A stretch of DNA of 64,000 bases. Origin: Amycolatopsis keratiniphila subsp. keratiniphila. GTDB taxonomy: Bacteria; Actinomycetota; Actinomycetes; Mycobacteriales; Pseudonocardiaceae. Shown here in pieces: positions 1-64,000 of the stretch. Each line of letters starts with the position of its first letter. The stretch's first letter is position 1. The notes under the pieces were generated by a model that saw only the letters and a program-made list of their open reading frames with translations, was not told the DNA's origin and did not search any database. The DNA is taken from NCBI RefSeq assembly GCF_001620365.2, contig NZ_LQMT02000011.1, positions 72,286 through 136,285 on the forward strand. The letters run 5' to 3'. Position numbers and translations under genes: made by a program.

Positions 1-34
1 AAGTGGCTTTCGCAACACGCGACCGCGGACGAGA

Positions 35-811
35 TCACGACCACGACCGCGCTTCCAGCAGCGCGAGATCCGGCGGCACCAGGGTCGCGGAGTGCAGCAG
101 CTCGCCGATCAGATGGACGTTCAGCGCATTGCCCACCGGCTCGCCGATCTCTTCCCTGGTGAGGCCGGGCACCCCGGCGTCGACGAGCCGCATGCGGACG
201 TTGGTCACCACGTGCTCGGCCTTCTTGGGCGCCCACTTCCGTTCCGGTTCCAGCTTGGCCAGCTGCTCGGCGACCCGGCGCCAGCTCAGGGGCTGGGGGT
301 AGGCCTCCTGCCGGAGGAAGCGTTGTGCCAGCGCGACCAGGACGGTGCGCTCCTCCGTGGTCAGCCGCCAGACGCCCGGCGGTTCCGTGACCTCCGTGCC
401 GAGGGACACCGGGGCAGTCGAATCCTTTCCCGCGACGAAGATCTCCAGCAGATGTTCACGTCCGCTGGAACCGCGGACGAAAAGCGCGGTGTAGCCGTCG
501 GAAAGCGGTGCCGGTTCGTCGCCGCCGAAGACGAGCCGGGAGCCGGGGAGCCGGATCGGGAGCTTGCCCTCGTTGCGCACGCACCAGGCGCCGCCTTCGT
601 GGACGAGGGTTCCCTGATGACGGCTGATCCGGCGATCGTCCTCGCCGAGACAGACGTGCACGTCGTCCCGGTTGCGGCCGAACAAGAGCTGCCGTCCGTC
701 TTTCGGGGGCATCGACGACCGGCCGGACACGGTCGAGGCGAAGATCGTCCCCGGCTCGGCCGGCGGGACACCGTGGGCGAGGCTGGGATGGCAGCGGTCG
801 AACGTGGTCAT
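35..811 (-). CDS. FHA-domain protein partnered with a Ser/Thr kinase
   Basis: The product is 258 residues. An N-terminal forkhead-associated fold is visible: LLFGRNRDD, then ISRHQGTL and the strand-rich stretch to about residue 120, which keeps the GR and SRxH signature of phosphothreonine binding. The C-terminal half (about 125-258) is helical, begins with WRLTTEERTVLVALAQRF and looks like the winged-helix part often fused to FHA in actinobacteria. ATG at 811 is chosen because it overlaps the kinase stop (ATGA), so the two are translationally coupled. The likely role is to read phosphothreonine made by that kinase. No enzymatic motif is seen. The gene ends 34 bases from the window edge, and nothing is recognisable before it. 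Confidence 0.85.
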   Translation of the reverse strand: MTTFDRCHPSLAHGVPPAEPGTIFASTVSGRSSMPPKDGRQLLFGRNRDDVHVCLGEDDRRISRHQGTLVHEGGAWCVRNEGKLPIRLPGSRLVFGGDEPAPLSDGYTALFVRGSSGREHLLEIFVAGKDSTAPVSLGTEVTEPPGVWRLTTEERTVLVALAQRFLRQEAYPQPLSWRRVAEQLAKLEPERKWAPKKAEHVVTNVRMRLVDAGVPGLTREEIGEPVGNALNVHLIGELLHSATLVPPDLALLEARSWS

Positions 812-2544
812 GGCAGTCTCCTCGCCACTTCGCCCGCCAGGATCGTGGCCGGGCCGCAGAGCCGTGCCGACGGCGGGTCGCCGTTCACGACGATCAGGAC
901 GGATTCCAGCATCGGGATGTTGTCGATATCGGTGTACGGGCGATAGGCGATCGTCGAGCGGCACGTTCCCGGCCCGTAGTCGTCGGCGGCCGTCCGGATC
1001 TCCCGGCCGGCCTCGGTGCTGTACGCGCCGTCCTCGTCGTCGAGGGGATGTCCCCGGTCGAAGATCACCCGGACCCGGACGGCGGGACCCTCGAAGTTGC
1101 AGCTCCACCGGCCGAAGTACGGCTGCGGCGGGCCGGGCACTTCGGGTGCCGCGGGATCGAGGAGGGCGCACGCGTCCACCTCCGCGAGGGAGCGCGCCGG
1201 GAATTTCCCTTTCCGAAGCGGATTTCCGTCGCGGGACAGCGCCTTCGTCGCCGAATCGGTGGCGACGTCGGCGATCGCGCACAGGTCAACCGGGGCGCCG
1301 GGGTCGTCGCTCGCGGTGACCGCGACGAGGTATCCCTCGGGTACGAGGATCAGCCGGGCGCATTTGTCGTCCTGGAGCGGGCCGCCGACGACGTCGAAGG
1401 CACCGACGCGTTTCAGTTCGCCGTCCGGCGGATTCCCGGGATGGCTCTTCAGTTCCACTTTGACGTCGGTGAAAGTCCCGTCGCCGCGGTGGAGGAGCAC
1501 GTCGCACCGGTTGAAGTTGCCGTAATCGGGTTCGAGTTCGGTGCGCCCGTACGAGCGGAGCGCGGCCGTGTCGGTCAAGCGGCAGGGATCGAGAGCACGC
1601 GCGTCGAAGGGTGCGGGCGTCGCCGGCGTGCCCGCCGAGAGCATGCCGGCCGCGACGGCCGCGATTCCCGCCGCCACGCCGATCGGACGCCGGAACCGGT
1701 GGCGCCGGCCTCGTCGCGCCGGTGCCACCTTGCCCGGGCACGCCGCCAGGGCGGCGGCCGCTTCGGCGGCGGACGGACGGAGTGCCGGGTCCGGATCCAG
1801 CATCCGCGCGAGCGGAGCGGCCAGTTCGCCCGCGGCACGGGACATCGGGATGTCGCCGTCCGCGGCACGCCGGACCCTGGCGAGCGGGGTCTCCCCGGCG
1901 AACATCGGCGAACCCTCGAGGGCGGCGTAGAGCGTCGCGCCGAGGGAGAACACGTCCGAGGCCTCCGTGGGCGGGTCGCCGCGTGCGACCTCGGGAGCGA
2001 GATAGCCGGGAGTGCCCGCGTACAGCGCGGCGTCGGTCAAGGTCTCGTCCGCCGCGACGGAACGGGAAATGCCGAAATCGGTCAGTTTCACCCGCCCGTC
2101 CTCGCCGATCAGGACGTTGCCCGGTTTGAGGTCGCGATGGAGGATCTTCCGCTCGTGGACGGCGGCGAGCGCCGACGCCAGCCGGACCCCGATTTCCGCG
2201 ACCTCCGCCTCGGGCAAGGGGCGTTCGGTCAAAACGGCGGCGAGGGTCCGCGAAGGGACGTACTCCTGGATCAGCCACAGCTCGTCGTGATCGCTGACGA
2301 TTTCGTGATAGACGACGACATTCGGATGGTCGACCGAAGCGGCCAGGCGTGCTTCGCGGCGCAGCTTGCGGCCGGCTCCGGTGGCGCTCATCTTCGCTTG
2401 TTTGGCCGCGACCGTCCGCCCGGTCCGCTCGTCGAGCGCGCGCCAGACCACGCCCTCCCCGCCGGCGCCGACGCGTTCGACCAGCCGGTAGCGATCCGCG
2501 ATCAGGCGGCCCGCCGGTTCACGGTCTCGGCGCGAGAACGTCAT
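808..2544 (-). CDS. Membrane-anchored Ser/Thr protein kinase with extracytoplasmic sensor domain
   Basis: The product is 578 residues. The catalytic domain (about 19-270) is complete: glycine loop VGAGGEG, Lys48 in VAAKQ, HRDLKPGN with catalytic Asp138, and LTDFG. A single membrane segment lies near 285-303 and is followed by about 270 extracytoplasmic residues. That domain contains repeated DPC/DAC cysteine motifs (DPCRLTDT and VDACALLDP), resembling the DUF3558-like ligand-sensing folds seen outside other actinobacterial kinases. ATG 2544 is chosen because the kinase fold starts just after it; in-frame codons run further upstream but into the divergent promoter. It is cotranscribed with the FHA gene and divergent from the Fn3-MoxR operon, so those products are plausible substrates (inference). 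Confidence 0.88.
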   Translation of the reverse strand: MTFSRRDREPAGRLIADRYRLVERVGAGGEGVVWRALDERTGRTVAAKQAKMSATGAGRKLRREARLAASVDHPNVVVYHEIVSDHDELWLIQEYVPSRTLAAVLTERPLPEAEVAEIGVRLASALAAVHERKILHRDLKPGNVLIGEDGRVKLTDFGISRSVAADETLTDAALYAGTPGYLAPEVARGDPPTEASDVFSLGATLYAALEGSPMFAGETPLARVRRAADGDIPMSRAAGELAAPLARMLDPDPALRPSAAEAAAALAACPGKVAPARRGRRHRFRRPIGVAAGIAAVAAGMLSAGTPATPAPFDARALDPCRLTDTAALRSYGRTELEPDYGNFNRCDVLLHRGDGTFTDVKVELKSHPGNPPDGELKRVGAFDVVGGPLQDDKCARLILVPEGYLVAVTASDDPGAPVDLCAIADVATDSATKALSRDGNPLRKGKFPARSLAEVDACALLDPAAPEVPGPPQPYFGRWSCNFEGPAVRVRVIFDRGHPLDDEDGAYSTEAGREIRTAADDYGPGTCRSTIAYRPYTDIDNIPMLESVLIVVNGDPPSARLCGPATILAGEVARRLP

Positions 2545-2680
2545 GTCGGACCATCCGTGGTCGTGAGCCGGAGAAAGTACCCGTACGGGCACCGAGCGTA
2601 GCGTGGCCGGTCCCCGCGCCAGTAGGAGACGGGGAATCGGTTCGGGAACCCTCCCGAATCGCTCGGCTACCGTCCGTGCC
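2545..2680. promoter_or_regulatory. Divergent promoter region, kinase versus Fn3 operon
   Basis: This 136-base spacer separates the kinase/FHA pair (minus) from the five-gene Fn3-MoxR operon (plus). It must hold both promoters. I see no convincing palindrome or strong Shine-Dalgarno sequence in it. Confidence 0.45.
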
Positions 2681-4759
2681 GTGAAAAAGGGCACTCGGGG
2701 GAGCACGGCTTGGCGGGCCCGGCTGCCGGTCGTGACGATCGTCGTGGTCTCGGTGGCGGTTTTGACGACCGCGGTCACCGGCGCGGCGAAACCGCCGCCG
2801 GGGATCCAAGAGATCCCCGGCGGCCACTGGGTCTACAACTCCCTGCTCCAGTCGGCTTTCCACATCGACGGCGGTACGGCGGGGATCGACGCGCAGGTCG
2901 CGGTGCCCGGCGATCCGGGCAGCCAGGTCGTGCAGGGGGACACCAGCGGCTACGTCGTGGGCGGTACCCGGATCACCCCGTTCGGCAAGTCGGACCTGAC
3001 CGCCGGGCCGCCGGGGGTGCCGCCCTCGGGCGAGGTCCCGGCCGGGGTGGAGACCGCGGGCGGCCCGTATCTGGTGTACCGGCAGGCCGGACAGATCATC
3101 CGGCTCGGCGATCCGCCCGCGCCGATCTCCGCCGGGGGACCGGTCGGCGACCCGGTCGCCACCGCGGAGGGGACACTGTGGCTGCCGCGTATCGCGTCCG
3201 GTCTGCTCTGCCGGCTGGACCGCGGCGCGGAGAACGTGTCCTGCCCGGTCACCCTGCCCGCCGGCCACTTCGGCGCACTGACCCTGGTGGGGGACGAACT
3301 GTACTTCGTCGACGCGTCCGACGGCGTCGTGCGTGCGGTCGAATCCGGTGGTCTCGGCGTGCCGGTCCCGATGGGGCTCGGCGCGGGCGCCGACCTCCGG
3401 ACGGCGGCCAACGACGTCGCCGGTCGCGTGGCCGTGCTCGACCCGGCGCGGAGCCTGCTGCATCTGGTCGACCCCGCTCCCGGGCCGCGGCGGCCGATCA
3501 CGGTGCCGCTCCCGCCAGGGCAGTACGACGCGCCGGTCGCGGCGGGTTCGGTGGTCGTCGTGGTCAACCGCACGTCGGGCAGGTTGTTCACCTACGACGC
3601 CGACGGCAGGCAGACCGACGACAAGCCGCTCCCGGCCGACGGCGGCACGGCACGGGTCGTCCGCGGCGAGGACGCGCACGTCTACGTCGACGGCGGCCAG
3701 GGCGCCCACGTCCTCGTCGTCGCCAAGGACGGCAAGGTCACCGACGTTCCCGTGGTACCGCCCACGGAGAAGAAGGATCAACCGGTCCCGGCGCAGCCCG
3801 CCCCGGGACAGGGGCCGGTGGCTCCGCCCGCTCAGCGAGGTGGCGAGGACGGGCGTCGCGGCCAGGACCCCGGTACCGACCGGCCCGGTCCCTCGAAGCC
3901 GAACCCGCCGCCGGTCACCCCGCCCGCCGTCCCGGCCAGTCCACCGGGCGCGCCGCCCGGGGTGTCGGCGACGGGAGAGGCGGGCGCGGTCACGGTCGCG
4001 TGGTCGGCCGCTCCCGCCAACCGGGCCGACGTGACGTCGTACCGGATCAGCTGGGCGGGTGGTTCCCGGACGGTGGACGGCGGCACCCGCCGGGTCAGGA
4101 TCACCGGGCTGGCGAACGGAACCCGGTACACGTTCACCGTCGTCGCGGTGAACAAGGCGGGCACCGGGCCGGGTGCTTCGGCGTCGGCGACCCCGGCGGC
4201 GGCCGCGGCCGCACCGGCGCTCACCGTGAGCCGCCGCGACGACGCCGCGATGCTCTCCTGGACCCGGCCGGACCTCGGCGGCGGGGAACTGGTGCACTAT
4301 CTCGTCACCGGTACCGGTTTCGCGCAGCAGACGGTCGCGGGCACCTCCGCGAGCTATCCCGGGCTGACCGCCGGGAATTCCTACACCTTCACCGTTCGCG
4401 CGGTGACCAGGACACCCGGCGGGCAGACGCGCGAAGGTCGGCCGGCGAGCCGGACGATCACCGTTCCCGCGCCGACGATCACCATCAGCCGCGGCCGGGA
4501 CACCTCCAGCGAGAACTGTCACGAACCGGACTGTGCCCAAGTCAACGTGACGATGAAGGGTTTCGAGCCGGGCAAGCGGTACGCGATCCGGCTCAGCTCG
4601 TCGAGCAACACCGACGTGCGGACCGAATACACCACGACCGATGCCGACGGTTCGGCGACCTACAACGAACTCAACTACGACGTACCCGGCCAGACCATCT
4701 GGGTCAGCGTGCAGACCCCGGACGGCCGGATCACCTCCAACAGGATCAGGTGGACTTAG
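2681..4759 (+). CDS. Surface protein: TM anchor, beta-propeller-like region, two Fn3 domains, Cys-pair C-terminal domain
   Basis: The product is 692 residues from GTG 2681. An earlier in-frame GTG at 2603 would add 26 residues before the basic/hydrophobic leader, so 2681 is preferred. A signal-anchor occupies about residues 15-36. Residues 40-360 contain short repeated strand motifs such as ELYFVDASDGVVRAVE and LLHLVDPAPGP, typical of beta-propellers. A Pro-rich linker spans about 363-426, and two fibronectin type III domains span about 427-506 and 510-600. The last 90 residues carry a Cys pair (ENCHEPDC) followed by VTMKGFEPG. A paralogue with the same layout lies at 23690-25510. The protein probably sits outside the membrane as the adhesive or structural part of the MoxR module. 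It overlaps the MoxR start by one base. Confidence 0.8.
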   Translation: MKKGTRGSTAWRARLPVVTIVVVSVAVLTTAVTGAAKPPPGIQEIPGGHWVYNSLLQSAFHIDGGTAGIDAQVAVPGDPGSQVVQGDTSGYVVGGTRITPFGKSDLTAGPPGVPPSGEVPAGVETAGGPYLVYRQAGQIIRLGDPPAPISAGGPVGDPVATAEGTLWLPRIASGLLCRLDRGAENVSCPVTLPAGHFGALTLVGDELYFVDASDGVVRAVESGGLGVPVPMGLGAGADLRTAANDVAGRVAVLDPARSLLHLVDPAPGPRRPITVPLPPGQYDAPVAAGSVVVVVNRTSGRLFTYDADGRQTDDKPLPADGGTARVVRGEDAHVYVDGGQGAHVLVVAKDGKVTDVPVVPPTEKKDQPVPAQPAPGQGPVAPPAQRGGEDGRRGQDPGTDRPGPSKPNPPPVTPPAVPASPPGAPPGVSATGEAGAVTVAWSAAPANRADVTSYRISWAGGSRTVDGGTRRVRITGLANGTRYTFTVVAVNKAGTGPGASASATPAAAAAAPALTVSRRDDAAMLSWTRPDLGGGELVHYLVTGTGFAQQTVAGTSASYPGLTAGNSYTFTVRAVTRTPGGQTREGRPASRTITVPAPTITISRGRDTSSENCHEPDCAQVNVTMKGFEPGKRYAIRLSSSSNTDVRTEYTTTDADGSATYNELNYDVPGQTIWVSVQTPDGRITSNRIRWT

Positions 4760-5739
4760 TGGTCACCATCGGCTCGATGACTCCCTTTCCCCCGCCCGGC
4801 GAGGTCTACGGACGCATCGCGAAGAACGTCCACAGTGTGTTGCGCGGCAAGGAAAAGATCGTCCGGCTCGCGGTCGCCGCGCTGTTCGCCGAGGGACATC
4901 TGCTGGTGGAGGACGTGCCCGGGGTCGGCAAGACGACACTGGCCCGCTGCCTGGCCAGGAGCGTCGGCGGATCGTGGAACCGCATCCAGTTCACCCCCGA
5001 CCTGTTGCCCGGCGACATCACCGGCGTCCCCGTCTACCACCAGAAGGAAGAACGCTTCGAATTCCACCCCGGCGGGGTGTTCGCGAACGTCGTCGTCGCG
5101 GACGAGATCAACCGGGGCACCCCGAAAACGCAGTCGGCCCTGCTCGAGGTGATGGCCGAGCGGACGGTCACCGTCGACGCCGTCCGGCACGAGGTACCGC
5201 GGCCGTTCCTGGTCGTCGCGACCCAGAACCCGATCGAGATGGCCGGGACCTACCGGTTGCCCGAAGCGCAGCTGGACCGGTTCCTGATGCGGCTCGACGT
5301 CGGTTATCCGGACCTAGCCTCCGAGGTCAAGGTGATCATGGGCGACTGCGCGGGCTTCGGCCCGGACGAACTGGCGCCGGTGGTGGACATCGAGACGGTG
5401 CGCCGGACGATCGGCCAGGTCCGGGCCGTCCACGTCGAATCCGCCCTCTGCGAGTACGCCGCCCGGCTCGCGGCCGCGACCCGTGAGCACGCCGCCCTGC
5501 GCTACGGGGCCAGCCCGCGGGGCAGCATCGCGCTGATCCGCGCCGGGCAGGCCTACGCCGCGACGGACGGCAGGGCGTTCGTCACCGTGGACGACGTCAA
5601 GGAGGTCGCACAGGCCGTTCTGGCGCACCGGCTGATCCTCACCGCCGATGCCGAGCTGAACGGCCGCGACCCCGGCGGAGTGGTGGACGAGGTCCTCGAT
5701 GCGACACCCGCCCCGGTGAGCGTGGGGCCGCGGGCCTGA
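4759..5739 (+). CDS. MoxR-family AAA+ ATPase (module 1)
   Basis: The product is 326 residues from GTG 4759, which overlaps the previous stop (TAGTG) and follows AGGTGG at 4747-4752. ATG 4777 is a possible alternative but has no ribosome site. It contains Walker A GVGKTT (Lys58), Walker B VVVADEINRG (Asp115-Glu116), sensor 1 ATQNP and the MoxR signature GTYRLPEAQLDRF. MoxR ATPases act as chaperones that remodel or load cofactors into partner proteins, usually encoded beside DUF58 and von Willebrand A proteins. The DUF58 and transglutaminase-like genes that overlap it are the expected partners. A close paralogue is at 16656-17666. Confidence 0.93.
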   Translation: MVTIGSMTPFPPPGEVYGRIAKNVHSVLRGKEKIVRLAVAALFAEGHLLVEDVPGVGKTTLARCLARSVGGSWNRIQFTPDLLPGDITGVPVYHQKEERFEFHPGGVFANVVVADEINRGTPKTQSALLEVMAERTVTVDAVRHEVPRPFLVVATQNPIEMAGTYRLPEAQLDRFLMRLDVGYPDLASEVKVIMGDCAGFGPDELAPVVDIETVRRTIGQVRAVHVESALCEYAARLAAATREHAALRYGASPRGSIALIRAGQAYAATDGRAFVTVDDVKEVAQAVLAHRLILTADAELNGRDPGGVVDEVLDATPAPVSVGPRA

Positions 5740-6866
5740 TGATCCGGCTGACCAAACGCGGGGCGGGCGTTCTCGCCGCGACCGTGGGGCTGTTCGTCCT
5801 CGGCCACTGGGCCGGTTATCCGTTCTTCCTCGCGATCGCGGGGGCCGGGGCCGGCGTGCTGATCGCGGCGATCGTCGCGACCGGACGACGTCCCCGCGTC
5901 GTGGTGTCCCGCCGGATCTCCCCGGACCGGGTGGAGCGTGGCAGGCCCGCGGCCGCCACCCTGCTGGTGCGCAATCCGGCCAGGCGGCGGCACGGTGCCT
6001 TCACCGCGGGGGACCGGGTCGGTGAGGCGACGCGGACGGTCGACATCCGCGCGCTGGGCCCCAACGCGGAAACCGCGCACAACTACGAACTGCCCACCGA
6101 GCGGCGTGGACGGCACCAGGTCGGTCCGCTGGTCCTCGAGCGGGCGGATCCCTTGGGGCTCGCGTCCCGGCGGCTGACCACGGGCGAGACCGCGATGCTG
6201 TGGGTCCACCCGAGGGTGCACGTGCTGTCCCCGCCCGGCGGCGGGCGGCCGCGGCACCACCACGAGGGGGCCGTCGCGGACGAACGGCTGCGCGGTTCCG
6301 AAGACCTGCGCGAGGTCCGCGAATACGTGCACGGCGACGAAATCAGGCATCTGCACTGGAAGGCGACGGCGAGGACCGGCAGCCTGATGGTGCGTGACCA
6401 CGTCGACCCGCATCAGCCCAGGTTCACCGTGCTGCTGGACTCCCGGTTGCGCGGCCCCCGGCTGGAGGACGCCGTCGACACGGCCGCGTCGCTGGCCGGT
6501 TCGGCGGCGCGCGCGGACCGGCCGACGCGGCTGGTCTCCTCCGGCGGTCTCGACGTCGACACCGGGGGAGGACCGCGGGCGGTGCGCCCGCTGCTGGACG
6601 CCTTGTGCGTGCTCGAACCGTCGTCCGGTCCGGCACTGGTCCCGGAGGGGTTGAGCCGCTCCGGGGTCGGCGGGCTGGCGGTGGTGACCGCCGGTGGTAC
6701 TCCGGCCGATCGGGTCGCGGTGGCCGCGTTGCGCGGCCGGTACTCGCCGTTGATCGTCTTCGTGCTCGGCGACGACGAGACGTTCGGCGGTATCCCCGGC
6801 GCGGTGGTGCTCCCGGTCTCCGATGCCGCCGAAGCGGCCCGGCGATGGAACGCGCTCGGCTTATGA
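5739..6866 (+). CDS. DUF58 membrane protein (module 1)
   Basis: The product is 375 residues. Two hydrophobic N-terminal segments (about 10-45) are followed by a beta-rich region and the DUF58 hallmark VREYVHGDEIRHLHWKATAR, then a von Willebrand A-like C-terminal half (FTVLLDSR, with a MIDAS-like Asp). ATG 5739 overlaps the MoxR stop by one base. DUF58 proteins occur almost always with MoxR and a TgpA-type protein and are thought to be clients of MoxR. The paralogue at 15532-16653 has the same motif with only small changes. Confidence 0.92.
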   Translation: MIRLTKRGAGVLAATVGLFVLGHWAGYPFFLAIAGAGAGVLIAAIVATGRRPRVVVSRRISPDRVERGRPAAATLLVRNPARRRHGAFTAGDRVGEATRTVDIRALGPNAETAHNYELPTERRGRHQVGPLVLERADPLGLASRRLTTGETAMLWVHPRVHVLSPPGGGRPRHHHEGAVADERLRGSEDLREVREYVHGDEIRHLHWKATARTGSLMVRDHVDPHQPRFTVLLDSRLRGPRLEDAVDTAASLAGSAARADRPTRLVSSGGLDVDTGGGPRAVRPLLDALCVLEPSSGPALVPEGLSRSGVGGLAVVTAGGTPADRVAVAALRGRYSPLIVFVLGDDETFGGIPGAVVLPVSDAAEAARRWNALGL

Positions 6867-8944
6867 ATCCACAATGGACACAACGGCTCGTGGTCGCGCT
6901 ACTGCTGCTCGCCTCGGGACTGCCCGGCCTGCTTTTCGCGCCGGTGTTCGGCGTGGGCTCCCTGCTGCTCCCGCTCGTCACGGTCCTTCTGGTCTGTTTC
7001 GCCGTCACCGAGGTCTCCCTGCGGGTGGCCGCGCTGCGTCCGTGGCGGCCGGTCCTGATGCTCGTCTCGGGCTTGCTCGCGTTGGGAGAGCTCGAATTCG
7101 GGCCTGGTCTCCCGGACGCGGCGATGCTGCGGGGACTGCTCGACGGGGTCACCCGGTCCTGGCAGCTGACACTCCAGTCGACCTGGCCCGCGCGGGCGGA
7201 CGCGGAACTGTTCCTGTTCGTGCCGCTCGCGGTGCTGTTCGCCGCGGTGCTCGCGGTGGAATCGGCGCGTGTGCCGGCGGTGGCCTTGCTTCCGGGGCTC
7301 GCCGTCGCCGCGTTGAGCCAGGCTTACGTGACGCTGTCCGGGCCGGTCGCCACCGCCGCCGGGCTGGCCTACGTCGTCGTCGCCGGCACGCTGCTCGCCC
7401 TGACCCGGCGGCGCGAGAGCAGGCTCGTCCTCCTGGTGCCCACCGTGGTGCTCGCCGTGGCGGTCTCGGCCGGGGTCACCGCCCTCGATCAGGGAGCGCG
7501 GCCCTCGCTGGCGCTCGAACACGACGCCGCCCCGGTGCCGCCGCTGCGGGTGGACAACCCGCTCGACCAGGTCGCCGACCGGCTGACCCGCCCGGGCGAA
7601 CCGGTCTTTCGCCACACCGGGACGGCCGGGACCGATCGCTGGCGGATCGCCGTCCTCACCGACTTCGACGGCGTCAGCTGGCGGGAGAACGGCGGCTATC
7701 TCCGGTTCGGTGCGACGCTCGGGACGGCCACCCGGCACGCGCGGATCACGGTCCCGCCCGGCGGTGGCCCCTGGCTGCCCAGCCAGCCTCTCCTGGCCAC
7801 GGTCACCGGGGCCGATCCGCTGGTCGACCCCGCGACCGGCACCCTCCTGCTGCCGGGACGGCGGGGGCCGGTGGAGTACGAGCTCGGCTGGCGTGAACCG
7901 GCGGTGGCGCCGGAGACGTTGCTGGACGCGGGAATCGAGGCCGCGGCGGTGACGGGCGGGGTCGGGCAGGTGCCGCCCGGCGTCGCAGAACTGGCGCGGA
8001 CGGCCACCGGCGGGCTGCGCCCGTCGTTCCGGGCAGCGCTGGTACTGGAGCGGTATCTCGCCGAGCACTACCGGCGGGCGACCGGTCCGGTACTGCCGAC
8101 CGGAAGCGGCTGGGCGCAGCTGAACAACTTCCTGTTCACCACTCGCGCGGGTACCAGTGAGCAGTTCGCCGCCGCCTATGCGGCGCTGGCGAGGCTGACC
8201 GGGATCCCCGCCCGGGTCGCGGTGGGATTCCGGTCCCCGCAAGGAGGTCCCGGCCCGGTGACAGTCCACAATGGAGACTCCTTCGCCTGGCCGGAGGTGG
8301 CCGTCGCCGGTGTCGGCTGGGTTCCGCTCGATCCGGCAGGCGGTGCGTCCCGCGGCACCGCCACGACGGCCGGTGCGTTGGCGCGGGCCACCGACCAGGC
8401 ACGCGACGCCCTCCCGCCAACGCAGCGGTTACATGATCCGGACGTTCGCCCGGACGGGCCCATCGCCCCCGAACCGCCCAATCCCGACACGTCGTGGATC
8501 GCGACCTTGCTCGCCTGGCTCGGAATCGGTGCGGTCTCGGTGCTCGTCTGTGCCGTCGTGGCGATTCCGGGGCGGCGGGCCGTCCGGACCGCCCGACGGC
8601 GCCGCCGCACCGGTCCGGCGGCGGTCGTCGCGGCCTGGATGGAGGCGAGGGACGTCCTGCGCGCGCACGACATCGTGGTGTCCCGCGGTGCCACGGCCCG
8701 CGAACTCGCCAGAGGGTTACCGTCCACAGTGGACAAATCTGTGGTGGAAGGCCTGGAATGGCTCGCTCGCCTGGTGGACATCGCGCTGTGGTCCCCGTAC
8801 GGCGCCGACGACCGGACGGCCGCGCAGGCGTGGTCGGCGGTCCGGGCGATCCGGAAGGGGCTCACGAAGGTCTCGTTCCCGGCCCGGTTGCGAGCCGCGT
8901 TCGACCTGGGCAGCCTGCGGGAGCCGGGACTCGTGGCCGAATGA
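6863..8944 (+). CDS. TgpA-type transglutaminase-like membrane protein lacking catalytic Cys and His (module 1)
   Basis: The product is 693 residues. About seven membrane segments lie in the first 210 residues, then a large extracytoplasmic part with the transglutaminase core, and a last membrane segment near 550-575 followed by a cytoplasmic tail. In an active core the motif reads G-x-C-x-x-[FY]-A and H-A-W. Here it reads GTSEQFA (Ser432 in place of Cys) and DSFAWPEV (Phe474 in place of His). The structural Trp and the WVPLDP strand are kept. The fold is therefore clear but thiol transglutaminase or protease chemistry is not expected. ATG 6863 overlaps the DUF58 stop (ATGA). Confidence 0.88.
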   Translation: MNPQWTQRLVVALLLLASGLPGLLFAPVFGVGSLLLPLVTVLLVCFAVTEVSLRVAALRPWRPVLMLVSGLLALGELEFGPGLPDAAMLRGLLDGVTRSWQLTLQSTWPARADAELFLFVPLAVLFAAVLAVESARVPAVALLPGLAVAALSQAYVTLSGPVATAAGLAYVVVAGTLLALTRRRESRLVLLVPTVVLAVAVSAGVTALDQGARPSLALEHDAAPVPPLRVDNPLDQVADRLTRPGEPVFRHTGTAGTDRWRIAVLTDFDGVSWRENGGYLRFGATLGTATRHARITVPPGGGPWLPSQPLLATVTGADPLVDPATGTLLLPGRRGPVEYELGWREPAVAPETLLDAGIEAAAVTGGVGQVPPGVAELARTATGGLRPSFRAALVLERYLAEHYRRATGPVLPTGSGWAQLNNFLFTTRAGTSEQFAAAYAALARLTGIPARVAVGFRSPQGGPGPVTVHNGDSFAWPEVAVAGVGWVPLDPAGGASRGTATTAGALARATDQARDALPPTQRLHDPDVRPDGPIAPEPPNPDTSWIATLLAWLGIGAVSVLVCAVVAIPGRRAVRTARRRRRTGPAAVVAAWMEARDVLRAHDIVVSRGATARELARGLPSTVDKSVVEGLEWLARLVDIALWSPYGADDRTAAQAWSAVRAIRKGLTKVSFPARLRAAFDLGSLREPGLVAE

Positions 8945-10185
8945 CCGGAAACGTGTTCGGCGCACCCCTCGGCATCGGGCCGGTCGCGACCGTCTATCCC
9001 GCGACCTACGCGGGGGTACCGGTCGCGATGAAGGTCTTCCCTGCGCGGCTCGATCGAGCGACCTTGTCGGCGGTGGAACGCGATCGCGACCGGTTGCGGG
9101 CGGTGGCCTCCGCGCTGCCGGTCGACGGCGTCGACCAGTTGCCCGGCGGGCGGCACGCGCTCCGGATGGAACGGTGCACGCAGTCCCTCGCCGCGCTGCT
9201 GGGCCGGCTGGGAAGGCTTCCCACGGGCGATGCCGTCGTACTCGGCCATACCGTCGCGACCTGTCTGGCCTCCGCGCACGCCGCCGGGGTCGTGCACGGC
9301 GGTGTCCACCCCGCGAACGTGCTGTTCCGCACGAACGACGAACCGGTCCTCGCCGACTTCGGCGTCGCGCTGCGGCAGGCGTTCCCGCGCGATCCGACGC
9401 GGTCGCTCGAATACCTGGCGCCGGAGACCCTGCGCACCGACACGTTCGACGAACGGACCGATCTGTACGGCCTGGGACTGGTGCTGTACCTGGCCCTGAC
9501 CGGCGACCATCCGCAGCCCGGCAGGCTCGGGGAACCGATGGGCGAGCGGTTGCTGAGGCTGCTGCGCACCCCGGTGCCGCCGATCGACCGGCCCGATGTG
9601 CCGGTCATCCTGTCGGCGATGGTGAGCAGGCTGCTCGCCCCGGATCCGGCGCACCGCCCGCCGGACGCCGCGTGGGTCGCCGACCGGCTCGCCGAAATGT
9701 TCCCCCGCCCCGCGGAACCGGACCGACCTCCCCCGTCGAACGAGCGCGAAGACGCCGCCCCGCCCACACCGGCGAAGGCCCGCCGTTCGATCGGTGGCCT
9801 CGTAGTCGGTGCGGTGGCGGTCGTCCTCGGTGTGGTGGTCGCGTTCCTGATCGGCGATCGGCGGCCGGAGGTCGTCACCACGACTCCGGCCGCCACGCCC
9901 GGACCGGAGCAGGTGGTGGACCTCGAACTGGAGCTCGCCGAGCCGGCCGACCGGGGAAACCAGGTCATGCTCGCTTGGACGAGCAGTTCGGACATCGTCG
10001 ACTACGCGGTGATCGTCGCCCCCGAGAACGAGCCCAACCGGACCGTGCTGGCCGGGCGGGCGCACGCGATCACCATTCCGGTCGATCCCGTGCGCCGCTA
10101 CTGCTTCGAGGTGCAGGCGACCGACAGCCGGGTCATCCACACGAGCCCGCCCAAGTCGATCCGCGGAGCCGTTTGCCGCCCCTGA
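8941..10185 (+). CDS. Membrane pseudokinase with extracytoplasmic Fn3-like domain (module 1)
   Basis: The product is 414 residues. The N-terminal kinase fold keeps Lys31 (VAMKVF), the Asn of the catalytic loop and DFG (Asp139). The catalytic loop, however, reads HGGVHPAN (His119-Gly-Gly121), so the proton-accepting Asp of HRD and the usual Lys are absent. A membrane segment lies near 282-303. The outer part ends in a Fn3-like domain (VMLAWTSSSDIVDYAVIV to RYCFEVQATDS). ATG 8941 overlaps the transglutaminase stop (ATGA), making it the last gene of the operon. A paralogue at 22160-23422 has the same loss. A scaffold or allosteric signalling role is inferred. Confidence 0.87.
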   Translation: MTGNVFGAPLGIGPVATVYPATYAGVPVAMKVFPARLDRATLSAVERDRDRLRAVASALPVDGVDQLPGGRHALRMERCTQSLAALLGRLGRLPTGDAVVLGHTVATCLASAHAAGVVHGGVHPANVLFRTNDEPVLADFGVALRQAFPRDPTRSLEYLAPETLRTDTFDERTDLYGLGLVLYLALTGDHPQPGRLGEPMGERLLRLLRTPVPPIDRPDVPVILSAMVSRLLAPDPAHRPPDAAWVADRLAEMFPRPAEPDRPPPSNEREDAAPPTPAKARRSIGGLVVGAVAVVLGVVVAFLIGDRRPEVVTTTPAATPGPEQVVDLELELAEPADRGNQVMLAWTSSSDIVDYAVIVAPENEPNRTVLAGRAHAITIPVDPVRRYCFEVQATDSRVIHTSPPKSIRGAVCRP

Positions 10186-10189
10186 CCGC

Positions 10190-10558
10190 TCAGGCGGGGG
10201 GCTCTTCCTGGAGCGCGCGGACCTCGACCCGGCTGCGCAGCGCACGCGAGGCCTGCTTGGTCCATTCGATCGCGACGTCGTCGTTTTCGGCCTCGATGAT
10301 CCAGAAGCCGCCCAGGTACTCCTTGGCCTCGACGAACGGGCCAGGGGTGAGCACCGGGGTGTCGCCGGAGTAGTCCACCGTGGTCGCGGTCGACGGCGGC
10401 TGCAGGCCACCGGCGGTCACGAACGCGCCCGCCTCCTCGAGGGCGGAGTTGAACGCGCCGACCTCGGCGATGAGCTTTTGCAGCTCGGCGGGGTCCATGT
10501 CCGCCATCGTCGGCTCCTCGGCGGCGTCGTGGGGAAGGCTCAGGAAGTACTTCGTCAT
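10190..10558 (-). CDS. YCII/DGPF-domain protein
   Basis: The product is 122 residues of the YCII-related family: MTKYFLSLPHD, then TPGPFVEAKEYLGGFWIIEA, which contains the GPF(x)E-K-E-x-LGGF(W/Y)I core of the DGPF group. ATG 10558 is fixed by GAGGAG six bases upstream. Such proteins are small cytoplasmic dimers of uncertain activity, often encoded beside ECF sigma or other regulators. It ends four bases from the convergent pseudokinase gene and lies downstream of the LAL regulator on the same strand. Confidence 0.85.
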   Translation of the reverse strand: MTKYFLSLPHDAAEEPTMADMDPAELQKLIAEVGAFNSALEEAGAFVTAGGLQPPSTATTVDYSGDTPVLTPGPFVEAKEYLGGFWIIEAENDDVAIEWTKQASRALRSRVEVRALQEEPPA

Positions 10559-10643
10559 GGTCGGCTCCTCGTCGTCGGTGCTGTGCCGAAAACCTATGCG
10601 GCGGACCCCGGTCGGCGAATCAGTCATCGTGACCGGTATCCGA

Positions 10644-13358
10644 TCACCGGACGAGGCCTGCCAGCTCGGCACGGCCGGTCACACCCAGCTTCGGATACGC
10701 CTTGTAGAGGTGGTGGCCGACGGTCCGCGGGCTGAGGAAGAGCTGCGCGGCGATCTCCTTGTTCGTCTGACCGGCGGCGGCCAGCCGGACGACCTGCAGC
10801 TCCTGCGGGGTCAACAGGGTGAGCGGGCCGCTGCGCCGGGGTTCGTCGCCCCGCTCGCCGAACGTGGCCAGCTCACCGCGAGCGCGCTCGGCCCAGAGCT
10901 CCGCGCCGAGTCCCTCGAACGCGGACACCGCCGCCGCGAGATGGGCGCGGGCCTCGGTGCGGCGGCGCTGACGGCGCAGCCACTCGCCGTAGACCAGCTG
11001 GGTACGGGCGTGCTCGTAGGGGCCGCCGTGCCGCTCCTGGATCCGCAGCGCTTCGGTGTACAGCGCGTCGGCGTCATCGGCCAGCAGGGCCCGGCAACGC
11101 AGAGCGAGCCCGGCGGCGATCGGGCGGTCGACCTGTTCGGCCCAGTGCAGGAACGTGGCCAACGGTTCGTGGGCGCGATCCGGCTCGCCCGTGCGTACGG
11201 CGGCTTCCACCAGATCCGGCACCGCGCGCATCAGGAGATCGCGGCTCGCGGGCCCCTGGAACACCTTCTCGAGCCGGTCGGCCGCCTCCTTGAACCGCCG
11301 GGCGGAAAGGTCGAGCATGCCGAGCCCCCAGTCCGCGAGCTCGGCGTTGACCCGGTGCCGGGCCCGGGCCCGCGGGAGCACCTCCTCGGCAAGCGCCCGG
11401 CAGCGCGCCTCGTCACCCGAGACGGCAAGCAGCCACACCTCGATCGACCGGTGCGCCAGGCGTTCGGTCGTGTTGCCGAGTTCGGCGGCCACGGCCGCGC
11501 CTTCCGCCACACACGCACGGGCGTCGGCGAACTCACCGCGGAACAACCGCGCCACGGCGAGCACGTTCAGGGTGTACGGGACCCAGCCCAGCGCGCCGGT
11601 GGCCCGCACCTGGGCCAGCATGTCCTCGGTCCCGGCGGCGACGCCGTCGTCGTCCGCGATCATGAGCCCGCCGAACCCGGCCGTGACGCGATGCATCAGG
11701 TCGTTCCCGCCGCCGCTCTCGGTGGTGTAGAGGTCGCGCATCGGGCCGACGGCCGCCTCCGGGCGTCCGGCGAAGAGCTCCGCCCAGCCGAAAAGGGCGG
11801 TGACGATCGGTGCCCAGTCCTCCGGCGGGGTGAACCCGCGCATCAGATCGGCCACGCGCCTCAGCAGATCGTGCGCCGCTCCGTGCCGGGCGGCGTGCAC
11901 GGCCTCGAAGAAGTTGAGCGCGGCGCGCTCCGGATCGGTGTCGCGCACCAGCTCCGCGGCCCCGATCGCCAGCTCCGCATCGGCCCTCGGCGAGGTGCGT
12001 TCGTATTCCACGGCGCCACGCGTGTAGATGGCGTCGGCCCGGACACCGGGCTCGGAGGTGAGCGAGAGCGCTTCGGCCGCCAGCCGGGCGGCGCGGTCGG
12101 CCTTGCCGGCGTCGAACGCGGCCTGGCTGGCGCGGGCGATACGCCGGGCCTTCAGTTCACGGTCGGCGCTGAGCCGGCCGGCGCGGTCGTAAGCGGCCGA
12201 CACCGCCATCGCGCCGCCTCGGTGCCAGGCGCGCTCCGCCGCGCGTTCGAGTTCGGCGGCCACCGTCTCGTCGGGGCTCGTGGTGGCGGCGGCGAGGTGC
12301 CACGCGCGGCGGTCCGCGTCGGTCCCCAGCGCGTCGGCGTACGCGCGATGTACCTCGATCCGCCGGTGCAGCGGCGCGTCCTGGTAGGCGGCCGCCCGGA
12401 CCAGGGGGTGGCGGAACGTGATCCGGCTGTCGATCCGGAGCAGCCGGTCCCGTTCGGCGGGTGCCAGGTCGCCGGGGGCGCCACCGAGCGCTTCGATCAC
12501 GTGCAGGATCGTCGCGAGCGGTGCCGCCGTGTCGGCCGCCGCCGCCAGGAGCGCGCGCTGGGTGGGTTCGGGAAGCTCGACGATCTGGCGGCGGAACGCC
12601 TCCTGCACGCGGCGGGTCACCGGCAGCGGCCGGACCTGCTCGGCCGGGTCGGGCTCGTCGGCGTCGCGTGCCGCGAGCCGCGACGACCCGAGTTCGATGA
12701 TCGCCAGCGGATTGCCACCGGACTCCGCGAGGACCCGGGCCCGTACCGGTTCGACGAGTTCGGGCGCGTGCTCGTCGAGCAGGCGGGCGGCGTCGGGCGA
12801 GGCGAGGCCGGACAGCTCCACGACCTCGATGCCGGCCATCTCGAACGGCGCCGACGTCTCACGCACGGCGAACAGCAACGCGATCCGGTCGGCCACGAAC
12901 CGGCGGGCCGCGAACAGCAGCGCCTCCACGGAACCCTGGTCGAGCCATTGCAGATCGTCGACCACACACAGCAGAGGCGCGTCCTCGGCCAGGTCGGCGA
13001 GCAACGACAGGGTGCCGGCGGAGATCAGGAACCGATTGGCCTCGTCTCCCTCGGCCAGGCCGAAAGCGCATCGCAGTGCCGTCGCCTGCGGGGTGGGCAG
13101 GGCGTCCAGCCGGGCCAAATGCGGAAACAGGAGCTGATGCAGACCGCCGTACGCCAGCTCGGAATCGGACTCGACCCCCGCCCCGCGGACCACCCGCATG
13201 CCCTCGGCTTCGGCGATCGACACCGCGTGGTCGACAAGGACCGATTTCCCGATTCCCGCCGCGCCCCGCAACGCCAGCACACCGCTTCGCGCGTCACGCG
13301 CGTTCGCCAGCAGGCGTTGCACCCGTGCCAGCTCGACGTTTCTTCCCACCAGCGACAT
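10644..13358 (-). CDS. Large LuxR-family (LAL type) ATP-binding transcriptional regulator
   Basis: The product is 904 residues, normal for the family. It has an N-terminal P-loop (GAAGIGKSVLVDHA, about 33-46) and Walker B LLCVVDDLQWLD. A long TPR-like alpha-helical middle follows. The C-terminal LuxR helix-turn-helix contains LTPQELQVVRLAAAGQTNKE and LSPRTVGHHLYKAY (last 60 residues). It is a cytoplasmic activator of the MalT class, with ligand unknown. It lies alone between the two MoxR modules and reads toward the YCII gene 85 bases downstream. A broken relative with similar TPR sequence is at 56928-58135. Confidence 0.93.
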   Translation of the reverse strand: MSLVGRNVELARVQRLLANARDARSGVLALRGAAGIGKSVLVDHAVSIAEAEGMRVVRGAGVESDSELAYGGLHQLLFPHLARLDALPTPQATALRCAFGLAEGDEANRFLISAGTLSLLADLAEDAPLLCVVDDLQWLDQGSVEALLFAARRFVADRIALLFAVRETSAPFEMAGIEVVELSGLASPDAARLLDEHAPELVEPVRARVLAESGGNPLAIIELGSSRLAARDADEPDPAEQVRPLPVTRRVQEAFRRQIVELPEPTQRALLAAAADTAAPLATILHVIEALGGAPGDLAPAERDRLLRIDSRITFRHPLVRAAAYQDAPLHRRIEVHRAYADALGTDADRRAWHLAAATTSPDETVAAELERAAERAWHRGGAMAVSAAYDRAGRLSADRELKARRIARASQAAFDAGKADRAARLAAEALSLTSEPGVRADAIYTRGAVEYERTSPRADAELAIGAAELVRDTDPERAALNFFEAVHAARHGAAHDLLRRVADLMRGFTPPEDWAPIVTALFGWAELFAGRPEAAVGPMRDLYTTESGGGNDLMHRVTAGFGGLMIADDDGVAAGTEDMLAQVRATGALGWVPYTLNVLAVARLFRGEFADARACVAEGAAVAAELGNTTERLAHRSIEVWLLAVSGDEARCRALAEEVLPRARARHRVNAELADWGLGMLDLSARRFKEAADRLEKVFQGPASRDLLMRAVPDLVEAAVRTGEPDRAHEPLATFLHWAEQVDRPIAAGLALRCRALLADDADALYTEALRIQERHGGPYEHARTQLVYGEWLRRQRRRTEARAHLAAAVSAFEGLGAELWAERARGELATFGERGDEPRRSGPLTLLTPQELQVVRLAAAGQTNKEIAAQLFLSPRTVGHHLYKAYPKLGVTGRAELAGLVR

Positions 13359-13402
13359 GTGGTCACCCTAGATGGGTGACGCTGCCGTACAGCGCCCCGT
13401 AT

Positions 13403-15535
13403 TCACGAGCGGGCGGGTAACAGCGTGCGGGGGTTCACCGCGGCAAGCAGCCGCGCGCGCAGGCCGCGCCGGGCCAGGCCACGCCGGACTTCGCGTACCG
13501 CGGCCCACGCCTGCGGTCCGGAGTGCGGGCCGGTGCCCACCCCGGACCACAGCGCGACGTCCACTGTGGACGCCAGCAGTCGTAGTCCGTCTACTGTGGA
13601 CTGACCGCCGGTGCCGTGCGCGGCGGCCGCCAGATCGCGGACCGTCATACCCGCGGTGCACGGGACGCGGTGTTCGCGCAACCGGTCTTTGACCTCCCGG
13701 CAGGCACCGAGCACCGCGCCGATGCCGTGCTGACGTCGCCGCCACCATGCCCGGGCGCCCTTGGCGAGCGGGACACCGGCCAGCCAGGCCACCAGCAGTG
13801 CCGCGAGCGCGATCAGGACCGTGCCGAACGGGAACGTCCAGCCGCCGTCTCCGGTGCCGCCGTCGCCGGCCCCGGCATCGCTCCCGGGCAGTGGCCGTTC
13901 CTGGATCTGCGCGGCCGGTGGCAGCTGCGTGCGCGCCTGCGCGGTCACCGCCGCGAGGCTGGTCGCGCCGCCGGTTCCGGTGCGCGCCGCGCCCGTCGGA
14001 TCCAGCGCGACCCAGCCGACGCCGGAGACCGCGACCTCGGGCCAGGCCACGACGTCGCCGTTGTGGACGGTGTAGCCGCCGCCGGCGTCCGGCTTGTCCG
14101 GCGTCCGGAAGCCGACCACCAGGCGGGCCGGGATGGCGAGTGTCCGCGCGAGGGCGACGTAGGCGCTCGCGAACTGCTCGCTCGTGCCCAATTTGGTCTC
14201 GAAGAGGAACTTCCGCAGCTGTGGCCAGCCGTGTCCGCTCGGCAGGTCGGTTCCCGTGGCCAGCCGGTAGCGCTCGCGAAGGAACCGCTCCAGCGCGAGC
14301 GCGGTCCGGAAGCTGGGGCGCAGCCCGCCGACCGCCTCCCGGGCCAGCTGGCCGACTTCCGGCGGCACGTCGCCGATGCCCGCGAGGCCGCCGGGCGCGG
14401 CCGGGTCGAGCGCCGCGTCGAGCAGATCCGCCGGATGGATCTCCGGCGACCACCAGCTCAGGGTGTACCGCTGTGGGCCGTCGCCGGGGCGCGGCAACCA
14501 GAGCGTGCCTTGCGATTCCTCGACCAGCGGTGCGATCCCGCCGACCGCGGCGGGCCAGGTCTGGCTGGGCAGCCACGGCCCGGTCAGGCCGCTCGTGGTG
14601 ACCGTCGCCGAGCGCCGGTGCGCGGGCACGGACACCGCCGGGCCGGGCGCGAGTTCGGTGCCGAGCCGCCGATAGCGGCTGCCGGGGGTCCAGTTGACGC
14701 CGTCGAAGTCGTCCAGCACGACCAGCGGCCAGCGGTCCGTGTCGGTGTCGCCGCGGAAGGAGAACAACGGCGTGCCCGGATGTTCCAGCCGGTAGGCCAC
14801 TTCGTCGAGCGGATTCCCGACTCGCGCGTCGAGTTCGGCGACCTGGTCCCGTTTCAGCGAGTACGCCGGACCGGGCGCGGGTACGAGCAGGTTCGCGACG
14901 AGCGCGCCGGCGACACCGAGCACGAGCGCGGGTACGGCCAGCGCCAGCGCGGGCACCTTTCCGCGGTGGCCTTCGGCGTCCGACTGTGGCATCAGGGCGA
15001 ACACCCCGCCCGCGACGGCCGCGTACCCGAGTCCGCAGAACAGGGCCGGGAATCCGGACAGCGCCTGGAAAAGCTGGCTCACGACCACGACGGTGAAGCT
15101 CGGGAGGAGCGCCAGGATCGGCCGCCTCAGCCTCAGCAGCTCCACCCCGATCACCCCGGCCAGCAGCACCAGCAGCGGGACGAACAACAGCGTGGACGGC
15201 TCCGGCCGGGCGGGCCAGGTCGACTGCAGCGCGAGCCGCCAGGATTCGGTGACGCCGTCGGCGAGCGCGGAAAACGTCGCCCCGGTGGGAAAACCGGCGG
15301 CCGTCGTCGAGTAGAGCACGGTCTCCACGACCCCGGCCAGCCCGACGACCAGCAGCAGCGACGCGCGCCACGGCACCAGGGATTCCCTGCGCGAGCACAG
15401 CTCGGTGACGCCGAAGACCAGGAGCAACGGGACACCGAGGGGCGCGAGCAACGCCGCCACACCGAACACCGGGGCGAAGAACAGTCCCGCGACCATGGCG
15501 GCCAGCAGGATCAGCGCGACGGTGAGCCGGTTCAT
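13403..15535 (-). CDS. TgpA-type transglutaminase-like membrane protein lacking catalytic Cys and His (module 2)
   Basis: The product is 710 residues, paralogous to the protein at 6863-8944 along its length: multi-TM N-terminus MNRLTVALILLAAMVAGLFF, the VGNPLDEVAYRLEHPGTPLF region, the core and a final TM. The active-site positions are again replaced: GTSEQFA (Ser452 for Cys) and GDVVAWPEV (Val496 for His). The same Ser in both copies but a different residue at the His position suggests the enzyme died before duplication and the His site drifted afterwards. ATG 15535 overlaps the DUF58 stop (ATGA). The C-terminal tail EVRRGLARRGLRARLLAAVN resembles that of the first copy. Confidence 0.88.
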   Translation of the reverse strand: MNRLTVALILLAAMVAGLFFAPVFGVAALLAPLGVPLLLVFGVTELCSRRESLVPWRASLLLVVGLAGVVETVLYSTTAAGFPTGATFSALADGVTESWRLALQSTWPARPEPSTLLFVPLLVLLAGVIGVELLRLRRPILALLPSFTVVVVSQLFQALSGFPALFCGLGYAAVAGGVFALMPQSDAEGHRGKVPALALAVPALVLGVAGALVANLLVPAPGPAYSLKRDQVAELDARVGNPLDEVAYRLEHPGTPLFSFRGDTDTDRWPLVVLDDFDGVNWTPGSRYRRLGTELAPGPAVSVPAHRRSATVTTSGLTGPWLPSQTWPAAVGGIAPLVEESQGTLWLPRPGDGPQRYTLSWWSPEIHPADLLDAALDPAAPGGLAGIGDVPPEVGQLAREAVGGLRPSFRTALALERFLRERYRLATGTDLPSGHGWPQLRKFLFETKLGTSEQFASAYVALARTLAIPARLVVGFRTPDKPDAGGGYTVHNGDVVAWPEVAVSGVGWVALDPTGAARTGTGGATSLAAVTAQARTQLPPAAQIQERPLPGSDAGAGDGGTGDGGWTFPFGTVLIALAALLVAWLAGVPLAKGARAWWRRRQHGIGAVLGACREVKDRLREHRVPCTAGMTVRDLAAAAHGTGGQSTVDGLRLLASTVDVALWSGVGTGPHSGPQAWAAVREVRRGLARRGLRARLLAAVNPRTLLPARS

Positions 15536-16653
15536 CCCGTCACCTCGTTCCACTTGCGCACCGCGTGCGCGGCGTCGGCGGCGTTGATCACGCGGACACC
15601 CGGAACGACGGGCGGTTCGGTCGCGGCGAGGTCGACGAGGAACAGCGAGGAATAGCGGGGCCGCAGGGCGGTCAGCCCGTCCAGCCTGCCGGTGGTGACG
15701 GCCATCAGACAGCCGCCCTGATCGCGCGCCGACGCCAGCTCGCGCGTCACGAGCGCCTCGCCGGCGTCTTGGCCGAGCTGGCACAGCTCGTCGAGCAGAA
15801 GCCGCGAACCGAGCGGGCCGCCGGCGGTGGCGAGGTCGAGACCGCCGGAGCCGACGAGCCGGGTGTGGTGCCCGGCCATCGCGGACGCGTGCAGAAGTGA
15901 CGCGGCGACGTCGACGGCTTCTTCGAAAACCTCGGGAGTGAAGGACGAACGGCGGGTGTCGAGCAGGAGCGTGAACCGCGGCTGCTGCGGATCGGCGTAG
16001 TCACGGACCATCATCCGGCCGGTCCGCGCGGTGGCTTTCCAGTGCAGGTGCCGGATTTCGTCGCCCGGCTGGTATTCACGGACGTCGCGAAGGTCGAGCG
16101 AACCGCGCAACGAGTCGGTCGTGCTGCCTTCGTGGTGATGGCGTGGGTAGCCGCCGGTCAGCGCACGCGCGGGGTGCCGTCGCGGATGTACCCAGAGCTC
16201 CGCGGTCTCCCCGGCCGAAAGCCGGTTCCTGGCCAGGCCGAACGGGTCGACGCGGTGCAGTGTCAGCGGCCCGACCGGGAGCCTGCCGCGGCGTCCGGTA
16301 GGCAGTTCGTAGCGATAGGTGGCTTCGGCGTCCTGGGCGAGCGACCTGACCCGGATGGTCTGGACGGCGGCGCCTGCCTTGTCCCTGGCGTCGAATCCGC
16401 GCTGGCGGCGCCCGGCGAGGTTGCGGACCGTCAGCTTCGCGAGCGCCGGACGTCCGCGCTCGACGCGTTCCGGATACACCTCACGGCTGACGCCGACACG
16501 CAGACCGCGCGCGGTGACCACGACCGCGGCGGCCACCGCGGCCAGCCCGGCCACACCCAGCACGCGGAACAGCGGGTAGCCCGCCCATTCGGCGGCGACG
16601 AGCAGCAGTGCCGACACCACGAGCAGGACCACGCCGCGGGCGGTCAGCCGCAT
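15532..16653 (-). CDS. DUF58 membrane protein (module 2)
   Basis: The product is 373 residues. It has two N-terminal hydrophobic segments, the DUF58 motif VREYQPGDEIRHLHWKATAR, and a von Willebrand A-like C-terminus (FTLLLDTRRSS). It is paralogous to the DUF58 protein at 5739-6866. It starts two bases after the MoxR stop and overlaps the transglutaminase-like gene by four bases, so MoxR-DUF58-TgpA keep the same order and coupling as in module 1. Confidence 0.92.
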   Translation of the reverse strand: MRLTARGVVLLVVSALLLVAAEWAGYPLFRVLGVAGLAAVAAAVVVTARGLRVGVSREVYPERVERGRPALAKLTVRNLAGRRQRGFDARDKAGAAVQTIRVRSLAQDAEATYRYELPTGRRGRLPVGPLTLHRVDPFGLARNRLSAGETAELWVHPRRHPARALTGGYPRHHHEGSTTDSLRGSLDLRDVREYQPGDEIRHLHWKATARTGRMMVRDYADPQQPRFTLLLDTRRSSFTPEVFEEAVDVAASLLHASAMAGHHTRLVGSGGLDLATAGGPLGSRLLLDELCQLGQDAGEALVTRELASARDQGGCLMAVTTGRLDGLTALRPRYSSLFLVDLAATEPPVVPGVRVINAADAAHAVRKWNEVTG

Positions 16654-16655
16654 GG

Positions 16656-17666
<1,011 letters not shown>

Positions 17667-17726
17667 CTGCTCACGGTAACCGGCCAGGTACAGGAACAGG
17701 TCGTCTCCAGTACATCGGAGCTTTAC

Positions 17727-18047
17727 TCAGCCGCTGGTGGCCTTGGTGATCCCGTCGGACATGCGTCGCGCGAGCTGCTGGAACTTGGCCCACGAGCCCG
17801 GATCCGCGTTCCAGTCGTACATCGTCTGGGTACTGAGCGTCTCGAACAACGGATGCGCGGGATCGGCGGCCATGCGCCGCAGGAGGTCCGCCACTTCGGC
17901 AGCGCGATCGCCGAGGATGTGCACCAGCCGCTCCGCGGACTCGTCGGCTTGTTCCGCCAGGCCGTCGTGGATGAACAGTTCGAGTTCGTCGGCGTTGTAG
18001 TACGCCCCGAACTCGTCGAGCATGGTGTCTTGCGGGTTCGGCGACAT
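17727..18047 (-). CDS. Candidate immunity protein of the adjacent polymorphic toxin
   Basis: The product is 106 residues, acidic and helical (MSPNPQDTMLDEFGAYYNAD to RRMSDGITKATSG). I do not recognise a named family. It starts four bases after the toxin stop, on the same strand. Polymorphic toxin systems place the cognate immunity gene directly after the toxin, so position and size support this call; nothing else does. A second possible start is ATG 18023 (MLDEFG). It ends 60 bases before the start of the module 2 moxR gene. Confidence 0.55.
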   Translation of the reverse strand: MSPNPQDTMLDEFGAYYNADELELFIHDGLAEQADESAERLVHILGDRAAEVADLLRRMAADPAHPLFETLSTQTMYDWNADPGSWAKFQQLARRMSDGITKATSG

Positions 18048-18051
18048 CGGC

Positions 18052-20865
18052 TCACGGCTCCGGGAAGTAGGTGACTGGTCGCCACTCGTTCGCGTTCGGC
18101 GCGTACTCGTAGACGACGCGGGCGTTCTTCTGAGGCGCCACGACGAGATCGGGAATGCGATTGCCGTTCGCGTCCAGTGCCAGGGGACTGCTCGGCCCGC
18201 CGACCCGGCGCGCGACTTGCGCCGACTCACCGAATCCTCGAGGGTCGTTCGTGGTCACAAGGACTCTGTGCCGGACCGGTTTCCCGGTAACCGGATGGAC
18301 ATAGAGCTGCTGACCGGTCACAGGATCAGTGTAGGAAACCACTGTGCCGTCGCGGAGGTCGGCTTCGAGCTGGGCTCGTGCCCGTCCCAGCGCTTCGGCT
18401 TCGGCCTGCGCGCTCCGGAACCGGGAAGCACGGCTTGCCGGCGCGGCCAGACCGTCCGGGGCCATGCCGGTGCGTACTCGCGTGGCCTGCTGCCCGTCCG
18501 TCGTCTGGTAGCCATGCCTGCCATGACCGTGGCCTTCCTGTGCGGCGTTCGGATGCGGATTCTCCAGCGGCCGATCGGCATCGGCGACCGACCGCTCGGC
18601 ACGCCGTCGAGATTGTTCTGCCCGCCATTGCTCCCGTGCGCCACCGCTGTAGCAGTCCTCACCGCCGGCGTTGTGGGTGAGCACGTCTTGGCCGCCGACG
18701 TTGACGTAGTACGTGTGCAGGCCTTCGATCGTGAGGTTGTGCACCTGTTGCCGTTGCGTCCGCTCGTCCAGGGCGACGACTCGCAGGAGACGGCCGTCGG
18801 GTGTACGGAGCAGGTTTCCTCGGACGAGGTCTTCGGCGTCGGTCCACCGGCCGGTGTCGGCGACCCAGAACGGGTGCTCGTCAGTGGCTGTGACAGTGCC
18901 GGTGGCGTCTCCTCGGTCGCCGTCGGTGTCGACGGTGATCCGTACCAGCTCCTTCAGGCCCTGTCCGGGAATGAGGTCGATCACCGGCCGGGCCTGAGTG
19001 AGGCCTGTGACGGGGTCGGTCGCCAGCACCCGGTCGCCGAGCCTGACTTGTTCGATCGGCTTGTAGGTGCCGTCGGCCAGCAGCACGGGCGTGCCGGGTA
19101 CGAAGCTGTTCGGTGTGGGGCAAGTGTCCGTGCCGGTGTCCCGCCGGTCCCGATCCGACGGGCGGGCGGGGGAATCGCCCCGGCCGGCCCGGGGCAACGT
19201 GGGCAGTTGCGTCACCGGATTCGGGAGCACCCTGCTGCCGCGCCGGTCGCCATTTTTCGGCGACCGTGAAGCCGTCCGTGGTGCGGCCGTGTCCGGAGTA
19301 ATCGGCGGCGGCGCGCTGTCGACTCGATCGGGTGCCGTCTGGTGGTCCGGCCGCGGCCTGGCGCCGGTGTCCAGATCGGGTCCCCGACCTCCGGGCAACG
19401 CCTCGACCGCGTTGAGTACCCGCTTGCCGACGCCGACACCGGGGATGAACATGGTGCCGATGTCGACCGCCGCGCGGCCGACGACACGTTCCGGCTTGTC
19501 GCTGTTCCAGTCCTCCTTGTACGGGCGGATGACCTCGTCCACCACCTTGCCGGGATTTCTCACGATCTCGGCGACCGCCTCACCGCGTTCTTTGATGCGT
19601 TTGTCGGCCGCGCGCCACTCTTCGCTGTCCGGATCGGCCTCCGACCACGTCGTGGCGTCCTGGTTCGCCTGCACGAAGCTGCCGATGGCGGCCGGGATCG
19701 CCTCCAGGCTCTCCACGATGGTTTCCCGCGCTTCGTCGGCCACATTGCCGACCAGGTGGTCATCCGGGTCGTTGGCCGCCGCGGGTGGTTGCGCCGGCCT
19801 GGGGCGGGATGGGGTCCGGGACGCCATCCCGGGGAACTCATCGGACCGCCCACGCGTGGGACCCGCGGTCAGCAGGCTGTCGAGATTCTCGCGGACACCC
19901 CCGCGCGCTCCTGTGCTTCTGCCGTCGGCACGGCCGCGATCGGTGACCACGGCGTTCGGCACCATGCCCGGAAACCGGTCCCCGCTATCGGACTTCGGTT
20001 CGCCGGTAAGCACATCGCGCAGGTGATCCGGCAGTCGTGCCGGTGCGGAAATCTCTCCGGCGCCGCTGTCGTCCTTGTGGGTTTGTGGTCGGTCTTTCTT
20101 TGCTTTCCGGGCGTCTGCCGATTGCTGTCGTGATCGTTGTGGGGTCGGTGATGTCCTGGCGATCCTCTCCTCTAGCGTTTCCTCCTTTTTGGGGTGGGAC
20201 AGGTCGAGTGGGAAGCGTTCTGTTGCTTCGGGTCGGGATCCTGCCGAGGTCAGGTTCTTGAGGATCTCTCCGGCGCCGCCGTTGGCTTTCGGGGTTTGTG
20301 GTCGGTCTTTCTTTGCTTTCCGGGCGTCTGCCGATTGCTGTCGTGATCGTTGCGGAGTCGGTGATGTCCTGGCGACCCTCTCCTCTAGCGTTTCCTCCTT
20401 TTTGCCGTCATTTTTGTTGTCCGCCGGCCGGCTTTCCCTGGCCTTACGGACGTCGGCCGCCTGCTGCCGCGCTCGTTCCGGGGTCGGCCCGGTCAGCCGG
20501 CCCGCCGGCGACTCGGCTTTCTTCTTGTCATCCTTGCCTACGTCTGACGATTTGCCGACTTTCCGCACGACGGTCGGTGTCTTGACGACCTTTGTCGTCT
20601 TCTTGTCGCCCGCCGGCCGGCTTTCCCTGGCCTTACGGACGTCGGCCGCCTGCTGCCGCGCTCGTTCCGGGGTCGGCCCGGTCAACCGGCCCGCGGGCGA
20701 CTCCGCCTTCTTCGGGTTCGGATCCTTGGCAGGTGGCTGACCGGCGGTGTTCCTCGGCTCCGCGTGCGCGTCCGTCGCCCCGAGCACGCCGAACACCGCG
20801 GTCAGGACGCCGCCGGCCACCGAGTAGAGGATCGCTCTCGTCGGGTCTGCTTTGTTGCTCACCAC
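18052..20865 (-). CDS. Secreted polymorphic toxin with Hint (intein-like) processing domain
   Basis: The product is 937 residues from GTG 20865 (GGAGG upstream). It begins with a Sec signal ending ATDAHA. Residues about 45-290 are a charged, Lys-rich stalk built of two repeat types. A central region has few landmarks. A PT-Hint domain follows, starting at Cys582 (CPTPNSFVPGTPVLLADG) and ending at His731-Asn732 (VLTHN), which would release the C-terminus by self-cleavage. The 205-residue tip contains GHGHGRHGYQTT (His784) and later HPVTGKPVRHRVLVTT. The RHG motif recalls BECR-type RNase toxins, but this is only a resemblance. The next gene is the presumed immunity protein. Confidence 0.85.
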   Translation of the reverse strand: MVSNKADPTRAILYSVAGGVLTAVFGVLGATDAHAEPRNTAGQPPAKDPNPKKAESPAGRLTGPTPERARQQAADVRKARESRPAGDKKTTKVVKTPTVVRKVGKSSDVGKDDKKKAESPAGRLTGPTPERARQQAADVRKARESRPADNKNDGKKEETLEERVARTSPTPQRSRQQSADARKAKKDRPQTPKANGGAGEILKNLTSAGSRPEATERFPLDLSHPKKEETLEERIARTSPTPQRSRQQSADARKAKKDRPQTHKDDSGAGEISAPARLPDHLRDVLTGEPKSDSGDRFPGMVPNAVVTDRGRADGRSTGARGGVRENLDSLLTAGPTRGRSDEFPGMASRTPSRPRPAQPPAAANDPDDHLVGNVADEARETIVESLEAIPAAIGSFVQANQDATTWSEADPDSEEWRAADKRIKERGEAVAEIVRNPGKVVDEVIRPYKEDWNSDKPERVVGRAAVDIGTMFIPGVGVGKRVLNAVEALPGGRGPDLDTGARPRPDHQTAPDRVDSAPPPITPDTAAPRTASRSPKNGDRRGSRVLPNPVTQLPTLPRAGRGDSPARPSDRDRRDTGTDTCPTPNSFVPGTPVLLADGTYKPIEQVRLGDRVLATDPVTGLTQARPVIDLIPGQGLKELVRITVDTDGDRGDATGTVTATDEHPFWVADTGRWTDAEDLVRGNLLRTPDGRLLRVVALDERTQRQQVHNLTIEGLHTYYVNVGGQDVLTHNAGGEDCYSGGAREQWRAEQSRRRAERSVADADRPLENPHPNAAQEGHGHGRHGYQTTDGQQATRVRTGMAPDGLAAPASRASRFRSAQAEAEALGRARAQLEADLRDGTVVSYTDPVTGQQLYVHPVTGKPVRHRVLVTTNDPRGFGESAQVARRVGGPSSPLALDANGNRIPDLVVAPQKNARVVYEYAPNANEWRPVTYFPEP
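20079..20404. repeat. Direct repeat pair A inside the toxin stalk
   Basis: Two 113-base copies (20079-20191 and 20292-20404), 213 bases apart, differ at about three positions. They encode the repeat unit EETLEERxARTSPTPQRSRQQSADARKAK read on the minus strand, split here by its own junction. The base composition is clearly T-richer than the surrounding genes on this strand, suggesting recent duplication of foreign sequence. Confidence 0.85.
20421..20705. repeat. Direct repeat pair B inside the toxin stalk
   Basis: Two copies of about 96 bases (20421-20516 and 20610-20705), 189 bases apart, are nearly identical. They encode the unit AESPAGRLTGPTPERARQQA followed by ADVRKARESRPA on the minus strand. 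Units A and B share the pattern TPxRxRQQxAD-RKA, so all four are diverged copies of one stalk repeat. Confidence 0.85.
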
Positions 20866-20888
20866 TGTCGTCGCCTCCGTTCGGGACA

Positions 20889-20943
20889 GTCCGTGAAGGC
20901 CTCCCTCCCTACGCTCAAGGTAGGAAAGGAGGCCTTCACGGAC
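20889..20943. repeat. Long palindrome, copy A (probable terminator)
   Basis: The 16-base arm beginning GTCCGTGAAGGCC (20889-20904) pairs perfectly with 20928-20943. The inner part CCTAC/GTAGG extends the stem. It lies between the stop of the 20947-21270 gene and the start of the toxin gene, both on the minus strand, so it could terminate the upstream unit. The same arm sequence recurs at 23490-23544. Confidence 0.8.
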
Positions 20944-20946
20944 AGC

Positions 20947-21270
20947 TCAATGCGTTCGCTCGTAGATTTCTTCGGCCAGCGAATGGCCCATCAGGCCGCC
21001 GAAGACGCCCGCCGCCACGCCGATCACCAGGCCCAGCGGCGAAGTCACCAGCGCGCCGGCCGCGATGCCGAAGGCCAGCGAGCCTGTCGCACCTCCGAGT
21101 CCCGTGTAGGCGCCCACGCTCAGCGGAGTGGGTTCGCACGCGAGGTAGTCCTCGTCGTCGTCTTCCGGGTACGGCTCGAATTCGTCGGCAGGAGGTGGCG
21201 GCGGGTCTTCGCGCTCCCAGACGTCCTGCGGGATCACGATGTACCGGGTGGGTTCCAGCGTGGCGGTCAT
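20947..21270 (-). CDS. Small glycine-rich membrane protein
   Basis: The product is 107 residues. An acidic Pro-rich N-terminal half (DPPPPPADEFEPYPEDDDED) is followed by a Gly/Ala-rich double hydrophobic segment (about 52-95) with glycine-zipper spacing, ending MGHSLAEEIYERTH. It starts four bases after the stop of the secreted coiled-coil gene, so the two form a unit. Function is unknown. Such zipper segments insert into or oligomerise in membranes. Confidence 0.7.
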   Translation of the reverse strand: MTATLEPTRYIVIPQDVWEREDPPPPPADEFEPYPEDDDEDYLACEPTPLSVGAYTGLGGATGSLAFGIAAGALVTSPLGLVIGVAAGVFGGLMGHSLAEEIYERTH

Positions 21271-21274
21271 CGCG

Positions 21275-22048
21275 TCACCAGGCGTCGGCCGAGACCGTGC
21301 CGTTGGTCGACGTCGCGCTGGACCACGAGGACGCGCCCTTGCCCGACGAGCTCGCCGTCTTCGTGACCGTGTTGCCCGACTTGTGGGTGGTCTTCGTGAT
21401 CGTCTTGCGGTCGGGAAGGTCGGACTTCTTGGCCCGGTCGTGCTTCGTCTCGTGGTCGTGGCAGGGCTTCTTGCCCGACGGCCGCTTCATCGATTCGCGC
21501 AGCTCCTTCAAGTCCTTTTCGGACTGGGCGAGCCGCTTTTTGGCATCCCGTAACGTCTTCTCGGCGTTCTTGACCGTCTTGCGCGCCTCGTCGACGGCCT
21601 TGATCGCGGTGTCCAGCTTCGGCGCGGAAGGGGCGATGGTCAGCTTCACCGGAGACACCGTCGGCGCCTTGGCCGCCGCCTGCACCACGAACCGCTTCTG
21701 CACCGGTGCCTGTCGCACCTTCTTCACCTGCGGCTTCGACAACGCGACCGGTACGGCGGCGCGATGAGCCGCGGCGGGCTTGACCTTGTGTACCTGCTTG
21801 GGCGCGGCCTGCTGCGCGGGCGCCGCGTGTGCCTTCGGCGAGACGTTCACCGGCTTCGGCGCGACCGGTGCGGCACCGGGCACGTGCGCCGGTGTCGGCG
21901 CCTGCGGGGGAGCCGGGGCCGGTGCGGGGACAGGGGCCGCGTTGTCGGTCGAGCTGTCCACCAACGCGTTCGCCGTCGTCGCGCCGATCGCGGCGGTCGC
22001 CAGCCCGGCCACCCCGTAGACGGCCGCGCGCCGCAGATTTCGCTTCAT
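21275..22048 (-). CDS. Secreted Ala/Pro-rich coiled-coil protein
   Basis: The product is 257 residues. ATG 22048 is fixed by AAGGAGG six bases upstream. A signal peptide (MKRNLRRAAVYGVAGLATAA to TTANA) is followed by a Pro/Ala stretch, a basic region, a predicted coiled coil at about 140-195 (DTAIKAVDEARKTVKNAEKT and onward), then a Thr/Ser-rich C-terminus ending SADAW. I recognise no family. It diverges from the pseudokinase gene across 111 bases, so a shared promoter region is likely. It may be an accessory of the toxin or of module 2. Confidence 0.7.
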   Translation of the reverse strand: MKRNLRRAAVYGVAGLATAAIGATTANALVDSSTDNAAPVPAPAPAPPQAPTPAHVPGAAPVAPKPVNVSPKAHAAPAQQAAPKQVHKVKPAAAHRAAVPVALSKPQVKKVRQAPVQKRFVVQAAAKAPTVSPVKLTIAPSAPKLDTAIKAVDEARKTVKNAEKTLRDAKKRLAQSEKDLKELRESMKRPSGKKPCHDHETKHDRAKKSDLPDRKTITKTTHKSGNTVTKTASSSGKGASSWSSATSTNGTVSADAW

Positions 22049-22159
22049 GTTCGCCTCCTTGGTCATGGGCGAAGAGTGGCCTCCCGGGGTCCATGGCCAA
22101 TACATCCGCGGTACATCGGGATTCGCCGTGGACGGCCGGCGGATGACAGACTGGGGACG

Positions 22160-23422
22160 ATGGAAGACGACGAGCTGGTGCCATTGGGCGAGGGCCCGGC
22201 CGCCACCGTGCTGGCCGGAATGGACGAGACGACCGGTGAGGCCTTCGCACTCAAGGTGTACCCCGGTCGCGTCGACCGTCGCACCCGCGGCGAGCTGGAG
22301 AGGGAACTTTCCGCGTTGAGCTCGCTCAGCGAGCTCGACACGGTTCTCATTCCCACCGAGGCGAAGGAACTGCCGGACGGCCGGTTCGCCGTCCGGATGG
22401 AACTCTGCACGCAATCGCTGGCCGACCTCGTCGGCGCGTTCGGCCCGCTTTCCGTCCAGGATGTGCTTTCCCTGGGCGAAGCCCTCGCGACGACGCTGGC
22501 CGCGGCGCACCAGGCCGGCGTCGTCCACGGCGGGATGACACCCGGCAACGTCCTCTTCCGCGCGTCCGGGGCACCGGTGCTGACGGACTTCGGGATCGCG
22601 CTGCGCCAGTCGTTCCCCGGCGATCCCGGCGTCGGATTCCTCGCGCCGGAAACGATCACCGACGGCATTCGCGACGAACGAACCGATCTCTACGGCCTCG
22701 GCGCGCTCCTGTACTTCGCGCTCACTGGCCGTTCCCCCGCGAGGGAAGAGCCCGGCGAGACAGTGGACCAGCTGACGCTGCGCGTGCTCAGCGGGCCGGT
22801 CGCGCCGATCGATCGGCCCGGCCTCCCGCCCGGCCTCGGCCCGCTTGTGGCCTCACTGCTGGAACGCGACCCCGGCGCCCGCCCGATCGACGCCACCCTG
22901 GTCGCCGCCCGTCTCGGCGCGACGCCCGGCACCGCGGCCACCCCACGCCCGCTCGGCGCGCCGATCCTGGACTACGGCCCCGAACACGCGAAAACCCATC
23001 GTAAAGGGAAAACCCGGCTGATCCTGGGGGTCGCCGCCGGGGCCGCGGTCCTCGCCGCGGCGGGGATCTTCGTGCTGCGGAACCGGCCGAGTGAGCTGAG
23101 CGTGCCGCCCGCCGGCGCCGCCCCGGTGACCAGCGCGCCCACCACGACCGTCAAGCCCGTGCGGCTCGACTTCGCCGATCCCGTCGACCACGGCAAGTAC
23201 GTCCAACTCTCCTGGAGCAGCAACGAATCCACGCTGCACTACGCCGTCATCGTCGCGGGAGTGGACTTGCCGCGGAAGACGCATTACGTCGAGAGCGGCA
23301 CGACCTACCGCGTTGATGTCGAGCCCGGCCGGCAGTACTGCTTCGTCGTCCAGGCGACCGACAGCGTGCATTCCTACGAAAGCGAGAGCAAAGGCATCCG
23401 TGGCGCCCGCTGCGTTCGCTAG
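22160..23422 (+). CDS. Membrane pseudokinase with extracytoplasmic Fn3-like domain (module 2)
   Basis: The product is 420 residues, paralogous to the protein at 8941-10185. Lys32 (FALKVY) and DFG (Asp143) are kept, but the catalytic loop is HGGMTPGN (His123-Gly-Gly125), so the HRD Asp is missing. A membrane segment lies near 287-308. The outer domain (VQLSWSSNESTLHYAVIVAG to QYCFVVQATDS) matches that of the first copy. In module 1 this gene ends the operon. Here it stands alone and in inverted orientation relative to the other module 2 genes. ATG 22160 starts just before the kinase fold. Confidence 0.86.
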   Translation: MEDDELVPLGEGPAATVLAGMDETTGEAFALKVYPGRVDRRTRGELERELSALSSLSELDTVLIPTEAKELPDGRFAVRMELCTQSLADLVGAFGPLSVQDVLSLGEALATTLAAAHQAGVVHGGMTPGNVLFRASGAPVLTDFGIALRQSFPGDPGVGFLAPETITDGIRDERTDLYGLGALLYFALTGRSPAREEPGETVDQLTLRVLSGPVAPIDRPGLPPGLGPLVASLLERDPGARPIDATLVAARLGATPGTAATPRPLGAPILDYGPEHAKTHRKGKTRLILGVAAGAAVLAAAGIFVLRNRPSELSVPPAGAAPVTSAPTTTVKPVRLDFADPVDHGKYVQLSWSSNESTLHYAVIVAGVDLPRKTHYVESGTTYRVDVEPGRQYCFVVQATDSVHSYESESKGIRGARCVR

Positions 23423-23489
23423 TGCCTCCTGCCGTAGGGCAGCACGCGTGTTCAGGCGGACGACACGCTTCTGTACCTCCTTGTCCGAA

Positions 23490-23544
23490 GTCCGTGAAGG
23501 CCTCCTTGAGGGACTCTGGGTCCCTCAAGGAGGCCTTCACGGAC
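23490..23544. repeat. Long palindrome, copy B (bidirectional terminator)
   Basis: A perfect 24-base stem (23490-23513 with 23521-23544) has a 7-base loop CTCTGGG. The outer 16 bases are identical to copy A. It sits between the convergent pseudokinase and Fn3 genes, as expected for a two-way terminator or REP-like element. The rest of 23423-23689 has no gene I can support. Confidence 0.85.
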
Positions 23545-23577
23545 TGGGTATATAGGCACGCGGCGGGAGCGGAGGCG

Positions 23578-23612
23578 TGACTCGCGTGATCAGGGACGTG
23601 ATTCGCGTGATT
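23578..23612. repeat. Short direct repeat GTGAYTCGCGTGAT
   Basis: GTGACTCGCGTGAT and GTGATTCGCGTGAT occur about 20 bases apart in the non-coding spacer after palindrome copy B. The function is unknown. It could be part of a dispersed intergenic element together with the palindrome. Confidence 0.5.
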
Positions 23613-23689
23613 GGAGGCCGCATTCGGGTGTTTCGCCATAAGCCGCGGTCCTTGCGGAGAGGTCGTGACGCTGTAGGCGCGCGAAGCCG

Positions 23690-25510
23690 CTAGCCCGACT
23701 GCCAGGTGATGACGTTGGACTTCACGCCGGTGTCGGTGACCACCCACACCTGGTTGCCGACCTGACCGAAGTCGAACGCCTCGAAGGTGAGGTTCCCGCT
23801 GGCCGGGATGTCACAACCGCGACCCTCGTTGCTGTAGTCGGGATCGCTCGACCACGGCCGGACCTTCACCCGGGTGCCGGGCTGGAAACCCTTCATCACC
23901 ACACGGATCTTGGCGCACTTCGGGGCTTCGCACGTCTCGTTGTAGGTCCCGGTCTTGCCGCGGCTGATGGTGATCGTCGGCCTCGGCCCGGCGGGCGGGG
24001 AAACCCTCGCCGTGGCCGGGGCGCCTCGCCCCGCGCGGTTCTCCGCCGCGACCGTGATCGTGTACGTCACGCCGTCGCGCAGGTTCGGGATCGACGTCGA
24101 CCGCGCGGCACCATCGAGCGCGGCCGAACCCGCGCCCGCTCCGGAAGACGGCGTCCACGACACGCGGTATCCCGTCACCGCCGCGCCGTTCGGGGCCGCC
24201 GCGCCCCAGGTGACGTTCGCCGTCGTGCCCGCCAAGGTGGCGCGGAGGCCACTGGGAAGGCCGGGTGGGCTCGCCGCGAGTGCCTTGGGGGACGTCGCGG
24301 GCGGTGGCGGTTTCGGCCTCGACTGCGATGGCGGCCGGACGCCTCCGTTCCCCCGTTGCGGGGGCAGCTGGGTCGTCGAGGTCGGGGGCACCGTCGTCGG
24401 CTGGGGGACCGGCGGCTTGTCGGCGGTCACCGCGACCTGCGCGACCGTGCCCTCCGGATCGACCACCAGGACATGGTTTCCTTGCGCGCCTTCGATGTAG
24501 ACCCGTTTGTCCTCGCCGCGCGAGAGCTTGGGCGAGCCGTTCTCCGGCGGGATCGGCATCGAGTGCCGTGGCAGGCCGTCGGGGGAGTAGGTGACCACGG
24601 TGTTGCGGGTCAGGTCGAGCAGGACGACCGCCGACGACGAAGCGGTCGGCCGCGAGTACTGGCCGTCGGACAGGTCGATCGTCTTGGGCGGGCCGGGGGC
24701 GCGCCCGGCGCTCAACCCACTCGCGTCGACGAAGTACAGCTTGCGCAGGCCCGGTTCGAGGATCGCGATCCGTCCGGCCGCGTCGGCCGAGGCGATCTGC
24801 GCGCCCGCGCTGAACGACGCGTTCAGTGCCAGCGGCTTGCCGAGCCCGGTGTCGGTGACGGTCTGCAGGGTGCTCGCCGTGGTGTCGACGAACGCCGGGG
24901 TGTCGCCGACGACGGTCAGCGCGCCGGTATGCCCGCGGGCGGCCTGCACCGTGCACCCGACGGTGTCTGTGCCCTTCGCCAGCCGGCACAGTTTCCCGTC
25001 GCCCGTGCGCTGCAGCCAGACCGTGCCGTCCGAGGTGGCGACCGGATCGCCGAGGGAGCCGCCCGTGTCGATCGACGTGAAGGCGTCGCCGAGCCGGACG
25101 ACACGACCGGCCTCGCGGAAGACGAGGTACGGCCCGCCGGCGGTTTCGAGCAGGAACGGCCGTTCCCCGGTCACCGGCTGGTCCACCGAGCGGCTCACGG
25201 TGAGATCGGACTTGCCGAATTCGACGATCCGCCGCTGGCCGATCACATACGCGCTCGTGTCGCCCTGGACCACGTCGGAGCCGGGTTCGAGATCCGGCAC
25301 GGCGGCCTGGGCGTCCACGCTCCGGTTGGCGCCGTTGACGAGGAAGACCAAGCCGAGAGCGGGGCTGGCGACCCAATGCCCGGCCTGCGTGAGTCCCAAG
25401 CCGGGGACGGGTTTCACCGCACCGGTGGCGACGGCGACCACGATCGCCACACAGGTCGCGGTCAGCACGGCGAGCGGCAGACGCCGCTTGAATCCCCTCT
25501 CCGGCACCAC
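23690..25510 (-). CDS. Surface protein: TM anchor, beta-propeller-like region, one Fn3 domain, Cys-pair C-terminal domain (module 2)
   Basis: The product is 606 residues from GTG 25510, paralogous to the protein at 2681-4759. A signal-anchor (RRLPLAVLTATCVAIVVAVA) is followed by propeller-like repeats (about 40-345), a Pro/Thr linker, a single Fn3 domain (about 420-505) and the C-terminal domain with Cys pair ETCEAPKC followed by VVMKGFQPG. It has one Fn3 domain fewer than its paralogue. It shares the 5' end region with the histidine kinase gene (55 bases upstream, same strand), so the two-component system could be cotranscribed with it. Confidence 0.8.
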   Translation of the reverse strand: MVPERGFKRRLPLAVLTATCVAIVVAVATGAVKPVPGLGLTQAGHWVASPALGLVFLVNGANRSVDAQAAVPDLEPGSDVVQGDTSAYVIGQRRIVEFGKSDLTVSRSVDQPVTGERPFLLETAGGPYLVFREAGRVVRLGDAFTSIDTGGSLGDPVATSDGTVWLQRTGDGKLCRLAKGTDTVGCTVQAARGHTGALTVVGDTPAFVDTTASTLQTVTDTGLGKPLALNASFSAGAQIASADAAGRIAILEPGLRKLYFVDASGLSAGRAPGPPKTIDLSDGQYSRPTASSSAVVLLDLTRNTVVTYSPDGLPRHSMPIPPENGSPKLSRGEDKRVYIEGAQGNHVLVVDPEGTVAQVAVTADKPPVPQPTTVPPTSTTQLPPQRGNGGVRPPSQSRPKPPPPATSPKALAASPPGLPSGLRATLAGTTANVTWGAAAPNGAAVTGYRVSWTPSSGAGAGSAALDGAARSTSIPNLRDGVTYTITVAAENRAGRGAPATARVSPPAGPRPTITISRGKTGTYNETCEAPKCAKIRVVMKGFQPGTRVKVRPWSSDPDYSNEGRGCDIPASGNLTFEAFDFGQVGNQVWVVTDTGVKSNVITWQSG

Positions 25511-25564
25511 CCGATCATAGAAGCACGAGGTACAGAATTGGAGCCGCTCCGATACATTCGCCGG

Positions 25565-26815
25565 TCAGGGTGCTTCCGGCAGCCGCAGTTCGAAGATCGC
25601 GCCGCCTTCTTCGGCGTTGTAGACACGCAGCCTGCCGCCGTGCGCGAGCGCGACCCACCGGACGATCGACAGGCCGAGCCCGCTCGACCCGCCACCGCTG
25701 GTGAACCGGTCGAAGTTCTCCTCCGCGACGGACGAGTCGATTCCGGGCCCGCTGTCCGCGACCGTCACCTTTCCGCCGGCGACGGTGACGTGCACGATGG
25801 CCTCGTAACCGGGGCGCCGTCCGTAACGCAGCGCGTTGTCGAGCAGGTTGGCCACCGCCCGCTGGACCAGCGTCGGGTCGGCGGAGACCGTCGACGGCGC
25901 CGCCACCAACGTCACCTGCGCGCCCTCGGCGGGTGTTTCCGCCACGACGCTCGCGACGAGCTGGTCCAGCCGCACCGGCTGGATGGCCAGGGACTCGACC
26001 CCGGCCGCGAGCCGCGCGCGCACGAGCAGGCCGTCGATGATGCCGCCCATCCGCGACGCGAGCCGGACGGTCCGTGGCAGTAGTTCGTCGCTCTCGGCGG
26101 GGTTGCGCAACGCCGCTTCGGCCAGCGCGCGCAAAGCCGCGACCGGTGTGCGGAGGTCGTGCGCCGTTTCGGCGAGCAGGACCTCCTGTTGCTGGAGCGC
26201 GGTGGTCGCGGGCCGGATCGCGCGTCCGGACAGCACGTGCCCGGTCACCCCGATCGCGCCCAGCAGGAGCACACAGCCCCCGATGACCAGCAGTTTCAGC
26301 TGGTCGTGCGCGGCGAGGGCGTCGCGCGCGTCGGCGACCGCGACGATCGCGCCGGCCTCCTGGTTGTTGCGGTTGCGGAAGGGCTCGACGCCGACGCGGA
26401 CCATCTCACCCGCGGTTCCGCTGCTGTAGCCGTTGAGCACGGCCCCGTTCCGCGCCGACAGGTCGGCGAAGGTCTGCAACCGCTGGGCATCGACCGCCAC
26501 GCAGGTCCGGCCGCTCGTGTAGGGCGGGAACGCGCCCGCGCCGCTGGGCAGGATCACGAACTGCGGACATTGCCGGTTCACCTCGTCCTGGCCGACGTAG
26601 GTGGTGGTGACGGTGTCGCCCTCGCCCATGATCAGCCGTTTGACCGGGGCTGTGACGCGGGCGAGCTCGGCGTCCAGCTGGACTTCCCGCTGCTGCAGGT
26701 CGGCGCTCACGGCGAGCCAGGCGAAGACGATCAGCCCGGCGGCGTTCAATCCGGTGAACAGCCAGGTGAGCAGCCACCGCAGGCGCCGGAGGCGATCGGC
26801 CGCGGAGCCCTTCAC
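25565..26815 (-). CDS. Sensor histidine kinase
   Basis: The product is 416 residues from GTG 26815, overlapping the response regulator stop (GTGA). TM1 spans about 14-36 and TM2 about 174-195. The outer sensor domain between them has two cysteines (83 and 105). The H-box is AETAHDLRTPVAAL (His219), the N-box VANLLDNALRYG, and the G boxes ADSGPGID and SSGLGLSIV. No clear HAMP is needed to explain the short linker. It works with the regulator upstream of it; the signal is unknown. Confidence 0.92.
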   Translation of the reverse strand: MKGSAADRLRRLRWLLTWLFTGLNAAGLIVFAWLAVSADLQQREVQLDAELARVTAPVKRLIMGEGDTVTTTYVGQDEVNRQCPQFVILPSGAGAFPPYTSGRTCVAVDAQRLQTFADLSARNGAVLNGYSSGTAGEMVRVGVEPFRNRNNQEAGAIVAVADARDALAAHDQLKLLVIGGCVLLLGAIGVTGHVLSGRAIRPATTALQQQEVLLAETAHDLRTPVAALRALAEAALRNPAESDELLPRTVRLASRMGGIIDGLLVRARLAAGVESLAIQPVRLDQLVASVVAETPAEGAQVTLVAAPSTVSADPTLVQRAVANLLDNALRYGRRPGYEAIVHVTVAGGKVTVADSGPGIDSSVAEENFDRFTSGGGSSGLGLSIVRWVALAHGGRLRVYNAEEGGAIFELRLPEAP

Positions 26816-27492
26816 CGGGCCGCGATCCGGTAGCCGCGGCCGCGGACGGTGTCGATGACCTCGGGATCGCCGAGCCGCACCCGAAGCCGCCGGATCACCA
26901 CGTCGACCACATTGGACATCGGGTCGGTGCTGGTGTCCCAGCAGTGCTCGATCAGCTCGTCACGTCCGACGGCCTGATCCGGGCGGGAAAGCAAGTACTC
27001 CAGCACCGCGAACTCCTTGTCGCTCAAGGTGAGCAGCGTGTCGCCGCGGCGCACCTGCCGCCGCGCGCAGTCCATTTCGAGGTCATCGTGGCGCAGCACC
27101 GACGGCCGTCCGGCGCCCGCGCGACGGTAGAGCGCGTGGACGCGGGCGCTCATCTCGGCCACCGCGAACGGCTTCACCAGATAGTCGTCGCCGCCGTGTT
27201 CGAACCCGGCGACCCGGTCGGCGAGGCTGTCGCGCGCGGTCAGGAACAACACCGGTACCGCCCAGCCTTCCTGACGGCGGCGGTGGACGTATTCGATCGA
27301 ATCGCCGTCGGGCAGCATCCGATCGAACACCACGCAGGCGAACCCGCCCGCGGCCAGCTCGGCGTCGGCCTGCGCCAGGTCGCCCGCCTCGCGGACGGGC
27401 AAGCCGCTCCCGTGCAACTCGGCGGTGATCGCCACACGGAGGTCTTCGTCGTCCTCAACGACCAGCACCCGCTCTGTCGGCTCTGTTGTCAT
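26812..27492 (-). CDS. OmpR-family response regulator
   Basis: The product is 226 residues. The receiver has acidic pocket EDD (about 13-15), phospho-acceptor Asp57 (VVFDRML) and LVKPFA. The C-terminal winged helix contains LTLSDKEFAVLEYLLSRPDQ and ends TVRGRGYRIAAR. It is the first gene of the pair with the histidine kinase and lies 57 bases from the divergent BTAD regulator. The upstream Shine-Dalgarno sequence is weak (TGAGGT). Confidence 0.92.
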   Translation of the reverse strand: MTTEPTERVLVVEDDEDLRVAITAELHGSGLPVREAGDLAQADAELAAGGFACVVFDRMLPDGDSIEYVHRRRQEGWAVPVLFLTARDSLADRVAGFEHGGDDYLVKPFAVAEMSARVHALYRRAGAGRPSVLRHDDLEMDCARRQVRRGDTLLTLSDKEFAVLEYLLSRPDQAVGRDELIEHCWDTSTDPMSNVVDVVIRRLRVRLGDPEVIDTVRGRGYRIAAR

Positions 27493-27549
27493 CGGAACCT
27501 CAGGTACATGGCGCGATCGTAGGGAGACACGAAGCAAGGGGGTGCGAGC

Positions 27550-28821
27550 ATGGTGCTCTTCCAGGTCCTGGGGCCACTCGAGGTGCGTGGCCGCGACGGC
27601 GTCACGGGGCGGCCGGCCGGCGGGAAACCCGCCACGGTGCTGGCCGCGCTCCTGATGCAGCCTAACGCCTGGGTGGCGGTGGACCGGCTGATCGAGAACA
27701 CCTGGCCGGAACAGGCCGCGCCGGCTTCGGCCGAAGCGAACTTGAAGACATATATGTGGCAGCTGCGGCGGCTGTTGCCGGAACACGACGACGGCCCCCG
27801 TATCGAAGGGCGGGCCGGGGCCTACCGGCTGCACGTCGGCCCCGGCGAGCTGGACGCCGACTGTGCCGCGGCGCTCGCCGAGGACGCCGCGCGGGCACTG
27901 GCCGAGGGCACACCGGGAACCGCGTTGACCTTGGTGGAGCAGGGTTTGCGGTTGTGGCGGGGCCGGCCGTTCGAGGGGGTGGACGTCCTCGCCGACGACG
28001 CGGTCGAGCGGCTCGACGAATTGCACCGGCAGCTGCGGGAGTCGCTCGCCGACGCTCAGCTCGGGCTCGGGCGCACGGCCGACGCGGTGGCCACGTTGCA
28101 GGCACTGACCGCGGACGACCCACTGCGCGAGGACGTCTGGGCGCGGCTGATCCGGGCCCAGCACGAGATGGGACGTCCGGCCCAGGCGCTGGCCACGTTC
28201 CACCGGGCGCGGCGGCTCCTCGCCGCCGAACTGGGGGTGCGCCCGGGACCCGAGCTGAGGAAGGCGTTCCAGGCGGTGCACGGTTCCGGGGCACCGGACC
28301 GGCCGCGACGGGAGCTGCCGCGGACGGTCGAGCCGCTGGGCGGCCGGGAGCGGGAGTTCGCGGCACTGGGCCGGGCACTGACCGGGTGCGCGCCCGCGGT
28401 CGTCGTCACCGGTGCCGCGGGGGCGGGGAAGACGGCGCTCGCCGTGGCCGCGGCCCACCGGATCAGCGAACGCTTTCCCGACGGGCAGTTCTTCGTCGAT
28501 CTGCACGGCGGATCCCGGCCATTGGCCATCGCGGCGGTGCTGGAGCGGCTGTTGCGCGGCCTCGGGTTCCCGCCCGCGCTGATACCGTCCGATGTGGACG
28601 AACGAGCCGCGCTGTGGCGTTCGGAGCTGGCCGGGCGGCGGGTGCTGGTGGTCTTCGACGACGCCGCGGCCCGCGGCCAGGTCGCGGCGCTGCTGCCCGC
28701 GACCGGCCGCAGCGCCGCCATCGTCACGACGCGCGCCCGGGACTTCTCGCTCGCCGGGGCCACGACCGTCCACTTGGGGCCCGAGCGAGCCTCGGCCAGG
28801 CAGCTGGAGCGAGTGGCATGA
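27550..28821 (+). CDS. BTAD/SARP-family regulator with truncated NB-ARC ATPase
   Basis: The product is 423 residues. An N-terminal winged helix (FQVLGPLEVRGRDG to KTYMWQLRRLLPE) is followed by the bacterial transcriptional activation domain (about 95-245). An NTP-binding segment then carries Walker A GAAGAGKTALAV and Walker B VLVVFDDAAA. It stops soon after the NB-ARC core, so it lacks the TPR half of AfsR-type regulators (about 1000 residues). The stop overlaps the next start (ATGA), so the downstream HTH protein probably works with it. Confidence 0.87.
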   Translation: MVLFQVLGPLEVRGRDGVTGRPAGGKPATVLAALLMQPNAWVAVDRLIENTWPEQAAPASAEANLKTYMWQLRRLLPEHDDGPRIEGRAGAYRLHVGPGELDADCAAALAEDAARALAEGTPGTALTLVEQGLRLWRGRPFEGVDVLADDAVERLDELHRQLRESLADAQLGLGRTADAVATLQALTADDPLREDVWARLIRAQHEMGRPAQALATFHRARRLLAAELGVRPGPELRKAFQAVHGSGAPDRPRRELPRTVEPLGGREREFAALGRALTGCAPAVVVTGAAGAGKTALAVAAAHRISERFPDGQFFVDLHGGSRPLAIAAVLERLLRGLGFPPALIPSDVDERAALWRSELAGRRVLVVFDDAAARGQVAALLPATGRSAAIVTTRARDFSLAGATTVHLGPERASARQLERVA

Positions 28822-29390
28822 CACTTTCCACGGCGACCGACGAGGTGCTCGTCCTGGCGGCGATGGCCGGAGCGCTGCCGATGTTCCACACCGAGGACCT
28901 CGACAACCTGCGGCGCGGCGTGCACTACCGCGTACTCGTGCCGGTCGAGGCGAGGAACAGCCGGGAGACGGCAAGGCGGCTGGACATGTTCGCCTCACAC
29001 GGCGCCGAAATCCGCACCGTGCCGTCCGTGCCGATGACCGCGATGGTCGTCGACGGCACGCTCGCGTTGCTGCCGGGGGACCGATGCGGTGAGCTCACCG
29101 AGTTCCGTGAGCCCGGCGTCGTGAGAGTCGTGGTGGAGCTGTTCGAACGACTGTGGCGGCCCACCGGACCGCCGGGCAGCGGATCGGGGCCGACCCAGCG
29201 CGAATTGGACCTGCTGACCCTGCTCATGAACGGCTACACCGACGAGTCCGCCGCGGCCCGGCTCGGCATCTCCGAGCGGACCGTGCGGAGGATGGTGTCC
29301 GAGCTGATGCACCGGCTCAGCGCGCGCAGCCGGTTCCAGGCCGGCGCGAAGGCCGCGGACCGCGGCTGGTTGATAGAGCTCGCCGGGTGA
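28818..29390 (+). CDS. LuxR-type HTH regulator with TrmB/PLD-like sensor part
   Basis: The product is 190 residues. The N-terminal 120 residues (RRGVHYRVLVPVEARNSRET, then FASHGAEIRTVPSVPMTAMV) match the effector half of HTH proteins with a phospholipase D-like/TrmB C-terminal domain. The C-terminus is a LuxR helix-turn-helix (TQRELDLLTLLMNGYTDESA, then LGISERTVRRMVSELM). ATG 28818 overlaps the BTAD gene stop. Confidence 0.82.
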   Translation: MTLSTATDEVLVLAAMAGALPMFHTEDLDNLRRGVHYRVLVPVEARNSRETARRLDMFASHGAEIRTVPSVPMTAMVVDGTLALLPGDRCGELTEFREPGVVRVVVELFERLWRPTGPPGSGSGPTQRELDLLTLLMNGYTDESAAARLGISERTVRRMVSELMHRLSARSRFQAGAKAADRGWLIELAG

Positions 29391-29408
29391 TCACGCTACG
29401 GTCGTCGG

Positions 29409-30065
29409 GTGCGTGTATTGGTCACCGAGGACGACGAGGATCTCCGGTCAGCCGTCGAGGCTTCACTGCGCGGCTCCGGGTTCGCCGTCGACGTCGCCAA
29501 GGACCTCCCCGACGCCGACGAGGCGCTGAGCGTCAACGCCTACGACTGCGTCGTGCTCGACCGGATGCTGCCGGCCGGGGACTCCCTCGGCTACGTCGGC
29601 GAACGCCGCCGGGACGGCTGGGAGGTCCCGGTGCTGTTCCTGACCGCGCGCGACACGGTCGCCGACCGGATCGCCGGACTGGCACTGGCCGACGACTATC
29701 TGGTCAAGCCCTTCGCGATGGCCGAACTGATCGCGCGAGTGCGCAGCCTCTGCCGCCGTGGTGATTCAGGAGCGGCGCCGGTGCTGAACTTCCTCGACCT
29801 CGAACTGGACATCGGCAGGCACGAGGCGCGACGAGGTGGCGTCACGTTGACGTTGACCGGTAAGGAGTTCGCGGTCCTGCGGCGGCTGATGGTCTCGGCG
29901 GGCGAGCCGGTCCGGCGCCGCGCGCTGACCGACGCGGGCTGGGACGAGCTGGTGCCCCCGTCGCCCAACGCGCTCGAGGTGCTGATCGCGCAGCTGCGGC
30001 ACAAGCTCGGGCCACCTCCCGTGATCCACACCGTGCGGGGCATCGGGTACGTCCTGCGCGGCTGA
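29409..30065 (+). CDS. Orphan OmpR-family response regulator
   Basis: The product is 218 residues from GTG 29409. The receiver has EDDED, Asp51 (VVLDRML) and LVKPFA; the winged helix ends TVRGIGYVLRG. The loop before LVKPF reads AGLALADDYL, about two residues shorter than the usual AGLDAGADDYL. No histidine kinase is adjacent. It is most similar in style to the regulator at 26812-27492 (both have LDRMLP/FDRMLP and GDS after the acceptor), so the single nearby kinase may serve both (inference). Confidence 0.88.
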   Translation: MRVLVTEDDEDLRSAVEASLRGSGFAVDVAKDLPDADEALSVNAYDCVVLDRMLPAGDSLGYVGERRRDGWEVPVLFLTARDTVADRIAGLALADDYLVKPFAMAELIARVRSLCRRGDSGAAPVLNFLDLELDIGRHEARRGGVTLTLTGKEFAVLRRLMVSAGEPVRRRALTDAGWDELVPPSPNALEVLIAQLRHKLGPPPVIHTVRGIGYVLRG

Positions 30066-30075
30066 ACATTCCCGG

Positions 30076-31326
30076 CTACAACGCCCCTTCGAATACGACA
30101 GCGCCGTGGGCGTCACGCGCTTGAATACCGACCCCTTGCGGGAACGGATCGTTCACCTCTTTCGGGAGGAAGACCACGAAGGTCCTGTCGACCACATCGG
30201 TCGTCGAGGTTCGTCCGGCGCCGAAGTCACAGGTCACCGTCACGGCCGTCTCCGGCAGCAGGGTCCCGGCGTACGGCGTCCGGGCGTTGCCCCGTTCACC
30301 ACCGTCTTCCACGCCGCCCAGTGGCTGCATCGGGATGGTCCGGGGCCGCGTCGGCGGGAGCTCGAAATGATCTTGGTAGACGCGCATCTTCGTCCGGCCG
30401 GGACGACGCGGGTCCGGAACGGTCGTGCACGCCAGGCTCCGGTCGCCCAACCGGCCGAGTACGACCCGGTAGCCGTCCTTGTCCAGTAGCGCGCCCGGCC
30501 GGTAGCCCGCCGCGTCGGAGACGGCGTCCACCGCGCCGGACAGGCATTCGTCGAGCGCCCGTCCCGCGGGCGAGGTCCGGTCGGCCGGGGCGATCGGACG
30601 GTCGACGGTCGAAAGCAGCGGCGGGGGAGCCGACGGCAGGGTCGTGGTCGCCGCTCCGGCGGGTCCGTAAACGGACAGTCGCGTCTTCGCGGGGGCGGTC
30701 CAGGTGAACGAAACGAACTGATGGGTCAGTGGCGACGCCTCCAGGGTGTCCCCGCCGCCGGAATCCTCGGCCTGGAAGGCGAGACCCGCACCCGGCCAGG
30801 CCGGATCCAGTACCCCGCCGATCATCCCGGTCGCGCTCTGCAGGAGCAGTCCGGTGCGGGTGCCCGGCGCGTACGCGGGGGCGGCGTCCGGATCGGAGAC
30901 GGTCACGGTGGTCAGCGTCGTCTCGCAGAACATCGGCTTGCCCGCCGCCGTCGCGGCGACGACCGAAACGTCCAGCATGACGTCGGTGAACAGGGGGACC
31001 CATTCCTCGCGCGGGGCCAGCCGGTCCGACTTGCCCGCGGCCCGCACCGCCGCCCAGCAGCGGTCGAGCGACGACGTCGCCAGCCCGGTGTCGAGGGTGA
31101 GCCCGCCGGCGGCCGGTTCGGGGCCGGGGGGCGCGCCCTGCTGACGGAGCGACTGCGCCGCGGCGGCGACGCCGGACGCGACGAGAACGACCGCCGCCGC
31201 GGCGGCGTACCAGACGCGTGCCTTCCGCCGCGGCTTCGCGATCCCCTCGCGGACGGCCGACCGCATCCGGGCGCGGACGTCGTCCGGCATCGCGTGGTGA
31301 GGCGGGTACACGGGTTCGTCGCTCAT
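30076..31326 (-). CDS. Membrane protein, probable anti-sigma partner of the ECF sigma factor
   Basis: The product is 416 residues. There is a short cytoplasmic N-terminus (about 1-37), one membrane segment (38-60) and about 350 outer residues with several cysteines (DRCWAAV, MFCETT, DECLSG, LACTTV, VTCDFG). ATG 31326 overlaps the sigma factor stop (ATGA). No zinc-binding HxxxCxxC motif is present in the cytoplasmic part, so it is not a ZAS-type anti-sigma factor. The anti-sigma role is inferred from coupling and topology. Confidence 0.65.
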   Translation of the reverse strand: MSDEPVYPPHHAMPDDVRARMRSAVREGIAKPRRKARVWYAAAAAVVLVASGVAAAAQSLRQQGAPPGPEPAAGGLTLDTGLATSSLDRCWAAVRAAGKSDRLAPREEWVPLFTDVMLDVSVVAATAAGKPMFCETTLTTVTVSDPDAAPAYAPGTRTGLLLQSATGMIGGVLDPAWPGAGLAFQAEDSGGGDTLEASPLTHQFVSFTWTAPAKTRLSVYGPAGAATTTLPSAPPPLLSTVDRPIAPADRTSPAGRALDECLSGAVDAVSDAAGYRPGALLDKDGYRVVLGRLGDRSLACTTVPDPRRPGRTKMRVYQDHFELPPTRPRTIPMQPLGGVEDGGERGNARTPYAGTLLPETAVTVTCDFGAGRTSTTDVVDRTFVVFLPKEVNDPFPQGVGIQARDAHGAVVFEGAL

Positions 31327-31907
31327 TTCTCCTCCAGCAACGTACGCAGCCGGGCTCGTCCCCGGGAAAGATGGGCGCGGACGGTGACCTCGGCGATGCC
31401 GAGCAGTTCCGCGGCGTCGGCGATGCCCACCTCGGCGGCCAGGCAGAGTTCGACGACCTCGCGCTGCGATTTCGGCAGCGACCGGACGGCTTCGGCGACC
31501 TGCTGCAGCCGGCGCTGGCCGTCGATCCTCTCGGCCACCGAGTCGGCGTGGTCGGATACGGCAGGCTGGGCCGGGATCTTCCCGAGCAGCCGCAGCCGGC
31601 GGCGAGCACCGCGGTGCTCGTCACGGGCGACGTTCGCCGCGACCGTGTAGAGCCACGGCAGGGCGCTGTCCCGCACCAGGGTCACCTCGGCCCGCCGCCG
31701 CCAGGCGATGAGGAACGTCGTGGACGCCAGGTCCTCGGCGCTGCTCCATGAACCGGTCAGGCGATAGGTGTAGTTCCACAGCGCCTCGGCATGCCGCTCG
31801 AACAGCTCACTGAACGCCCCCTCGTCGCCGTCGGCCGCGCGGGCCCACAGTTCCCGGTCACCGGTCTGTTCCACCGGTTCTCCCAACCCGATCGCAAGGT
31901 TGCTCAC
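31323..31907 (-). CDS. ECF-type RNA polymerase sigma factor
   Basis: The product is 194 residues from GTG 31907. Region 2 (AFSELFERHAEALWNYTYRL to TTFLIAWRRR) and region 4 (SLPKSQREVVELCLAAEVGI to VRAHLSRGRARLRTLL) are both clear. It precedes and overlaps its presumed regulator gene. The targets are unknown. The divergent GT-C glycosyltransferase gene starts 70 bases away and could be one. Confidence 0.92.
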   Translation of the reverse strand: MSNLAIGLGEPVEQTGDRELWARAADGDEGAFSELFERHAEALWNYTYRLTGSWSSAEDLASTTFLIAWRRRAEVTLVRDSALPWLYTVAANVARDEHRGARRRLRLLGKIPAQPAVSDHADSVAERIDGQRRLQQVAEAVRSLPKSQREVVELCLAAEVGIADAAELLGIAEVTVRAHLSRGRARLRTLLEEK

Positions 31908-31977
31908 GCCCTGGTTGTGGCCGGCACCGCTCGAACGTTGCGCGCAACTTCCCGGGGCGGAGGAGCCACATCGAGAC

Positions 31978-33420
31978 ATGATCATGGAACAGGTCCGGAC
32001 GACGGACAACCAGGCGCCGCCCTGGCGGATGCCCCTGTGCACAGCGGTGCTCTCGGCGGTGGTGTTCCTGCTCGCCCGTCCGCATTTGATCGACGACACG
32101 TACATCACGCTGGCGTACGCGCGCAATGTCGCCTTCCACGGCCACTGGGGCCTGCTCGCCGACGCGACGTCGAACACCGCGACGTCTCCGGCGAACGTGC
32201 TCGTCCTGGCGGCCCTGACCATCGTCGTCCGCGACGCGGTCTTCGCCGCCGGAGCGCTGTTCGTACTCTGCCAGGTCCTTCTCGCCCTGGCGTTGCGCAG
32301 GCTCGGCACGGCGTGCGGGCTGCCGTCCCGGTTCCCCGCCCTGACGCTCGGCGCGCTGACCGCGAACCCGCTTCTCCTCTCGTCGATCGGGCTGGAGGTC
32401 GCCCTCGGCGCGGCGGTCCTTGGCTGGCTGACCGTGTTCGCCGTCGAGAAGAACCCATTCGCCTTCGGGTCGACAGCCGGCTTGCTCGCCCTGGTCCGGC
32501 TGGATCTGATCGTGTTCGCGGTGGTGCTCTTCGTCTTCCTCCGTCCCGGCGTGGGACGGGCGCTGCTCGGCGCAGGGCTGATCACGGTGCCATGGTTCGG
32601 CTTCAGCTGGGTGGTGCTCGGCGCGGCGGTACCGGACACCGTGGTGATCAAGACCCTCCAGGGTGCGCAACACGCTTGGGGCGCTTGGAACTTCGGCAAC
32701 GGCCCGCTGTTCTACGCGCGGGTCTCGCCGGTGATGGCCGTGCTGGCGTTCCTGCCCGCCGTCCTCGCCGTGGGGGCATTGGCCATCCGGCTGCGGACGA
32801 GCCCGGCGGGCCTGCGGCCGTTCGCGGCGCTCGCCGTCGGCGGCCTGCTCTACCACCTCGGCTACGTACTGCTGGCGGTCCCGCCCTACCACTGGTACTA
32901 CGGCCCCGGACTCACCGCGGCGACCGTCGTCCTCTGTGCCGTGGCGGTTTCCCACCGGATCATGGTCAGCGGGGTGCTCGCGCTGATCGTCGCCGGTCTG
33001 ATCGCGTACGCGGCCGCCGGACTTCCCCGTACACACGCGCCGTTGACGTCGAACTACACGTCGAGCGCGCAGTACGCCCGTATCGGAGCGGAACTGGGCA
33101 CGCTCGCCGGAGGCCGGATCGTCGGCAGCGCGGGCGAAATCGGCGTCCTCGCCTACAGTTGCGGCTGCCCGGTCGTCGATGTCTTCTCCGACCGCGGCCT
33201 GCTGCCCGCCGCGATCGAGGCGCGCGGCGAAGAGAACCGCTGGATTCGCGCGATGCTTCGCGTGAACTACGCCTTCTTCGACTTCGATGTCCGGCCACGG
33301 CGTCCCGACCTCGTGCTGCGACGGCTGGCTGCTCCTCCGCCGGACGCGCTCGCGCACTGGACGCTCGATGCGCCGACTCTCGGGAAGCAGGAGCTGTACC
33401 TCGTGCCGAACAAGGAGTGA
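31978..33420 (+). CDS. GT-C type membrane glycosyltransferase (AftB-like arabinofuranosyl/mannosyl transferase fold)
   Basis: The product is 480 residues with about ten membrane segments. The first outer loop has LIDDTYITLAYARN, the DDxYIxxRYARN-like motif carrying the catalytic acidic pair in actinobacterial GT-C enzymes such as AftB. The soluble C-terminal part (about 340-480) contains Cys-Gly-Cys (YSCGCPVVDVFSDRG). These enzymes use decaprenyl-phosphate sugars outside the membrane for wall glycan assembly. The ATG at 31984 is an alternative start; GGAGGAG lies upstream. Confidence 0.75.
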   Translation: MIMEQVRTTDNQAPPWRMPLCTAVLSAVVFLLARPHLIDDTYITLAYARNVAFHGHWGLLADATSNTATSPANVLVLAALTIVVRDAVFAAGALFVLCQVLLALALRRLGTACGLPSRFPALTLGALTANPLLLSSIGLEVALGAAVLGWLTVFAVEKNPFAFGSTAGLLALVRLDLIVFAVVLFVFLRPGVGRALLGAGLITVPWFGFSWVVLGAAVPDTVVIKTLQGAQHAWGAWNFGNGPLFYARVSPVMAVLAFLPAVLAVGALAIRLRTSPAGLRPFAALAVGGLLYHLGYVLLAVPPYHWYYGPGLTAATVVLCAVAVSHRIMVSGVLALIVAGLIAYAAAGLPRTHAPLTSNYTSSAQYARIGAELGTLAGGRIVGSAGEIGVLAYSCGCPVVDVFSDRGLLPAAIEARGEENRWIRAMLRVNYAFFDFDVRPRRPDLVLRRLAAPPPDALAHWTLDAPTLGKQELYLVPNKE

Positions 33421-33481
33421 TGTGGTGCGGGCCCCAGGCCTCACACTGGTAGCCACTGCCGAGGCGGGGAGTGGACTTGAC

Positions 33482-34089
33482 ATGGCGATCACGACGTGGG
33501 TCCAGGCGGCCGGAACCGTGTTGCTGGGGCTGGTCGGGCTCTGGTTCGCACACAACTATCGACGGCAGATCCGGCTCAAACTCGCCGAACGACAGGTCGA
33601 GTCGTACGTGCGGCTCTGGGCGCTGACCGCGCCTGCCGCCCCGTTCCGCGCTACTCCGTTGGAGTCCGTCGAGCTGAAGAAGCTCCACGACGACATGGGA
33701 AAGTGGTACTTCGACGACGGCGACGGCATCCTCACCTCGTCCGCGGCTCGCGATTTGTTCATAGGCGTCCACGGCAATCTCGTCTGCCCGATCGGTGAGG
33801 TGAAGCCGACCGTGCTGGCCGCGCAACTCGCCGCGTTGTCCCCGGCCGATGCCGAACGCCGTCGCGGCTGCGCGATCATCCGCCAGGTATCCCTTTGCGA
33901 ACCCAGCTGAAGAAGGACTTGGCCATGCACTTCGGCGTCGGCTATTACACCGACCTTCAGCCCGACGATCGGGCCTTTCTGGTCAGCTGTGGTTTGTCTC
34001 CCCGGCGGCGGCCGTGGCGCCCACGACGGCTTCGCCCAGCGGACCGGCCACGGGTCGACTCCTGCGTGTGCGGCACCTGTCCGGCCTGA
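33482..34089 (+). pseudogene. Frameshifted small membrane protein gene
   Basis: The first frame (33482-33910) encodes MAITTWVQAAGTVLLGLVGL, a TM start, then a conserved-looking cytoplasmic domain up to IIRQVSL, where it runs into CEPS and stops. The third frame from about 33895 reads LRTQLKKDLAMHFGVGYYTD and LQPDDRAFLVSCG, which continues the domain naturally. One base missing near 33893 explains the break. Homologues I recall end soon after the SCG segment. I do not know the function. A sequencing error is the other explanation. Confidence 0.55.
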
Positions 34090-34175
34090 ATCCTGAATAC
34101 ATCACCGGAACAGAGGAAGGTGCGCAACGCCCTCCATACGGCCTTCGCTCGTGCGTTCGGCTCGCACTGGAGCGT

Positions 34176-34373
34176 CTGTCATCGCTGGCCGGTGCGAGCA
34201 AAGACCGGGCGGTGCGGCTGTGGGACGTCGCCGATCCGGCTCGCCCTTCGCCCATCGGCGCGCCGATCACCGGACATGCCGACGGTGTCCGGTCGATGGC
34301 GTTCAGCCCCGACGGAAGAACTCTGGCGACGGGCACCGAATACAGCGACGTCGCGGTGCGGTTGTGGAACATT
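34176..34373 (+). pseudogene. WD40 repeat fragment
   Basis: The frame reads GASKDRAVRLWDVADP, then ITGHADGVRSMAFSPDGRTL and VRLWNIHG: two WD40 blades ending in RLWD and RLWN. No start, no upstream blades and no downstream continuation exist. This is a remnant of a larger WD40 (often NACHT/kinase-WD40) gene. Confidence 0.7.
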
Positions 34374-34374
34374 C

Positions 34375-34626
34375 ATGGTCGTGGGCGTCCCGCGCGAGAT
34401 CGGCGGGCTCGACTCGCCCGGCTCGTCCCCGGCCCTGCCCGAGATCGTCCTCGATGTCCTCGGCGACCGGGACATCCCGGTCCCTGGCGACGTCGAGTTC
34501 GGACATGCCGGGCCAAACCTGCCGATGCCGGTCGGCATCCGCGTCACGCTCGACGCGCGGCAGCGGACGCCGGCGCTGCTCGAACCAGCGGTCGGCCGCT
34601 CACGATGGCCGGAACAGCGTGCTTGA
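34375..34626 (+). pseudogene. C-terminal fragment of an S66 (LD-carboxypeptidase) gene
   Basis: The frame reads LPEIVLDVLGDRDIPVPGDV, then EFGHAGPNLPMPVGIRVTLD, which fits the C-terminal part of peptidase family S66 with its catalytic His (GH) and the PNLPMPVG strand. The Ser and Glu parts of the triad are missing. It joins the WD40 scrap directly, marking a deletion junction near 34374. Confidence 0.6.
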
Positions 34627-34661
34627 CCTTGTCCCAGGGGCAAGGTTCGAGGATCGACGGC

Positions 34662-36041
34662 ATGAACGAGATCGCGCAGCTCAGCAAGAAGATCGCCGCC
34701 TTCCGCGAGGCCACCGGGATGCCAGGGTTCCTCGCCGGCATCTACCGCGGTGGTGAGCAGGCGGTCGTGGCCCACGGGGTGGCGAACGTCGCCACCGGGA
34801 CGCCGATGCACGAGAACACCGGCTTCCTGTTCGGTTCCATCACCAAGATCATGACGACGACGCTCGTCCTGCAGCAGGTCGAGCGCGGCGTCCTCGACCT
34901 CGACACGCCGGTCACCGCCTACCTGCCCGAGTTCCGGCTGGCCGAGCCCGGTGCCGCGGAGAAGATCCGCGTCCGGCACCTCGTGACGCACACCAGCGGG
35001 ATCGACGCCGACCTCTTCTTCCCGGACGCCGCCGGCCCCAACGCCCTGAAGGTCTACGTGGAGCGGCTCGGCCGCGAGTGCGGCGCCCTCTTCGAGCCGG
35101 GCGAGTACGTCAGTTACTCCAACGGCGGCATGATCGTCGCCGGTCGGCTGCTGGAGGTGGTGACCGGCACGCCGTATCACGAACTGCTCGAACGGGACGT
35201 CTTCGCGCCCACCGGGATGACGAGTTCGTGCACGTCCGCCGAGCGGGCCATCCTTCGCGCCACCGCGATCGGGCACTTCCCCGCGGTCACCGGAGAGGTC
35301 CGGCCGACCGGCATGTTCACGCTGCCGCGGACGTGGGGTCCGGCCGGTGGCACGCCGATCGGCACCATCGAGGATCTCCTCGCCTTCGGCCGGGTGCACC
35401 TCGGCGATGGCACGGCGCCGTCGGGTGCCCGGGTGCTGTCGACGGAGTCGGTCGCACGCATGGGGTCGGTCACGCACGACATGGGCACGCCGGACTCGTC
35501 GCCGGTCGGAATGGGCTGGCTGGTGCGGAGGCTCGGCGGCACGACGGTGCTGACCATGACCGGGGCTTCCCCCGGCGGGGTCGCGGTGCTCGCCGTCCTG
35601 CCGGAGCGCGACCTGGTGTTCGCCGCGTACGGCAACGACGCGCGGGCACTGGAGCTGCACGACGACATACTGCTGTGGCTCGCCGGGCAGTTCGGCGAGG
35701 TCGAGACGCCCGTCTATGCCCCGGAGCCGGTCGATCTCCGGCCGTACGCGGGGACATACCGCTCCGACCAGCTCCGCGTCGACGTGCGTGTCGTCGACGG
35801 CGAACTGGAGGAACAAGTGACCTACGAACCGGCGGACGAGGCGCAGGAGCGGATCTTCACCGGTTTCGTCGGCGGCTCGTTCACCGCGCCACCACTGCGT
35901 TACGTGCCGATCGGGAAGGGACTGTTCGCCCCCGCCGGGATGCCGTTGGAGGGGCTGCCGTCGCACTACCTGGTGTCGTATCACGGCGAGACGGCGTACC
36001 GATGCTCCGGCGGCCGGATGACGCGGCGCACGCCGGCCTGA
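34662..36041 (+). CDS. Serine hydrolase of the beta-lactamase/S12 family
   Basis: The product is 459 residues. It has SxxK as GSITK (Ser59, Lys62) and YxN as YSN (Tyr152, Asn154), plus the typical LLxHTSG motif (HLVTHTSG). There is no signal peptide, so it is probably cytoplasmic. The C-terminal part (about 345-459) is an added beta domain, as in esterases and D-aminopeptidases of this fold. It lies five bases before the MerR gene and may be cotranscribed with it. The substrate cannot be told from sequence. Confidence 0.87.
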   Translation: MNEIAQLSKKIAAFREATGMPGFLAGIYRGGEQAVVAHGVANVATGTPMHENTGFLFGSITKIMTTTLVLQQVERGVLDLDTPVTAYLPEFRLAEPGAAEKIRVRHLVTHTSGIDADLFFPDAAGPNALKVYVERLGRECGALFEPGEYVSYSNGGMIVAGRLLEVVTGTPYHELLERDVFAPTGMTSSCTSAERAILRATAIGHFPAVTGEVRPTGMFTLPRTWGPAGGTPIGTIEDLLAFGRVHLGDGTAPSGARVLSTESVARMGSVTHDMGTPDSSPVGMGWLVRRLGGTTVLTMTGASPGGVAVLAVLPERDLVFAAYGNDARALELHDDILLWLAGQFGEVETPVYAPEPVDLRPYAGTYRSDQLRVDVRVVDGELEEQVTYEPADEAQERIFTGFVGGSFTAPPLRYVPIGKGLFAPAGMPLEGLPSHYLVSYHGETAYRCSGGRMTRRTPA

Positions 36042-36045
36042 CACG

Positions 36046-36807
36046 ATGCGGTCCATGAACGACGAGCGGACCGATGGACGGCACCTGCTGACCATCGGCA
36101 GGCTCGCCGACTACGCGGGCGTGACGATCAAAGCGGTGCGGGTCTACCACGACCGAGGTCTGCTGCCCGAGCCGCCACGAGACTCCTCCGGCTACCGGCG
36201 GTACGGCGCCGAGCACGCCATCCAGCTCGTCAAGATCCGGACACTGGCCGAAGCCGGCGTACCGCTTGCCCGGATCGGGGAGCTACTCGCGGCTGGCCGG
36301 GAACAGTTCGCCGCGGCGATCGACGAGATCGACCGTGGCCTGCGCGAGCGGGCCGAGCAGATCCGCCGGGCCCGGCACCGGCTCGCCCAGCTCCACGACG
36401 GGGATCGCCTGTTCGTCTCGGCGGAGGTCGCGGACTACCTCGGGCAACTGCGCGAGATCGGCGTCAGCGAGCGCACCGTGCTCCTCGAACGCGACCTGTG
36501 GATCATGATGCGCTCGGTGGCGCCCGGCCAAGCGGCCGCCTGGATCGCGGGCAAGGTGGCCGCCGTCGCGGATCCCGAATTCCGCTCGCTCTACCTCGAT
36601 TACGACGCCGCGTTCGGCTGGTCGCCGGACGACCCACGACTACCCGCGATAGCCGAGCGGACCCGACAATGGTTCGCCGCACAGGAGAGCGACACCGAGA
36701 CCGGGCCGCCACCCGATCCCACCGCCACCCGCCTCGCCGCCACGACGACCACCGCCTCCTCACCGGCCTGGGCCCGGATCGCCGAACTGGCCAGGCACAG
36801 GACCTGA
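36046..36807 (+). CDS. MerR-family transcriptional regulator
   Basis: The product is 253 residues. The N-terminal MerR winged helix (LLTIGRLADYAGVTIKAVRV, then YHDRGLLPEPPRDSSGYRRY) is followed by the dimerisation helix and a 130-residue effector part of the TipAS-unlike, uncharacterised type. ATG 36046 or 36055 may be used. It follows the S12 hydrolase gene by five bases. Confidence 0.9.
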   Translation: MRSMNDERTDGRHLLTIGRLADYAGVTIKAVRVYHDRGLLPEPPRDSSGYRRYGAEHAIQLVKIRTLAEAGVPLARIGELLAAGREQFAAAIDEIDRGLRERAEQIRRARHRLAQLHDGDRLFVSAEVADYLGQLREIGVSERTVLLERDLWIMMRSVAPGQAAAWIAGKVAAVADPEFRSLYLDYDAAFGWSPDDPRLPAIAERTRQWFAAQESDTETGPPPDPTATRLAATTTTASSPAWARIAELARHRT

Positions 36808-36893
36808 CCGAACCTCCGCGGCACAGAGCGATGGGACGACCGGGAGGCCGATTACCCTCACCGGGGTCGATGCGGCGAGAAGGGGTGGGGAAG

Positions 36894-37991
36894 ATGCGGG
36901 TGGTCGTCGTCGGTGGCGGGATCGTCGGCGCCGCGGCCGGATACGAACTGGCCAGGGCCGGGGTGGACGTGGTGCTGGTGGACTCGTCGGCGCCGGGCCG
37001 CGCGACATCGGCGGGCGCGGGCATCATCTGCCCCTGGTCGTCCAAAGTGGACGATCCGGACTGGTACCGGATCGCCGTCGCAGGCGCGGAGTACTACGAA
37101 GGGTTGCGGTCGGCGCTGGCCGAAGACGGCGAAACCGAGCTCGGCTACCGGCGGGTCGGCTCGCTGAGCCTGGTCACCGAAGCCGAATCCGAGGAGGCGC
37201 TGCGGCGTGTGGCGGCACGCGCCGAGGAGTCGCCGTTGGCCGGTGAGGTCGAGCTGATCGACGCTCGCCGGGCCCGCGAGTTCTTCCCACCGCTCGCGCA
37301 CGACGGTCCGGCGATCCACATTCCGGGCGCCGCGCGACTGGACGGCCGGTCGGTCCGCGACGCGATGCGCCGGGCGGCGGTGCGGAACGGCGCACGGATC
37401 GTCGACGGAACGGCGTCCATCGTCGCCGACACCGCGGTCCGGGGAGTACGGGCAGGCGAGGAATTCATCGGCGCGGACGCCGTGATCGCGGCGGCCGGTG
37501 CCTGGTCACCGCGGCTGCTGGAGCCGGTCGGTGTCGAGGTACGGGTCGAGCCGCAGCGCGGCCAGATCGTCCATCTCCGTCTGCCGGGCGTGGACACCGC
37601 GCACTGGCCGGTGATCCTGCCGCGGTCGCGGCACTACCTCCTGGCCTTCGACGACTCGCGGATCGTGGTCGGCGCGACCCGCGAGGACGGCACCGGCTTC
37701 GATCACCGGGTCACCGCCGCCGGTATGGCGGAGGTGCTGGCCGAAGCGCTGTCGGTGGCGCCGGGGCTGGCCGATGCGACGTACGTGGAGACCCGTGTCG
37801 GATTCCGTCCCGCCGGGCCCGACCTCCTCCCGCTTCTCGGCACCGTCCCGCAGGTGGCCGGGCTGGTCGTGGCCAACGGCTTGGGCGCGTCGGGTCTGAC
37901 GATGGGCCCGTACGTCGGCTCGATCGCGGCGCGCTTGGCCCGTGCGGTCGATCCGGGGCTCGACCTGAAGCCTTACCACCCCTTGCGGTGA
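36894..37991 (+). CDS. DadA-like FAD-dependent amino-acid oxidoreductase
   Basis: The product is 365 residues. The N-terminal Rossmann motif VVVGGGIVGAAAGYELARAG and the closing FAD motif GLVVANGLGASGLTMGP are both present. ATSAGAGIICPWSS resembles D-amino-acid dehydrogenase/glycine oxidase proteins. ATG 36894 directly precedes the dinucleotide fold. It stands apart from the D-amino-acid operon at 47-52 kb, where a different member of the family is encoded. Confidence 0.85.
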   Translation: MRVVVVGGGIVGAAAGYELARAGVDVVLVDSSAPGRATSAGAGIICPWSSKVDDPDWYRIAVAGAEYYEGLRSALAEDGETELGYRRVGSLSLVTEAESEEALRRVAARAEESPLAGEVELIDARRAREFFPPLAHDGPAIHIPGAARLDGRSVRDAMRRAAVRNGARIVDGTASIVADTAVRGVRAGEEFIGADAVIAAAGAWSPRLLEPVGVEVRVEPQRGQIVHLRLPGVDTAHWPVILPRSRHYLLAFDDSRIVVGATREDGTGFDHRVTAAGMAEVLAEALSVAPGLADATYVETRVGFRPAGPDLLPLLGTVPQVAGLVVANGLGASGLTMGPYVGSIAARLARAVDPGLDLKPYHPLR

Positions 37992-38017
37992 TGCCGTGCC
38001 GCCCGGAGGGCTCAGTG

Positions 38018-38161
38018 ATGTGGGTGCCGAGGATGGTCGGACGGCGTTCGCCCCCGTTCACGGGGATGAGCGCCGCGGAACGGCGGCAGATCATTTCCGG
38101 CGTTGCGGCCGGTGACCGACGCCGACCAGGCCCGGACATCGTCCAGCCCGCTGGCCGCTGA
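38018..38161 (+). CDS. Possible small protein of 47 residues
   Basis: An ATG at 38018 follows GGAGGG with seven-base spacing and opens 47 codons (MWVPRMVGRRSPPFTGMSAA, then ERRQIISGVAAGDRRR). The SAAERRQIISGVAAG stretch resembles the first helix of a helix-turn-helix, perhaps a transposase relic. There is no family match I can name. Confidence 0.3.
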   Translation: MWVPRMVGRRSPPFTGMSAAERRQIISGVAAGDRRRPGPDIVQPAGR

Positions 38162-38268
38162 GGACGAACCAGAGGGCCCGTGGCGAACCCGGCTGAACTC
38201 ATGCTCGAGCCGGTCCTTCGGTCGAGTCCTCGGGCGAGGCCGATCGATGGTGCGGTGTGGTGTGGTGT

Positions 38269-39237
38269 TCAGGTGACGTTGTTCGTTTGGTCCGGGGTGG
38301 CGCCGAGGAGCCGGTGGGCGTTGCGGGTGGTGAGTTGTCGCCAGGTGGGATCGGTTCCGGGCCAGGTGGTGTCGAGCGTGGTGAGCGCTCGGAAGACCTG
38401 GGGGCGGCGGGTCCAGACGTAGTCGCTGCCGTAGAGCAGGTGCTCGGGTGTGGTGATGGTGGACAGGGCGGTGATCTGGGATGGGGTGGGGGTGCCTGCC
38501 AGGTCGTAGTGGAAGCGGTGCAGCAGTTCGGAAGCCGATGGGCCGTGGGTGTCTTCGCTCAGCGTGGCGAACAGCTCCAGCCGGTCGGCCAGCAGTGGCA
38601 GCACGCCACCGGCGTGGGGGACGATCAGGCGCAGGTGGGGGTAGCGGTGCGCGGCGCCGCTGAGGATGAAGTCGATGACGGTGCGGGCGGTGTCGAACAG
38701 GAACTCCACCATGGGCCGGGGCCGTCCGAGAGCAAGGGCTTCGTGACCAGCGCAGCTGGTGGGGTGCAGGAACACGACGGCGCCGCGGCGGTCCAGTTCG
38801 GCGAGGACCGGGGCCAGCCGGGGGTCACCGAGGTAGTGCCCGGCGGTGTTGGTCATCCAGACGACCCCGTCGGCGCCGTCGGTGAAGGCGTGGCCGATCT
38901 CGTCGAGTGCGCCGTCGATGTCGGGTAGTGGCAGGGAGGCGAAGTAGCCGAACCGGCCGGGGTGAGTCCGGGTGATCCGGGCGGCGGCTTGATTCACCTC
39001 GCGGGCCAGTCGCCGAGCCGCGGCGGCATCGCCGAAATACACCCCGGGCGAGGAGATCGACAGGAATGCTCGGTCGATTCCGGCGTCGGCCATCAAGGCG
39101 AGGTGATCCTCGACGGCCCAGTGCGGCCAGTAGCTTTCCGGCATGCCATCGGCTTCGTGGTGTCCGGCCGCGATGGCGGCGCGGACGTAGTCCTCGGTGG
39201 TGAAATGCGCGTGCACGTCGATCAATCCGCCGGTCAT
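38269..39237 (-). CDS. ACMSD-like amidohydrolase/decarboxylase
   Basis: The product is 322 residues. The metal ligands fit the ACMSD family: DVHAHF (His9, His11), FLHPTSCAGHE, IVPHAGG and GSDYVW. ATG 39237 is fixed by GAGGAGG. Family members decarboxylate or hydrolyse ring-cleavage products and aromatic acids. It is the last gene of a five-gene unit with an extradiol dioxygenase and an FAH-type hydrolase, so it probably acts on a ring-cleavage product or the ring acid itself. Confidence 0.83.
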   Translation of the reverse strand: MTGGLIDVHAHFTTEDYVRAAIAAGHHEADGMPESYWPHWAVEDHLALMADAGIDRAFLSISSPGVYFGDAAAARRLAREVNQAAARITRTHPGRFGYFASLPLPDIDGALDEIGHAFTDGADGVVWMTNTAGHYLGDPRLAPVLAELDRRGAVVFLHPTSCAGHEALALGRPRPMVEFLFDTARTVIDFILSGAAHRYPHLRLIVPHAGGVLPLLADRLELFATLSEDTHGPSASELLHRFHYDLAGTPTPSQITALSTITTPEHLLYGSDYVWTRRPQVFRALTTLDTTWPGTDPTWRQLTTRNAHRLLGATPDQTNNVT

Positions 39238-39357
39238 GCCGGGGCCTCCTCTGTCGCGTGTGATCGGTCGGTCGCCATGGGGCCTGCGCGGGTCGAGCAG
39301 GCCGGAGGTCGGCTCCACGCCGAACGGGGCGCCGAGGGCGTGGAGCCGCGGCCCCGG

Positions 39358-39873
39358 TTATCCGGCTGTTCCTTCGAGGTGTGCCTTGATCAGTTCCAGG
39401 CCGGGCTGGATGCGTGCCGGGTCTTCGACCGGGTGCGGGCCGGGCGGCTCGGTGTCCGGGATCAGCCGCTCGAACAGCCGGCAGAACAGGGTCGTCCCGT
39501 CACCGAGGTCGAACGTGGTGAAGGTGGCGATCGCGTGCATCGCCGGGGCGAGGGAGCCGTCGTCGAGCACGTCCCTGCCGACCACCGTCCACAGCTTGCC
39601 GGGGACCCGCGCCACCACGGTGTAGAGCTTCGGCTTCTCGTTCAGGTCCGGCTGGATGGTCTCGAGCAGCACGTCGCCCATTTCGGCGGGGACGCCTTCG
39701 GTGCCGCGTCGCACTTCGGCGCCGAGGGCCATCGGGAGCCACTTCGGCAGGTTCGACCAGGTGGTCACCCAGTCGTACACCTCCTGTGCCGGGCGCTCGA
39801 TGACGATGCGGTTTTCGACGAACCGGATGTTCAGGTCGTCCGGGATCTGGGGGACGTACAATTCCACTGACAC
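39358..39873 (-). CDS. SRPBCC-family protein
   Basis: The product is 171 residues from GTG 39873 with AAGGAG seven bases upstream. The ligand-binding START/SRPBCC pattern is visible: IVIERPAQEVYDWVTTWSNL, a central beta sheet, and the long C-terminal helix GLELIKAHLEG. It lies inside the aromatic catabolic operon, between the dioxygenase and the ACMSD-like gene. A role in binding or converting a pathway intermediate is inferred. Confidence 0.8.
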   Translation of the reverse strand: MSVELYVPQIPDDLNIRFVENRIVIERPAQEVYDWVTTWSNLPKWLPMALGAEVRRGTEGVPAEMGDVLLETIQPDLNEKPKLYTVVARVPGKLWTVVGRDVLDDGSLAPAMHAIATFTTFDLGDGTTLFCRLFERLIPDTEPPGPHPVEDPARIQPGLELIKAHLEGTAG

Positions 39874-39892
39874 GACTTCTCCTTTTCCGATC

Positions 39893-39914
39893 AGGCGCGG
39901 GGTTTCCGGCGCCT
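39893..39914 (-). terminator. Small hairpin between dioxygenase and SRPBCC genes
   Basis: AGGCGC and GCGCCT flank a ten-base loop in the 85-base spacer of the operon. There is no U tract. It may cause attenuation or protect the mRNA rather than end it. Confidence 0.35.
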
Positions 39915-39958
39915 GGGGTCTTTTCTCGATCTTCCGGCGGCAGCCTGCTCGGCCGCGG

Positions 39959-40882
39959 TCACCGGGAGGGGGCGTGCTGTCCGGTCATGAGCGCGGCGAG
40001 GTCGTCCGGCTCCAGGAACGACGGCGGCGGTGGCGGGCCCCAGCTGAACAGGCCTTGCGCGCCTTCGAAGACCTCCGGGGTCCAGACCTCGTCCTCGGGG
40101 ATGCAGTCCATGTCGGCGTAGTACTCGCTGAAGTTGCCCGCCGGATCCTTGAGGTACCAGAAGAAGTTGGACCCCGCGTGGTGCCTGCCGAGGCCCCAGA
40201 CATGCCGGCCGGGATCGCCTACCAGCATCGCCTTCGCTCCTCGCCCGACGTCGTCGATGTCGTCGACCTGCCAGGACGTGTGGTGCAGGAAATTCACCGG
40301 TGCGGCGAGCGCCAGCACGTTGTGGTGATCGACCGAGCAGCGCATGAAAGCGCCCTTGTCCCCGATGTAATCGCTGACCTTGAAACCGAGTCCCTCGGTG
40401 AAGAACCCCATGGTGGCTTGGAGATCGGTCGTGCCCACCACGCAGTGCCCGAGTTTCCTTGGCCGGATCGGGTCCTCGCGCAGCACTCCGGGTGCGCGGC
40501 CGGACCGCTCGATGCGGCCGGGCCCGTTGTAGGGGGTGCCCGGGACGGGCAGCTGTACGATCCGCGGCGCGATCTCGACACGGACGGTGAAGCCGGAAAC
40601 CGGCTCGATCGCGGTGACCGCGGTGCCGTCCGTGCCGCCGGCGACGCCGAGGCGGTCCAGCCGCGACGCGGTCCGTGCGACATCGTCGACATCGTCGACC
40701 CCCACCCCGAGTTCGAGCACCCGCCGGGATACGGCGTGCCGGACCCGCAGCTGCTCGCCGCCTTCGCGAGTGCTGAAGGCCCCGTCACCGAGGTGAGTGA
40801 GACCGAAATCGGTGTAGTAGTCGATGGTTTCCGCGACGTTCGGCACACCCATCGTGACCTGGGTAAGGCGGTGCATGCCCAT
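39959..40882 (-). CDS. Two-domain extradiol ring-cleavage dioxygenase (VOC family)
   Basis: The product is 307 residues, the usual length for type I extradiol enzymes. It has two VOC halves. The second carries the metal ligands: His in LGHCVVGTTD, His in NFLHHTSWQVDD and Glu in GNFSEYYADMD. ATG 40882 follows AGGAGG. It starts one base after the FAH gene stop. The substrate should be a catechol or a related hydroxylated ring. Confidence 0.88.
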   Translation of the reverse strand: MGMHRLTQVTMGVPNVAETIDYYTDFGLTHLGDGAFSTREGGEQLRVRHAVSRRVLELGVGVDDVDDVARTASRLDRLGVAGGTDGTAVTAIEPVSGFTVRVEIAPRIVQLPVPGTPYNGPGRIERSGRAPGVLREDPIRPRKLGHCVVGTTDLQATMGFFTEGLGFKVSDYIGDKGAFMRCSVDHHNVLALAAPVNFLHHTSWQVDDIDDVGRGAKAMLVGDPGRHVWGLGRHHAGSNFFWYLKDPAGNFSEYYADMDCIPEDEVWTPEVFEGAQGLFSWGPPPPPSFLEPDDLAALMTGQHAPSR

Positions 40883-40883
40883 G

Positions 40884-41741
40884 TCAGTCCTCCTGTGCGG
40901 CAACGAATGTCTGGCGCATCTCACCGATGCCTTCGATCCAGCTGACGAGGTGTTCGCCGGGCCGCAAGAACCGCCTCGGCGTGCGGCCCATGCCCACGCC
41001 CGCCGGAGTCCCGGTGAAGACGAGATCACCCGGGAACAAGGTGATGGTTCGCGAAAGCTCGGAAATCAGCCTGGCGACCGGGAAGATCAGCTCACGGGTA
41101 CGGCCGTCCTGCACCGTCTCGCCGTCGACCGCGCAGCCGAGCGCGAGGTCGTCCCGGTCCGTCAGCTCGTCCGGCGTGACCAGCCACGGCCCGACCGGCG
41201 CGAAGTTCGGGAACGACTTGCCGAGGCTGAACTGCGGGACGGGACCGGCCAGCTGCGAGACGCGCTCGGAGAGATCCTGCCCGATCGTCACCCCGGCGAC
41301 GTGGTCCCACGCCTCGGATTCCGCGACGCGGGTGGCCGTCCGGCCGATGACGGCGACGAGTTCCACCTCCCAGTCCACGTCCCCACCGGCCGGAAGCACG
41401 ACCTCCGCGTCAGGACCGGTCAACGCGGACACGAACTTGGTGAACGTCGGCGGAAGCCCGCCCGGTGCCTCGAAACCGGACTCGGCGGCGTGGGCGTCGT
41501 AGTTCAGGCCGATCGCGACGATCTGCCGCGGGGCCGGTGACGGCGAGCCCAGCCGCGCACGGGTGAAGATGACGCCGGGTCCGGCAGGCGGTTGTTCCGC
41601 CCACGCCCGGAACCCGTCCCAGTTTTCGTAAACGGACGCGAGGCCTGGGCCGAACTTGCCGCCGGAGGCCGTGTCGACGTCGATTCCGGTGTCGTCGGCG
41701 GTCAGCAGCACCGCTCGTCCGTCCACATTGGCCAGTCTCAT
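40884..41741 (-). CDS. Fumarylacetoacetate hydrolase-family protein
   Basis: The product is 285 residues. The FAH core is clear: IVAIGLNYDAHAAESG, PTFTKF, DWEVELVAVIGR with the Glu metal ligand, QDLSER, GKSFPNFAPVGPWLVT and FTGTPAGVGMG. FAH proteins cleave C-C bonds or isomerise or decarboxylate products after meta ring cleavage, which matches the adjoining dioxygenase. Confidence 0.9.
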   Translation of the reverse strand: MRLANVDGRAVLLTADDTGIDVDTASGGKFGPGLASVYENWDGFRAWAEQPPAGPGVIFTRARLGSPSPAPRQIVAIGLNYDAHAAESGFEAPGGLPPTFTKFVSALTGPDAEVVLPAGGDVDWEVELVAVIGRTATRVAESEAWDHVAGVTIGQDLSERVSQLAGPVPQFSLGKSFPNFAPVGPWLVTPDELTDRDDLALGCAVDGETVQDGRTRELIFPVARLISELSRTITLFPGDLVFTGTPAGVGMGRTPRRFLRPGEHLVSWIEGIGEMRQTFVAAQED

Positions 41742-41783
41742 GATTTTGCCTTTCCGTTGAAGGGAACACGCGCCACCGCACGT

Positions 41784-43232
41784 TCACCGCTTCGCCATCG
41801 AGTCGCTGTGCGTGGCCGCTGACCGGTAGTCGGTGTAGGTGTAGGGGTTGTCGAGGACCTTGGTCTCGGGGATCTCCGGGTTCATGCCCTCGTGCCAGGC
41901 CTGCTCGCCGAGTTCGGCGCGCAGGTAGTCGACCGTCGCCTCGACCGCACGACGTGCACCGGCCAGGTCGACACCGACGAGGTGGCCCGCGCGCTTCACG
42001 ATCCGGCCGTCGACCAGGACCGTGTCGACATCGGCACGCTGGGCGTGCAGGACGACGTGTCCGTGGGGGTTCAGCAGCGGCGTCATCGCCGGTGAGTCGT
42101 CATTGCGGACGAGCACGAGGTCCGCTTTCTTGCCGACCTGGACACTGCCGATCTCGCTGTCCCGCCCGAGTGCTCGTGCTCCGCCTCGCGTGGCCCACTC
42201 GACGACCTGCTCGGCATGCAGGGAAGCGTGGGTGACGGTTTCACCGCGAGCGTGCGCTTCCTGGTGCTCGTAGGCGCGGGCGGCACCCAGCGTCGTACGC
42301 ATGGCGGAGAACAGGTCGCCGCTGCAGAGCACGCAGCTGTCCAGCGACAGCGACACCGGGATGCCGTGGGCAAGCAGGGCGGCTGTCGCGGGATAGCCCT
42401 GTCCGGCGTTCTGCTCGCTTTCCGTGGACACCGACACCGATCCGCCGGTCGCCGCGATGCGGGCGTAGGAGTCCGCCGAAAGCGTCGAGGCGTGCACGTA
42501 CACCGTCCTGGCCTCGCCGTAGCCGTGCTCGTGGATCAGGCGGACGGCGTCGTCGCCGGTCGCGCCCCATACCCCGGCGTGCGTGGTCACCGCCAGGTCG
42601 AGCGCACGGGCGACTTCGAAAGCCGGCTGCTCGGGGAAGCCGGGATCACCGGTGACATCAAAGGCGATCTGGAAGCCTTCGAGATCCCCGGAGCGACGAT
42701 CGAAGAACTTGCGGAATTCGGGTGTGCCGGTCCAGTTCGCGGGCGCGTCCTGGATGTTGCCGTACGCCAGCACGAACCTTCCCGGCACCGAGGCGAGCGC
42801 GTCGACCGCGGCGTCGGCGTGATCGGTGGTCTGCAGGCCGTGCGACCAGTCCACGCAGGTGGTGACCCCGGCGTCGAGCGCCTCCAGCGCGCCGAGGAGG
42901 TTCCCGGCGTGGATGTCCTCCGGCCGGAACTTCGTGCCCCAGTTCAGGTAGTACCACACGAAATACTGCGTGAGTGTCCAGTCGGCGCCGTATCCGCGGG
43001 TCGTGGTCTGCCACATGTGCCGGTGGGTGTCGACCATCCCGGGCATGACGACGCCGCCGCGGGCGTCGATCTCGTCCGTGCCGTCGGGAACGACGAGATC
43101 GACACCGATGGCCGCGATGCGGCCGTCGACCACGAGCACGTCGTGGCCTTCGAGCACGGTGCGGCCGGAATCCATGGTGAGGACCGTCCCGGCACGGAGA
43201 ACGGTCGGGCGTCGAACGTCGTTCGCGGGCAT
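41784..43232 (-). CDS. Metal-dependent amidohydrolase (chlorohydrolase/deaminase type)
   Basis: The product is 482 residues. It has HxH in GMVDTHRHMWQT, a further His in AVTTHAGV, His in VYVHAS and Asp in SLSLDSC, the AtzA/TrzN/SsnA-like metal site. GAGGAG lies six bases before ATG 43232. It is the first gene of the operon, divergent from the GntR gene. It could open the pathway by deamination or dechlorination of a heterocycle (inference). Confidence 0.87.
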   Translation of the reverse strand: MPANDVRRPTVLRAGTVLTMDSGRTVLEGHDVLVVDGRIAAIGVDLVVPDGTDEIDARGGVVMPGMVDTHRHMWQTTTRGYGADWTLTQYFVWYYLNWGTKFRPEDIHAGNLLGALEALDAGVTTCVDWSHGLQTTDHADAAVDALASVPGRFVLAYGNIQDAPANWTGTPEFRKFFDRRSGDLEGFQIAFDVTGDPGFPEQPAFEVARALDLAVTTHAGVWGATGDDAVRLIHEHGYGEARTVYVHASTLSADSYARIAATGGSVSVSTESEQNAGQGYPATAALLAHGIPVSLSLDSCVLCSGDLFSAMRTTLGAARAYEHQEAHARGETVTHASLHAEQVVEWATRGGARALGRDSEIGSVQVGKKADLVLVRNDDSPAMTPLLNPHGHVVLHAQRADVDTVLVDGRIVKRAGHLVGVDLAGARRAVEATVDYLRAELGEQAWHEGMNPEIPETKVLDNPYTYTDYRSAATHSDSMAKR

Positions 43233-43272
43233 CGATGGCTCCTCGTTCGGCAGGTGGATCTTGCTGGGCTGT

Positions 43273-43302
43273 TTTCGAAACTACGCCAAACTTTCGAAAG
43301 TT
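43273..43302. promoter_or_regulatory. Paired TTTCGAAA sites, probable GntR operator
   Basis: AACTTTCGAAAGTT (43289-43302) is a perfect 14-base palindrome. A second TTTCGAAA lies at 43273-43280, 19 bases away. Both are in the 104-base gap between the divergent amidohydrolase and GntR genes. TTCAAG (43301-43306) and TACGGT, separated by 17 bases, could be the GntR promoter, whose -35 overlaps the palindrome. Confidence 0.7.
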
Positions 43303-43336
43303 CAAGAGGTATTCGTAAAGTGCTACGGTGTGTGGC

Positions 43337-44026
43337 ATGACCAAGAGCGGCGGGGCGACTCGTACGGACGGCATCCACCAGGCGTTGCGCGCCGACATCC
43401 TCGCGGGCAGGCTGGCGCCGGGCGGGCGGCTCAAGTTCCCGGACCTGGCCGACCGCTACAAGGTGAGCGTCGGCGCTACCCGCGAGGCGCTGACGAGGCT
43501 GGTCGCCGAAGGGCTGGTGGTGGCCAGGCCGCGTCAGGGTTACTTGGTGCGGCCGCTGTCCCATCAGGATCTGGCCGAGCTGACGCAAGCGCGGGCGGAG
43601 ATCGAAGCACTGGTACTGGGGCTCTCGGTGCGGGAAGGCGACACGCGCTGGGAGGCCGATGCCGTTGCCGCGCACCACGTTCTGGAACGCACGCCTTACC
43701 GCGACCCGGCGGATTCGGGCCGCCTGTCCGAAGAGTGGTCGCAGGCACACGCGGCCTTCCACCACGCGCTGCTGACCGGGTGCGGGAACCAGCGGCTGCT
43801 CGACACGGCGCGGTCGTTGCGGCAGGAGGCCGAACTGTACCGGCAGTGGTCGGTGACTTTGGGCAACGAGCCCGGTCGCGACGTCGCCTCCGAACATCGA
43901 GCGCTGCTCGACGCCGTCCTCGCGCGCGACGCCGACCACGCGCAGAAACTGCTGCGCGACCACATCGCCCACACCGCCCGGCTGCTGATCAGCGGCGCAC
44001 CGGATCAACCCGACCAGGCCGAGTGA
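43337..44026 (+). CDS. GntR-family (FadR/FCD type) transcriptional regulator
   Basis: The product is 229 residues. The winged helix (RADILAGRLAPGGRLKFPDL to GATREALTRLVAEGLVVARP) is followed by an FCD ligand domain with conserved acidic and His positions (RAEIEALVLGLSV, AFHHALLTGCGN, EHRALLDAV, LRDHIAHTA). ATG 43337 is preferred to GTG 43328. It is divergent from the aromatic catabolic operon and is its likely repressor. Confidence 0.9.
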   Translation: MTKSGGATRTDGIHQALRADILAGRLAPGGRLKFPDLADRYKVSVGATREALTRLVAEGLVVARPRQGYLVRPLSHQDLAELTQARAEIEALVLGLSVREGDTRWEADAVAAHHVLERTPYRDPADSGRLSEEWSQAHAAFHHALLTGCGNQRLLDTARSLRQEAELYRQWSVTLGNEPGRDVASEHRALLDAVLARDADHAQKLLRDHIAHTARLLISGAPDQPDQAE

Positions 44027-44076
44027 GTGGTACGCCTGATCGGTCTGACTCGTTGTCCGCAACATCTAGCGCGCGA

Positions 44077-44093
44077 TACCGATCGTTCTATCC
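44077..44093. promoter_or_regulatory. TetR operator copy 1 (autoregulation)
   Basis: TACCGATCGTTCTATCC is the reverse complement of GGATAGAACGATCGGTA and matches the two sites upstream of the gene at 45154. TTGTCC (44053-44058) and GATACC, about 17 bases apart, may be the promoter, placing the site at the start of transcription of the TetR gene. Confidence 0.65.
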
Positions 44094-44108
44094 GTTAAGC
44101 TTGGTGGA

Positions 44109-44699
44109 ATGGTGCGCAACGTTCGTGGTCGGGTATCCGAAGCGCGGTCAAGGCTGCTTGCGACGGCCACCCGGCTCTTCTACGCCGAGGGGCTGCACGC
44201 GGTGGGGATCGATCGGATCGTCGCGGAGGCCAATGTCACCAGGGCCACGCTGTATCGGCACTTCCCGAGCAAGGACGATCTCGTCGTGGCGTACCTGCAG
44301 GGTGTCCACGCGATGGAGCGCGAAGGTTTCGACAAGGCGCTCGCCAGTGGTTTACCGGCAGACGCCACGCTGCGGGTTGTCGCGAAGTCGATCGCTGAGG
44401 GCATCCGGTCCGCCCAGTTCCGCGGATGCGCCTCGCTCAACGCGGTGGCCGAGTATCCGGACCCCGAGCATCCCGCTCATCAGGCCGTGCTGGCCCACCG
44501 CGAATGGTTCCTTGGTGCCATCACCGCCTTGCTCGCGCAGGTCGGCGAACACCCGCCGGAACTCGCGGGACGGCACTTCGTGATGATGCGCGACGGCGCG
44601 ATGGCCTCGGGGTGCCTGTCGGATCCGGCCGAGGTCTGCGACACGTTCCTCCAGGGAGTCGACGGGATTCTGCAACACCGCATCGCTTCGTCGAAGTAG
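44109..44699 (+). CDS. TetR-family regulator
   Basis: The product is 196 residues. The N-terminal HTH (LLATATRLFYAEGLHAVGID, then TRATLYRHFPSKDDLV) is typical, and the C-terminal ligand domain includes FRGCASLNAVAEYPDP. The predicted site at its own promoter recurs twice before the DUF308-like/oxidoreductase pair, so it probably represses both. Confidence 0.9.
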   Translation: MVRNVRGRVSEARSRLLATATRLFYAEGLHAVGIDRIVAEANVTRATLYRHFPSKDDLVVAYLQGVHAMEREGFDKALASGLPADATLRVVAKSIAEGIRSAQFRGCASLNAVAEYPDPEHPAHQAVLAHREWFLGAITALLAQVGEHPPELAGRHFVMMRDGAMASGCLSDPAEVCDTFLQGVDGILQHRIASSK

Positions 44700-45153
44700 C
44701 GCCGACGGCACTATCGAGCCGCCCGCGATGTCATCGGACCGGACACCGTGCACACGGGCAAGAATGGCAAGCGATTCGCCCAGGTCTTACGAATCCAGGC
44801 CGACTGGGATGACGCGCCGGACGTTGTGAGCTCTCCTCGGTCCAGGCGGCGGTAGATGCATCCGGGAAGTTCCGCCGCCCTGGCCCACGGGACGGCGGTG
44901 TGTGCCCACCGCAAGCGAAGATCGAGCCATGCGGCGTGTTCGTCACTTCACCAAGGCGCAGCTCCGGTCGAAGCCTGAAGGGGACGTCGAGCGGGCGCTA
45001 CAACGCTTCGGGCGGCCGGCTCAGGGGTCGCCATGTTCTCTGGCTGTAAGAATTTGGATAGAACGATCTGTCTTGACTGCGCGACCGGTACCCGCCACTC
45101 TGAGATAGAACGTTCGGTCTTGCCGGGGAGCTTCCCCGCAGCTTGAAGGGATC
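44700..45153. promoter_or_regulatory. 454-base spacer with two TetR operators (45056-45072 and 45103-45119)
   Basis: The operators read GGATAGAACGATCTGTC and AGATAGAACGTTCGGTC, 47 bases apart, both followed by TTG. They match the site before the TetR gene. The second half-site pair GAAC/GTTC is palindromic. The rest of the spacer (44700-45050) contains no gene I can support. Confidence 0.65.
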
Positions 45154-45717
45154 ATGGTGACTACTGTCGACACGCCTGCCATTGGTGGGTTCGCTCCGGC
45201 GCTGCGCCGGCTGTATTTCGTGCGGTTCGCGTTCGCCATCGTGTGGGCGGTACTGGTCTTCGTGACGACCAAATCGGGCTTGGGCGCGGTGGGCGTCGTC
45301 CTGGTCGTCGTGTACCCGCTGTTCGACGTGGGCGCCGCCGTCGTGGACGCCCGGTCGGCGAAGGGCGCCGGCCCGGTCCGCGGGCTCTACGTGAACATGG
45401 CGATCAGCCTGCTCGCCACCATCGGCGTGGGCATCGCCGCCACGTCGGGTATCCCGGCGGTGCTACGGGTATGGGGTGCCTGGGCGATCGTGGCCGGTCT
45501 CGTCCAGCTGATCGTCGGCGTCGCCCGCCGCCGGATGGGCGGGCAGTGGCCGATGATCCTCAGCGGCGGCATCTCCGTGCTGGCCGGTGCCAACTTCGTC
45601 ATCAGCGCCTCCGCGGCGGACCCGGCGCTGTCCGGGGTGGCCGGTTACGCCGTGCTCGGCGGCATCTTCTTCCTCGTCTCGGCGATCCGACTCAGCCGCG
45701 CCGCGAAGGGAAACTGA
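45154..45717 (+). CDS. DUF308/HdeD-like membrane protein
   Basis: The product is 187 residues with about six membrane segments (FAIVWAVLVFVTT, VGVVLVVVYPLFDVGAAVVD, LLATIGVGIAA, and so on). Charged residues lie between short helices, as in HdeD-type acid-stress proteins. GAAGGG lies before ATG 45154. It is followed one base later by the flavin disulfide oxidoreductase and probably forms one mRNA with it under TetR control. Confidence 0.75.
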   Translation: MVTTVDTPAIGGFAPALRRLYFVRFAFAIVWAVLVFVTTKSGLGAVGVVLVVVYPLFDVGAAVVDARSAKGAGPVRGLYVNMAISLLATIGVGIAATSGIPAVLRVWGAWAIVAGLVQLIVGVARRRMGGQWPMILSGGISVLAGANFVISASAADPALSGVAGYAVLGGIFFLVSAIRLSRAAKGN

Positions 45718-45718
45718 C

Positions 45719-47152
45719 GTGACCGCCTACGACGTCCTCGTCATCGGGGCCGGGCCGGTCGGGGAGAACGTGGCCGACCGAGTGGTGCGGGGTGGCCTGA
45801 CCGCCGCGATCGTCGAGCGCGAACTCGTCGGTGGCGAGTGCTCCTACTGGGCCTGCATGCCGACCAAAGCGCTGTTGCGCAGTGGCGCGGTGCTGCGCGC
45901 GGCCCGCCAGGTGCCCGGCGCGCGGGAAGCGGTGACCGGCGAAATCGACGTGGCCGCCGTGCTCCGCCGTCGTGACGATTTCGCGTCTCACTGGAACGAC
46001 GAAGGCCAGGTATCTTGGCTCGACTCGGCAGGCGTCCCGCTGTTCCGCGGACACGGCCGGATCGGCGGCGACCGGGTCGTCGAGGTGACCGCGGCCGACG
46101 GCACCACCACGACGCTGACCGCGCGGCACGCGGTCGTCGTCGCCACCGGCAGTAGCGCACTGGTCCCGGACATCGAGGGGCTGCGTGACGCGAAGCCGTG
46201 GACGAGCCGCGAACTGGTCGCGGCGAGAGAGATCCCGGCCCGGCTCGCGATCATCGGCGGCGGCGTGGTGGCCACGGAAATGGCGACCGCGTTCAGCAGC
46301 CTGGGAACATCGGTGACCATGCTGGCCCGCGACGGCGTGCTGCACCTCAACGAGCCGTTCGCCGGCGAGCAGGTGACAGCCTCGTTGCGGGACAAGGGGG
46401 TGTCGGTCCGCATCGGTGCCGAAGCCGGATCTGTCCGGCGCGACGACGATGGCACGGTGTCCATCATCCTCACCGACGGCGAGCGGATAGAAGCCGACGA
46501 ACTGCTCGTCGCGATCGGCCGGACCCCGAACACCGAAGACGTCGGCCTGGACAACCTCGGACTGAAGCCGGGCGCCTGGCTCGCCGTCGACAGCACGATG
46601 CGGGTCCTCGCCGAGGACGGCGCCACGCTCGGCGACGGCTGGCTCTACGCCGCCGGCGACGTCAACCGGCGTGTCCTGCTGACGCACCAGGGCAAGTACC
46701 AGGCACGCGCGGTGGGTGACGTGATCGTGGCCCGCGCGAAGGACGAGCCCGTGGACGACGCTCCCTGGGGCCGTCACGCGACGACCGCCGACGAACGCGC
46801 GGTCCCGCAGGTCGTTTTCACCGAACCGGAAATCGCGTCGGTCGGCCTCAGCGCCGCCGGCGCCGCGGCCGCCGGGCTGCGAATCCGGGTCGTCGACTAC
46901 GACTTGGCCGCCACCGCCGGCGCCGCCCTGCACACGGACGGCTACCAGGGGCACGCGCGGATGGTCGTCGACGAGGATCGCAAGGTGATCATCGGCTGCA
47001 CCTTCGTCGGACCGGATGTCGCGGAGATGATCCACGCGGCGACCATCGCGGTCGCCGGCGAGGTGCCGCTGGACCGGCTCTGGCACGCCGTTCCGGCCTT
47101 TCCCACCGTCAGCGAGGTGTGGCTGCGGCTGCTCGAAGCCTACGGCCGCTGA
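45719..47152 (+). CDS. Class I pyridine nucleotide-disulfide oxidoreductase
   Basis: The product is 477 residues from GTG 45719. FAD motif VIGAGPVGENVADR, redox-active CxxxxC in GGECSYWACMPTKALL, NAD motif IIGGGVVATEMATAF, ATG-type GD motif YAAGDVN and the C-terminal His-Glu pair HAVPAFPTVSE are all present. This fits the dihydrolipoamide dehydrogenase/mercuric/mycothione reductase group. The lack of extra N-terminal HMA or lipoyl domains leaves the disulfide substrate open. Coupling to a membrane stress protein suggests an electrophile or redox stress role. Confidence 0.9.
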   Translation: MTAYDVLVIGAGPVGENVADRVVRGGLTAAIVERELVGGECSYWACMPTKALLRSGAVLRAARQVPGAREAVTGEIDVAAVLRRRDDFASHWNDEGQVSWLDSAGVPLFRGHGRIGGDRVVEVTAADGTTTTLTARHAVVVATGSSALVPDIEGLRDAKPWTSRELVAAREIPARLAIIGGGVVATEMATAFSSLGTSVTMLARDGVLHLNEPFAGEQVTASLRDKGVSVRIGAEAGSVRRDDDGTVSIILTDGERIEADELLVAIGRTPNTEDVGLDNLGLKPGAWLAVDSTMRVLAEDGATLGDGWLYAAGDVNRRVLLTHQGKYQARAVGDVIVARAKDEPVDDAPWGRHATTADERAVPQVVFTEPEIASVGLSAAGAAAAGLRIRVVDYDLAATAGAALHTDGYQGHARMVVDEDRKVIIGCTFVGPDVAEMIHAATIAVAGEVPLDRLWHAVPAFPTVSEVWLRLLEAYGR

Positions 47153-47166
47153 CCCACCCGGCCGAC

Positions 47167-47200
47167 GCCCCGGCCTCGCCGCGATCTGGCGAGCCGGGGC
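47167..47200. terminator. Bidirectional terminator hairpin
   Basis: GCCCCGG and CTCGCC (47167-47180) pair with GGCGAG and CCGGGGC (47188-47200) with one bulged C and a seven-base loop. It lies between the convergent oxidoreductase and PucR genes. Confidence 0.7.
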
Positions 47201-47232
47201 ACCGGCACCCGGTTCCGAGTTCACCGGTCGCG

Positions 47233-48438
47233 TCAAATGTCACCGAGGAGCCTCGCGGCCTTGATGCCGAGATGCAGGACGAGGCGGCGTTCCCCGTCGC
47301 TCAGGTCGAAGCCGGTGAGCTCCTCGATGCGATGGAGCCGGTGGTAGATCGTCGCCCGGTGCACACCGAGACACTCGGCCACGGCACGGGAGTCGCCCGC
47401 GCGGTCGAGGAAGGTCTCCGCGGTGACGAGAAGCGCGGGATCGGCGTCGAGAAGCGCGGTGATCGCCTCCGCGACACCCATGCTGCGGAGTTGCTCGCGC
47501 GGTTGAGCGGCCAGCAACGCGTAGATGCCCAGCGCTTCGTGGCGGGCGACGGGCCGGAACCCGGGGATGACGTCGGCGACCCGGATCGCGTCGAGAGCCT
47601 GCCGGTACGAGGTCGCGGCGTCGGCCAGCCGCGCCGCCGGACGGCCCACCCCGGCGACCACGGCCCGCCAGCGATCGGCACGCCCCAGCCCCCGCACAGC
47701 CGACGAGCACAGCTCCTCCGCGACCCGAGGAACCCGCTCGATCGCCCGCTGCGTCACGACCAGCAAACCGTGGCCCGGGCGAACCAGGACCATGCTCTCG
47801 CGGAACGACATCGCGTTCGATGCCGTACGAAGAGCCGCTCCGATTGCCAGACGATCACCCTCGTCGACCTCCTGACCGGCTACCGGCAACGGCGCGACGA
47901 CGATGGCGACGACGCCGCCGCGCGCCGCGAAGAGGTTTGATTCGACGAGCCCGTCGGCAGCGAGGGTGCGAGCCACACGGTCCTCCGACAGCAGATCCCG
48001 GAGGAACTCCCCGACGCGGGCGTCGTGCAGCTCGCCCAGAGCCCGCTCACGGAACAGCACCTCCGCGGCTTCGCCTGCCGCGACACCGGCGAGAGCGAGC
48101 CCGGCGTCGTCCACCTGCTCGTCGGCGTCGATGAGCCACAGGTAGCCGAACTGAACACCCTGGAACCGGATCGGGATCGCGACCCTCGGCAGCAGGTCGA
48201 GCTCCGCGGAAGCGGGAAGGCGTACCGGGCCGTCAGCGCGGGAGAGCCGAAAGCGCCGTAACCACGCGACCCCCTCCGGCGGAGCCTCACGGTTCAGGAC
48301 CACCCGCGCTCGCATATCGTCGATCGGACCAGCCTGCGCACTGTAGGCGAGCAGCCGGAAATGGACGTCGTCGACCGCGACCGCCCGGCCCAGCTGCCGA
48401 GCCAGGGCGTCCACCACCCGCTGCAGGTCTTCGCTCAC
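47233..48438 (-). CDS. PucR-family transcriptional regulator
   Basis: The product is 401 residues from GTG 48438. The C-terminal PucR helix-turn-helix (TAETFLDRAGDSRAVAECLG, then VHRATIYHRLHRIEELTGFD) is clear. A GGDEF-like/CdaR middle and a GAF-like N-terminal part precede it. It lies 19 bases after the RidA gene on the same strand, so it may be the last gene of the D-amino-acid operon and its regulator. Confidence 0.88.
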   Translation of the reverse strand: MSEDLQRVVDALARQLGRAVAVDDVHFRLLAYSAQAGPIDDMRARVVLNREAPPEGVAWLRRFRLSRADGPVRLPASAELDLLPRVAIPIRFQGVQFGYLWLIDADEQVDDAGLALAGVAAGEAAEVLFRERALGELHDARVGEFLRDLLSEDRVARTLAADGLVESNLFAARGGVVAIVVAPLPVAGQEVDEGDRLAIGAALRTASNAMSFRESMVLVRPGHGLLVVTQRAIERVPRVAEELCSSAVRGLGRADRWRAVVAGVGRPAARLADAATSYRQALDAIRVADVIPGFRPVARHEALGIYALLAAQPREQLRSMGVAEAITALLDADPALLVTAETFLDRAGDSRAVAECLGVHRATIYHRLHRIEELTGFDLSDGERRLVLHLGIKAARLLGDI

Positions 48439-48457
48439 GAAACCTGAATGTAGCCGT

Positions 48458-48823
48458 TCAGGGAGCACCGTCGAGCCATGCGACGACGTCCAGCTCGACA
48501 CGAAAGGGTGGGACCAGCTGCGCGCCGATCGTCGTCCGGGCCGGGCGCATGTCGGGGAACTCCTCCGTCCAGACCTCGTTGTATCCGGGGAAGTCCGCGA
48601 GGTCAGCCAGGTAGGCGGTGACCTTGAGGATCTGGTCCGGTCGCGCGCCTGCCCCGGCCAATACTCGTCGGACGTTCGCGAAGGCCGCGCGGGCCTCGTC
48701 GTGGAACGCCCCGGTCACCGGCCGCCGGCTCTCGTCGACACCGACCTGGCCCGACAACAGCAGGAGATCGCCCTGCCGCCGGAAAGCCGGCGCGGGCGGC
48801 GGGGCGATCGCGTCTTCATTCAT
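48458..48823 (-). CDS. RidA-family imine deaminase
   Basis: The product is 121 residues. The RidA/YjgF pattern is present: DLLLLSGQVGVDESRRPVTG, VRRVLAGAGARPDQILKVTA, NEVWTEEFP and PARTTIGAQL with the Arg that binds carboxylate. ATG 48823 has GGAGG six bases upstream and overlaps the stop of the oxidoreductase gene (ATGA). RidA hydrolyses the imines made by amino-acid oxidases and dehydrogenases, which fits its neighbour exactly. Confidence 0.92.
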   Translation of the reverse strand: MNEDAIAPPPAPAFRRQGDLLLLSGQVGVDESRRPVTGAFHDEARAAFANVRRVLAGAGARPDQILKVTAYLADLADFPGYNEVWTEEFPDMRPARTTIGAQLVPPFRVELDVVAWLDGAP

Positions 48824-50058
48824 CGAAGCCTCCGCAGCGGATCGAAAGGAGTCAACTCGGATGCGCCGGTACCGCACATGATCTGCCTGGCCAGCAGCTT
48901 CCCGGTGACCGGTCCCAGCGTCACCCCCCACATGCCGTGACCACCCGCGACGTGGACGCCCGCGACCTTCGTCGCGCCGATCACCGGCAGGCCGTCGGGC
49001 GTCAGCGGCCTGGGCCCGACCCACGGTTCGCGAACATCTTCCCAGTCGGCACCATCGATCAGGGGGCGGATCGAGCGCAGGATGGCGTCCAGGCGGCGAC
49101 CGTCGAACGGCGCGTCCCGGTCGGCGATCTCCATGGTGCCCGCGACTCGGACCCGGTCTCCGTACGGCGTCAGAGTCACTCGGGCACCGGGCAAGTAGAC
49201 CGGACCGGTGAGCGGTTCGGCTAGCCGGATGCTGCACGAATAACCGCGCCCGGCCTGCACCGGTACCCGCACACCCAGTCGGCGACCCAGCTCCGGCAAC
49301 CACGCACCCGTCGCGAGCACGACGGCGTCGGCCCGGTGCGGCGGCCCCGCCCAGGTGTCCACCCGCGGCCCGCCCGGCCCGAATCCGATCGACCGCGCCT
49401 GGACGTCCGTGACGATCTCGCCACCCCGCTCGTGCACCGCCTCGGCGAGCGCGTCGAGGAACGCGCCCGGTGCGACGAACCGCTGCCCCTCCAGATGCAG
49501 GACCCGCGCGACCTGGTCGGAGAACGGAGCCTCGTACCCCGCCGAGATCCGGTAGGACACCTCCTGCCCGGAGGCGCGGGCGTGGGCGAACTCGTGCTCG
49601 AACCCCGCGGTGTCTTGGCCGGCGGTGAACCCGATCCGAAAGGTCCGCTCGTGGACCTCCGCCGCGACACCGCCATTGGCCAGTTCGTCGAAAGCGCCGA
49701 GGCCTTCCATCGCCAGCGGCCCGAGCGCGGCCATCCCCCGCCGCCACCGAGACACTGTCGCGTTGCGGGCGAACCCGGCCAGGAACGCCACCTTCACCGC
49801 GGACGGCCGCCCGGTCACCGAGACCGGCGAGCCTGGGGTGAGCAGGCTTCGTACGCCCTCCCGCAGCAGTGCCGGCTCCGCCAGCGGCGACACCATGGCC
49901 GGAACGAGATAGCCGGCGTTGCCCCACGAGGCGCCCGCCCCGACCTCCGACCGCTCCAGAACGGTGACCTCCGCACCGTGCTCCTGCAGGAACCACGCAC
50001 ACGAGAGCCCGACGACGCCGGCACCTACGACCACAACGCGCCGAGGTTGTCCTTTCAC
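48820..50058 (-). CDS. D-amino-acid dehydrogenase-like FAD oxidoreductase (DadA family)
   Basis: The product is 412 residues from GTG 50058, which overlaps the dipeptidase stop (GTGA); GTG 50064 is an alternative. It has FAD motif VVVGAGVVGLSCAWFLQEHG, then GAGASWGNAGYLVPAMVSPL as in DadA, VLATGAWLPELG and the closing GGHGMWGVTLGPVTG. It likely oxidises a D-amino acid released by the dipeptidase to the imino acid, which RidA then hydrolyses. It is cytoplasmic or peripherally membrane bound. Confidence 0.88.
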   Translation of the reverse strand: MKGQPRRVVVVGAGVVGLSCAWFLQEHGAEVTVLERSEVGAGASWGNAGYLVPAMVSPLAEPALLREGVRSLLTPGSPVSVTGRPSAVKVAFLAGFARNATVSRWRRGMAALGPLAMEGLGAFDELANGGVAAEVHERTFRIGFTAGQDTAGFEHEFAHARASGQEVSYRISAGYEAPFSDQVARVLHLEGQRFVAPGAFLDALAEAVHERGGEIVTDVQARSIGFGPGGPRVDTWAGPPHRADAVVLATGAWLPELGRRLGVRVPVQAGRGYSCSIRLAEPLTGPVYLPGARVTLTPYGDRVRVAGTMEIADRDAPFDGRRLDAILRSIRPLIDGADWEDVREPWVGPRPLTPDGLPVIGATKVAGVHVAGGHGMWGVTLGPVTGKLLARQIMCGTGASELTPFDPLRRLR

Positions 50059-50999
50059 CGCCACACCTTCTCCGCCACACGCAGGAAATTCCCGCCCAGG
50101 ATCCCGGCTACGGCCTCCGGCGCGTGGCCTCGGTCCAGCAGGGTCGCGGTGATGGCAGGTAGGCGCTCCGGCTCGATGAACTCCAGCCGATCCCACTGCG
50201 AATAGCTCGCCGGGAACAGCTCGGGATTCGCCGCCAGCTCGGCGTCGACCTGGTCGAAACAGAAATCCAACCCGAGGCCCACGTGTTCCCAGCCGATCAG
50301 CTCCACGGCGTGCTCGACGTGACGGACGAGCGCCTCGGTGCTCGCGTCGTTGGCCCCCAGGAACATCCCCACCCCGTTGATCCCGACGACCCCACCGGTC
50401 GCCGCGCAAGCGAGCATCTGGTCGTCCCGCACGTTGCGCGCGTCGTCGTATACCGCCCGCGCGGCCGTATGGGACACCACCACCGGTGCCGCCGACGCCG
50501 CGAAGACGTCCATCGACGTCCGGTACGAGCAGTGCGCGGTGTCGACCACCATCCCCACCCGGTTCATCTCGGCCACCACCTCCCGGCCGAACTCGGTCAG
50601 GCCGCCGTCGGTTTCGTCGTGACAGCCCGAGCCGGCGGCGTTGCGCTGGTTGTAGGTCAGCAGCATGGTGCGCACACCCAGGTCGTAGTAGGTCCGCACC
50701 AGGTCGACCCGCCCACCCAGCGGGTTGGTGTCTTCCAGGTCGAACGCGACAGCGAGCCGTCCGGTGGCCTTGGCCGCCCGCACGTCCTCTGCCGTGCGGG
50801 CGAGGACGTAGCGGTCGGGCCTGGCGAATAGCTTACGTCGGAACCCCGACAGCACCCGGATCGTGGCCGCGACGTCGTGCGGCGCGTAGCCGACGTTCAC
50901 CGACACGAACGACGCCCCCGACTCGGCGTACCGCCAGAGCGCGTCGACATCGGCGTCCGGGTCGAGCGGAAGGCAGCAGTGCTGCTCCCACACCACCAT
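50055..50999 (-). CDS. Membrane-dipeptidase family (M19) peptidase
   Basis: The product is 314 residues without signal peptide. The fold is recognised by TMLLTYNQRNAAGSGCHD, MVVDTAHCSYRTSMDV, PVVVSHTAARAV, DARNVRDDQM and LGLDFCFDQ. The usual N-terminal H-x-D metal pair is replaced by WEQHCCLPL, and the bridging Glu region reads FDLEDTNPLG, as in a distinct bacterial subgroup. M19 enzymes tolerate D-residues at the C-terminal side of dipeptides. ATG 50999 overlaps the amidohydrolase stop by one base. Confidence 0.85.
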   Translation of the reverse strand: MVVWEQHCCLPLDPDADVDALWRYAESGASFVSVNVGYAPHDVAATIRVLSGFRRKLFARPDRYVLARTAEDVRAAKATGRLAVAFDLEDTNPLGGRVDLVRTYYDLGVRTMLLTYNQRNAAGSGCHDETDGGLTEFGREVVAEMNRVGMVVDTAHCSYRTSMDVFAASAAPVVVSHTAARAVYDDARNVRDDQMLACAATGGVVGINGVGMFLGANDASTEALVRHVEHAVELIGWEHVGLGLDFCFDQVDAELAANPELFPASYSQWDRLEFIEPERLPAITATLLDRGHAPEAVAGILGGNFLRVAEKVWR

Positions 51000-52444
51000 C
51001 AGTGGTCACCCGTCAGGCACGAGGGGCAACCCGGCAGGCGCGCGCCGTGATGAAGGGCTTTCTTGTAGTGGGCCTCTTCCTCCAGCGTCGGAGGAAGGTC
51101 CGCGGTCAGCAGCGGCTGCTCCGGGAGCGCGTCGAGGTCCACCACGGCGCCGTCCTTGATGACGGCGCGGATGCTCTGGTAGTTCTTGGCGCTCCGCAAC
51201 GGATCCGCGTCAAGGACGACCAGATCCGCGATCTTGCCCGCCTCGATCGTCCCGAGGTCGTCGTCGACCTGATAGGCCTTGGCGATGTTGAGGGTCGCCG
51301 CATGCAGCAACGCGATCGGCGACATGCCCTTCTCCTCCATCGCCCTGAGCCAGACGAAGTGCCCCGTCGCCAGGCGATTCAGACCCTCGTCTTCGGGCAG
51401 ACCGTTCCAGGTGCCCTTGACCATCGGCTCGTTCATGACTTCCGGGGCGAAGATGCCGCCGTCGTTGGCGAGCAGGATCGACGCCCCCGAGTCGACGAGA
51501 TTGCGGGCGTTGACGTCCGAGGCCTTCCAGATCGTCCACTCGGGGTCCGAAATGGACTCCTTCAGGATCTTGAATCCGTTGTCGGTGAGCGGGAAGACGA
51601 CGGCGCCGCAGTTCTTCTCGGCGAGGAGCTCGAGGGTCTCGCGCGGGATCTCGGTGGGGCCGGTCGTGTTGCAGTGCTGCACAAGGTCGCAGCCCGCCTC
51701 GATCGCCATCCGCAGGCCCTCGACCGACGAGGTGTGGGCCTGCGCGGTCAACCCGGCTCGGTGAGCTTCTTCGACGATGACGCGCTGCGTGCGCTCCGAG
51801 AACTGGATGAAGGCGCCGGCCGAGGCCCCGCCGTGCTCGTTCGACGCGTACTTGACGAAATCCACCCCGCGCCCGATGTACTCGCGGACCTCCTTGCCGA
51901 CCGCCTCGGGCGTCAGCCACATCAGATGCCGCCCGACGTTCTCGACCCACGTCGCGTTCACCCGATCGACGAAATGGGAGCTCCCGACGCCGGGGATCCT
52001 TTTGTCGAAGTCCTCGGAGAACGGGCCGTCGAATCCGACGATGTTGCCGGCGCAGCGAATACGACTGCCGGATGTCACGCCCCGGTCGATCCGGTCACGC
52101 GCCGACATCAGCGCACGTCGTGGCCCCCAGGTGTCGAAGACCGTCGTCATCCCGTTTTTCAGCGCGACCTGTGCGGCCTCGACGATCAAATCCTCGTAGC
52201 GTCCTTCGTACCGGACGAGCGTCTCGAAGAGAATGTTGACCAGGAGATGCACGTTGGCGTTCATCAGCCCGGGGATGACGAACTTTCCACTGAAGTCGAC
52301 GGTTTCGGTGCCCGCCGGGACAGGCAGCGCATCCTGGCGGTCGATCGCCACGATGCGGCCGTCCTCTATCAGGATCGCGCGACCGTCGATGCCTTTGTCG
52401 GAAACGCCGTCGATGACGGTCGAACCAGTCAGCAGGAGTGACAT
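50999..52444 (-). CDS. Imidazolonepropionase/prolidase-type amidohydrolase with altered HxH motif
   Basis: The product is 481 residues. ATG 52444 follows GGAAGG. The amidohydrolase barrel is clear: FVIPGLMNANVHLLV, FVKYASNEHGG with the Lys expected to bridge metals, TAQAHTSSVEG, LVQHCN, ILLANDGG and the C-terminal KIADLVVLDADPL. The first His of HxH is Asn (NANVH). The relatives act on N-acylated or proline-containing dipeptides and cyclic amides. It is the first gene of the five-gene operon. Confidence 0.82.
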   Translation of the reverse strand: MSLLLTGSTVIDGVSDKGIDGRAILIEDGRIVAIDRQDALPVPAGTETVDFSGKFVIPGLMNANVHLLVNILFETLVRYEGRYEDLIVEAAQVALKNGMTTVFDTWGPRRALMSARDRIDRGVTSGSRIRCAGNIVGFDGPFSEDFDKRIPGVGSSHFVDRVNATWVENVGRHLMWLTPEAVGKEVREYIGRGVDFVKYASNEHGGASAGAFIQFSERTQRVIVEEAHRAGLTAQAHTSSVEGLRMAIEAGCDLVQHCNTTGPTEIPRETLELLAEKNCGAVVFPLTDNGFKILKESISDPEWTIWKASDVNARNLVDSGASILLANDGGIFAPEVMNEPMVKGTWNGLPEDEGLNRLATGHFVWLRAMEEKGMSPIALLHAATLNIAKAYQVDDDLGTIEAGKIADLVVLDADPLRSAKNYQSIRAVIKDGAVVDLDALPEQPLLTADLPPTLEEEAHYKKALHHGARLPGCPSCLTGDH

Positions 52445-52665
52445 CGTCTTCCTTCCGTGGTCCAGCACGCCGTGCTCCTCACGCCGTCTCATCACGTTAG
52501 ATCCGGAGGTGCCACGCAGGTATGGACAGGAGTCGCGAGGCCACCGCGGCCGATTCGACAATCGTCGCAGACGGTGCGCCTCTCTTGAGACGATTGACGA
52601 TGGCCGGTGCCACGGTCGCCTGTCAGGATCGGAGTACCGAGCACCTCCGGGGAGGACAGCACCCG

Positions 52666-54060
52666 ATGATCACATCGAACGAACTCGCGGATCGTCTCTC
52701 GCGACTGGCGGAGAAGTTCACCGTGAGCGGCGCGTCGGCCGCCCTGTGGCACGACGGCACGCTCGTCCGGGCCGAGACCGGCACGGTCAACGTGGTGACC
52801 GGCGCCCCCGTGCTGCCCAGTACTCTCTTCGCGGCCGGATCCGTCACGAAGGTGCTCACCGCGTCACTGGCGATGACCCTGGTGGACGAGGGGCGGCTCG
52901 ACCTCGATGCGCCCGTGCTGAAGTACCTCCCCGGCTTCACCACGGCAGACCCCGGCCGCTCCGCGGCGATCACCGTGCGCATGCTGCTCGACCACTCGTC
53001 CGGCCTGCCCGGCAACTACATGCCGGACCTGGCACCGGGCGAGGACGTGCTCGAACGGCTGATGCGAGAGCTCGCGACGCTGAACGTCACGGGCGTCCCC
53101 GGCCGGCGGTTCTCCTACAGCAACATGGGAATGAGCACTCTCGGACGACTGGTGGAGGCGATCACCGCCGAACGCTTCGACGTCGCACTGAGTACACGCG
53201 TTCTTCGGCCGCTCGGCATGGTCGCGACCGCGGACGCCGAGGAAATGCTCCTCCACTCCACCGCTGTGGGGCATGTCGTCGACCCGGCGAGCGGGACCGT
53301 CTCCCGGGTCCCCCGCCTGCGTGTCTGGCCCGAATACGGTCCGGCCGGTTCCCGTTTGTGGCTCGACGTCGAATCGTTGGTCCGCTTCGGCCGGATGCAC
53401 ATCGACGGCCTGACACCCAATGGACACCGGATCCTTTCGCAGGCGGCCGTGGAACAGATGCGCACGCCCAGGTACGACGACTTCTGGGGCTGCCTCCGCG
53501 GGTGCGCGAACTTCGGACTCGGTTGGGGCCTTCTCCGGGAGGGTGACGACCCGGTCCTGACCCACTCAGGCGCCAACCTCGGCATGCATTCGACCCTCTC
53601 TGTCATTCCCGGACAGAAGGTCGTGCTCGCGGTACTCACCAACAGCGCCACCGGGGCGATGCTGCATTCCACCCTGTGCACCGAGCTCCTCGACGAGTTC
53701 TTCGATGTCCGGAGCCCAGCTGCCATCAGCCCGCCCGAGGAGATCACCGAAGTCGACAACGAGCGGTTCACCGGGCTCTACCGGGCCCCCGACGGTCAGG
53801 TGTCCGTCGAGACGCATGATGGCCGTCTCCATGCCCGGTTGATTCCCGACCCCGGACTGGCCGAATGGGACCGGCTGATGGGCAGTCCCGCCGGCAGCGG
53901 TCAGGCCATGCCGATCATGTGCGTCGACCATGAGCGGAACCGATTCGTCATCGACGTCGGCACCCCGGGGAATTTCGTACCGGTACAGTTCTACGAACCG
54001 GACCTGGACGGACGTCCCACCCTGGTACGACTGGGGACGCTCTACGAACGAACGCCGTGA
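52666..54060 (+). CDS. Serine hydrolase of the beta-lactamase/S12 family (possible D-aminopeptidase)
   Basis: The product is 464 residues. SxxK is GSVTK (Ser59, Lys62), YxN is YSN (Tyr151, Asn153) and the third motif is HSGANLG. GGGGAGG lies before ATG 52666. There is no signal peptide. The C-terminal 110 residues are an extra beta domain. It is divergent from the dipeptidase/D-amino-acid operon, so a D-aminopeptidase or related activity is attractive; esterase or beta-lactamase activity cannot be excluded. Confidence 0.85.
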   Translation: MITSNELADRLSRLAEKFTVSGASAALWHDGTLVRAETGTVNVVTGAPVLPSTLFAAGSVTKVLTASLAMTLVDEGRLDLDAPVLKYLPGFTTADPGRSAAITVRMLLDHSSGLPGNYMPDLAPGEDVLERLMRELATLNVTGVPGRRFSYSNMGMSTLGRLVEAITAERFDVALSTRVLRPLGMVATADAEEMLLHSTAVGHVVDPASGTVSRVPRLRVWPEYGPAGSRLWLDVESLVRFGRMHIDGLTPNGHRILSQAAVEQMRTPRYDDFWGCLRGCANFGLGWGLLREGDDPVLTHSGANLGMHSTLSVIPGQKVVLAVLTNSATGAMLHSTLCTELLDEFFDVRSPAAISPPEEITEVDNERFTGLYRAPDGQVSVETHDGRLHARLIPDPGLAEWDRLMGSPAGSGQAMPIMCVDHERNRFVIDVGTPGNFVPVQFYEPDLDGRPTLVRLGTLYERTP

Positions 54061-54449
54061 GCGCGTAGTCCTCTCAGAATTTCCAGCACAAATGCCGGCT
54101 GAAATTCATGTGCTCCGCACCAGAACCGTCGTTCGCTCGAACGTCCGCTCAGCGGCATGAGCGGATATTCGATATGCGGCGAGCATCGGGGGGGGGCGAG
54201 CTGCCCGTGCCTGCCTGCGTGAGCAGTGACCTGATCGATGGCCGGCCGCAGAACCCAGCCACGGGCGTGTCCTCGGTGTGAGACTCCCCCGAGTGCTCCC
54301 GAGCCATCGTCATCCCGCCGAGATCTGTTGTCGGCCGTAGTCACTTCCCGAGCTGAGGCTTCGAGCGGGACGCAGCAGTGCGGTCTACGTCACGAAGAAT
54401 TTTTTCGACACAGTGCCGATTTTCCTCTGCGCTGTGTCATAGTGGTGTC
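54061..54449. promoter_or_regulatory. Spacer with inverted repeat (54407-54438), probable TetR operator
   Basis: GACACAGTGC (54407) and GCGCTGTGTC (ending 54438) form an inverted repeat with nine of ten positions matched, just before the TetR start. CATAGT at 54439 could be the -10, which would give a nearly leaderless GTG start. The rest of the 389 bases contains a run of about ten G at 54188 and no gene I can support. Confidence 0.6.
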
Positions 54450-55043
54450 GTGGCAACGAAACGTCGTGAAACGCCGAGCAAGGGCGATTTGCGGGAACAG
54501 GCGATCCTGGACGCCGCCGAGGCGCTGCTCGAACGGGAACACATCGAGCCGATGACCGTCGAGTCGATCGCCAAGGGGGCGGGAATCTCCCGCGGCTCGC
54601 TGTACTTCTACTTCGGGTCGAAACAAGAAGTTCTCGCCGCGCTGGTCGCACGCACCGTCGCCCGGTTGCACCTGGACGATCAGTCCGCCGACCCCGGCTT
54701 GCCCGCGCACGACACCGTGCGAAGGGCTGTGGAGAACACAGCCCGCACCTGGCGTGAGCACGGACTGGTGATGCGGGCGGCGGTCGAGTTCGGCCCCGAA
54801 GTGCCCGAGATCGCCCGGCTGTGGCGCGACACCATCGCCAACAACACCGAGGCCATGACTCGTGTCCTCGTCGCGGCCGGGTTGCCCGACGAGGACGGCC
54901 CGACCGGCGCGGCGGCGCTCGCCCAGGCCCTGTGCTGGATGACCGAACGCAACTTCTACCACGCGTCGACACAACCCGGCGGCCTGGATCGCATGACCGA
55001 GACGATGGTCGAGATCTGGTGCCGTGTCCTACCTGGAGGGTAG
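54450..55043 (+). CDS. TetR-family regulator
   Basis: The product is 197 residues from GTG 54450. The HTH (ILDAAEALLEREHIEPMTVE, then GISRGSLYFYFGSKQEVLAA) is clear, and the ligand domain is of the EthR-like type (ALCWMTERNFYHASTQPGG). The downstream SDR starts two bases after its stop and should be cotranscribed. The inverted repeat just upstream suggests autoregulation. Confidence 0.92.
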   Translation: MATKRRETPSKGDLREQAILDAAEALLEREHIEPMTVESIAKGAGISRGSLYFYFGSKQEVLAALVARTVARLHLDDQSADPGLPAHDTVRRAVENTARTWREHGLVMRAAVEFGPEVPEIARLWRDTIANNTEAMTRVLVAAGLPDEDGPTGAAALAQALCWMTERNFYHASTQPGGLDRMTETMVEIWCRVLPGG

Positions 55044-55045
55044 CC

Positions 55046-55894
55046 ATGCTTTTCCTGATCACCGGTGTCAGCAGCGGTCTCGGCCGGGCGTTCGCCCAAG
55101 GGGCGCTCGACGCCGGGCACACCGTCGTCGGCACGACCCGCCGGGAGGAGGACGCGATGGCGTTCGAAGCGCTCGCGCCGGGACGTGCGCACGCACGGCA
55201 GCTGGATGTCACCGACGACGACGCGGTGTTCTCGGTCGTGGGTGAGATCGAGACGCGGGTCGGACCGATCGACGTGCTCATCGCGAACGCCGGCTATGGA
55301 CACGAGGGAGTGTTCGAGGAATCACCCCTGTCCGAGCTACGGGAACAGTTCGCCGTCAACGTGTTCGGTGTGGCCGCCACGGTCCAGGCGGTACTGCCGT
55401 TCATGCGCAAGCGTCGTGCGGGGCACGTGTTCGCGGTCAGCTCCATGGGCGGGCTGATGACCGTACCCGGGCTGGCCTACTACTGCGGCAGCAAGTACGC
55501 CGTGGAAGGCATACTGGAGACCGTCGCCAAGGAGGTCGCGGACTTCGGCGTGCACGTGACGATCATCGAACCCGGCTCGTTCCGCACCGACTGGGCGGGC
55601 CGATCGATGGTCCGCACGCAACGATCCATTCAGGACTACGACACATTGTTCGAACCCATTCGTGCGACCCGGCAGGCGGCCAGCGGCAACCAACTGGGTA
55701 ACCCGGCCAAAGCGGCAGAGGCCGTCCTGAAGGTCCTGGAGGCCGAGAAGCCACCCGTGCATCTGGTCCTGGGCTCAGATGCGCTGCGACTGGTCACGGC
55801 CGGCCGCGCGGCGGTCGACAAGGACCTGCACGAGTGGGCGGAGCTATCCCGCTCCACCGACTTCCCCGATGGCCACCAGATCGCTTCGAACTGA
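55046..55894 (+). CDS. Short-chain dehydrogenase/reductase
   Basis: The product is 282 residues of the classical SDR type with oxidoreductase/SDR-family spacing. NAD(P) motif TGVSSGLG, NAG in ANAGYG, catalytic Ser in VSSMGG and Tyr-x3-Lys in YYCGSKYAVEG are all present. GGAGGG lies upstream of ATG 55046. The substrate is unknown; EthR-like control suggests a ketone or Baeyer-Villiger type xenobiotic, but no monooxygenase is nearby. Confidence 0.92.
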   Translation: MLFLITGVSSGLGRAFAQGALDAGHTVVGTTRREEDAMAFEALAPGRAHARQLDVTDDDAVFSVVGEIETRVGPIDVLIANAGYGHEGVFEESPLSELREQFAVNVFGVAATVQAVLPFMRKRRAGHVFAVSSMGGLMTVPGLAYYCGSKYAVEGILETVAKEVADFGVHVTIIEPGSFRTDWAGRSMVRTQRSIQDYDTLFEPIRATRQAASGNQLGNPAKAAEAVLKVLEAEKPPVHLVLGSDALRLVTAGRAAVDKDLHEWAELSRSTDFPDGHQIASN

Positions 55895-56495
55895 CCACGA
55901 CGCGACCGGCGAGCCCACCAGGTTCCGCGCAGCGCTCGGGTGGACCTCCGCCAACGACGGCAACGTCGCCGCGGAAGTTCAATCCGGGGCAGACCCGACT
56001 GCCAGCCGACGCGGCGGCGTCACCAACCGATGAGGCCTATGACCGCTACCGCTGCTCCAAGCGTCGTTGGTGGGCGGCGGACGAACTGCGGCAGTGCCAC
56101 GACAAGCTCCTGCCACTCTGGCAGGCAGGTTCGAACCCACGGCAGTCCCATCGTCGCGGTGTAACCGATCGAAGAAGTCAAGGGTACTTCTGCCGAACTG
56201 CTGGATCAGGTTTCCTCTTCGGAAAAGGAGCGGGGGCACCGGATTCCGGTGCCCCCGCTCCTTGTTCGTCCCGAGCCCGTCAGACGGTGCTCAGGTGACG
56301 CCCGGCGTTGTTCCAGCCTTAAGCGAGGACGTCGGCGTCGCTGCCGTTGCCCGCCGCGCCGGGGTGTCCGCCGGTGGTGACGCTGTGGTTCCTCGCGTAG
56401 CCGGTCGCACCGGTGGCACCGGCCCCCGCCTCGTTTGGCGCCCGTCTCCTGGTCTCCGTAGTCTGGGCTAGCTCGTCCGACCGTGGAGGGAAACG
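55895..56495. other. 601-base spacer without a recognisable gene
   Basis: The spacer holds one strong hairpin (56226-56264, listed separately) and otherwise nothing I can support. A TTCGAA motif near 56130 looks like a tRNA T loop, but its flanks do not pair. Confidence 0.5.
56226..56264. terminator. Strong GC hairpin
   Basis: An 18-base perfect stem starts AAGGAGCGGGGGCACC and closes with a three-base loop. A short T-rich tail (CTTGTTCGTC) follows. It could end transcription from the TetR-SDR unit or mark a lost gene's terminator. Confidence 0.65.
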
Positions 56496-56768
56496 ATGTT
56501 CTGGACCATTGTGGGCTGGATTCTGTTCGGCCTGATCGCCGGTTTCATTGCCCGGGCCCTGGTGCCGGGCAAGGACGACATCGGCCTGCTGCGGACGATC
56601 GTCCTGGGGATCGTCGGCTCGGTCGTGGGCGGCCTGTTGTTCGGCCTGCTCACCGTCGGCTTCCGCGGCTTCCAGCCGGCCGGCTGGATCGGCTCGGTCA
56701 TCGGCGCGATCATCGTCCTGGTGATCTACAACAAGGTCACCGGCCGCAAGACCCGACCTCGCGCCTGA
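56496..56768 (+). CDS. GlsB/YeaQ/YmgE-family membrane protein
   Basis: The product is 90 residues with three membrane segments: FWTIVGWILFGLIAGFIARA, LLRTIVLGIVGSVVGGLLFG and GWIGSVIGAIIVLVIYN. The LVPGKDD loop after helix one is the hallmark of the transglycosylase-associated/GlsB stress family. GGAGGG lies just before ATG 56496. It stands alone. Confidence 0.9.
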   Translation: MFWTIVGWILFGLIAGFIARALVPGKDDIGLLRTIVLGIVGSVVGGLLFGLLTVGFRGFQPAGWIGSVIGAIIVLVIYNKVTGRKTRPRA

Positions 56769-56927
56769 CTGCCCGGGTTGCCCAGCCACCGTTGGTGGTG
56801 ATGAACCACTTCTCGCGCTGCTTCTGGCTGCTGTGGCTGAACTCGACTCGTCCACCCGGCCGTCGCTCAGCTGCGGGCACGGGATTCCGCGGCAGCGTCC
56901 CGAATGGCTCGGCGGCAAGCTACGCGT

Positions 56928-58135
56928 TCAGTACCCTTGACCGAGGTCCAATCGGTTCAGTTCCCCGTCGGGAGCGCACGCCGAGTTCTCGGCGGCGGGC
57001 TCGGCCGTCGGGCCGGTGTCTCCGGTCGCTCCGAGTTCGATCGAAGCGCGCGTGACCCACGGTTTCGCGCGCAGCCGCGAGAAGATTTCCAGCGCCGAAC
57101 GCAGCGGAGCGCGGGCGTCGCTGCGGCGTCTGTTTCGACGCAACCATTCGCCGTAGAGCAGTTCAGTGCGCGCTCGCTCGAAGTGCCGTTCGCCGGTCGA
57201 GTGCAATTCCAGCGCGCGCAGATACTGCGACTCGTCGTCGCTCAGCACGGCACGGCACGGCATCGTGCAGCGACGGCTTCCGCCCACGGCTGCCCACTCG
57301 CGGCCGCCCAGGCCTCGAATCGGCGGAAAGCGGGTTCGGCGCGGCCCGGATCACTCAGGCGGGTCGCCGCGATCACCACCGTCGTGTAGCCGAGCTGGCC
57401 CTGCCGCGAGGTTTCCAGCCGATCCAAAGTGGACTGATAGCAACCGAGAGCGAGGTCGAGCAGGGCGAGCGCGGCCACGCTCGCCGCGCCGCCGGCGTCC
57501 GGCGTCATCTCCGACAGCTCCTGGCAGCGCTGCTCGTCCCCTTCGATCGCCGCGACCCGCGCCACGACGGCGTTCAGCCTGGGCAGCCGCTGGTGTGATC
57601 CGGTGTCACGCGAGATTCGTACCGCCTCGGCCACCGACATGGCGGCGTCCCGGTGCAGGCCTGCCGAAACCTGAGCACCCGCGAGGTCCTGTAGTACCTG
57701 GGGGAGGACACCGATCAGCCCGTCGCGGCGGCAGCGAGCCACCGCGGCGGACGCGAGTTCTCTGGTCGCCGTGTCGTCGCCGATGATCATCGCGCTGTAG
57801 GTCCGGGCGGGGTCGGAGTCCGGTGCCCGCTTGATGAACTCGGCCGGCAGGGGCAATCCGGTCGCGAAGCCGTCGTCCACCAGTGCCGCCATGCCTCGTA
57901 CCAGCGGGTCGGTGCCGTTCAGCGCCTGGTTCGCGGTGCGCACGGTTTCCCGGTCTCCGGAGAACCAGGCGTACCGGGCGCCGGTTCTCGCCATCGCCAC
58001 CGCGTCGGCTGGTTCGACGTTACCGGCATGCTCGACCAGCAGACGCGTGGCCGCATGGCCGTCTCCCCGTTCGAACTCCACGGCCGCCCGCACCCGCGCC
58101 AAACCGGCGCGTGCCTTGGTGTCGTCGGTCAGCGG
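56928..58135 (-). pseudogene. Broken LAL-type (LuxR family) regulator remnant
   Basis: The first frame (58135 to 57242) reads PLTDDTKARAGLARVRAAVE and continues as a TPR-like region to EAVAARCRAVPC, then stops. A shifted frame continues as LSDDESQYLRALELHSTGER and ARTELLYGEWLRRNRRRSDA, the segment that normally leads into the LuxR HTH. Three tandem copies of GCACG (57245-57259) lie at the break; removing one restores the frame. The N-terminal ATPase and the HTH are both absent. The intact relative is at 10644-13358. Confidence 0.8.
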
Positions 58136-58267
58136 CTACGCCTGCCGGTACAGGCCGGCCGCTTGCTGCTGTTCGAGGGGGTGTGCGTCGGCGGCCGGCT
58201 CGCCGATGTAGATCGGGAACGGTGCCACGGAGTCGCCGAACTGGCCGGGGATGATGAAGTGCTGCAT
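58136..58267 (-). CDS. Short ORF of 43 residues upstream of the LAL remnant
   Basis: ATG 58267 opens MQHFIIPGQFGDSVAPFPIY, then IGEPAADAHPLEQQQAAGLY, and ends RQA at a TAG. The last residues (AAGLYRQA) join smoothly in frame to the PLTDDT start of the LAL remnant, so the TAG may be a nonsense mutation within one decayed gene. The front part has an amphipathic, conserved look but I cannot name it. Confidence 0.35.
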   Translation of the reverse strand: MQHFIIPGQFGDSVAPFPIYIGEPAADAHPLEQQQAAGLYRQA

Positions 58268-58338
58268 ACCTCGTAGGTCGTCACGGCCGACGGATATGTC
58301 GCACTCTTCGCCGGTCGAACCCGTCGGCCTGCCCTTTG

Positions 58339-58821
58339 TTACCGGCCATCAGCCGCTGTCGGTTTCAGGAGATTCACGCCCAGCTCCTTGCGAGCAAGGG
58401 CGACCATCGCGTCGCGGATCGTGCGCATCCGTGCTTCGTCCTCGTCAGTTGCTGCCATGTTCCAACGCCCGAGCAGTTCGCGAGACTGCGGGCTGCCGTA
58501 AATCTCCAGCCCGATCACCGCGTCCACCTCCACCTGCACACGCTTCCCTTTGGGCCACGTCTGATCGAGTTCGGCCAACTTGTCCAGCTTTCTCTCGCGT
58601 TCGTAGCGCTTACGCCGAAGGCCCAGTTCCGCCACGAGTAACGCGGTGAGGTACGCCTCCCTGCGCTCCAGCGCCAATCGGTCTCGCGTGGCCGCCTCTT
58701 CCGTGCGGTGCGCCATCCGCTCCACCTGGCTCCGCCCCTGCCTGCCGGTCAGCCAGGTGAAGAACACGCCGGCCACCGCGGTCAGTCCGGTAGTAACGGG
58801 TGCTACCCATTCCCACGCCAT
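58339..58821 (-). CDS. Hypothetical single-span membrane protein with coiled coil
   Basis: The product is 160 residues from ATG 58821; ATG 58866 would add 15. An N-terminal membrane segment (WVAPVTTGLTAVAGVFFTWL) is followed by a long charged helix (about 25-85) and a C-terminal helical part with EIYGSPQSRELLGRWN. It resembles small actinobacterial proteins of unknown function in which a TM is followed by a cytoplasmic coiled coil. Confidence 0.65.
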   Translation of the reverse strand: MAWEWVAPVTTGLTAVAGVFFTWLTGRQGRSQVERMAHRTEEAATRDRLALERREAYLTALLVAELGLRRKRYERERKLDKLAELDQTWPKGKRVQVEVDAVIGLEIYGSPQSRELLGRWNMAATDEDEARMRTIRDAMVALARKELGVNLLKPTAADGR

Positions 58822-59170
58822 CCCCTGATTCTGCCCCGTGGTGGCCTGCTTTGACAGCTGTCCCATCGCTCAAGCCGATTCGGCGGCGCGTTTACATATC
58901 CGCCGAACCGCCGCCGCTGCTGACTGCGAGACCGAAATTGCCGAGGTTCCGACGGGCCGCTCTCCGCCGCTTGGAGCGAAGGCGTTCGGCACGTCGACAA
59001 GCACATGTCGCGCTTCGTCTGGCAGCGTGGAAATTTGGGCACGCCCAATCATGACTCTGTCCACTATGGACCCGAATGGCCTTGTGGCCACAATCGCCTT
59101 ACCAGCAGAGGCGACCTGTGGCACGATCCGGGGGCGTCAGCACAATTACCTTTCCCTGGAGGATCCAGCA

Positions 59171-59617
59171 GTGCGGTCGTACGACGTTTTGGCCGAATCG
59201 GTGGCGCCGCCGACGGTCGTGTGGGCATCGCTGCTCGATCCGCGGACGTGGCCCGCCTGGGCAGGAGTCGGCGAGCTGGACGTCAGCAGTTCAGAAGGTC
59301 TCTCAACGGATGGGCGCGACAAAGTGGGTGTCATCCGGGCTTTCCGGTCGGGCCGGACGCTGGTCCGGGAACGGATCACCGGCCTCACGCAAGGGAGGCG
59401 ATTCGCCTACGAGACCGTGGAGAGTCCGCAGCTGGCGGATCACCAAGCCACGATCGACCTTCACGAGATCCCGGGCGGAGGGACCCGAATTCGTTGGCAG
59501 GGAACGTATTCCGTACGTGGGTTAGGGCTGCGTTCCTCGGAAAGGCAGGTGCAGCGGGCGATGATGAAAACCGCGGAAGCGCTCGCCGAGTACGCGGCCG
59601 GTCGAATCGTAAGGTGA
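59171..59617 (+). CDS. SRPBCC-family protein (polyketide cyclase/dehydrase-like)
   Basis: The product is 148 residues from GTG 59171, fixed by GGAGG eight bases upstream. The pattern SVAPPTVVWASLLDPRTWPA, VRERITGLTQGRRFAYET, GTRIRWQGTY and the C-terminal helix MMKTAEALAEYAAG is that of small ligand-binding SRPBCC proteins. In-frame codons upstream lack this pattern. A response-regulator-like site overlaps its last codons. Confidence 0.8.
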   Translation: MRSYDVLAESVAPPTVVWASLLDPRTWPAWAGVGELDVSSSEGLSTDGRDKVGVIRAFRSGRTLVRERITGLTQGRRFAYETVESPQLADHQATIDLHEIPGGGTRIRWQGTYSVRGLGLRSSERQVQRAMMKTAEALAEYAAGRIVR

Positions 59618-59630
59618 TTGTCAGGTTCAG
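59606..59630 (+). promoter_or_regulatory. Putative response-regulator box, copy 1
   Basis: ATCGTAAGG, five bases, GTCAG, one base, TTCAG. It matches copy 3 at 63787 in 19 of 25 positions, with the differences mainly in the spacers. It lies 137 bases before the SnoaL-like/channel pair. Confidence 0.55.
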
Positions 59631-59766
59631 CCGCGCCGATGTGCGGGACGCTGGTCGGCGTCCGGTGTATGCCGGATGACGGTGACGCGACAGCCCGGCG
59701 GTGCGGGCTATGACAGATCGGCAGGGCCCAGGCATGAATCGTGAAACGGTCGGATGATGAGCCCAG

Positions 59767-60159
59767 GTGGGGACGGTCGTTGCGCGGCATCGTGAAGCGG
59801 TAGCCGTGGAAGCGCTGGCAGGTCTGGAGCGAGGTGCCTGGAGTGTGCTCACCGGCCAACCGGCCTCCGCACGTTCGTTCTACGAGAACCTGCTTCACGA
59901 TCGCGTCGTAGTACTCCTGATCGGCAAGAAGCCGATTCAGGAACGTGAGGCCGCCCTGGCCGCGTTGTGCGGGGCGACCTGGACGGCGTGCAGCCTCACC
60001 GGCTTGAGCGCGGCGAGGCTCAGTCAGGTGGTCGGCGCGGTCAATTACCGGGTCGCCGCCACCAAGGACGGGGTTCCTTACGTGGCCCGGGTGAGCAGCG
60101 TCTACGTTCGTCGAGGTGATGGCTGGAAGCTGACCTTTCATCAGCACGTCAGCTGGTGA
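59767..60159 (+). CDS. SnoaL-like/DUF4440 protein
   Basis: The product is 130 residues from GTG 59767. A helix-rich start (EAVAVEALAGLERGAWSVLT) is followed by the curved sheet YRVAATKDGVPYVARVSSVY, then VRRGDGWKLTFHQHVSW, the typical nuclear-transport-factor-2-like end. Family members bind small ligands or act as non-catalytic domains. It overlaps the potassium channel gene by four bases (GTGA), so the two are cotranslated. Confidence 0.75.
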   Translation: MGTVVARHREAVAVEALAGLERGAWSVLTGQPASARSFYENLLHDRVVVLLIGKKPIQEREAALAALCGATWTACSLTGLSAARLSQVVGAVNYRVAATKDGVPYVARVSSVYVRRGDGWKLTFHQHVSW

Positions 60160-61223
60160 GTGATCGCCGACGCACTGGAGATGGAGTGCCTTTCATATTG
60201 TCGAGGCTGCTGTCTCGCTGGCTTCTTGGACGAGGTTGGACGTTCCCTGTCGCGGTCGTCGTGTGCGTCTTCGTGACGAGCTGGCCGCTGATGCTGCTGG
60301 CAGAACCCGAGGGAAGCGAACTCGTCCTGCCGGGGAATTACTGGTGGTATTTCGTCGTAACGGCCACGACAGTGGGATACGGGGACTTCTCACCAGAGAC
60401 CACCGCGGGGCACTTCGTCGGCGCCTACGTCATAGTGGGCGGAATCGTCACGATCACCACGGTATTCACCAGGCTCGCTTCGAAGCTCGAACTGGCAAAG
60501 GGACGTCGGATGCAGGGACTTGATGTCGTACGTGCGGAAGGGCATACGCTTCTGATCGGCTACACACCCGGCCGGACCGAGCGGCTCGTCGAGCAACTGC
60601 TCGACGACGGTGCGACCGGTTTGGTCTTGTGCGCGAATGATGACACAGCGGTGCATCCGATGCCCGCGCGGCCGGTGGATTTCGTCCGCGGCGAGCCGAC
60701 GGCGGTGGCAGTGTTGACCAGAGCAGCCGTGGAAACGGCCCGCACTGTCTTGGTCGACATGCGTGACGACAACGAGGCCCTGGCCGTCGCGGTGACCGTG
60801 AACCACGCGAATCGGTCGGCGCACATGGTCGTCACCTTGCGGGACATGGCGAAGGCCGAACTCGTCCACTACGTGGACCCGCGGATCAAATGCGTTCAGT
60901 GGCACACGCCTCGCATGGTCACCGAAGAACTCACCTCTCCCGGCATCGCCGAGGTCTACTCGGAGCTGATGACGACAGGGGGAGCGAGCACCTACTCCGC
61001 GGTCTTACCCAGCTCGCTTGGCCGGTTGAGCACCGAGAAATGCAAGATCGCACTGGGCAGGGCGTTCGGTGCGACGGTTCTGGCGGCGCGTGCGGACGAC
61101 GCCCTCGTCGTCAATCCTTCGTGGGACGGGGAACTCCCGGCCGGATCGACCCTTTACTACGTCGGCCCACGGCGCCTCGCGGACGCTGAAATCGAAGCCG
61201 TCCTGAGCGAATGCACACCGTAG
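60156..61223 (+). CDS. Two-TM potassium channel with RCK domain
   Basis: The product is 355 residues from GTG 60156. TM1 spans about 30-50, the pore helix carries selectivity filter TTVGYGD (Thr72-Asp77), and TM2 spans about 86-108. A cytoplasmic TrkA-N/RCK domain follows (HTLLIGYTPGRTERLVEQL, the G-x-x-x-G variant, with VLCANDD). It is shaped like MthK/Kch-type ligand-gated channels. Cotranslation with a SnoaL-like protein is unusual. Confidence 0.92.
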   Translation: MSDRRRTGDGVPFILSRLLSRWLLGRGWTFPVAVVVCVFVTSWPLMLLAEPEGSELVLPGNYWWYFVVTATTVGYGDFSPETTAGHFVGAYVIVGGIVTITTVFTRLASKLELAKGRRMQGLDVVRAEGHTLLIGYTPGRTERLVEQLLDDGATGLVLCANDDTAVHPMPARPVDFVRGEPTAVAVLTRAAVETARTVLVDMRDDNEALAVAVTVNHANRSAHMVVTLRDMAKAELVHYVDPRIKCVQWHTPRMVTEELTSPGIAEVYSELMTTGGASTYSAVLPSSLGRLSTEKCKIALGRAFGATVLAARADDALVVNPSWDGELPAGSTLYYVGPRRLADAEIEAVLSECTP

Positions 61224-61227
61224 GGCG

Positions 61228-61443
61228 CTATTGACCTTCGAGTGTACGGAGCACGCGAAACCGGGCGAGCCGGTGGAGCATTTCCCCCATGGCGTCGGGC
61301 TTGATCTGGCCTTCGAGTTCAGCGTGGGCGGCGCACACGATGTCGCTGACGGCGGATTCGGTGAGTGAGGACGCGAATTCCCGGGAGAGCCATTGGCGAA
61401 CCTCGTCGGTGATGTCGTCGGTGTGGTGATCGTGGACGGTCAT
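61228..61443 (-). CDS. Small helical protein (three-helix-bundle dimerisation type)
   Basis: The product is 71 residues. ATG 61443 follows AAGGAGG. The sequence VRQWLSREFASSLTESAVSD and onward to ARFRVLRTLEGQ forms three helices, similar to the small dimerisation domain found alone or fused to ArsC in actinobacteria. Function is unknown. A response-regulator-like box lies 52 bases upstream. It is convergent with the channel gene. Confidence 0.7.
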   Translation of the reverse strand: MTVHDHHTDDITDEVRQWLSREFASSLTESAVSDIVCAAHAELEGQIKPDAMGEMLHRLARFRVLRTLEGQ

Positions 61444-61470
61444 GCCCCTCCTCCTTTTCGACGACTTTTC

Positions 61471-61683
61471 TCATTGTGTCGGCGGCACGGATGTCTGCAC
61501 CTGACGAGTGCCTGACGATTGAGCGGTACTCGGTGGGAGCGTGGGCGGAGCCGAACGGCTGGAGACCGTCGGGGTGGTGCTGGGCGCGAGCGTGGTGATC
61601 GGTTCGGGCTCGTCTTGGTCGGTCACGCCGCAGCCGCTCAGGAGCAGGACGGCGGCGACGGCGATGGCCGGGCGAGGTCTCAT
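61471..61683 (-). CDS. Small lipoprotein of the two-component operon
   Basis: The product is 70 residues. The signal peptide ends in lipobox LLSGC (Cys at 18), followed by a Thr/Ser/Pro-rich tail. ATG 61683 overlaps the histidine kinase stop (ATGA). The gene order response regulator, kinase, lipoprotein recalls Streptomyces CseB, CseC and the lipoprotein CseA, which tunes the envelope-stress kinase. This product is shorter than CseA and shares no clear sequence beyond the lipobox. Confidence 0.75.
   Translation of the reverse strand: MRPRPAIAVAAVLLLSGCGVTDQDEPEPITTLAPSTTPTVSSRSAPPTLPPSTAQSSGTRQVQTSVPPTQ
61495..61520 (-). promoter_or_regulatory. Putative response-regulator box, copy 2
   Basis: On the minus strand it reads ATCGTCAGG, CACTC, GTCAG, one base, TGCAG. 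The first 19 bases match copy 3 at 63787 with a single change. It lies inside the 3' end of the lipoprotein gene and upstream of the small helical protein gene at 61443. Confidence 0.5.
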
Positions 61684-63068
61684 GCGGTCGCCTCCGGGAG
61701 TTCGACGACGAAGCGGGCGCCGCCCCCTGGCCGGTCTTCGACCCAGACGGTGCCGCCGTGGCGGTGGACGTGGTCGGCGACGATGGCCAGTCCGAGGCCG
61801 TTCCCGGTGTCGCGGTCGCGCCGTCCTGCGTGCAGGCCGCGAGCGAAGCGTTCGAAGATGCGTTCCCGCAGGGCGGGCGGTACGCCACTGCCGGCGTCGT
61901 CCACTTCCATTCTCGCGTGGCCGTCTCGTCTGCGCAGGGTGACGGCTACGGCGCCTCCACCGTAGCGGTCGGCGTTGTCGAGCAGGTTGGTGACGACGCG
62001 GTCGATGCGGCGGCGGTCGGCGGAGACGAGCGGGGTGTCCGGATCGGTGTCGAGAAGCGATTCGGAATCCCCTCTGCTGTCGAGGATGTTGCGCAGGAGG
62101 TCGTCGAGGTCCACCAGTTCGGCGGTCTCGGTGATGTCGTCCTGGTCGGCGCGGGAGATTTCGAGCAGGTCGATGACCATGCCCTGGAAGCGGCGCAGTT
62201 CCGCGTCGAGCAGTCCGAGCGCTTTGCGGGCGGTCGGGTCCATCGTGTCCTGGCGGCGGGTCATGACCTGGGTGACGTTGACCATCGTGGTGAGTGGCGA
62301 GCGGAGTTCGTGGCTGACGTCCGCGGCGAACCGTTTGTCGCGGCGTACTCGTTGTTCGAGCTGCTCGGTGGTGGTGTTGAAGCTCGTGGCGAGCGGGGCG
62401 AGATCGGGGTCGGTCTGGTGGGGGAGCCGGGTCGTCAGGTCTCCGCGTGCCACTCGCGCCGCGGCTCCGCGGAGCGCGGAGAGCGGCCGGAGCGCTCGTT
62501 TGGTGGTCCAGGCGCCGAGGGCCACCCCGAACAACGCGGAGACGACGGTGCCGGTGATCAGCAGGATGCTCAGGTAGCGGAAGGTCCGGTCCAGCTCCAG
62601 GAGGGGGTACAGCTCGACGTAGATGCTCTTGTCGCTGCCTACCGGGGTCGCGATGGCGAGTACGGGGATGCCGTCGGCGGTGAACCGTTGCCGCGCGGCG
62701 ATGCCATCTCTCGCGCTCTTCAGCAGGGCCGCCGGGATGGCGCGGGGATCGATCTGCCGTCCGCTGGTGAGCCAGCCGTCGGGCCGGGACAGCAGGATCG
62801 ACGAGTCCGGTCCGCTGGCGAGCCCGGTCAGGAGTTCGGTGAGGTTGTCGGAATGTTCGGCGAGTGCCTTGTCGACCAGGCCGACGTTGACCTCCGACTG
62901 CCGCAATGTGCTCTGCTCGCGCTGATCGAGCATGTAGCCGGTGGTCAGATTCCAGGTCGCGACGCCGAGGACGGTCATCACGAGCGCGAGGCAGAGGCCG
63001 AACGCGCCGGCCACGCGCCAGCGGAGGGAGAGGCGCCGCAGCGCCGACCGGAGCTCCGCGCGGGTCAT
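61680..63068 (-). CDS. Sensor histidine kinase with HAMP domain
   Basis: The product is 462 residues. TM1 (about 18-40) and TM2 (about 165-187) flank an outer sensor domain. HAMP (RALRPLSALRGAAARVARGD) follows, then H-box ADVSHELRSPLT (His253), N-box VVTNLLDNADRYG and G boxes DDAGSGVP and GNGLGLAIV. It overlaps both the upstream regulator (ATGA) and the downstream lipoprotein gene. MtrB/CseC-like; the signal is probably an envelope state. Confidence 0.93.
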   Translation of the reverse strand: MTRAELRSALRRLSLRWRVAGAFGLCLALVMTVLGVATWNLTTGYMLDQREQSTLRQSEVNVGLVDKALAEHSDNLTELLTGLASGPDSSILLSRPDGWLTSGRQIDPRAIPAALLKSARDGIAARQRFTADGIPVLAIATPVGSDKSIYVELYPLLELDRTFRYLSILLITGTVVSALFGVALGAWTTKRALRPLSALRGAAARVARGDLTTRLPHQTDPDLAPLATSFNTTTEQLEQRVRRDKRFAADVSHELRSPLTTMVNVTQVMTRRQDTMDPTARKALGLLDAELRRFQGMVIDLLEISRADQDDITETAELVDLDDLLRNILDSRGDSESLLDTDPDTPLVSADRRRIDRVVTNLLDNADRYGGGAVAVTLRRRDGHARMEVDDAGSGVPPALRERIFERFARGLHAGRRDRDTGNGLGLAIVADHVHRHGGTVWVEDRPGGGARFVVELPEATA

Positions 63069-63745
63069 GATCCCGGAGTGATCTGATAGCCGCGACCGCG
63101 CACGGTCAGTACCAGGCTGGGGTTGTCGGGATCGGGCTCGACCTTACGCCGTAACCGTCTGATGTGGACATCCAGCAGGCGGGTGTCTCCGAAATAGTCA
63201 TGCCCCCACACCCGCTGCAACAGCTGTTCCCTGGTAACGACCCGGCCCTCGGCCGTAGCGAGCTCGATCAGGAGACGGAACTCGGTGCGGGTCAGGTGCA
63301 CCGGGTATCCGTGTCGAAGCACGCTTTCCTTGTCAGGTTGGATTTCCAAGTCGCCCAGATTGAACGTGGTCGGGGGAGGTGGCGCGGTGCGGCGGAGAAG
63401 AGCACGGATCCGCGCCGCGAGTTCTCCGGCCACCAAGGGCTTGGTGACGTAGTCGTCAGCTCCGGCTTCCAGGCCCGCGATCACGTCCTGGGTATCCGCG
63501 CGGGCGGTGATCACGATGATCGGGAGCGCACCTTGATCACGCACGGAACGGCAGACGGTGAGTCCATCGATTCCCGGTAACATGAGGTCCAGAAGAATGA
63601 CGTCGAACCGGCCTGCCGCGAGCAGCTCCAGTCCGTCCTCGCCGGTCTCCGCGCATTCGACGTCGAAGCCCTCGTCGGCTAGCGCCAGGCTCAGAGCTTC
63701 GCTGATCATCACGTCGTCCTCGACGAGGAGAACACGGGTGGGCAC
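63065..63745 (-). CDS. OmpR-family response regulator (MtrA/CseB-like)
   Basis: The product is 226 residues from GTG 63745. The receiver has EDDVM, Asp53 (ILLDLMLPG) and YVTKPLV; the winged helix contains LTRTEFRLLIELATAEGRVV and TRLLDVHIRRLRRKVEPDPD, ending VRGRGYQITPG. It is the first gene of the regulator-kinase-lipoprotein operon. A box-like site 42 bases upstream of its start suggests autoregulation. Confidence 0.93.
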   Translation of the reverse strand: MPTRVLLVEDDVMISEALSLALADEGFDVECAETGEDGLELLAAGRFDVILLDLMLPGIDGLTVCRSVRDQGALPIIVITARADTQDVIAGLEAGADDYVTKPLVAGELAARIRALLRRTAPPPPTTFNLGDLEIQPDKESVLRHGYPVHLTRTEFRLLIELATAEGRVVTREQLLQRVWGHDYFGDTRLLDVHIRRLRRKVEPDPDNPSLVLTVRGRGYQITPGS

Positions 63746-63786
63746 AGTCGGTATCTCCTTCCGGCGGTCAAGGCTAACAGGCTCCG

Positions 63787-63811
63787 ATCGTAAGGCACTC
63801 GTCAGTTTCAG
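63787..63811. promoter_or_regulatory. Putative response-regulator box, copy 3
   Basis: ATCGTAAGG, CACTC, GTCAG, one base, TTCAG. It lies between the divergent response regulator gene and the gene starting at 63871. See copies at 59606 and 61495. The half-site spacing of about eleven bases (GTAAGG to GTCAGT) suits direct-repeat binding by OmpR-type regulators. Confidence 0.6.
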
Positions 63812-63870
63812 GGGCCTCGGATCGTGTCAGGGTGGAATAACGCTCACCGAAACACGGGAGGAACACGCCC

Positions 63871-64000
63871 ATGACCGCCGACGTCGTCACGCCACAAGCC
63901 GAAGTCTCTCCCGCCATGGGAAACCCTCCCAAGGTACGACGGCTGCGCGATGACGCGGACCGGTCCTGGGCCATCGCGGACGGGCATCGGACGCTGGCCG
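63871..64000 (+). CDS. Start of a protein-coding gene, cut by the window end
   Basis: ATG 63871 follows GGGAGG and opens 43 codons without a stop (MTADVVTPQAEVSPAMGNPP, then KVRRLRDDADRSWAIADGHR). Not enough remains to name a family. It is divergent from the two-component operon and shares the spacer with box copy 3. Confidence 0.6.
   Translation, partial: MTADVVTPQAEVSPAMGNPPKVRRLRDDADRSWAIADGHRTLA

What the first reader, a model, noticed from the sequence alone, without database searches (positions are those of the whole stretch)
2681..25510. Duplicated five-gene Fn3-MoxR-DUF58-TgpA-pseudokinase module, one copy intact and one rearranged
Module 1 (2681-10185) is one overlapping operon. Each of its five genes has a paralogue nearby: TgpA 13403, DUF58 15532, MoxR 16656, pseudokinase 22160 (inverted) and Fn3 23690. 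The set-wise duplication, with order kept only for MoxR-DUF58-TgpA, shows that all five belong to one system. It also shows that the Fn3 surface protein and the pseudokinase are core parts rather than chance neighbours. MoxR-DUF58-TgpA is a known trio; I do not know of a described system that includes the other two.
Basis: partly seen in the sequence, partly recalled or inferred. Interest (0 to 1): 0.8.

Follow-up and report, generated by a model that had tools for sequence, protein, structure and literature searches.

The report
Actinobacterial surface module with dead enzymes
A soil actinomycete carries three old, separately inherited versions of a five-gene surface module already known from gut bifidobacteria, and comparison with relatives indicates that its supposed transglutaminase has lost its catalytic residues, as has, in most of this bacterial family, its kinase.

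Summary
Observation confirmed: five overlapping genes (Fn3, MoxR, DUF58, TgpA, pseudokinase) at 2681-10185 and a paralogue of each at 13403-25510 (46-71% identical). The five do form one system: 69 of 94 Fn3 modules on long stretches hold all five, and the three window-relevant lineages recur in all five gene trees. But the modules are no local duplication: module 1 is nearest A. iheyensis-type loci, module 2 A. regifaucium, a third copy lies elsewhere, and joining modules 1 and 2 is rejected (AU p about 1e-6). Module 2's order recurs in another Amycolatopsis. The system is not undescribed: it is the PFNA cluster of bifidobacteria (kinase, fn3, MoxR, duf58, tgm). What I did not find in print: the TgpA/TGM lacks its catalytic Cys in all members read (0 of 116 rows here; 13 of 13 in Bifidobacteriaceae, where the whole triad is gone), while ordinary trios keep it. 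In MoxR and TgpA trees all dead trios lie on one side of one branch. The module kinase has HRD in the one bifidobacterial contig read and in other distant members, but its catalytic Asp is gone in 95 of 101 rows here. Best reading: an ATP-driven envelope receptor built on a pseudo-transglutaminase; function is inferred.

The parts
2681..4759 (+). Fn3 protein, module 1: N-terminal TM, beta-propeller, Pro-rich linker, two Fn3 domains, C-terminal domain with a Cys pair (692 aa from 2681)
   Evidence: fn3 83.6 bits, 2 stretches; 46% to the module 2 copy; propeller by the model of its paralogue
4750..5739 (+). MoxR AAA+ ATPase, module 1; Walker A/B and sensor 1 motifs intact
   Evidence: AAA_3 199 bits; motif table
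5739..6866 (+). DUF58 protein, module 1; no DxSxS metal-site motif at the aligned place, as in the ordinary DUF58 rows
   Evidence: 34.8 bits
6863..8944 (+). TgpA-like polytopic membrane protein, module 1: pseudo-transglutaminase (Cys to Ser, His to Phe, Asp kept)
   Evidence: Transglut_core 61.8, TgpA_N 34.4 bits; motif tables; profile aligned to solved TgpA 6g49
8941..10185 (+). Membrane pseudokinase, module 1 (HRD to HGG; VAIK Lys, Asn and DFG kept), TM, ectodomain with two Cys
   Evidence: Pkinase 63.5 bits; motif table
808..2544 (-). Intact Ser/Thr kinase (HRD, DFG), divergent from module 1; accessory of the module 1 lineage
   Evidence: Pkinase 170.8 bits; HRD; an HRD kinase in 14 of 16 loci of that lineage
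35..811 (-). FHA-like protein in the same run as the kinase
   Evidence: FHA 17.9 bits, below the 20.7 cut-off; homologue in 14 of 16 loci of the lineage
13403..15535 (-). TgpA-like pseudo-transglutaminase, module 2 (Cys to Ser, His to Val, Asp kept)
15532..16653 (-). DUF58 protein, module 2
   Evidence: 47.6 bits
16656..17666 (-). MoxR ATPase, module 2, motifs intact
   Evidence: 205 bits
17727..18047 (-). Small acidic protein beside the Hint gene, possible immunity protein (inferred)
   Evidence: no Pfam hit; conserved with the Hint gene in A. regifaucium, 64%
18052..20865 (-). Pretoxin-Hint domain protein inserted between MoxR and the rest of module 2
   Evidence: PT-HINT 63.1 bits; 69% homologue in L038/L181, none found in L134
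21275..22066 (-). Low-complexity protein with a signal-like N terminus (by eye), role unknown
   Evidence: 73% homologue in L038/L181
22160..23422 (+). Membrane pseudokinase, module 2 (HGG), inverted relative to the rest
23690..25510 (-). Fn3 protein, module 2 (606 aa): helix 11-29, beta-propeller about 40-364, linker, Fn3, C-terminal beta domain

Best explanation
Each module is a PFNA-type cluster: a branch of the MoxR-DUF58-TgpA trios of actinobacteria that has an Fn3 surface protein and usually a membrane kinase and has lost transglutaminase catalysis. Proposed working: outside the membrane, the anchored propeller-Fn3 protein, the transglutaminase-fold domain of the TgpA-like protein (now a binding domain, not an enzyme) and the Fn3-like ectodomain of the kinase form a receptor for an envelope or extracellular ligand. 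Inside, DUF58 couples it to the MoxR ATPase, which remodels the complex. In distant members the kinase has HRD, and in B. longum it is reported to phosphorylate MoxR. In most Pseudonocardiaceae that kinase has become a pseudokinase that keeps its ATP-binding residues and probably acts as an ATP-sensitive scaffold; in the module 1 lineage a separate intact kinase and an FHA-like protein may supply the phospho-signal, and most other modules have neither within about 10 kb. Shown here: membership by descent, one branch separating dead from live trios, loss of the residues, propeller fold (predicted), three lineages in one genome. Inferred: receptor role, ligand, coupling, what MoxR remodels.
For: Co-inheritance: 69 of 94 long modules have all five genes (kinase counted from 200 bits); three lineages recur in 5 of 5 gene trees. 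Dead TgpA: 0 of 116 readable rows in Fn3-family loci have the Cys and 1 of 115 has the His (rows include near-copies); the own genome's ordinary trio on C4 keeps Cys-His-Asp. Outside the family, 13 of 16 dead trios and 0 of 43 live trios have an Fn3 protein upstream of MoxR; without the three loci fetched by the Fn3 profile it is 10 of 13 against 0 of 43, and among 31 loci of unknown state when fetched 4 of 7 against 0 of 24, p 0.001. Pfam finds fn3 in 13 of 16 upstream ORFs of dead trios and not among the 25 listed of 31 families for live ones. MoxR tree and TgpA tree each put all live trios on one side of a single branch, support 95 and 100. Bifidobacteriaceae: 13 of 13 DUF58-linked TGMs lack the whole triad and group inside the dead clade; one contig shows HRD kinase, Fn3, MoxR, DUF58, TGM in that order. 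Lys, Asn and DFG Asp of the module kinase are invariant in 34 rows. Phosphorylation of MoxR by Pkb2: PMC8430577 (passages).
Against: No experiment, and no ligand known in actinomycetes. Of 94 long modules 10 lack the kinase, 6 have Fn3-DUF58-TgpA without MoxR, 8 hold Fn3 alone, so no single part is strictly required. Two dead trios (L296, L312) have no Fn3 neighbour, and L315 has one only by eye. Six of 101 module-kinase rows keep the Asp (HGD 4, HLD 1, HRD 1), some of them in Pseudonocardiaceae. A Ser at the Cys place could in principle act as a nucleophile, and pseudokinases can retain some activity. The kinase and FHA beside module 1 may serve other genes.
Confidence: 0.6

Rival explanations
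1. Envelope assembly machine: MoxR and DUF58 act as chaperones that mature or export the propeller-Fn3 protein and similar adhesins; the TgpA remnant is a membrane platform and the pseudokinase a structural partner, with no sensing.
For: MoxR motifs are intact in all 22 family rows and 16 dead-trio rows read while the other enzymes are not; the Fn3 gene is first in the run and overlaps MoxR; some distant Fn3 partners are long adhesin-like proteins with Big_9 and cadherin-like domains; PMC8430577 itself suggests that MoxR may help fold FN3.
Against: Does not explain why a membrane kinase with an Fn3-like ectodomain is kept, HRD in distant members and dead here; six loci keep Fn3-DUF58-TgpA without MoxR nearby.
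Confidence: 0.25
2. The two window modules arose by local duplication and the second was then rearranged.
For: The two modules lie side by side and share all five families.
Against: Different nearest relatives in all five families; AU p 1.5e-6 and 1.1e-6 against joining them; module 2 with its downstream regulators is collinear with A. regifaucium and A. sp. CA-126428, module 1 aligns best with A. iheyensis and A. sp. 2-2.
Confidence: 0.03
3. A kin-recognition or conflict system in which the Hint gene of module 2 is the effector and the module its receptor or release switch.
For: A pretoxin-Hint gene and a small acidic neighbour sit inside module 2 and in its A. regifaucium counterpart; MoxR-vWA systems have been proposed as conflict systems (PMC7159879, passages).
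Against: The pair was not found at the same place in A. sp. CA-126428, and a Hint homologue only in L038/L181 (one place) and, partial, in L169. Of ten proteins scanned (module 1, the Hint set and neighbours; module 2's own five were not), only the two kinases match defence models well, and these are kinase models.
Confidence: 0.08
4. The TgpA-like protein is still an enzyme that uses Ser or a relocated residue.
For: Ser stands at the Cys place in 107 of 116 rows and the surrounding motif is strongly conserved.
Against: The His is lost too in 114 of 115 rows, the Asp also in 13 of 13 bifidobacterial rows, and other members have Thr, Pro, Glu, Asp, Gly or Ala at the Cys place.
Confidence: 0.05

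Closest known systems
PFNA cluster of Bifidobacterium (pkb2, fn3, aaa-atp, duf58, tgm; PMC8430577, PMC6803598, passages)
   Same: The same five protein families; Fn3-MoxR-DUF58-TgpA in the same order; in the one contig read, a TM and propeller-like N terminus of the Fn3 protein and an Fn3-like kinase ectodomain by eye; MoxR and TgpA in one clade; catalytic Cys of TgpA lost in both.
   Different: Here the module kinase comes last or inverted and is a pseudokinase; the window's Fn3 proteins are short (606 and 692 aa) without the Big_9/cadherin-like repeats of the bifidobacterial ones; three lineages in one genome; an Amycolatopsis rather than a gut commensal; bifidobacterial TGM has lost the Asp as well.
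Ordinary MoxR-DUF58-TgpA trio (own genome C4; P. aeruginosa PA2875-2873, PMC3507681, passages; that PA2875 and PA2874 are MoxR and DUF58 proteins is recalled)
   Same: Gene order, AAA+ motifs, TgpA_N and transglutaminase fold.
   Different: Ordinary TgpA keeps Cys-His-Asp/Glu, and no Fn3 protein was found upstream of MoxR in 43 of 43 trios.
MoxR-vWA ternary conflict systems with beta-propellers (PMC7159879, passages; Pfam bpMoxR)
   Same: MoxR plus a vWA-like partner plus a propeller; use of inactive enzymes.
   Different: There the propeller is fused to the vWA protein; bpMoxR is only a weak match here (30.9 bits against 199 for AAA_3); the term DUF58 does not occur in that paper's text.

Membership tests
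PFNA cluster | Kinase, Fn3, MoxR, DUF58 and TgpA/TGM families together | tested here: met
   69 of 94 long modules
PFNA cluster | Gene order kinase-fn3-MoxR-duf58-tgm on one strand | tested here: not met
   Fn3-MoxR-DUF58-TgpA order met in module 1, but the module kinase comes last (module 1) or inverted between Fn3 and MoxR (module 2). In the other modules it is opposite-strand and downstream of TgpA in 54 of 71, same-strand downstream in 15, opposite-strand upstream in 2
PFNA cluster | Common descent with bifidobacterial members | tested here: met
   MoxR of 2 and TGM of 13 Bifidobacteriaceae genomes fall inside the dead clade; the family was recognised by a recalled 16S genus primer
PFNA cluster | Functional Ser/Thr kinase as module kinase | tested here: not met
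   HGG in both window copies; the intact kinase beside module 1 falls in another group of the kinase tree
PFNA cluster | Kinase phosphorylates MoxR; FN3 binds cytokines | not testable with these tools
   reported for B. longum (PMC8430577, passages)
TgpA transglutaminase | Cys-His-Asp catalytic triad | tested here: not met
   Ser and Phe/Val at the Cys and His places, Asp kept
TgpA transglutaminase | TgpA_N membrane part and Transglut_core fold | tested here: met
Protein kinase (active) | HRD catalytic Asp | tested here: not met
   HGG; Lys, Asn and DFG Asp kept
MoxR-vWA-beta-propeller ternary system | bpMoxR as the best MoxR model and a propeller fused to the vWA protein | tested here: not met
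   bpMoxR 30.9 bits against AAA_3 199 bits; the propeller is on the Fn3 protein

The most novel reading that the evidence does not exclude
PFNA-type clusters are a phylum-wide actinobacterial receptor in which a transglutaminase fold was turned once, early, into a binding domain; 'TGM' of the bifidobacterial PFNA operon is not an enzyme. In most Pseudonocardiaceae the kinase has died as well, leaving MoxR as the only intact enzyme of the core, and single genomes run up to three separately inherited versions in parallel, one of them rewired to an intact kinase and an FHA-like reader.
Probability: 0.5. Interest if true: 0.75.

Novelty: new variant of a known kind. Interest (0 to 1): 0.6.

Why it matters
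The PFNA operon has been studied as a species-specific device of gut bifidobacteria that senses host immune signals. Here it appears as one branch of an actinobacteria-wide family that is frequent in Pseudonocardiaceae (47 of 150 genomes), so its core role probably predates gut hosts. Its 'transglutaminase', described as presumably a cysteine protease, lacks the catalytic Cys in all members read, which gives a simple biochemical test. The module also offers natural pairs of HRD and dead kinases in the same architecture, and trees in which the five parts can be followed together.

Tried and rejected
Local duplication: rejected by nearest relatives, trees and AU tests. DUF58 metal site as a further dead enzyme: rejected as a distinguishing mark, because the DxSxS motif was not seen at the aligned place in live trios either. 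Defence-system reading: PADLOC matches to generic kinase models, a LuxR-domain match and a weak TRIP13 match only. The Fn3 profile over 396 phylum genomes found 4 genomes, the own one included, too narrow for the wider family; TgpA was used instead. A first handful of small genomes guessed to be bifidobacteria had no long TgpA match. A 16S primer scan of 394 class genomes found none; the order-level scan of 238 did, in 16 genomes: 13 of family f117 and 3 outside it. I passed on 16 of the 18 f117 genomes; 12 of the 13 f117 genomes with the site are in genera g405 and g415 and one contig used for gene order (G923) has the site with one mismatch; 8 of the 9 g415 genomes passed on carry it (7 exact). 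The ectodomain of the pseudokinase and the C-terminal domain of the Fn3 protein were not searched on their own; no statement is made about their relatives.

Selection in the 2x2 table (59 trios): L182-L184 were fetched because they matched the Fn3 profile; L279-L284 because their TgpA looked dead, L285-L288 because it looked live; L188 because it is the own genome's. L220-L238 and L289-L316 were taken from the lists, the latter for family spread, but for 14 of these the live state was already known. Without L182-L184: 10 of 13 dead and 0 of 43 live have Fn3; among the 31 of unknown state when fetched: 4 of 7 and 0 of 24, p 0.001. Rows dropped before the count: L181 (same family as the window) and L222, L223 (no MoxR). 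Rows share ancestry, so the Fisher p of 1.4e-10 overstates independence. In the live set 36 of 43 had a same-strand upstream ORF for Pfam, many of them weak as genes, and 6 of 31 matched families were not listed. Counts include near-copies, because named and unnamed loci overlap. The trees are FastTree trees with some long branches; one search's kinase tree has partial and long rows and is used only loosely.


Full report
WHAT IS THERE. Module 1 is one run of five overlapping genes; possible starts give overlaps of 1-10 bases at each junction. The paralogue pairs are 46% (Fn3), 46% (kinase), 47% (TgpA), 54% (DUF58) and 71% (MoxR) identical. The window lies in a 9.09 Mb genome, by inference of the genus Amycolatopsis: same-genus handle G015 has a contig of the same length (1,401,297) as A. 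regifaucium NZ_LQCI01000034.1, with the match at the same place. The genome holds a third complete module on contig C2 and an ordinary MoxR-DUF58-TgpA trio on C4.

ONE SYSTEM. An Fn3-propeller profile found matches in 47 of 150 genomes of the host family, 21 of 46 genera, and in 78 named loci. After removal of copies with the same Fn3 stretch, 107 modules remained, the two of the window included; of 94 on stretches over 16.5 kb, 69 have all five genes, 10 lack the kinase, 5 lack MoxR and kinase, 1 lacks MoxR, 1 has Fn3, MoxR and kinase only, and 8 have Fn3 alone (the kinase is counted from 200 bits). With 62 of the 72 modules that have all five (10 near-copies of the core lineage left out), each of the five gene trees shows the module 1 lineage (16 rows; supports 36, 91, 98, 97, 96 for Fn3, MoxR, DUF58, TgpA, kinase), the group of module 2 with L038 and L134 (97, 98, 81, 81, 100) and the genus-core lineage of the third copy (8 rows; 99-100). 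The wider 18-row group of module 2 is a clade in only two of five (Fn3, kinase). Distances between genes correlate at 0.75-0.93.

NOT A LOCAL DUPLICATION. Module 1's nearest relatives are A. sp. 2-2 and A. iheyensis in all five genes. Module 2's are A. regifaucium (90-95% in four genes; its TgpA was a fragment and was completed) and then A. sp. CA-126428. Holding modules 1 and 2, or their groups, together is rejected (AU p 1.5e-6 and 1.1e-6 on 28 concatenated rows). DNA of window 13402-30072 is collinear with A. regifaucium in pieces of 81-90%, while 2643-10176 aligns best with A. iheyensis and A. sp. 2-2 at 73-77%. The inverted kinase of module 2 is an arrangement shared with L134; module 2 differs from L134 by a Hint-domain gene and a small neighbour between MoxR and the rest, present in A. 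regifaucium and not found in L134.

DEAD TRANSGLUTAMINASE. Both window TgpAs have Ser at the catalytic Cys and Phe or Val at the His, with the Asp kept. A profile alignment to the solved P. aeruginosa TgpA (6g49) puts Ser on Cys and Leu on His; activity of that protein was reported in PMC3507681 (passages). In Fn3-family loci 0 of 116 readable rows have Cys, 1 of 115 has His and 113 of 115 have Asp. Among 59 trios outside the family, 16 are dead and 43 live; 13 of 16 dead and 0 of 43 live have an Fn3 protein upstream of MoxR. Part of that sample was chosen: without the three loci fetched by the Fn3 profile it is 10 of 13 against 0 of 43, and among the 31 whose state was unknown when fetched 4 of 7 against 0 of 24, p 0.001. 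L315 has an Fn3-like protein by eye; L296 and L312 have none. In FastTree trees of MoxR and of TgpA, all live trios lie on one side of one branch, supports 95 and 100. The MoxR tree does not contain the trait, so this is independent support for one origin; without an outgroup the direction, loss rather than gain, is inferred from the ordinary triad being general.

BIFIDOBACTERIA. The PFNA cluster of bifidobacteria consists of pkb2, fn3, aaa-atp (MoxR), duf58 and tgm, in some species with prpC, a hypothetical gene and fha (PMC8430577, PMC6803598; passages). All 13 read GDSEQYA, [T/Q/E/A]AWVE and FYP: Cys, His and Asp all replaced. Three of the genomes also have a second TgpA with the triad intact (L333-L335). 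On one contig (G923) the order is kinase (HRD, DFG), Fn3 protein, MoxR, DUF58, TGM, the PFNA order; Pfam confirms fn3, Big_9, AAA_3, DUF58 and Transglut_core there. The 13 TGMs, and MoxR of two genomes, fall inside the dead clade, and live versus dead still needs one change in each tree. In my searches no listed title or abstract, and no passage I read, reports that PFNA TGM is catalytically dead; one search listed 10 of 260 papers, and most subscription papers are not held.

HOW IT MAY WORK. Shown: parts, topology by prediction, co-inheritance, loss of residues. Established elsewhere: MoxR ATPases act with vWA-type partners as remodelling chaperones (recalled; also said in PMC12067865, passages); Pkb2 phosphorylates MoxR in B. 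longum (PMC8430577). Inferred: propeller-Fn3, pseudo-transglutaminase and kinase ectodomains form one extracytoplasmic receptor; MoxR-DUF58 changes its state with ATP; kinase or pseudokinase reports or gates it. The main rival is an assembly machine for the Fn3 protein.

VERDICT. A member by descent of the PFNA family, differing in kinase state and gene order; a new variant of a known kind. The most useful outcome is the correction that the PFNA transglutaminase is a pseudoenzyme by sequence in all members read, and that the system reaches far beyond gut bifidobacteria. On re-checking I softened several counts (kinase Asp, selection of trios, module 2's wider clade); none changes the odds.

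Noticed in passing
window 17727-20865: A pretoxin-Hint gene with a small acidic neighbour is inserted between MoxR and the upstream part of module 2; present in A. regifaucium (69% and 64%), not found in A. sp. CA-126428.
   Followed up: partly
window 25565-30065: Regulator genes (histidine kinase, two OmpR-type response regulators, a BTAD regulator, a LuxR-type gene) stay beside module 2 in A. regifaucium and A. sp. CA-126428; cross-matches suggest that the two response regulators are about 70% alike in DNA.
   Followed up: no
window 10644-13280: A large LuxR-family regulator with an AAA_16 domain separates the two modules; no match at 1e-8 in the module loci searched.
   Followed up: no
L139, L162, L075, L084, L085, L159: Loci with Fn3, DUF58 and TgpA but no MoxR within about 10 kb, so MoxR may be supplied from elsewhere or be dispensable there.
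   Followed up: no
L107, L112, L114, L115, L146, L148, L158, L177: Propeller-Fn3 genes without MoxR, DUF58, TgpA or a module kinase of 200 bits within about 10 kb.
   Followed up: no
L037 (third module) and kin such as L039, L074: By eye, the Fn3 proteins of the genus-core lineage end in a second TM-like stretch with a basic tail, so they may be anchored at both ends.
   Followed up: no
L053, L106, L124: Two pseudokinases per locus (HGS and HGR), adjacent in L106 and L124 and apart in L053; in L053 and L124 MoxR stands upstream of Fn3 instead of downstream.
   Followed up: no
L296, L312: Dead TgpA (Ala at the Cys place) in MoxR-DUF58 trios without an Fn3 neighbour: a possible third kind of trio.
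   Followed up: no
L123 (JOAA01, titled Rhodococcus rhodnii NRRL B-16535): Module sequences very close to those of Kibdelosporangium aridum in the tree, which suggests that the record is mislabelled.
   Followed up: no
L096 (same family as the window's genome): A MoxR-DUF58-TgpA set followed by three distant propeller proteins; its TgpA has Ala for Cys but keeps His.
   Followed up: no
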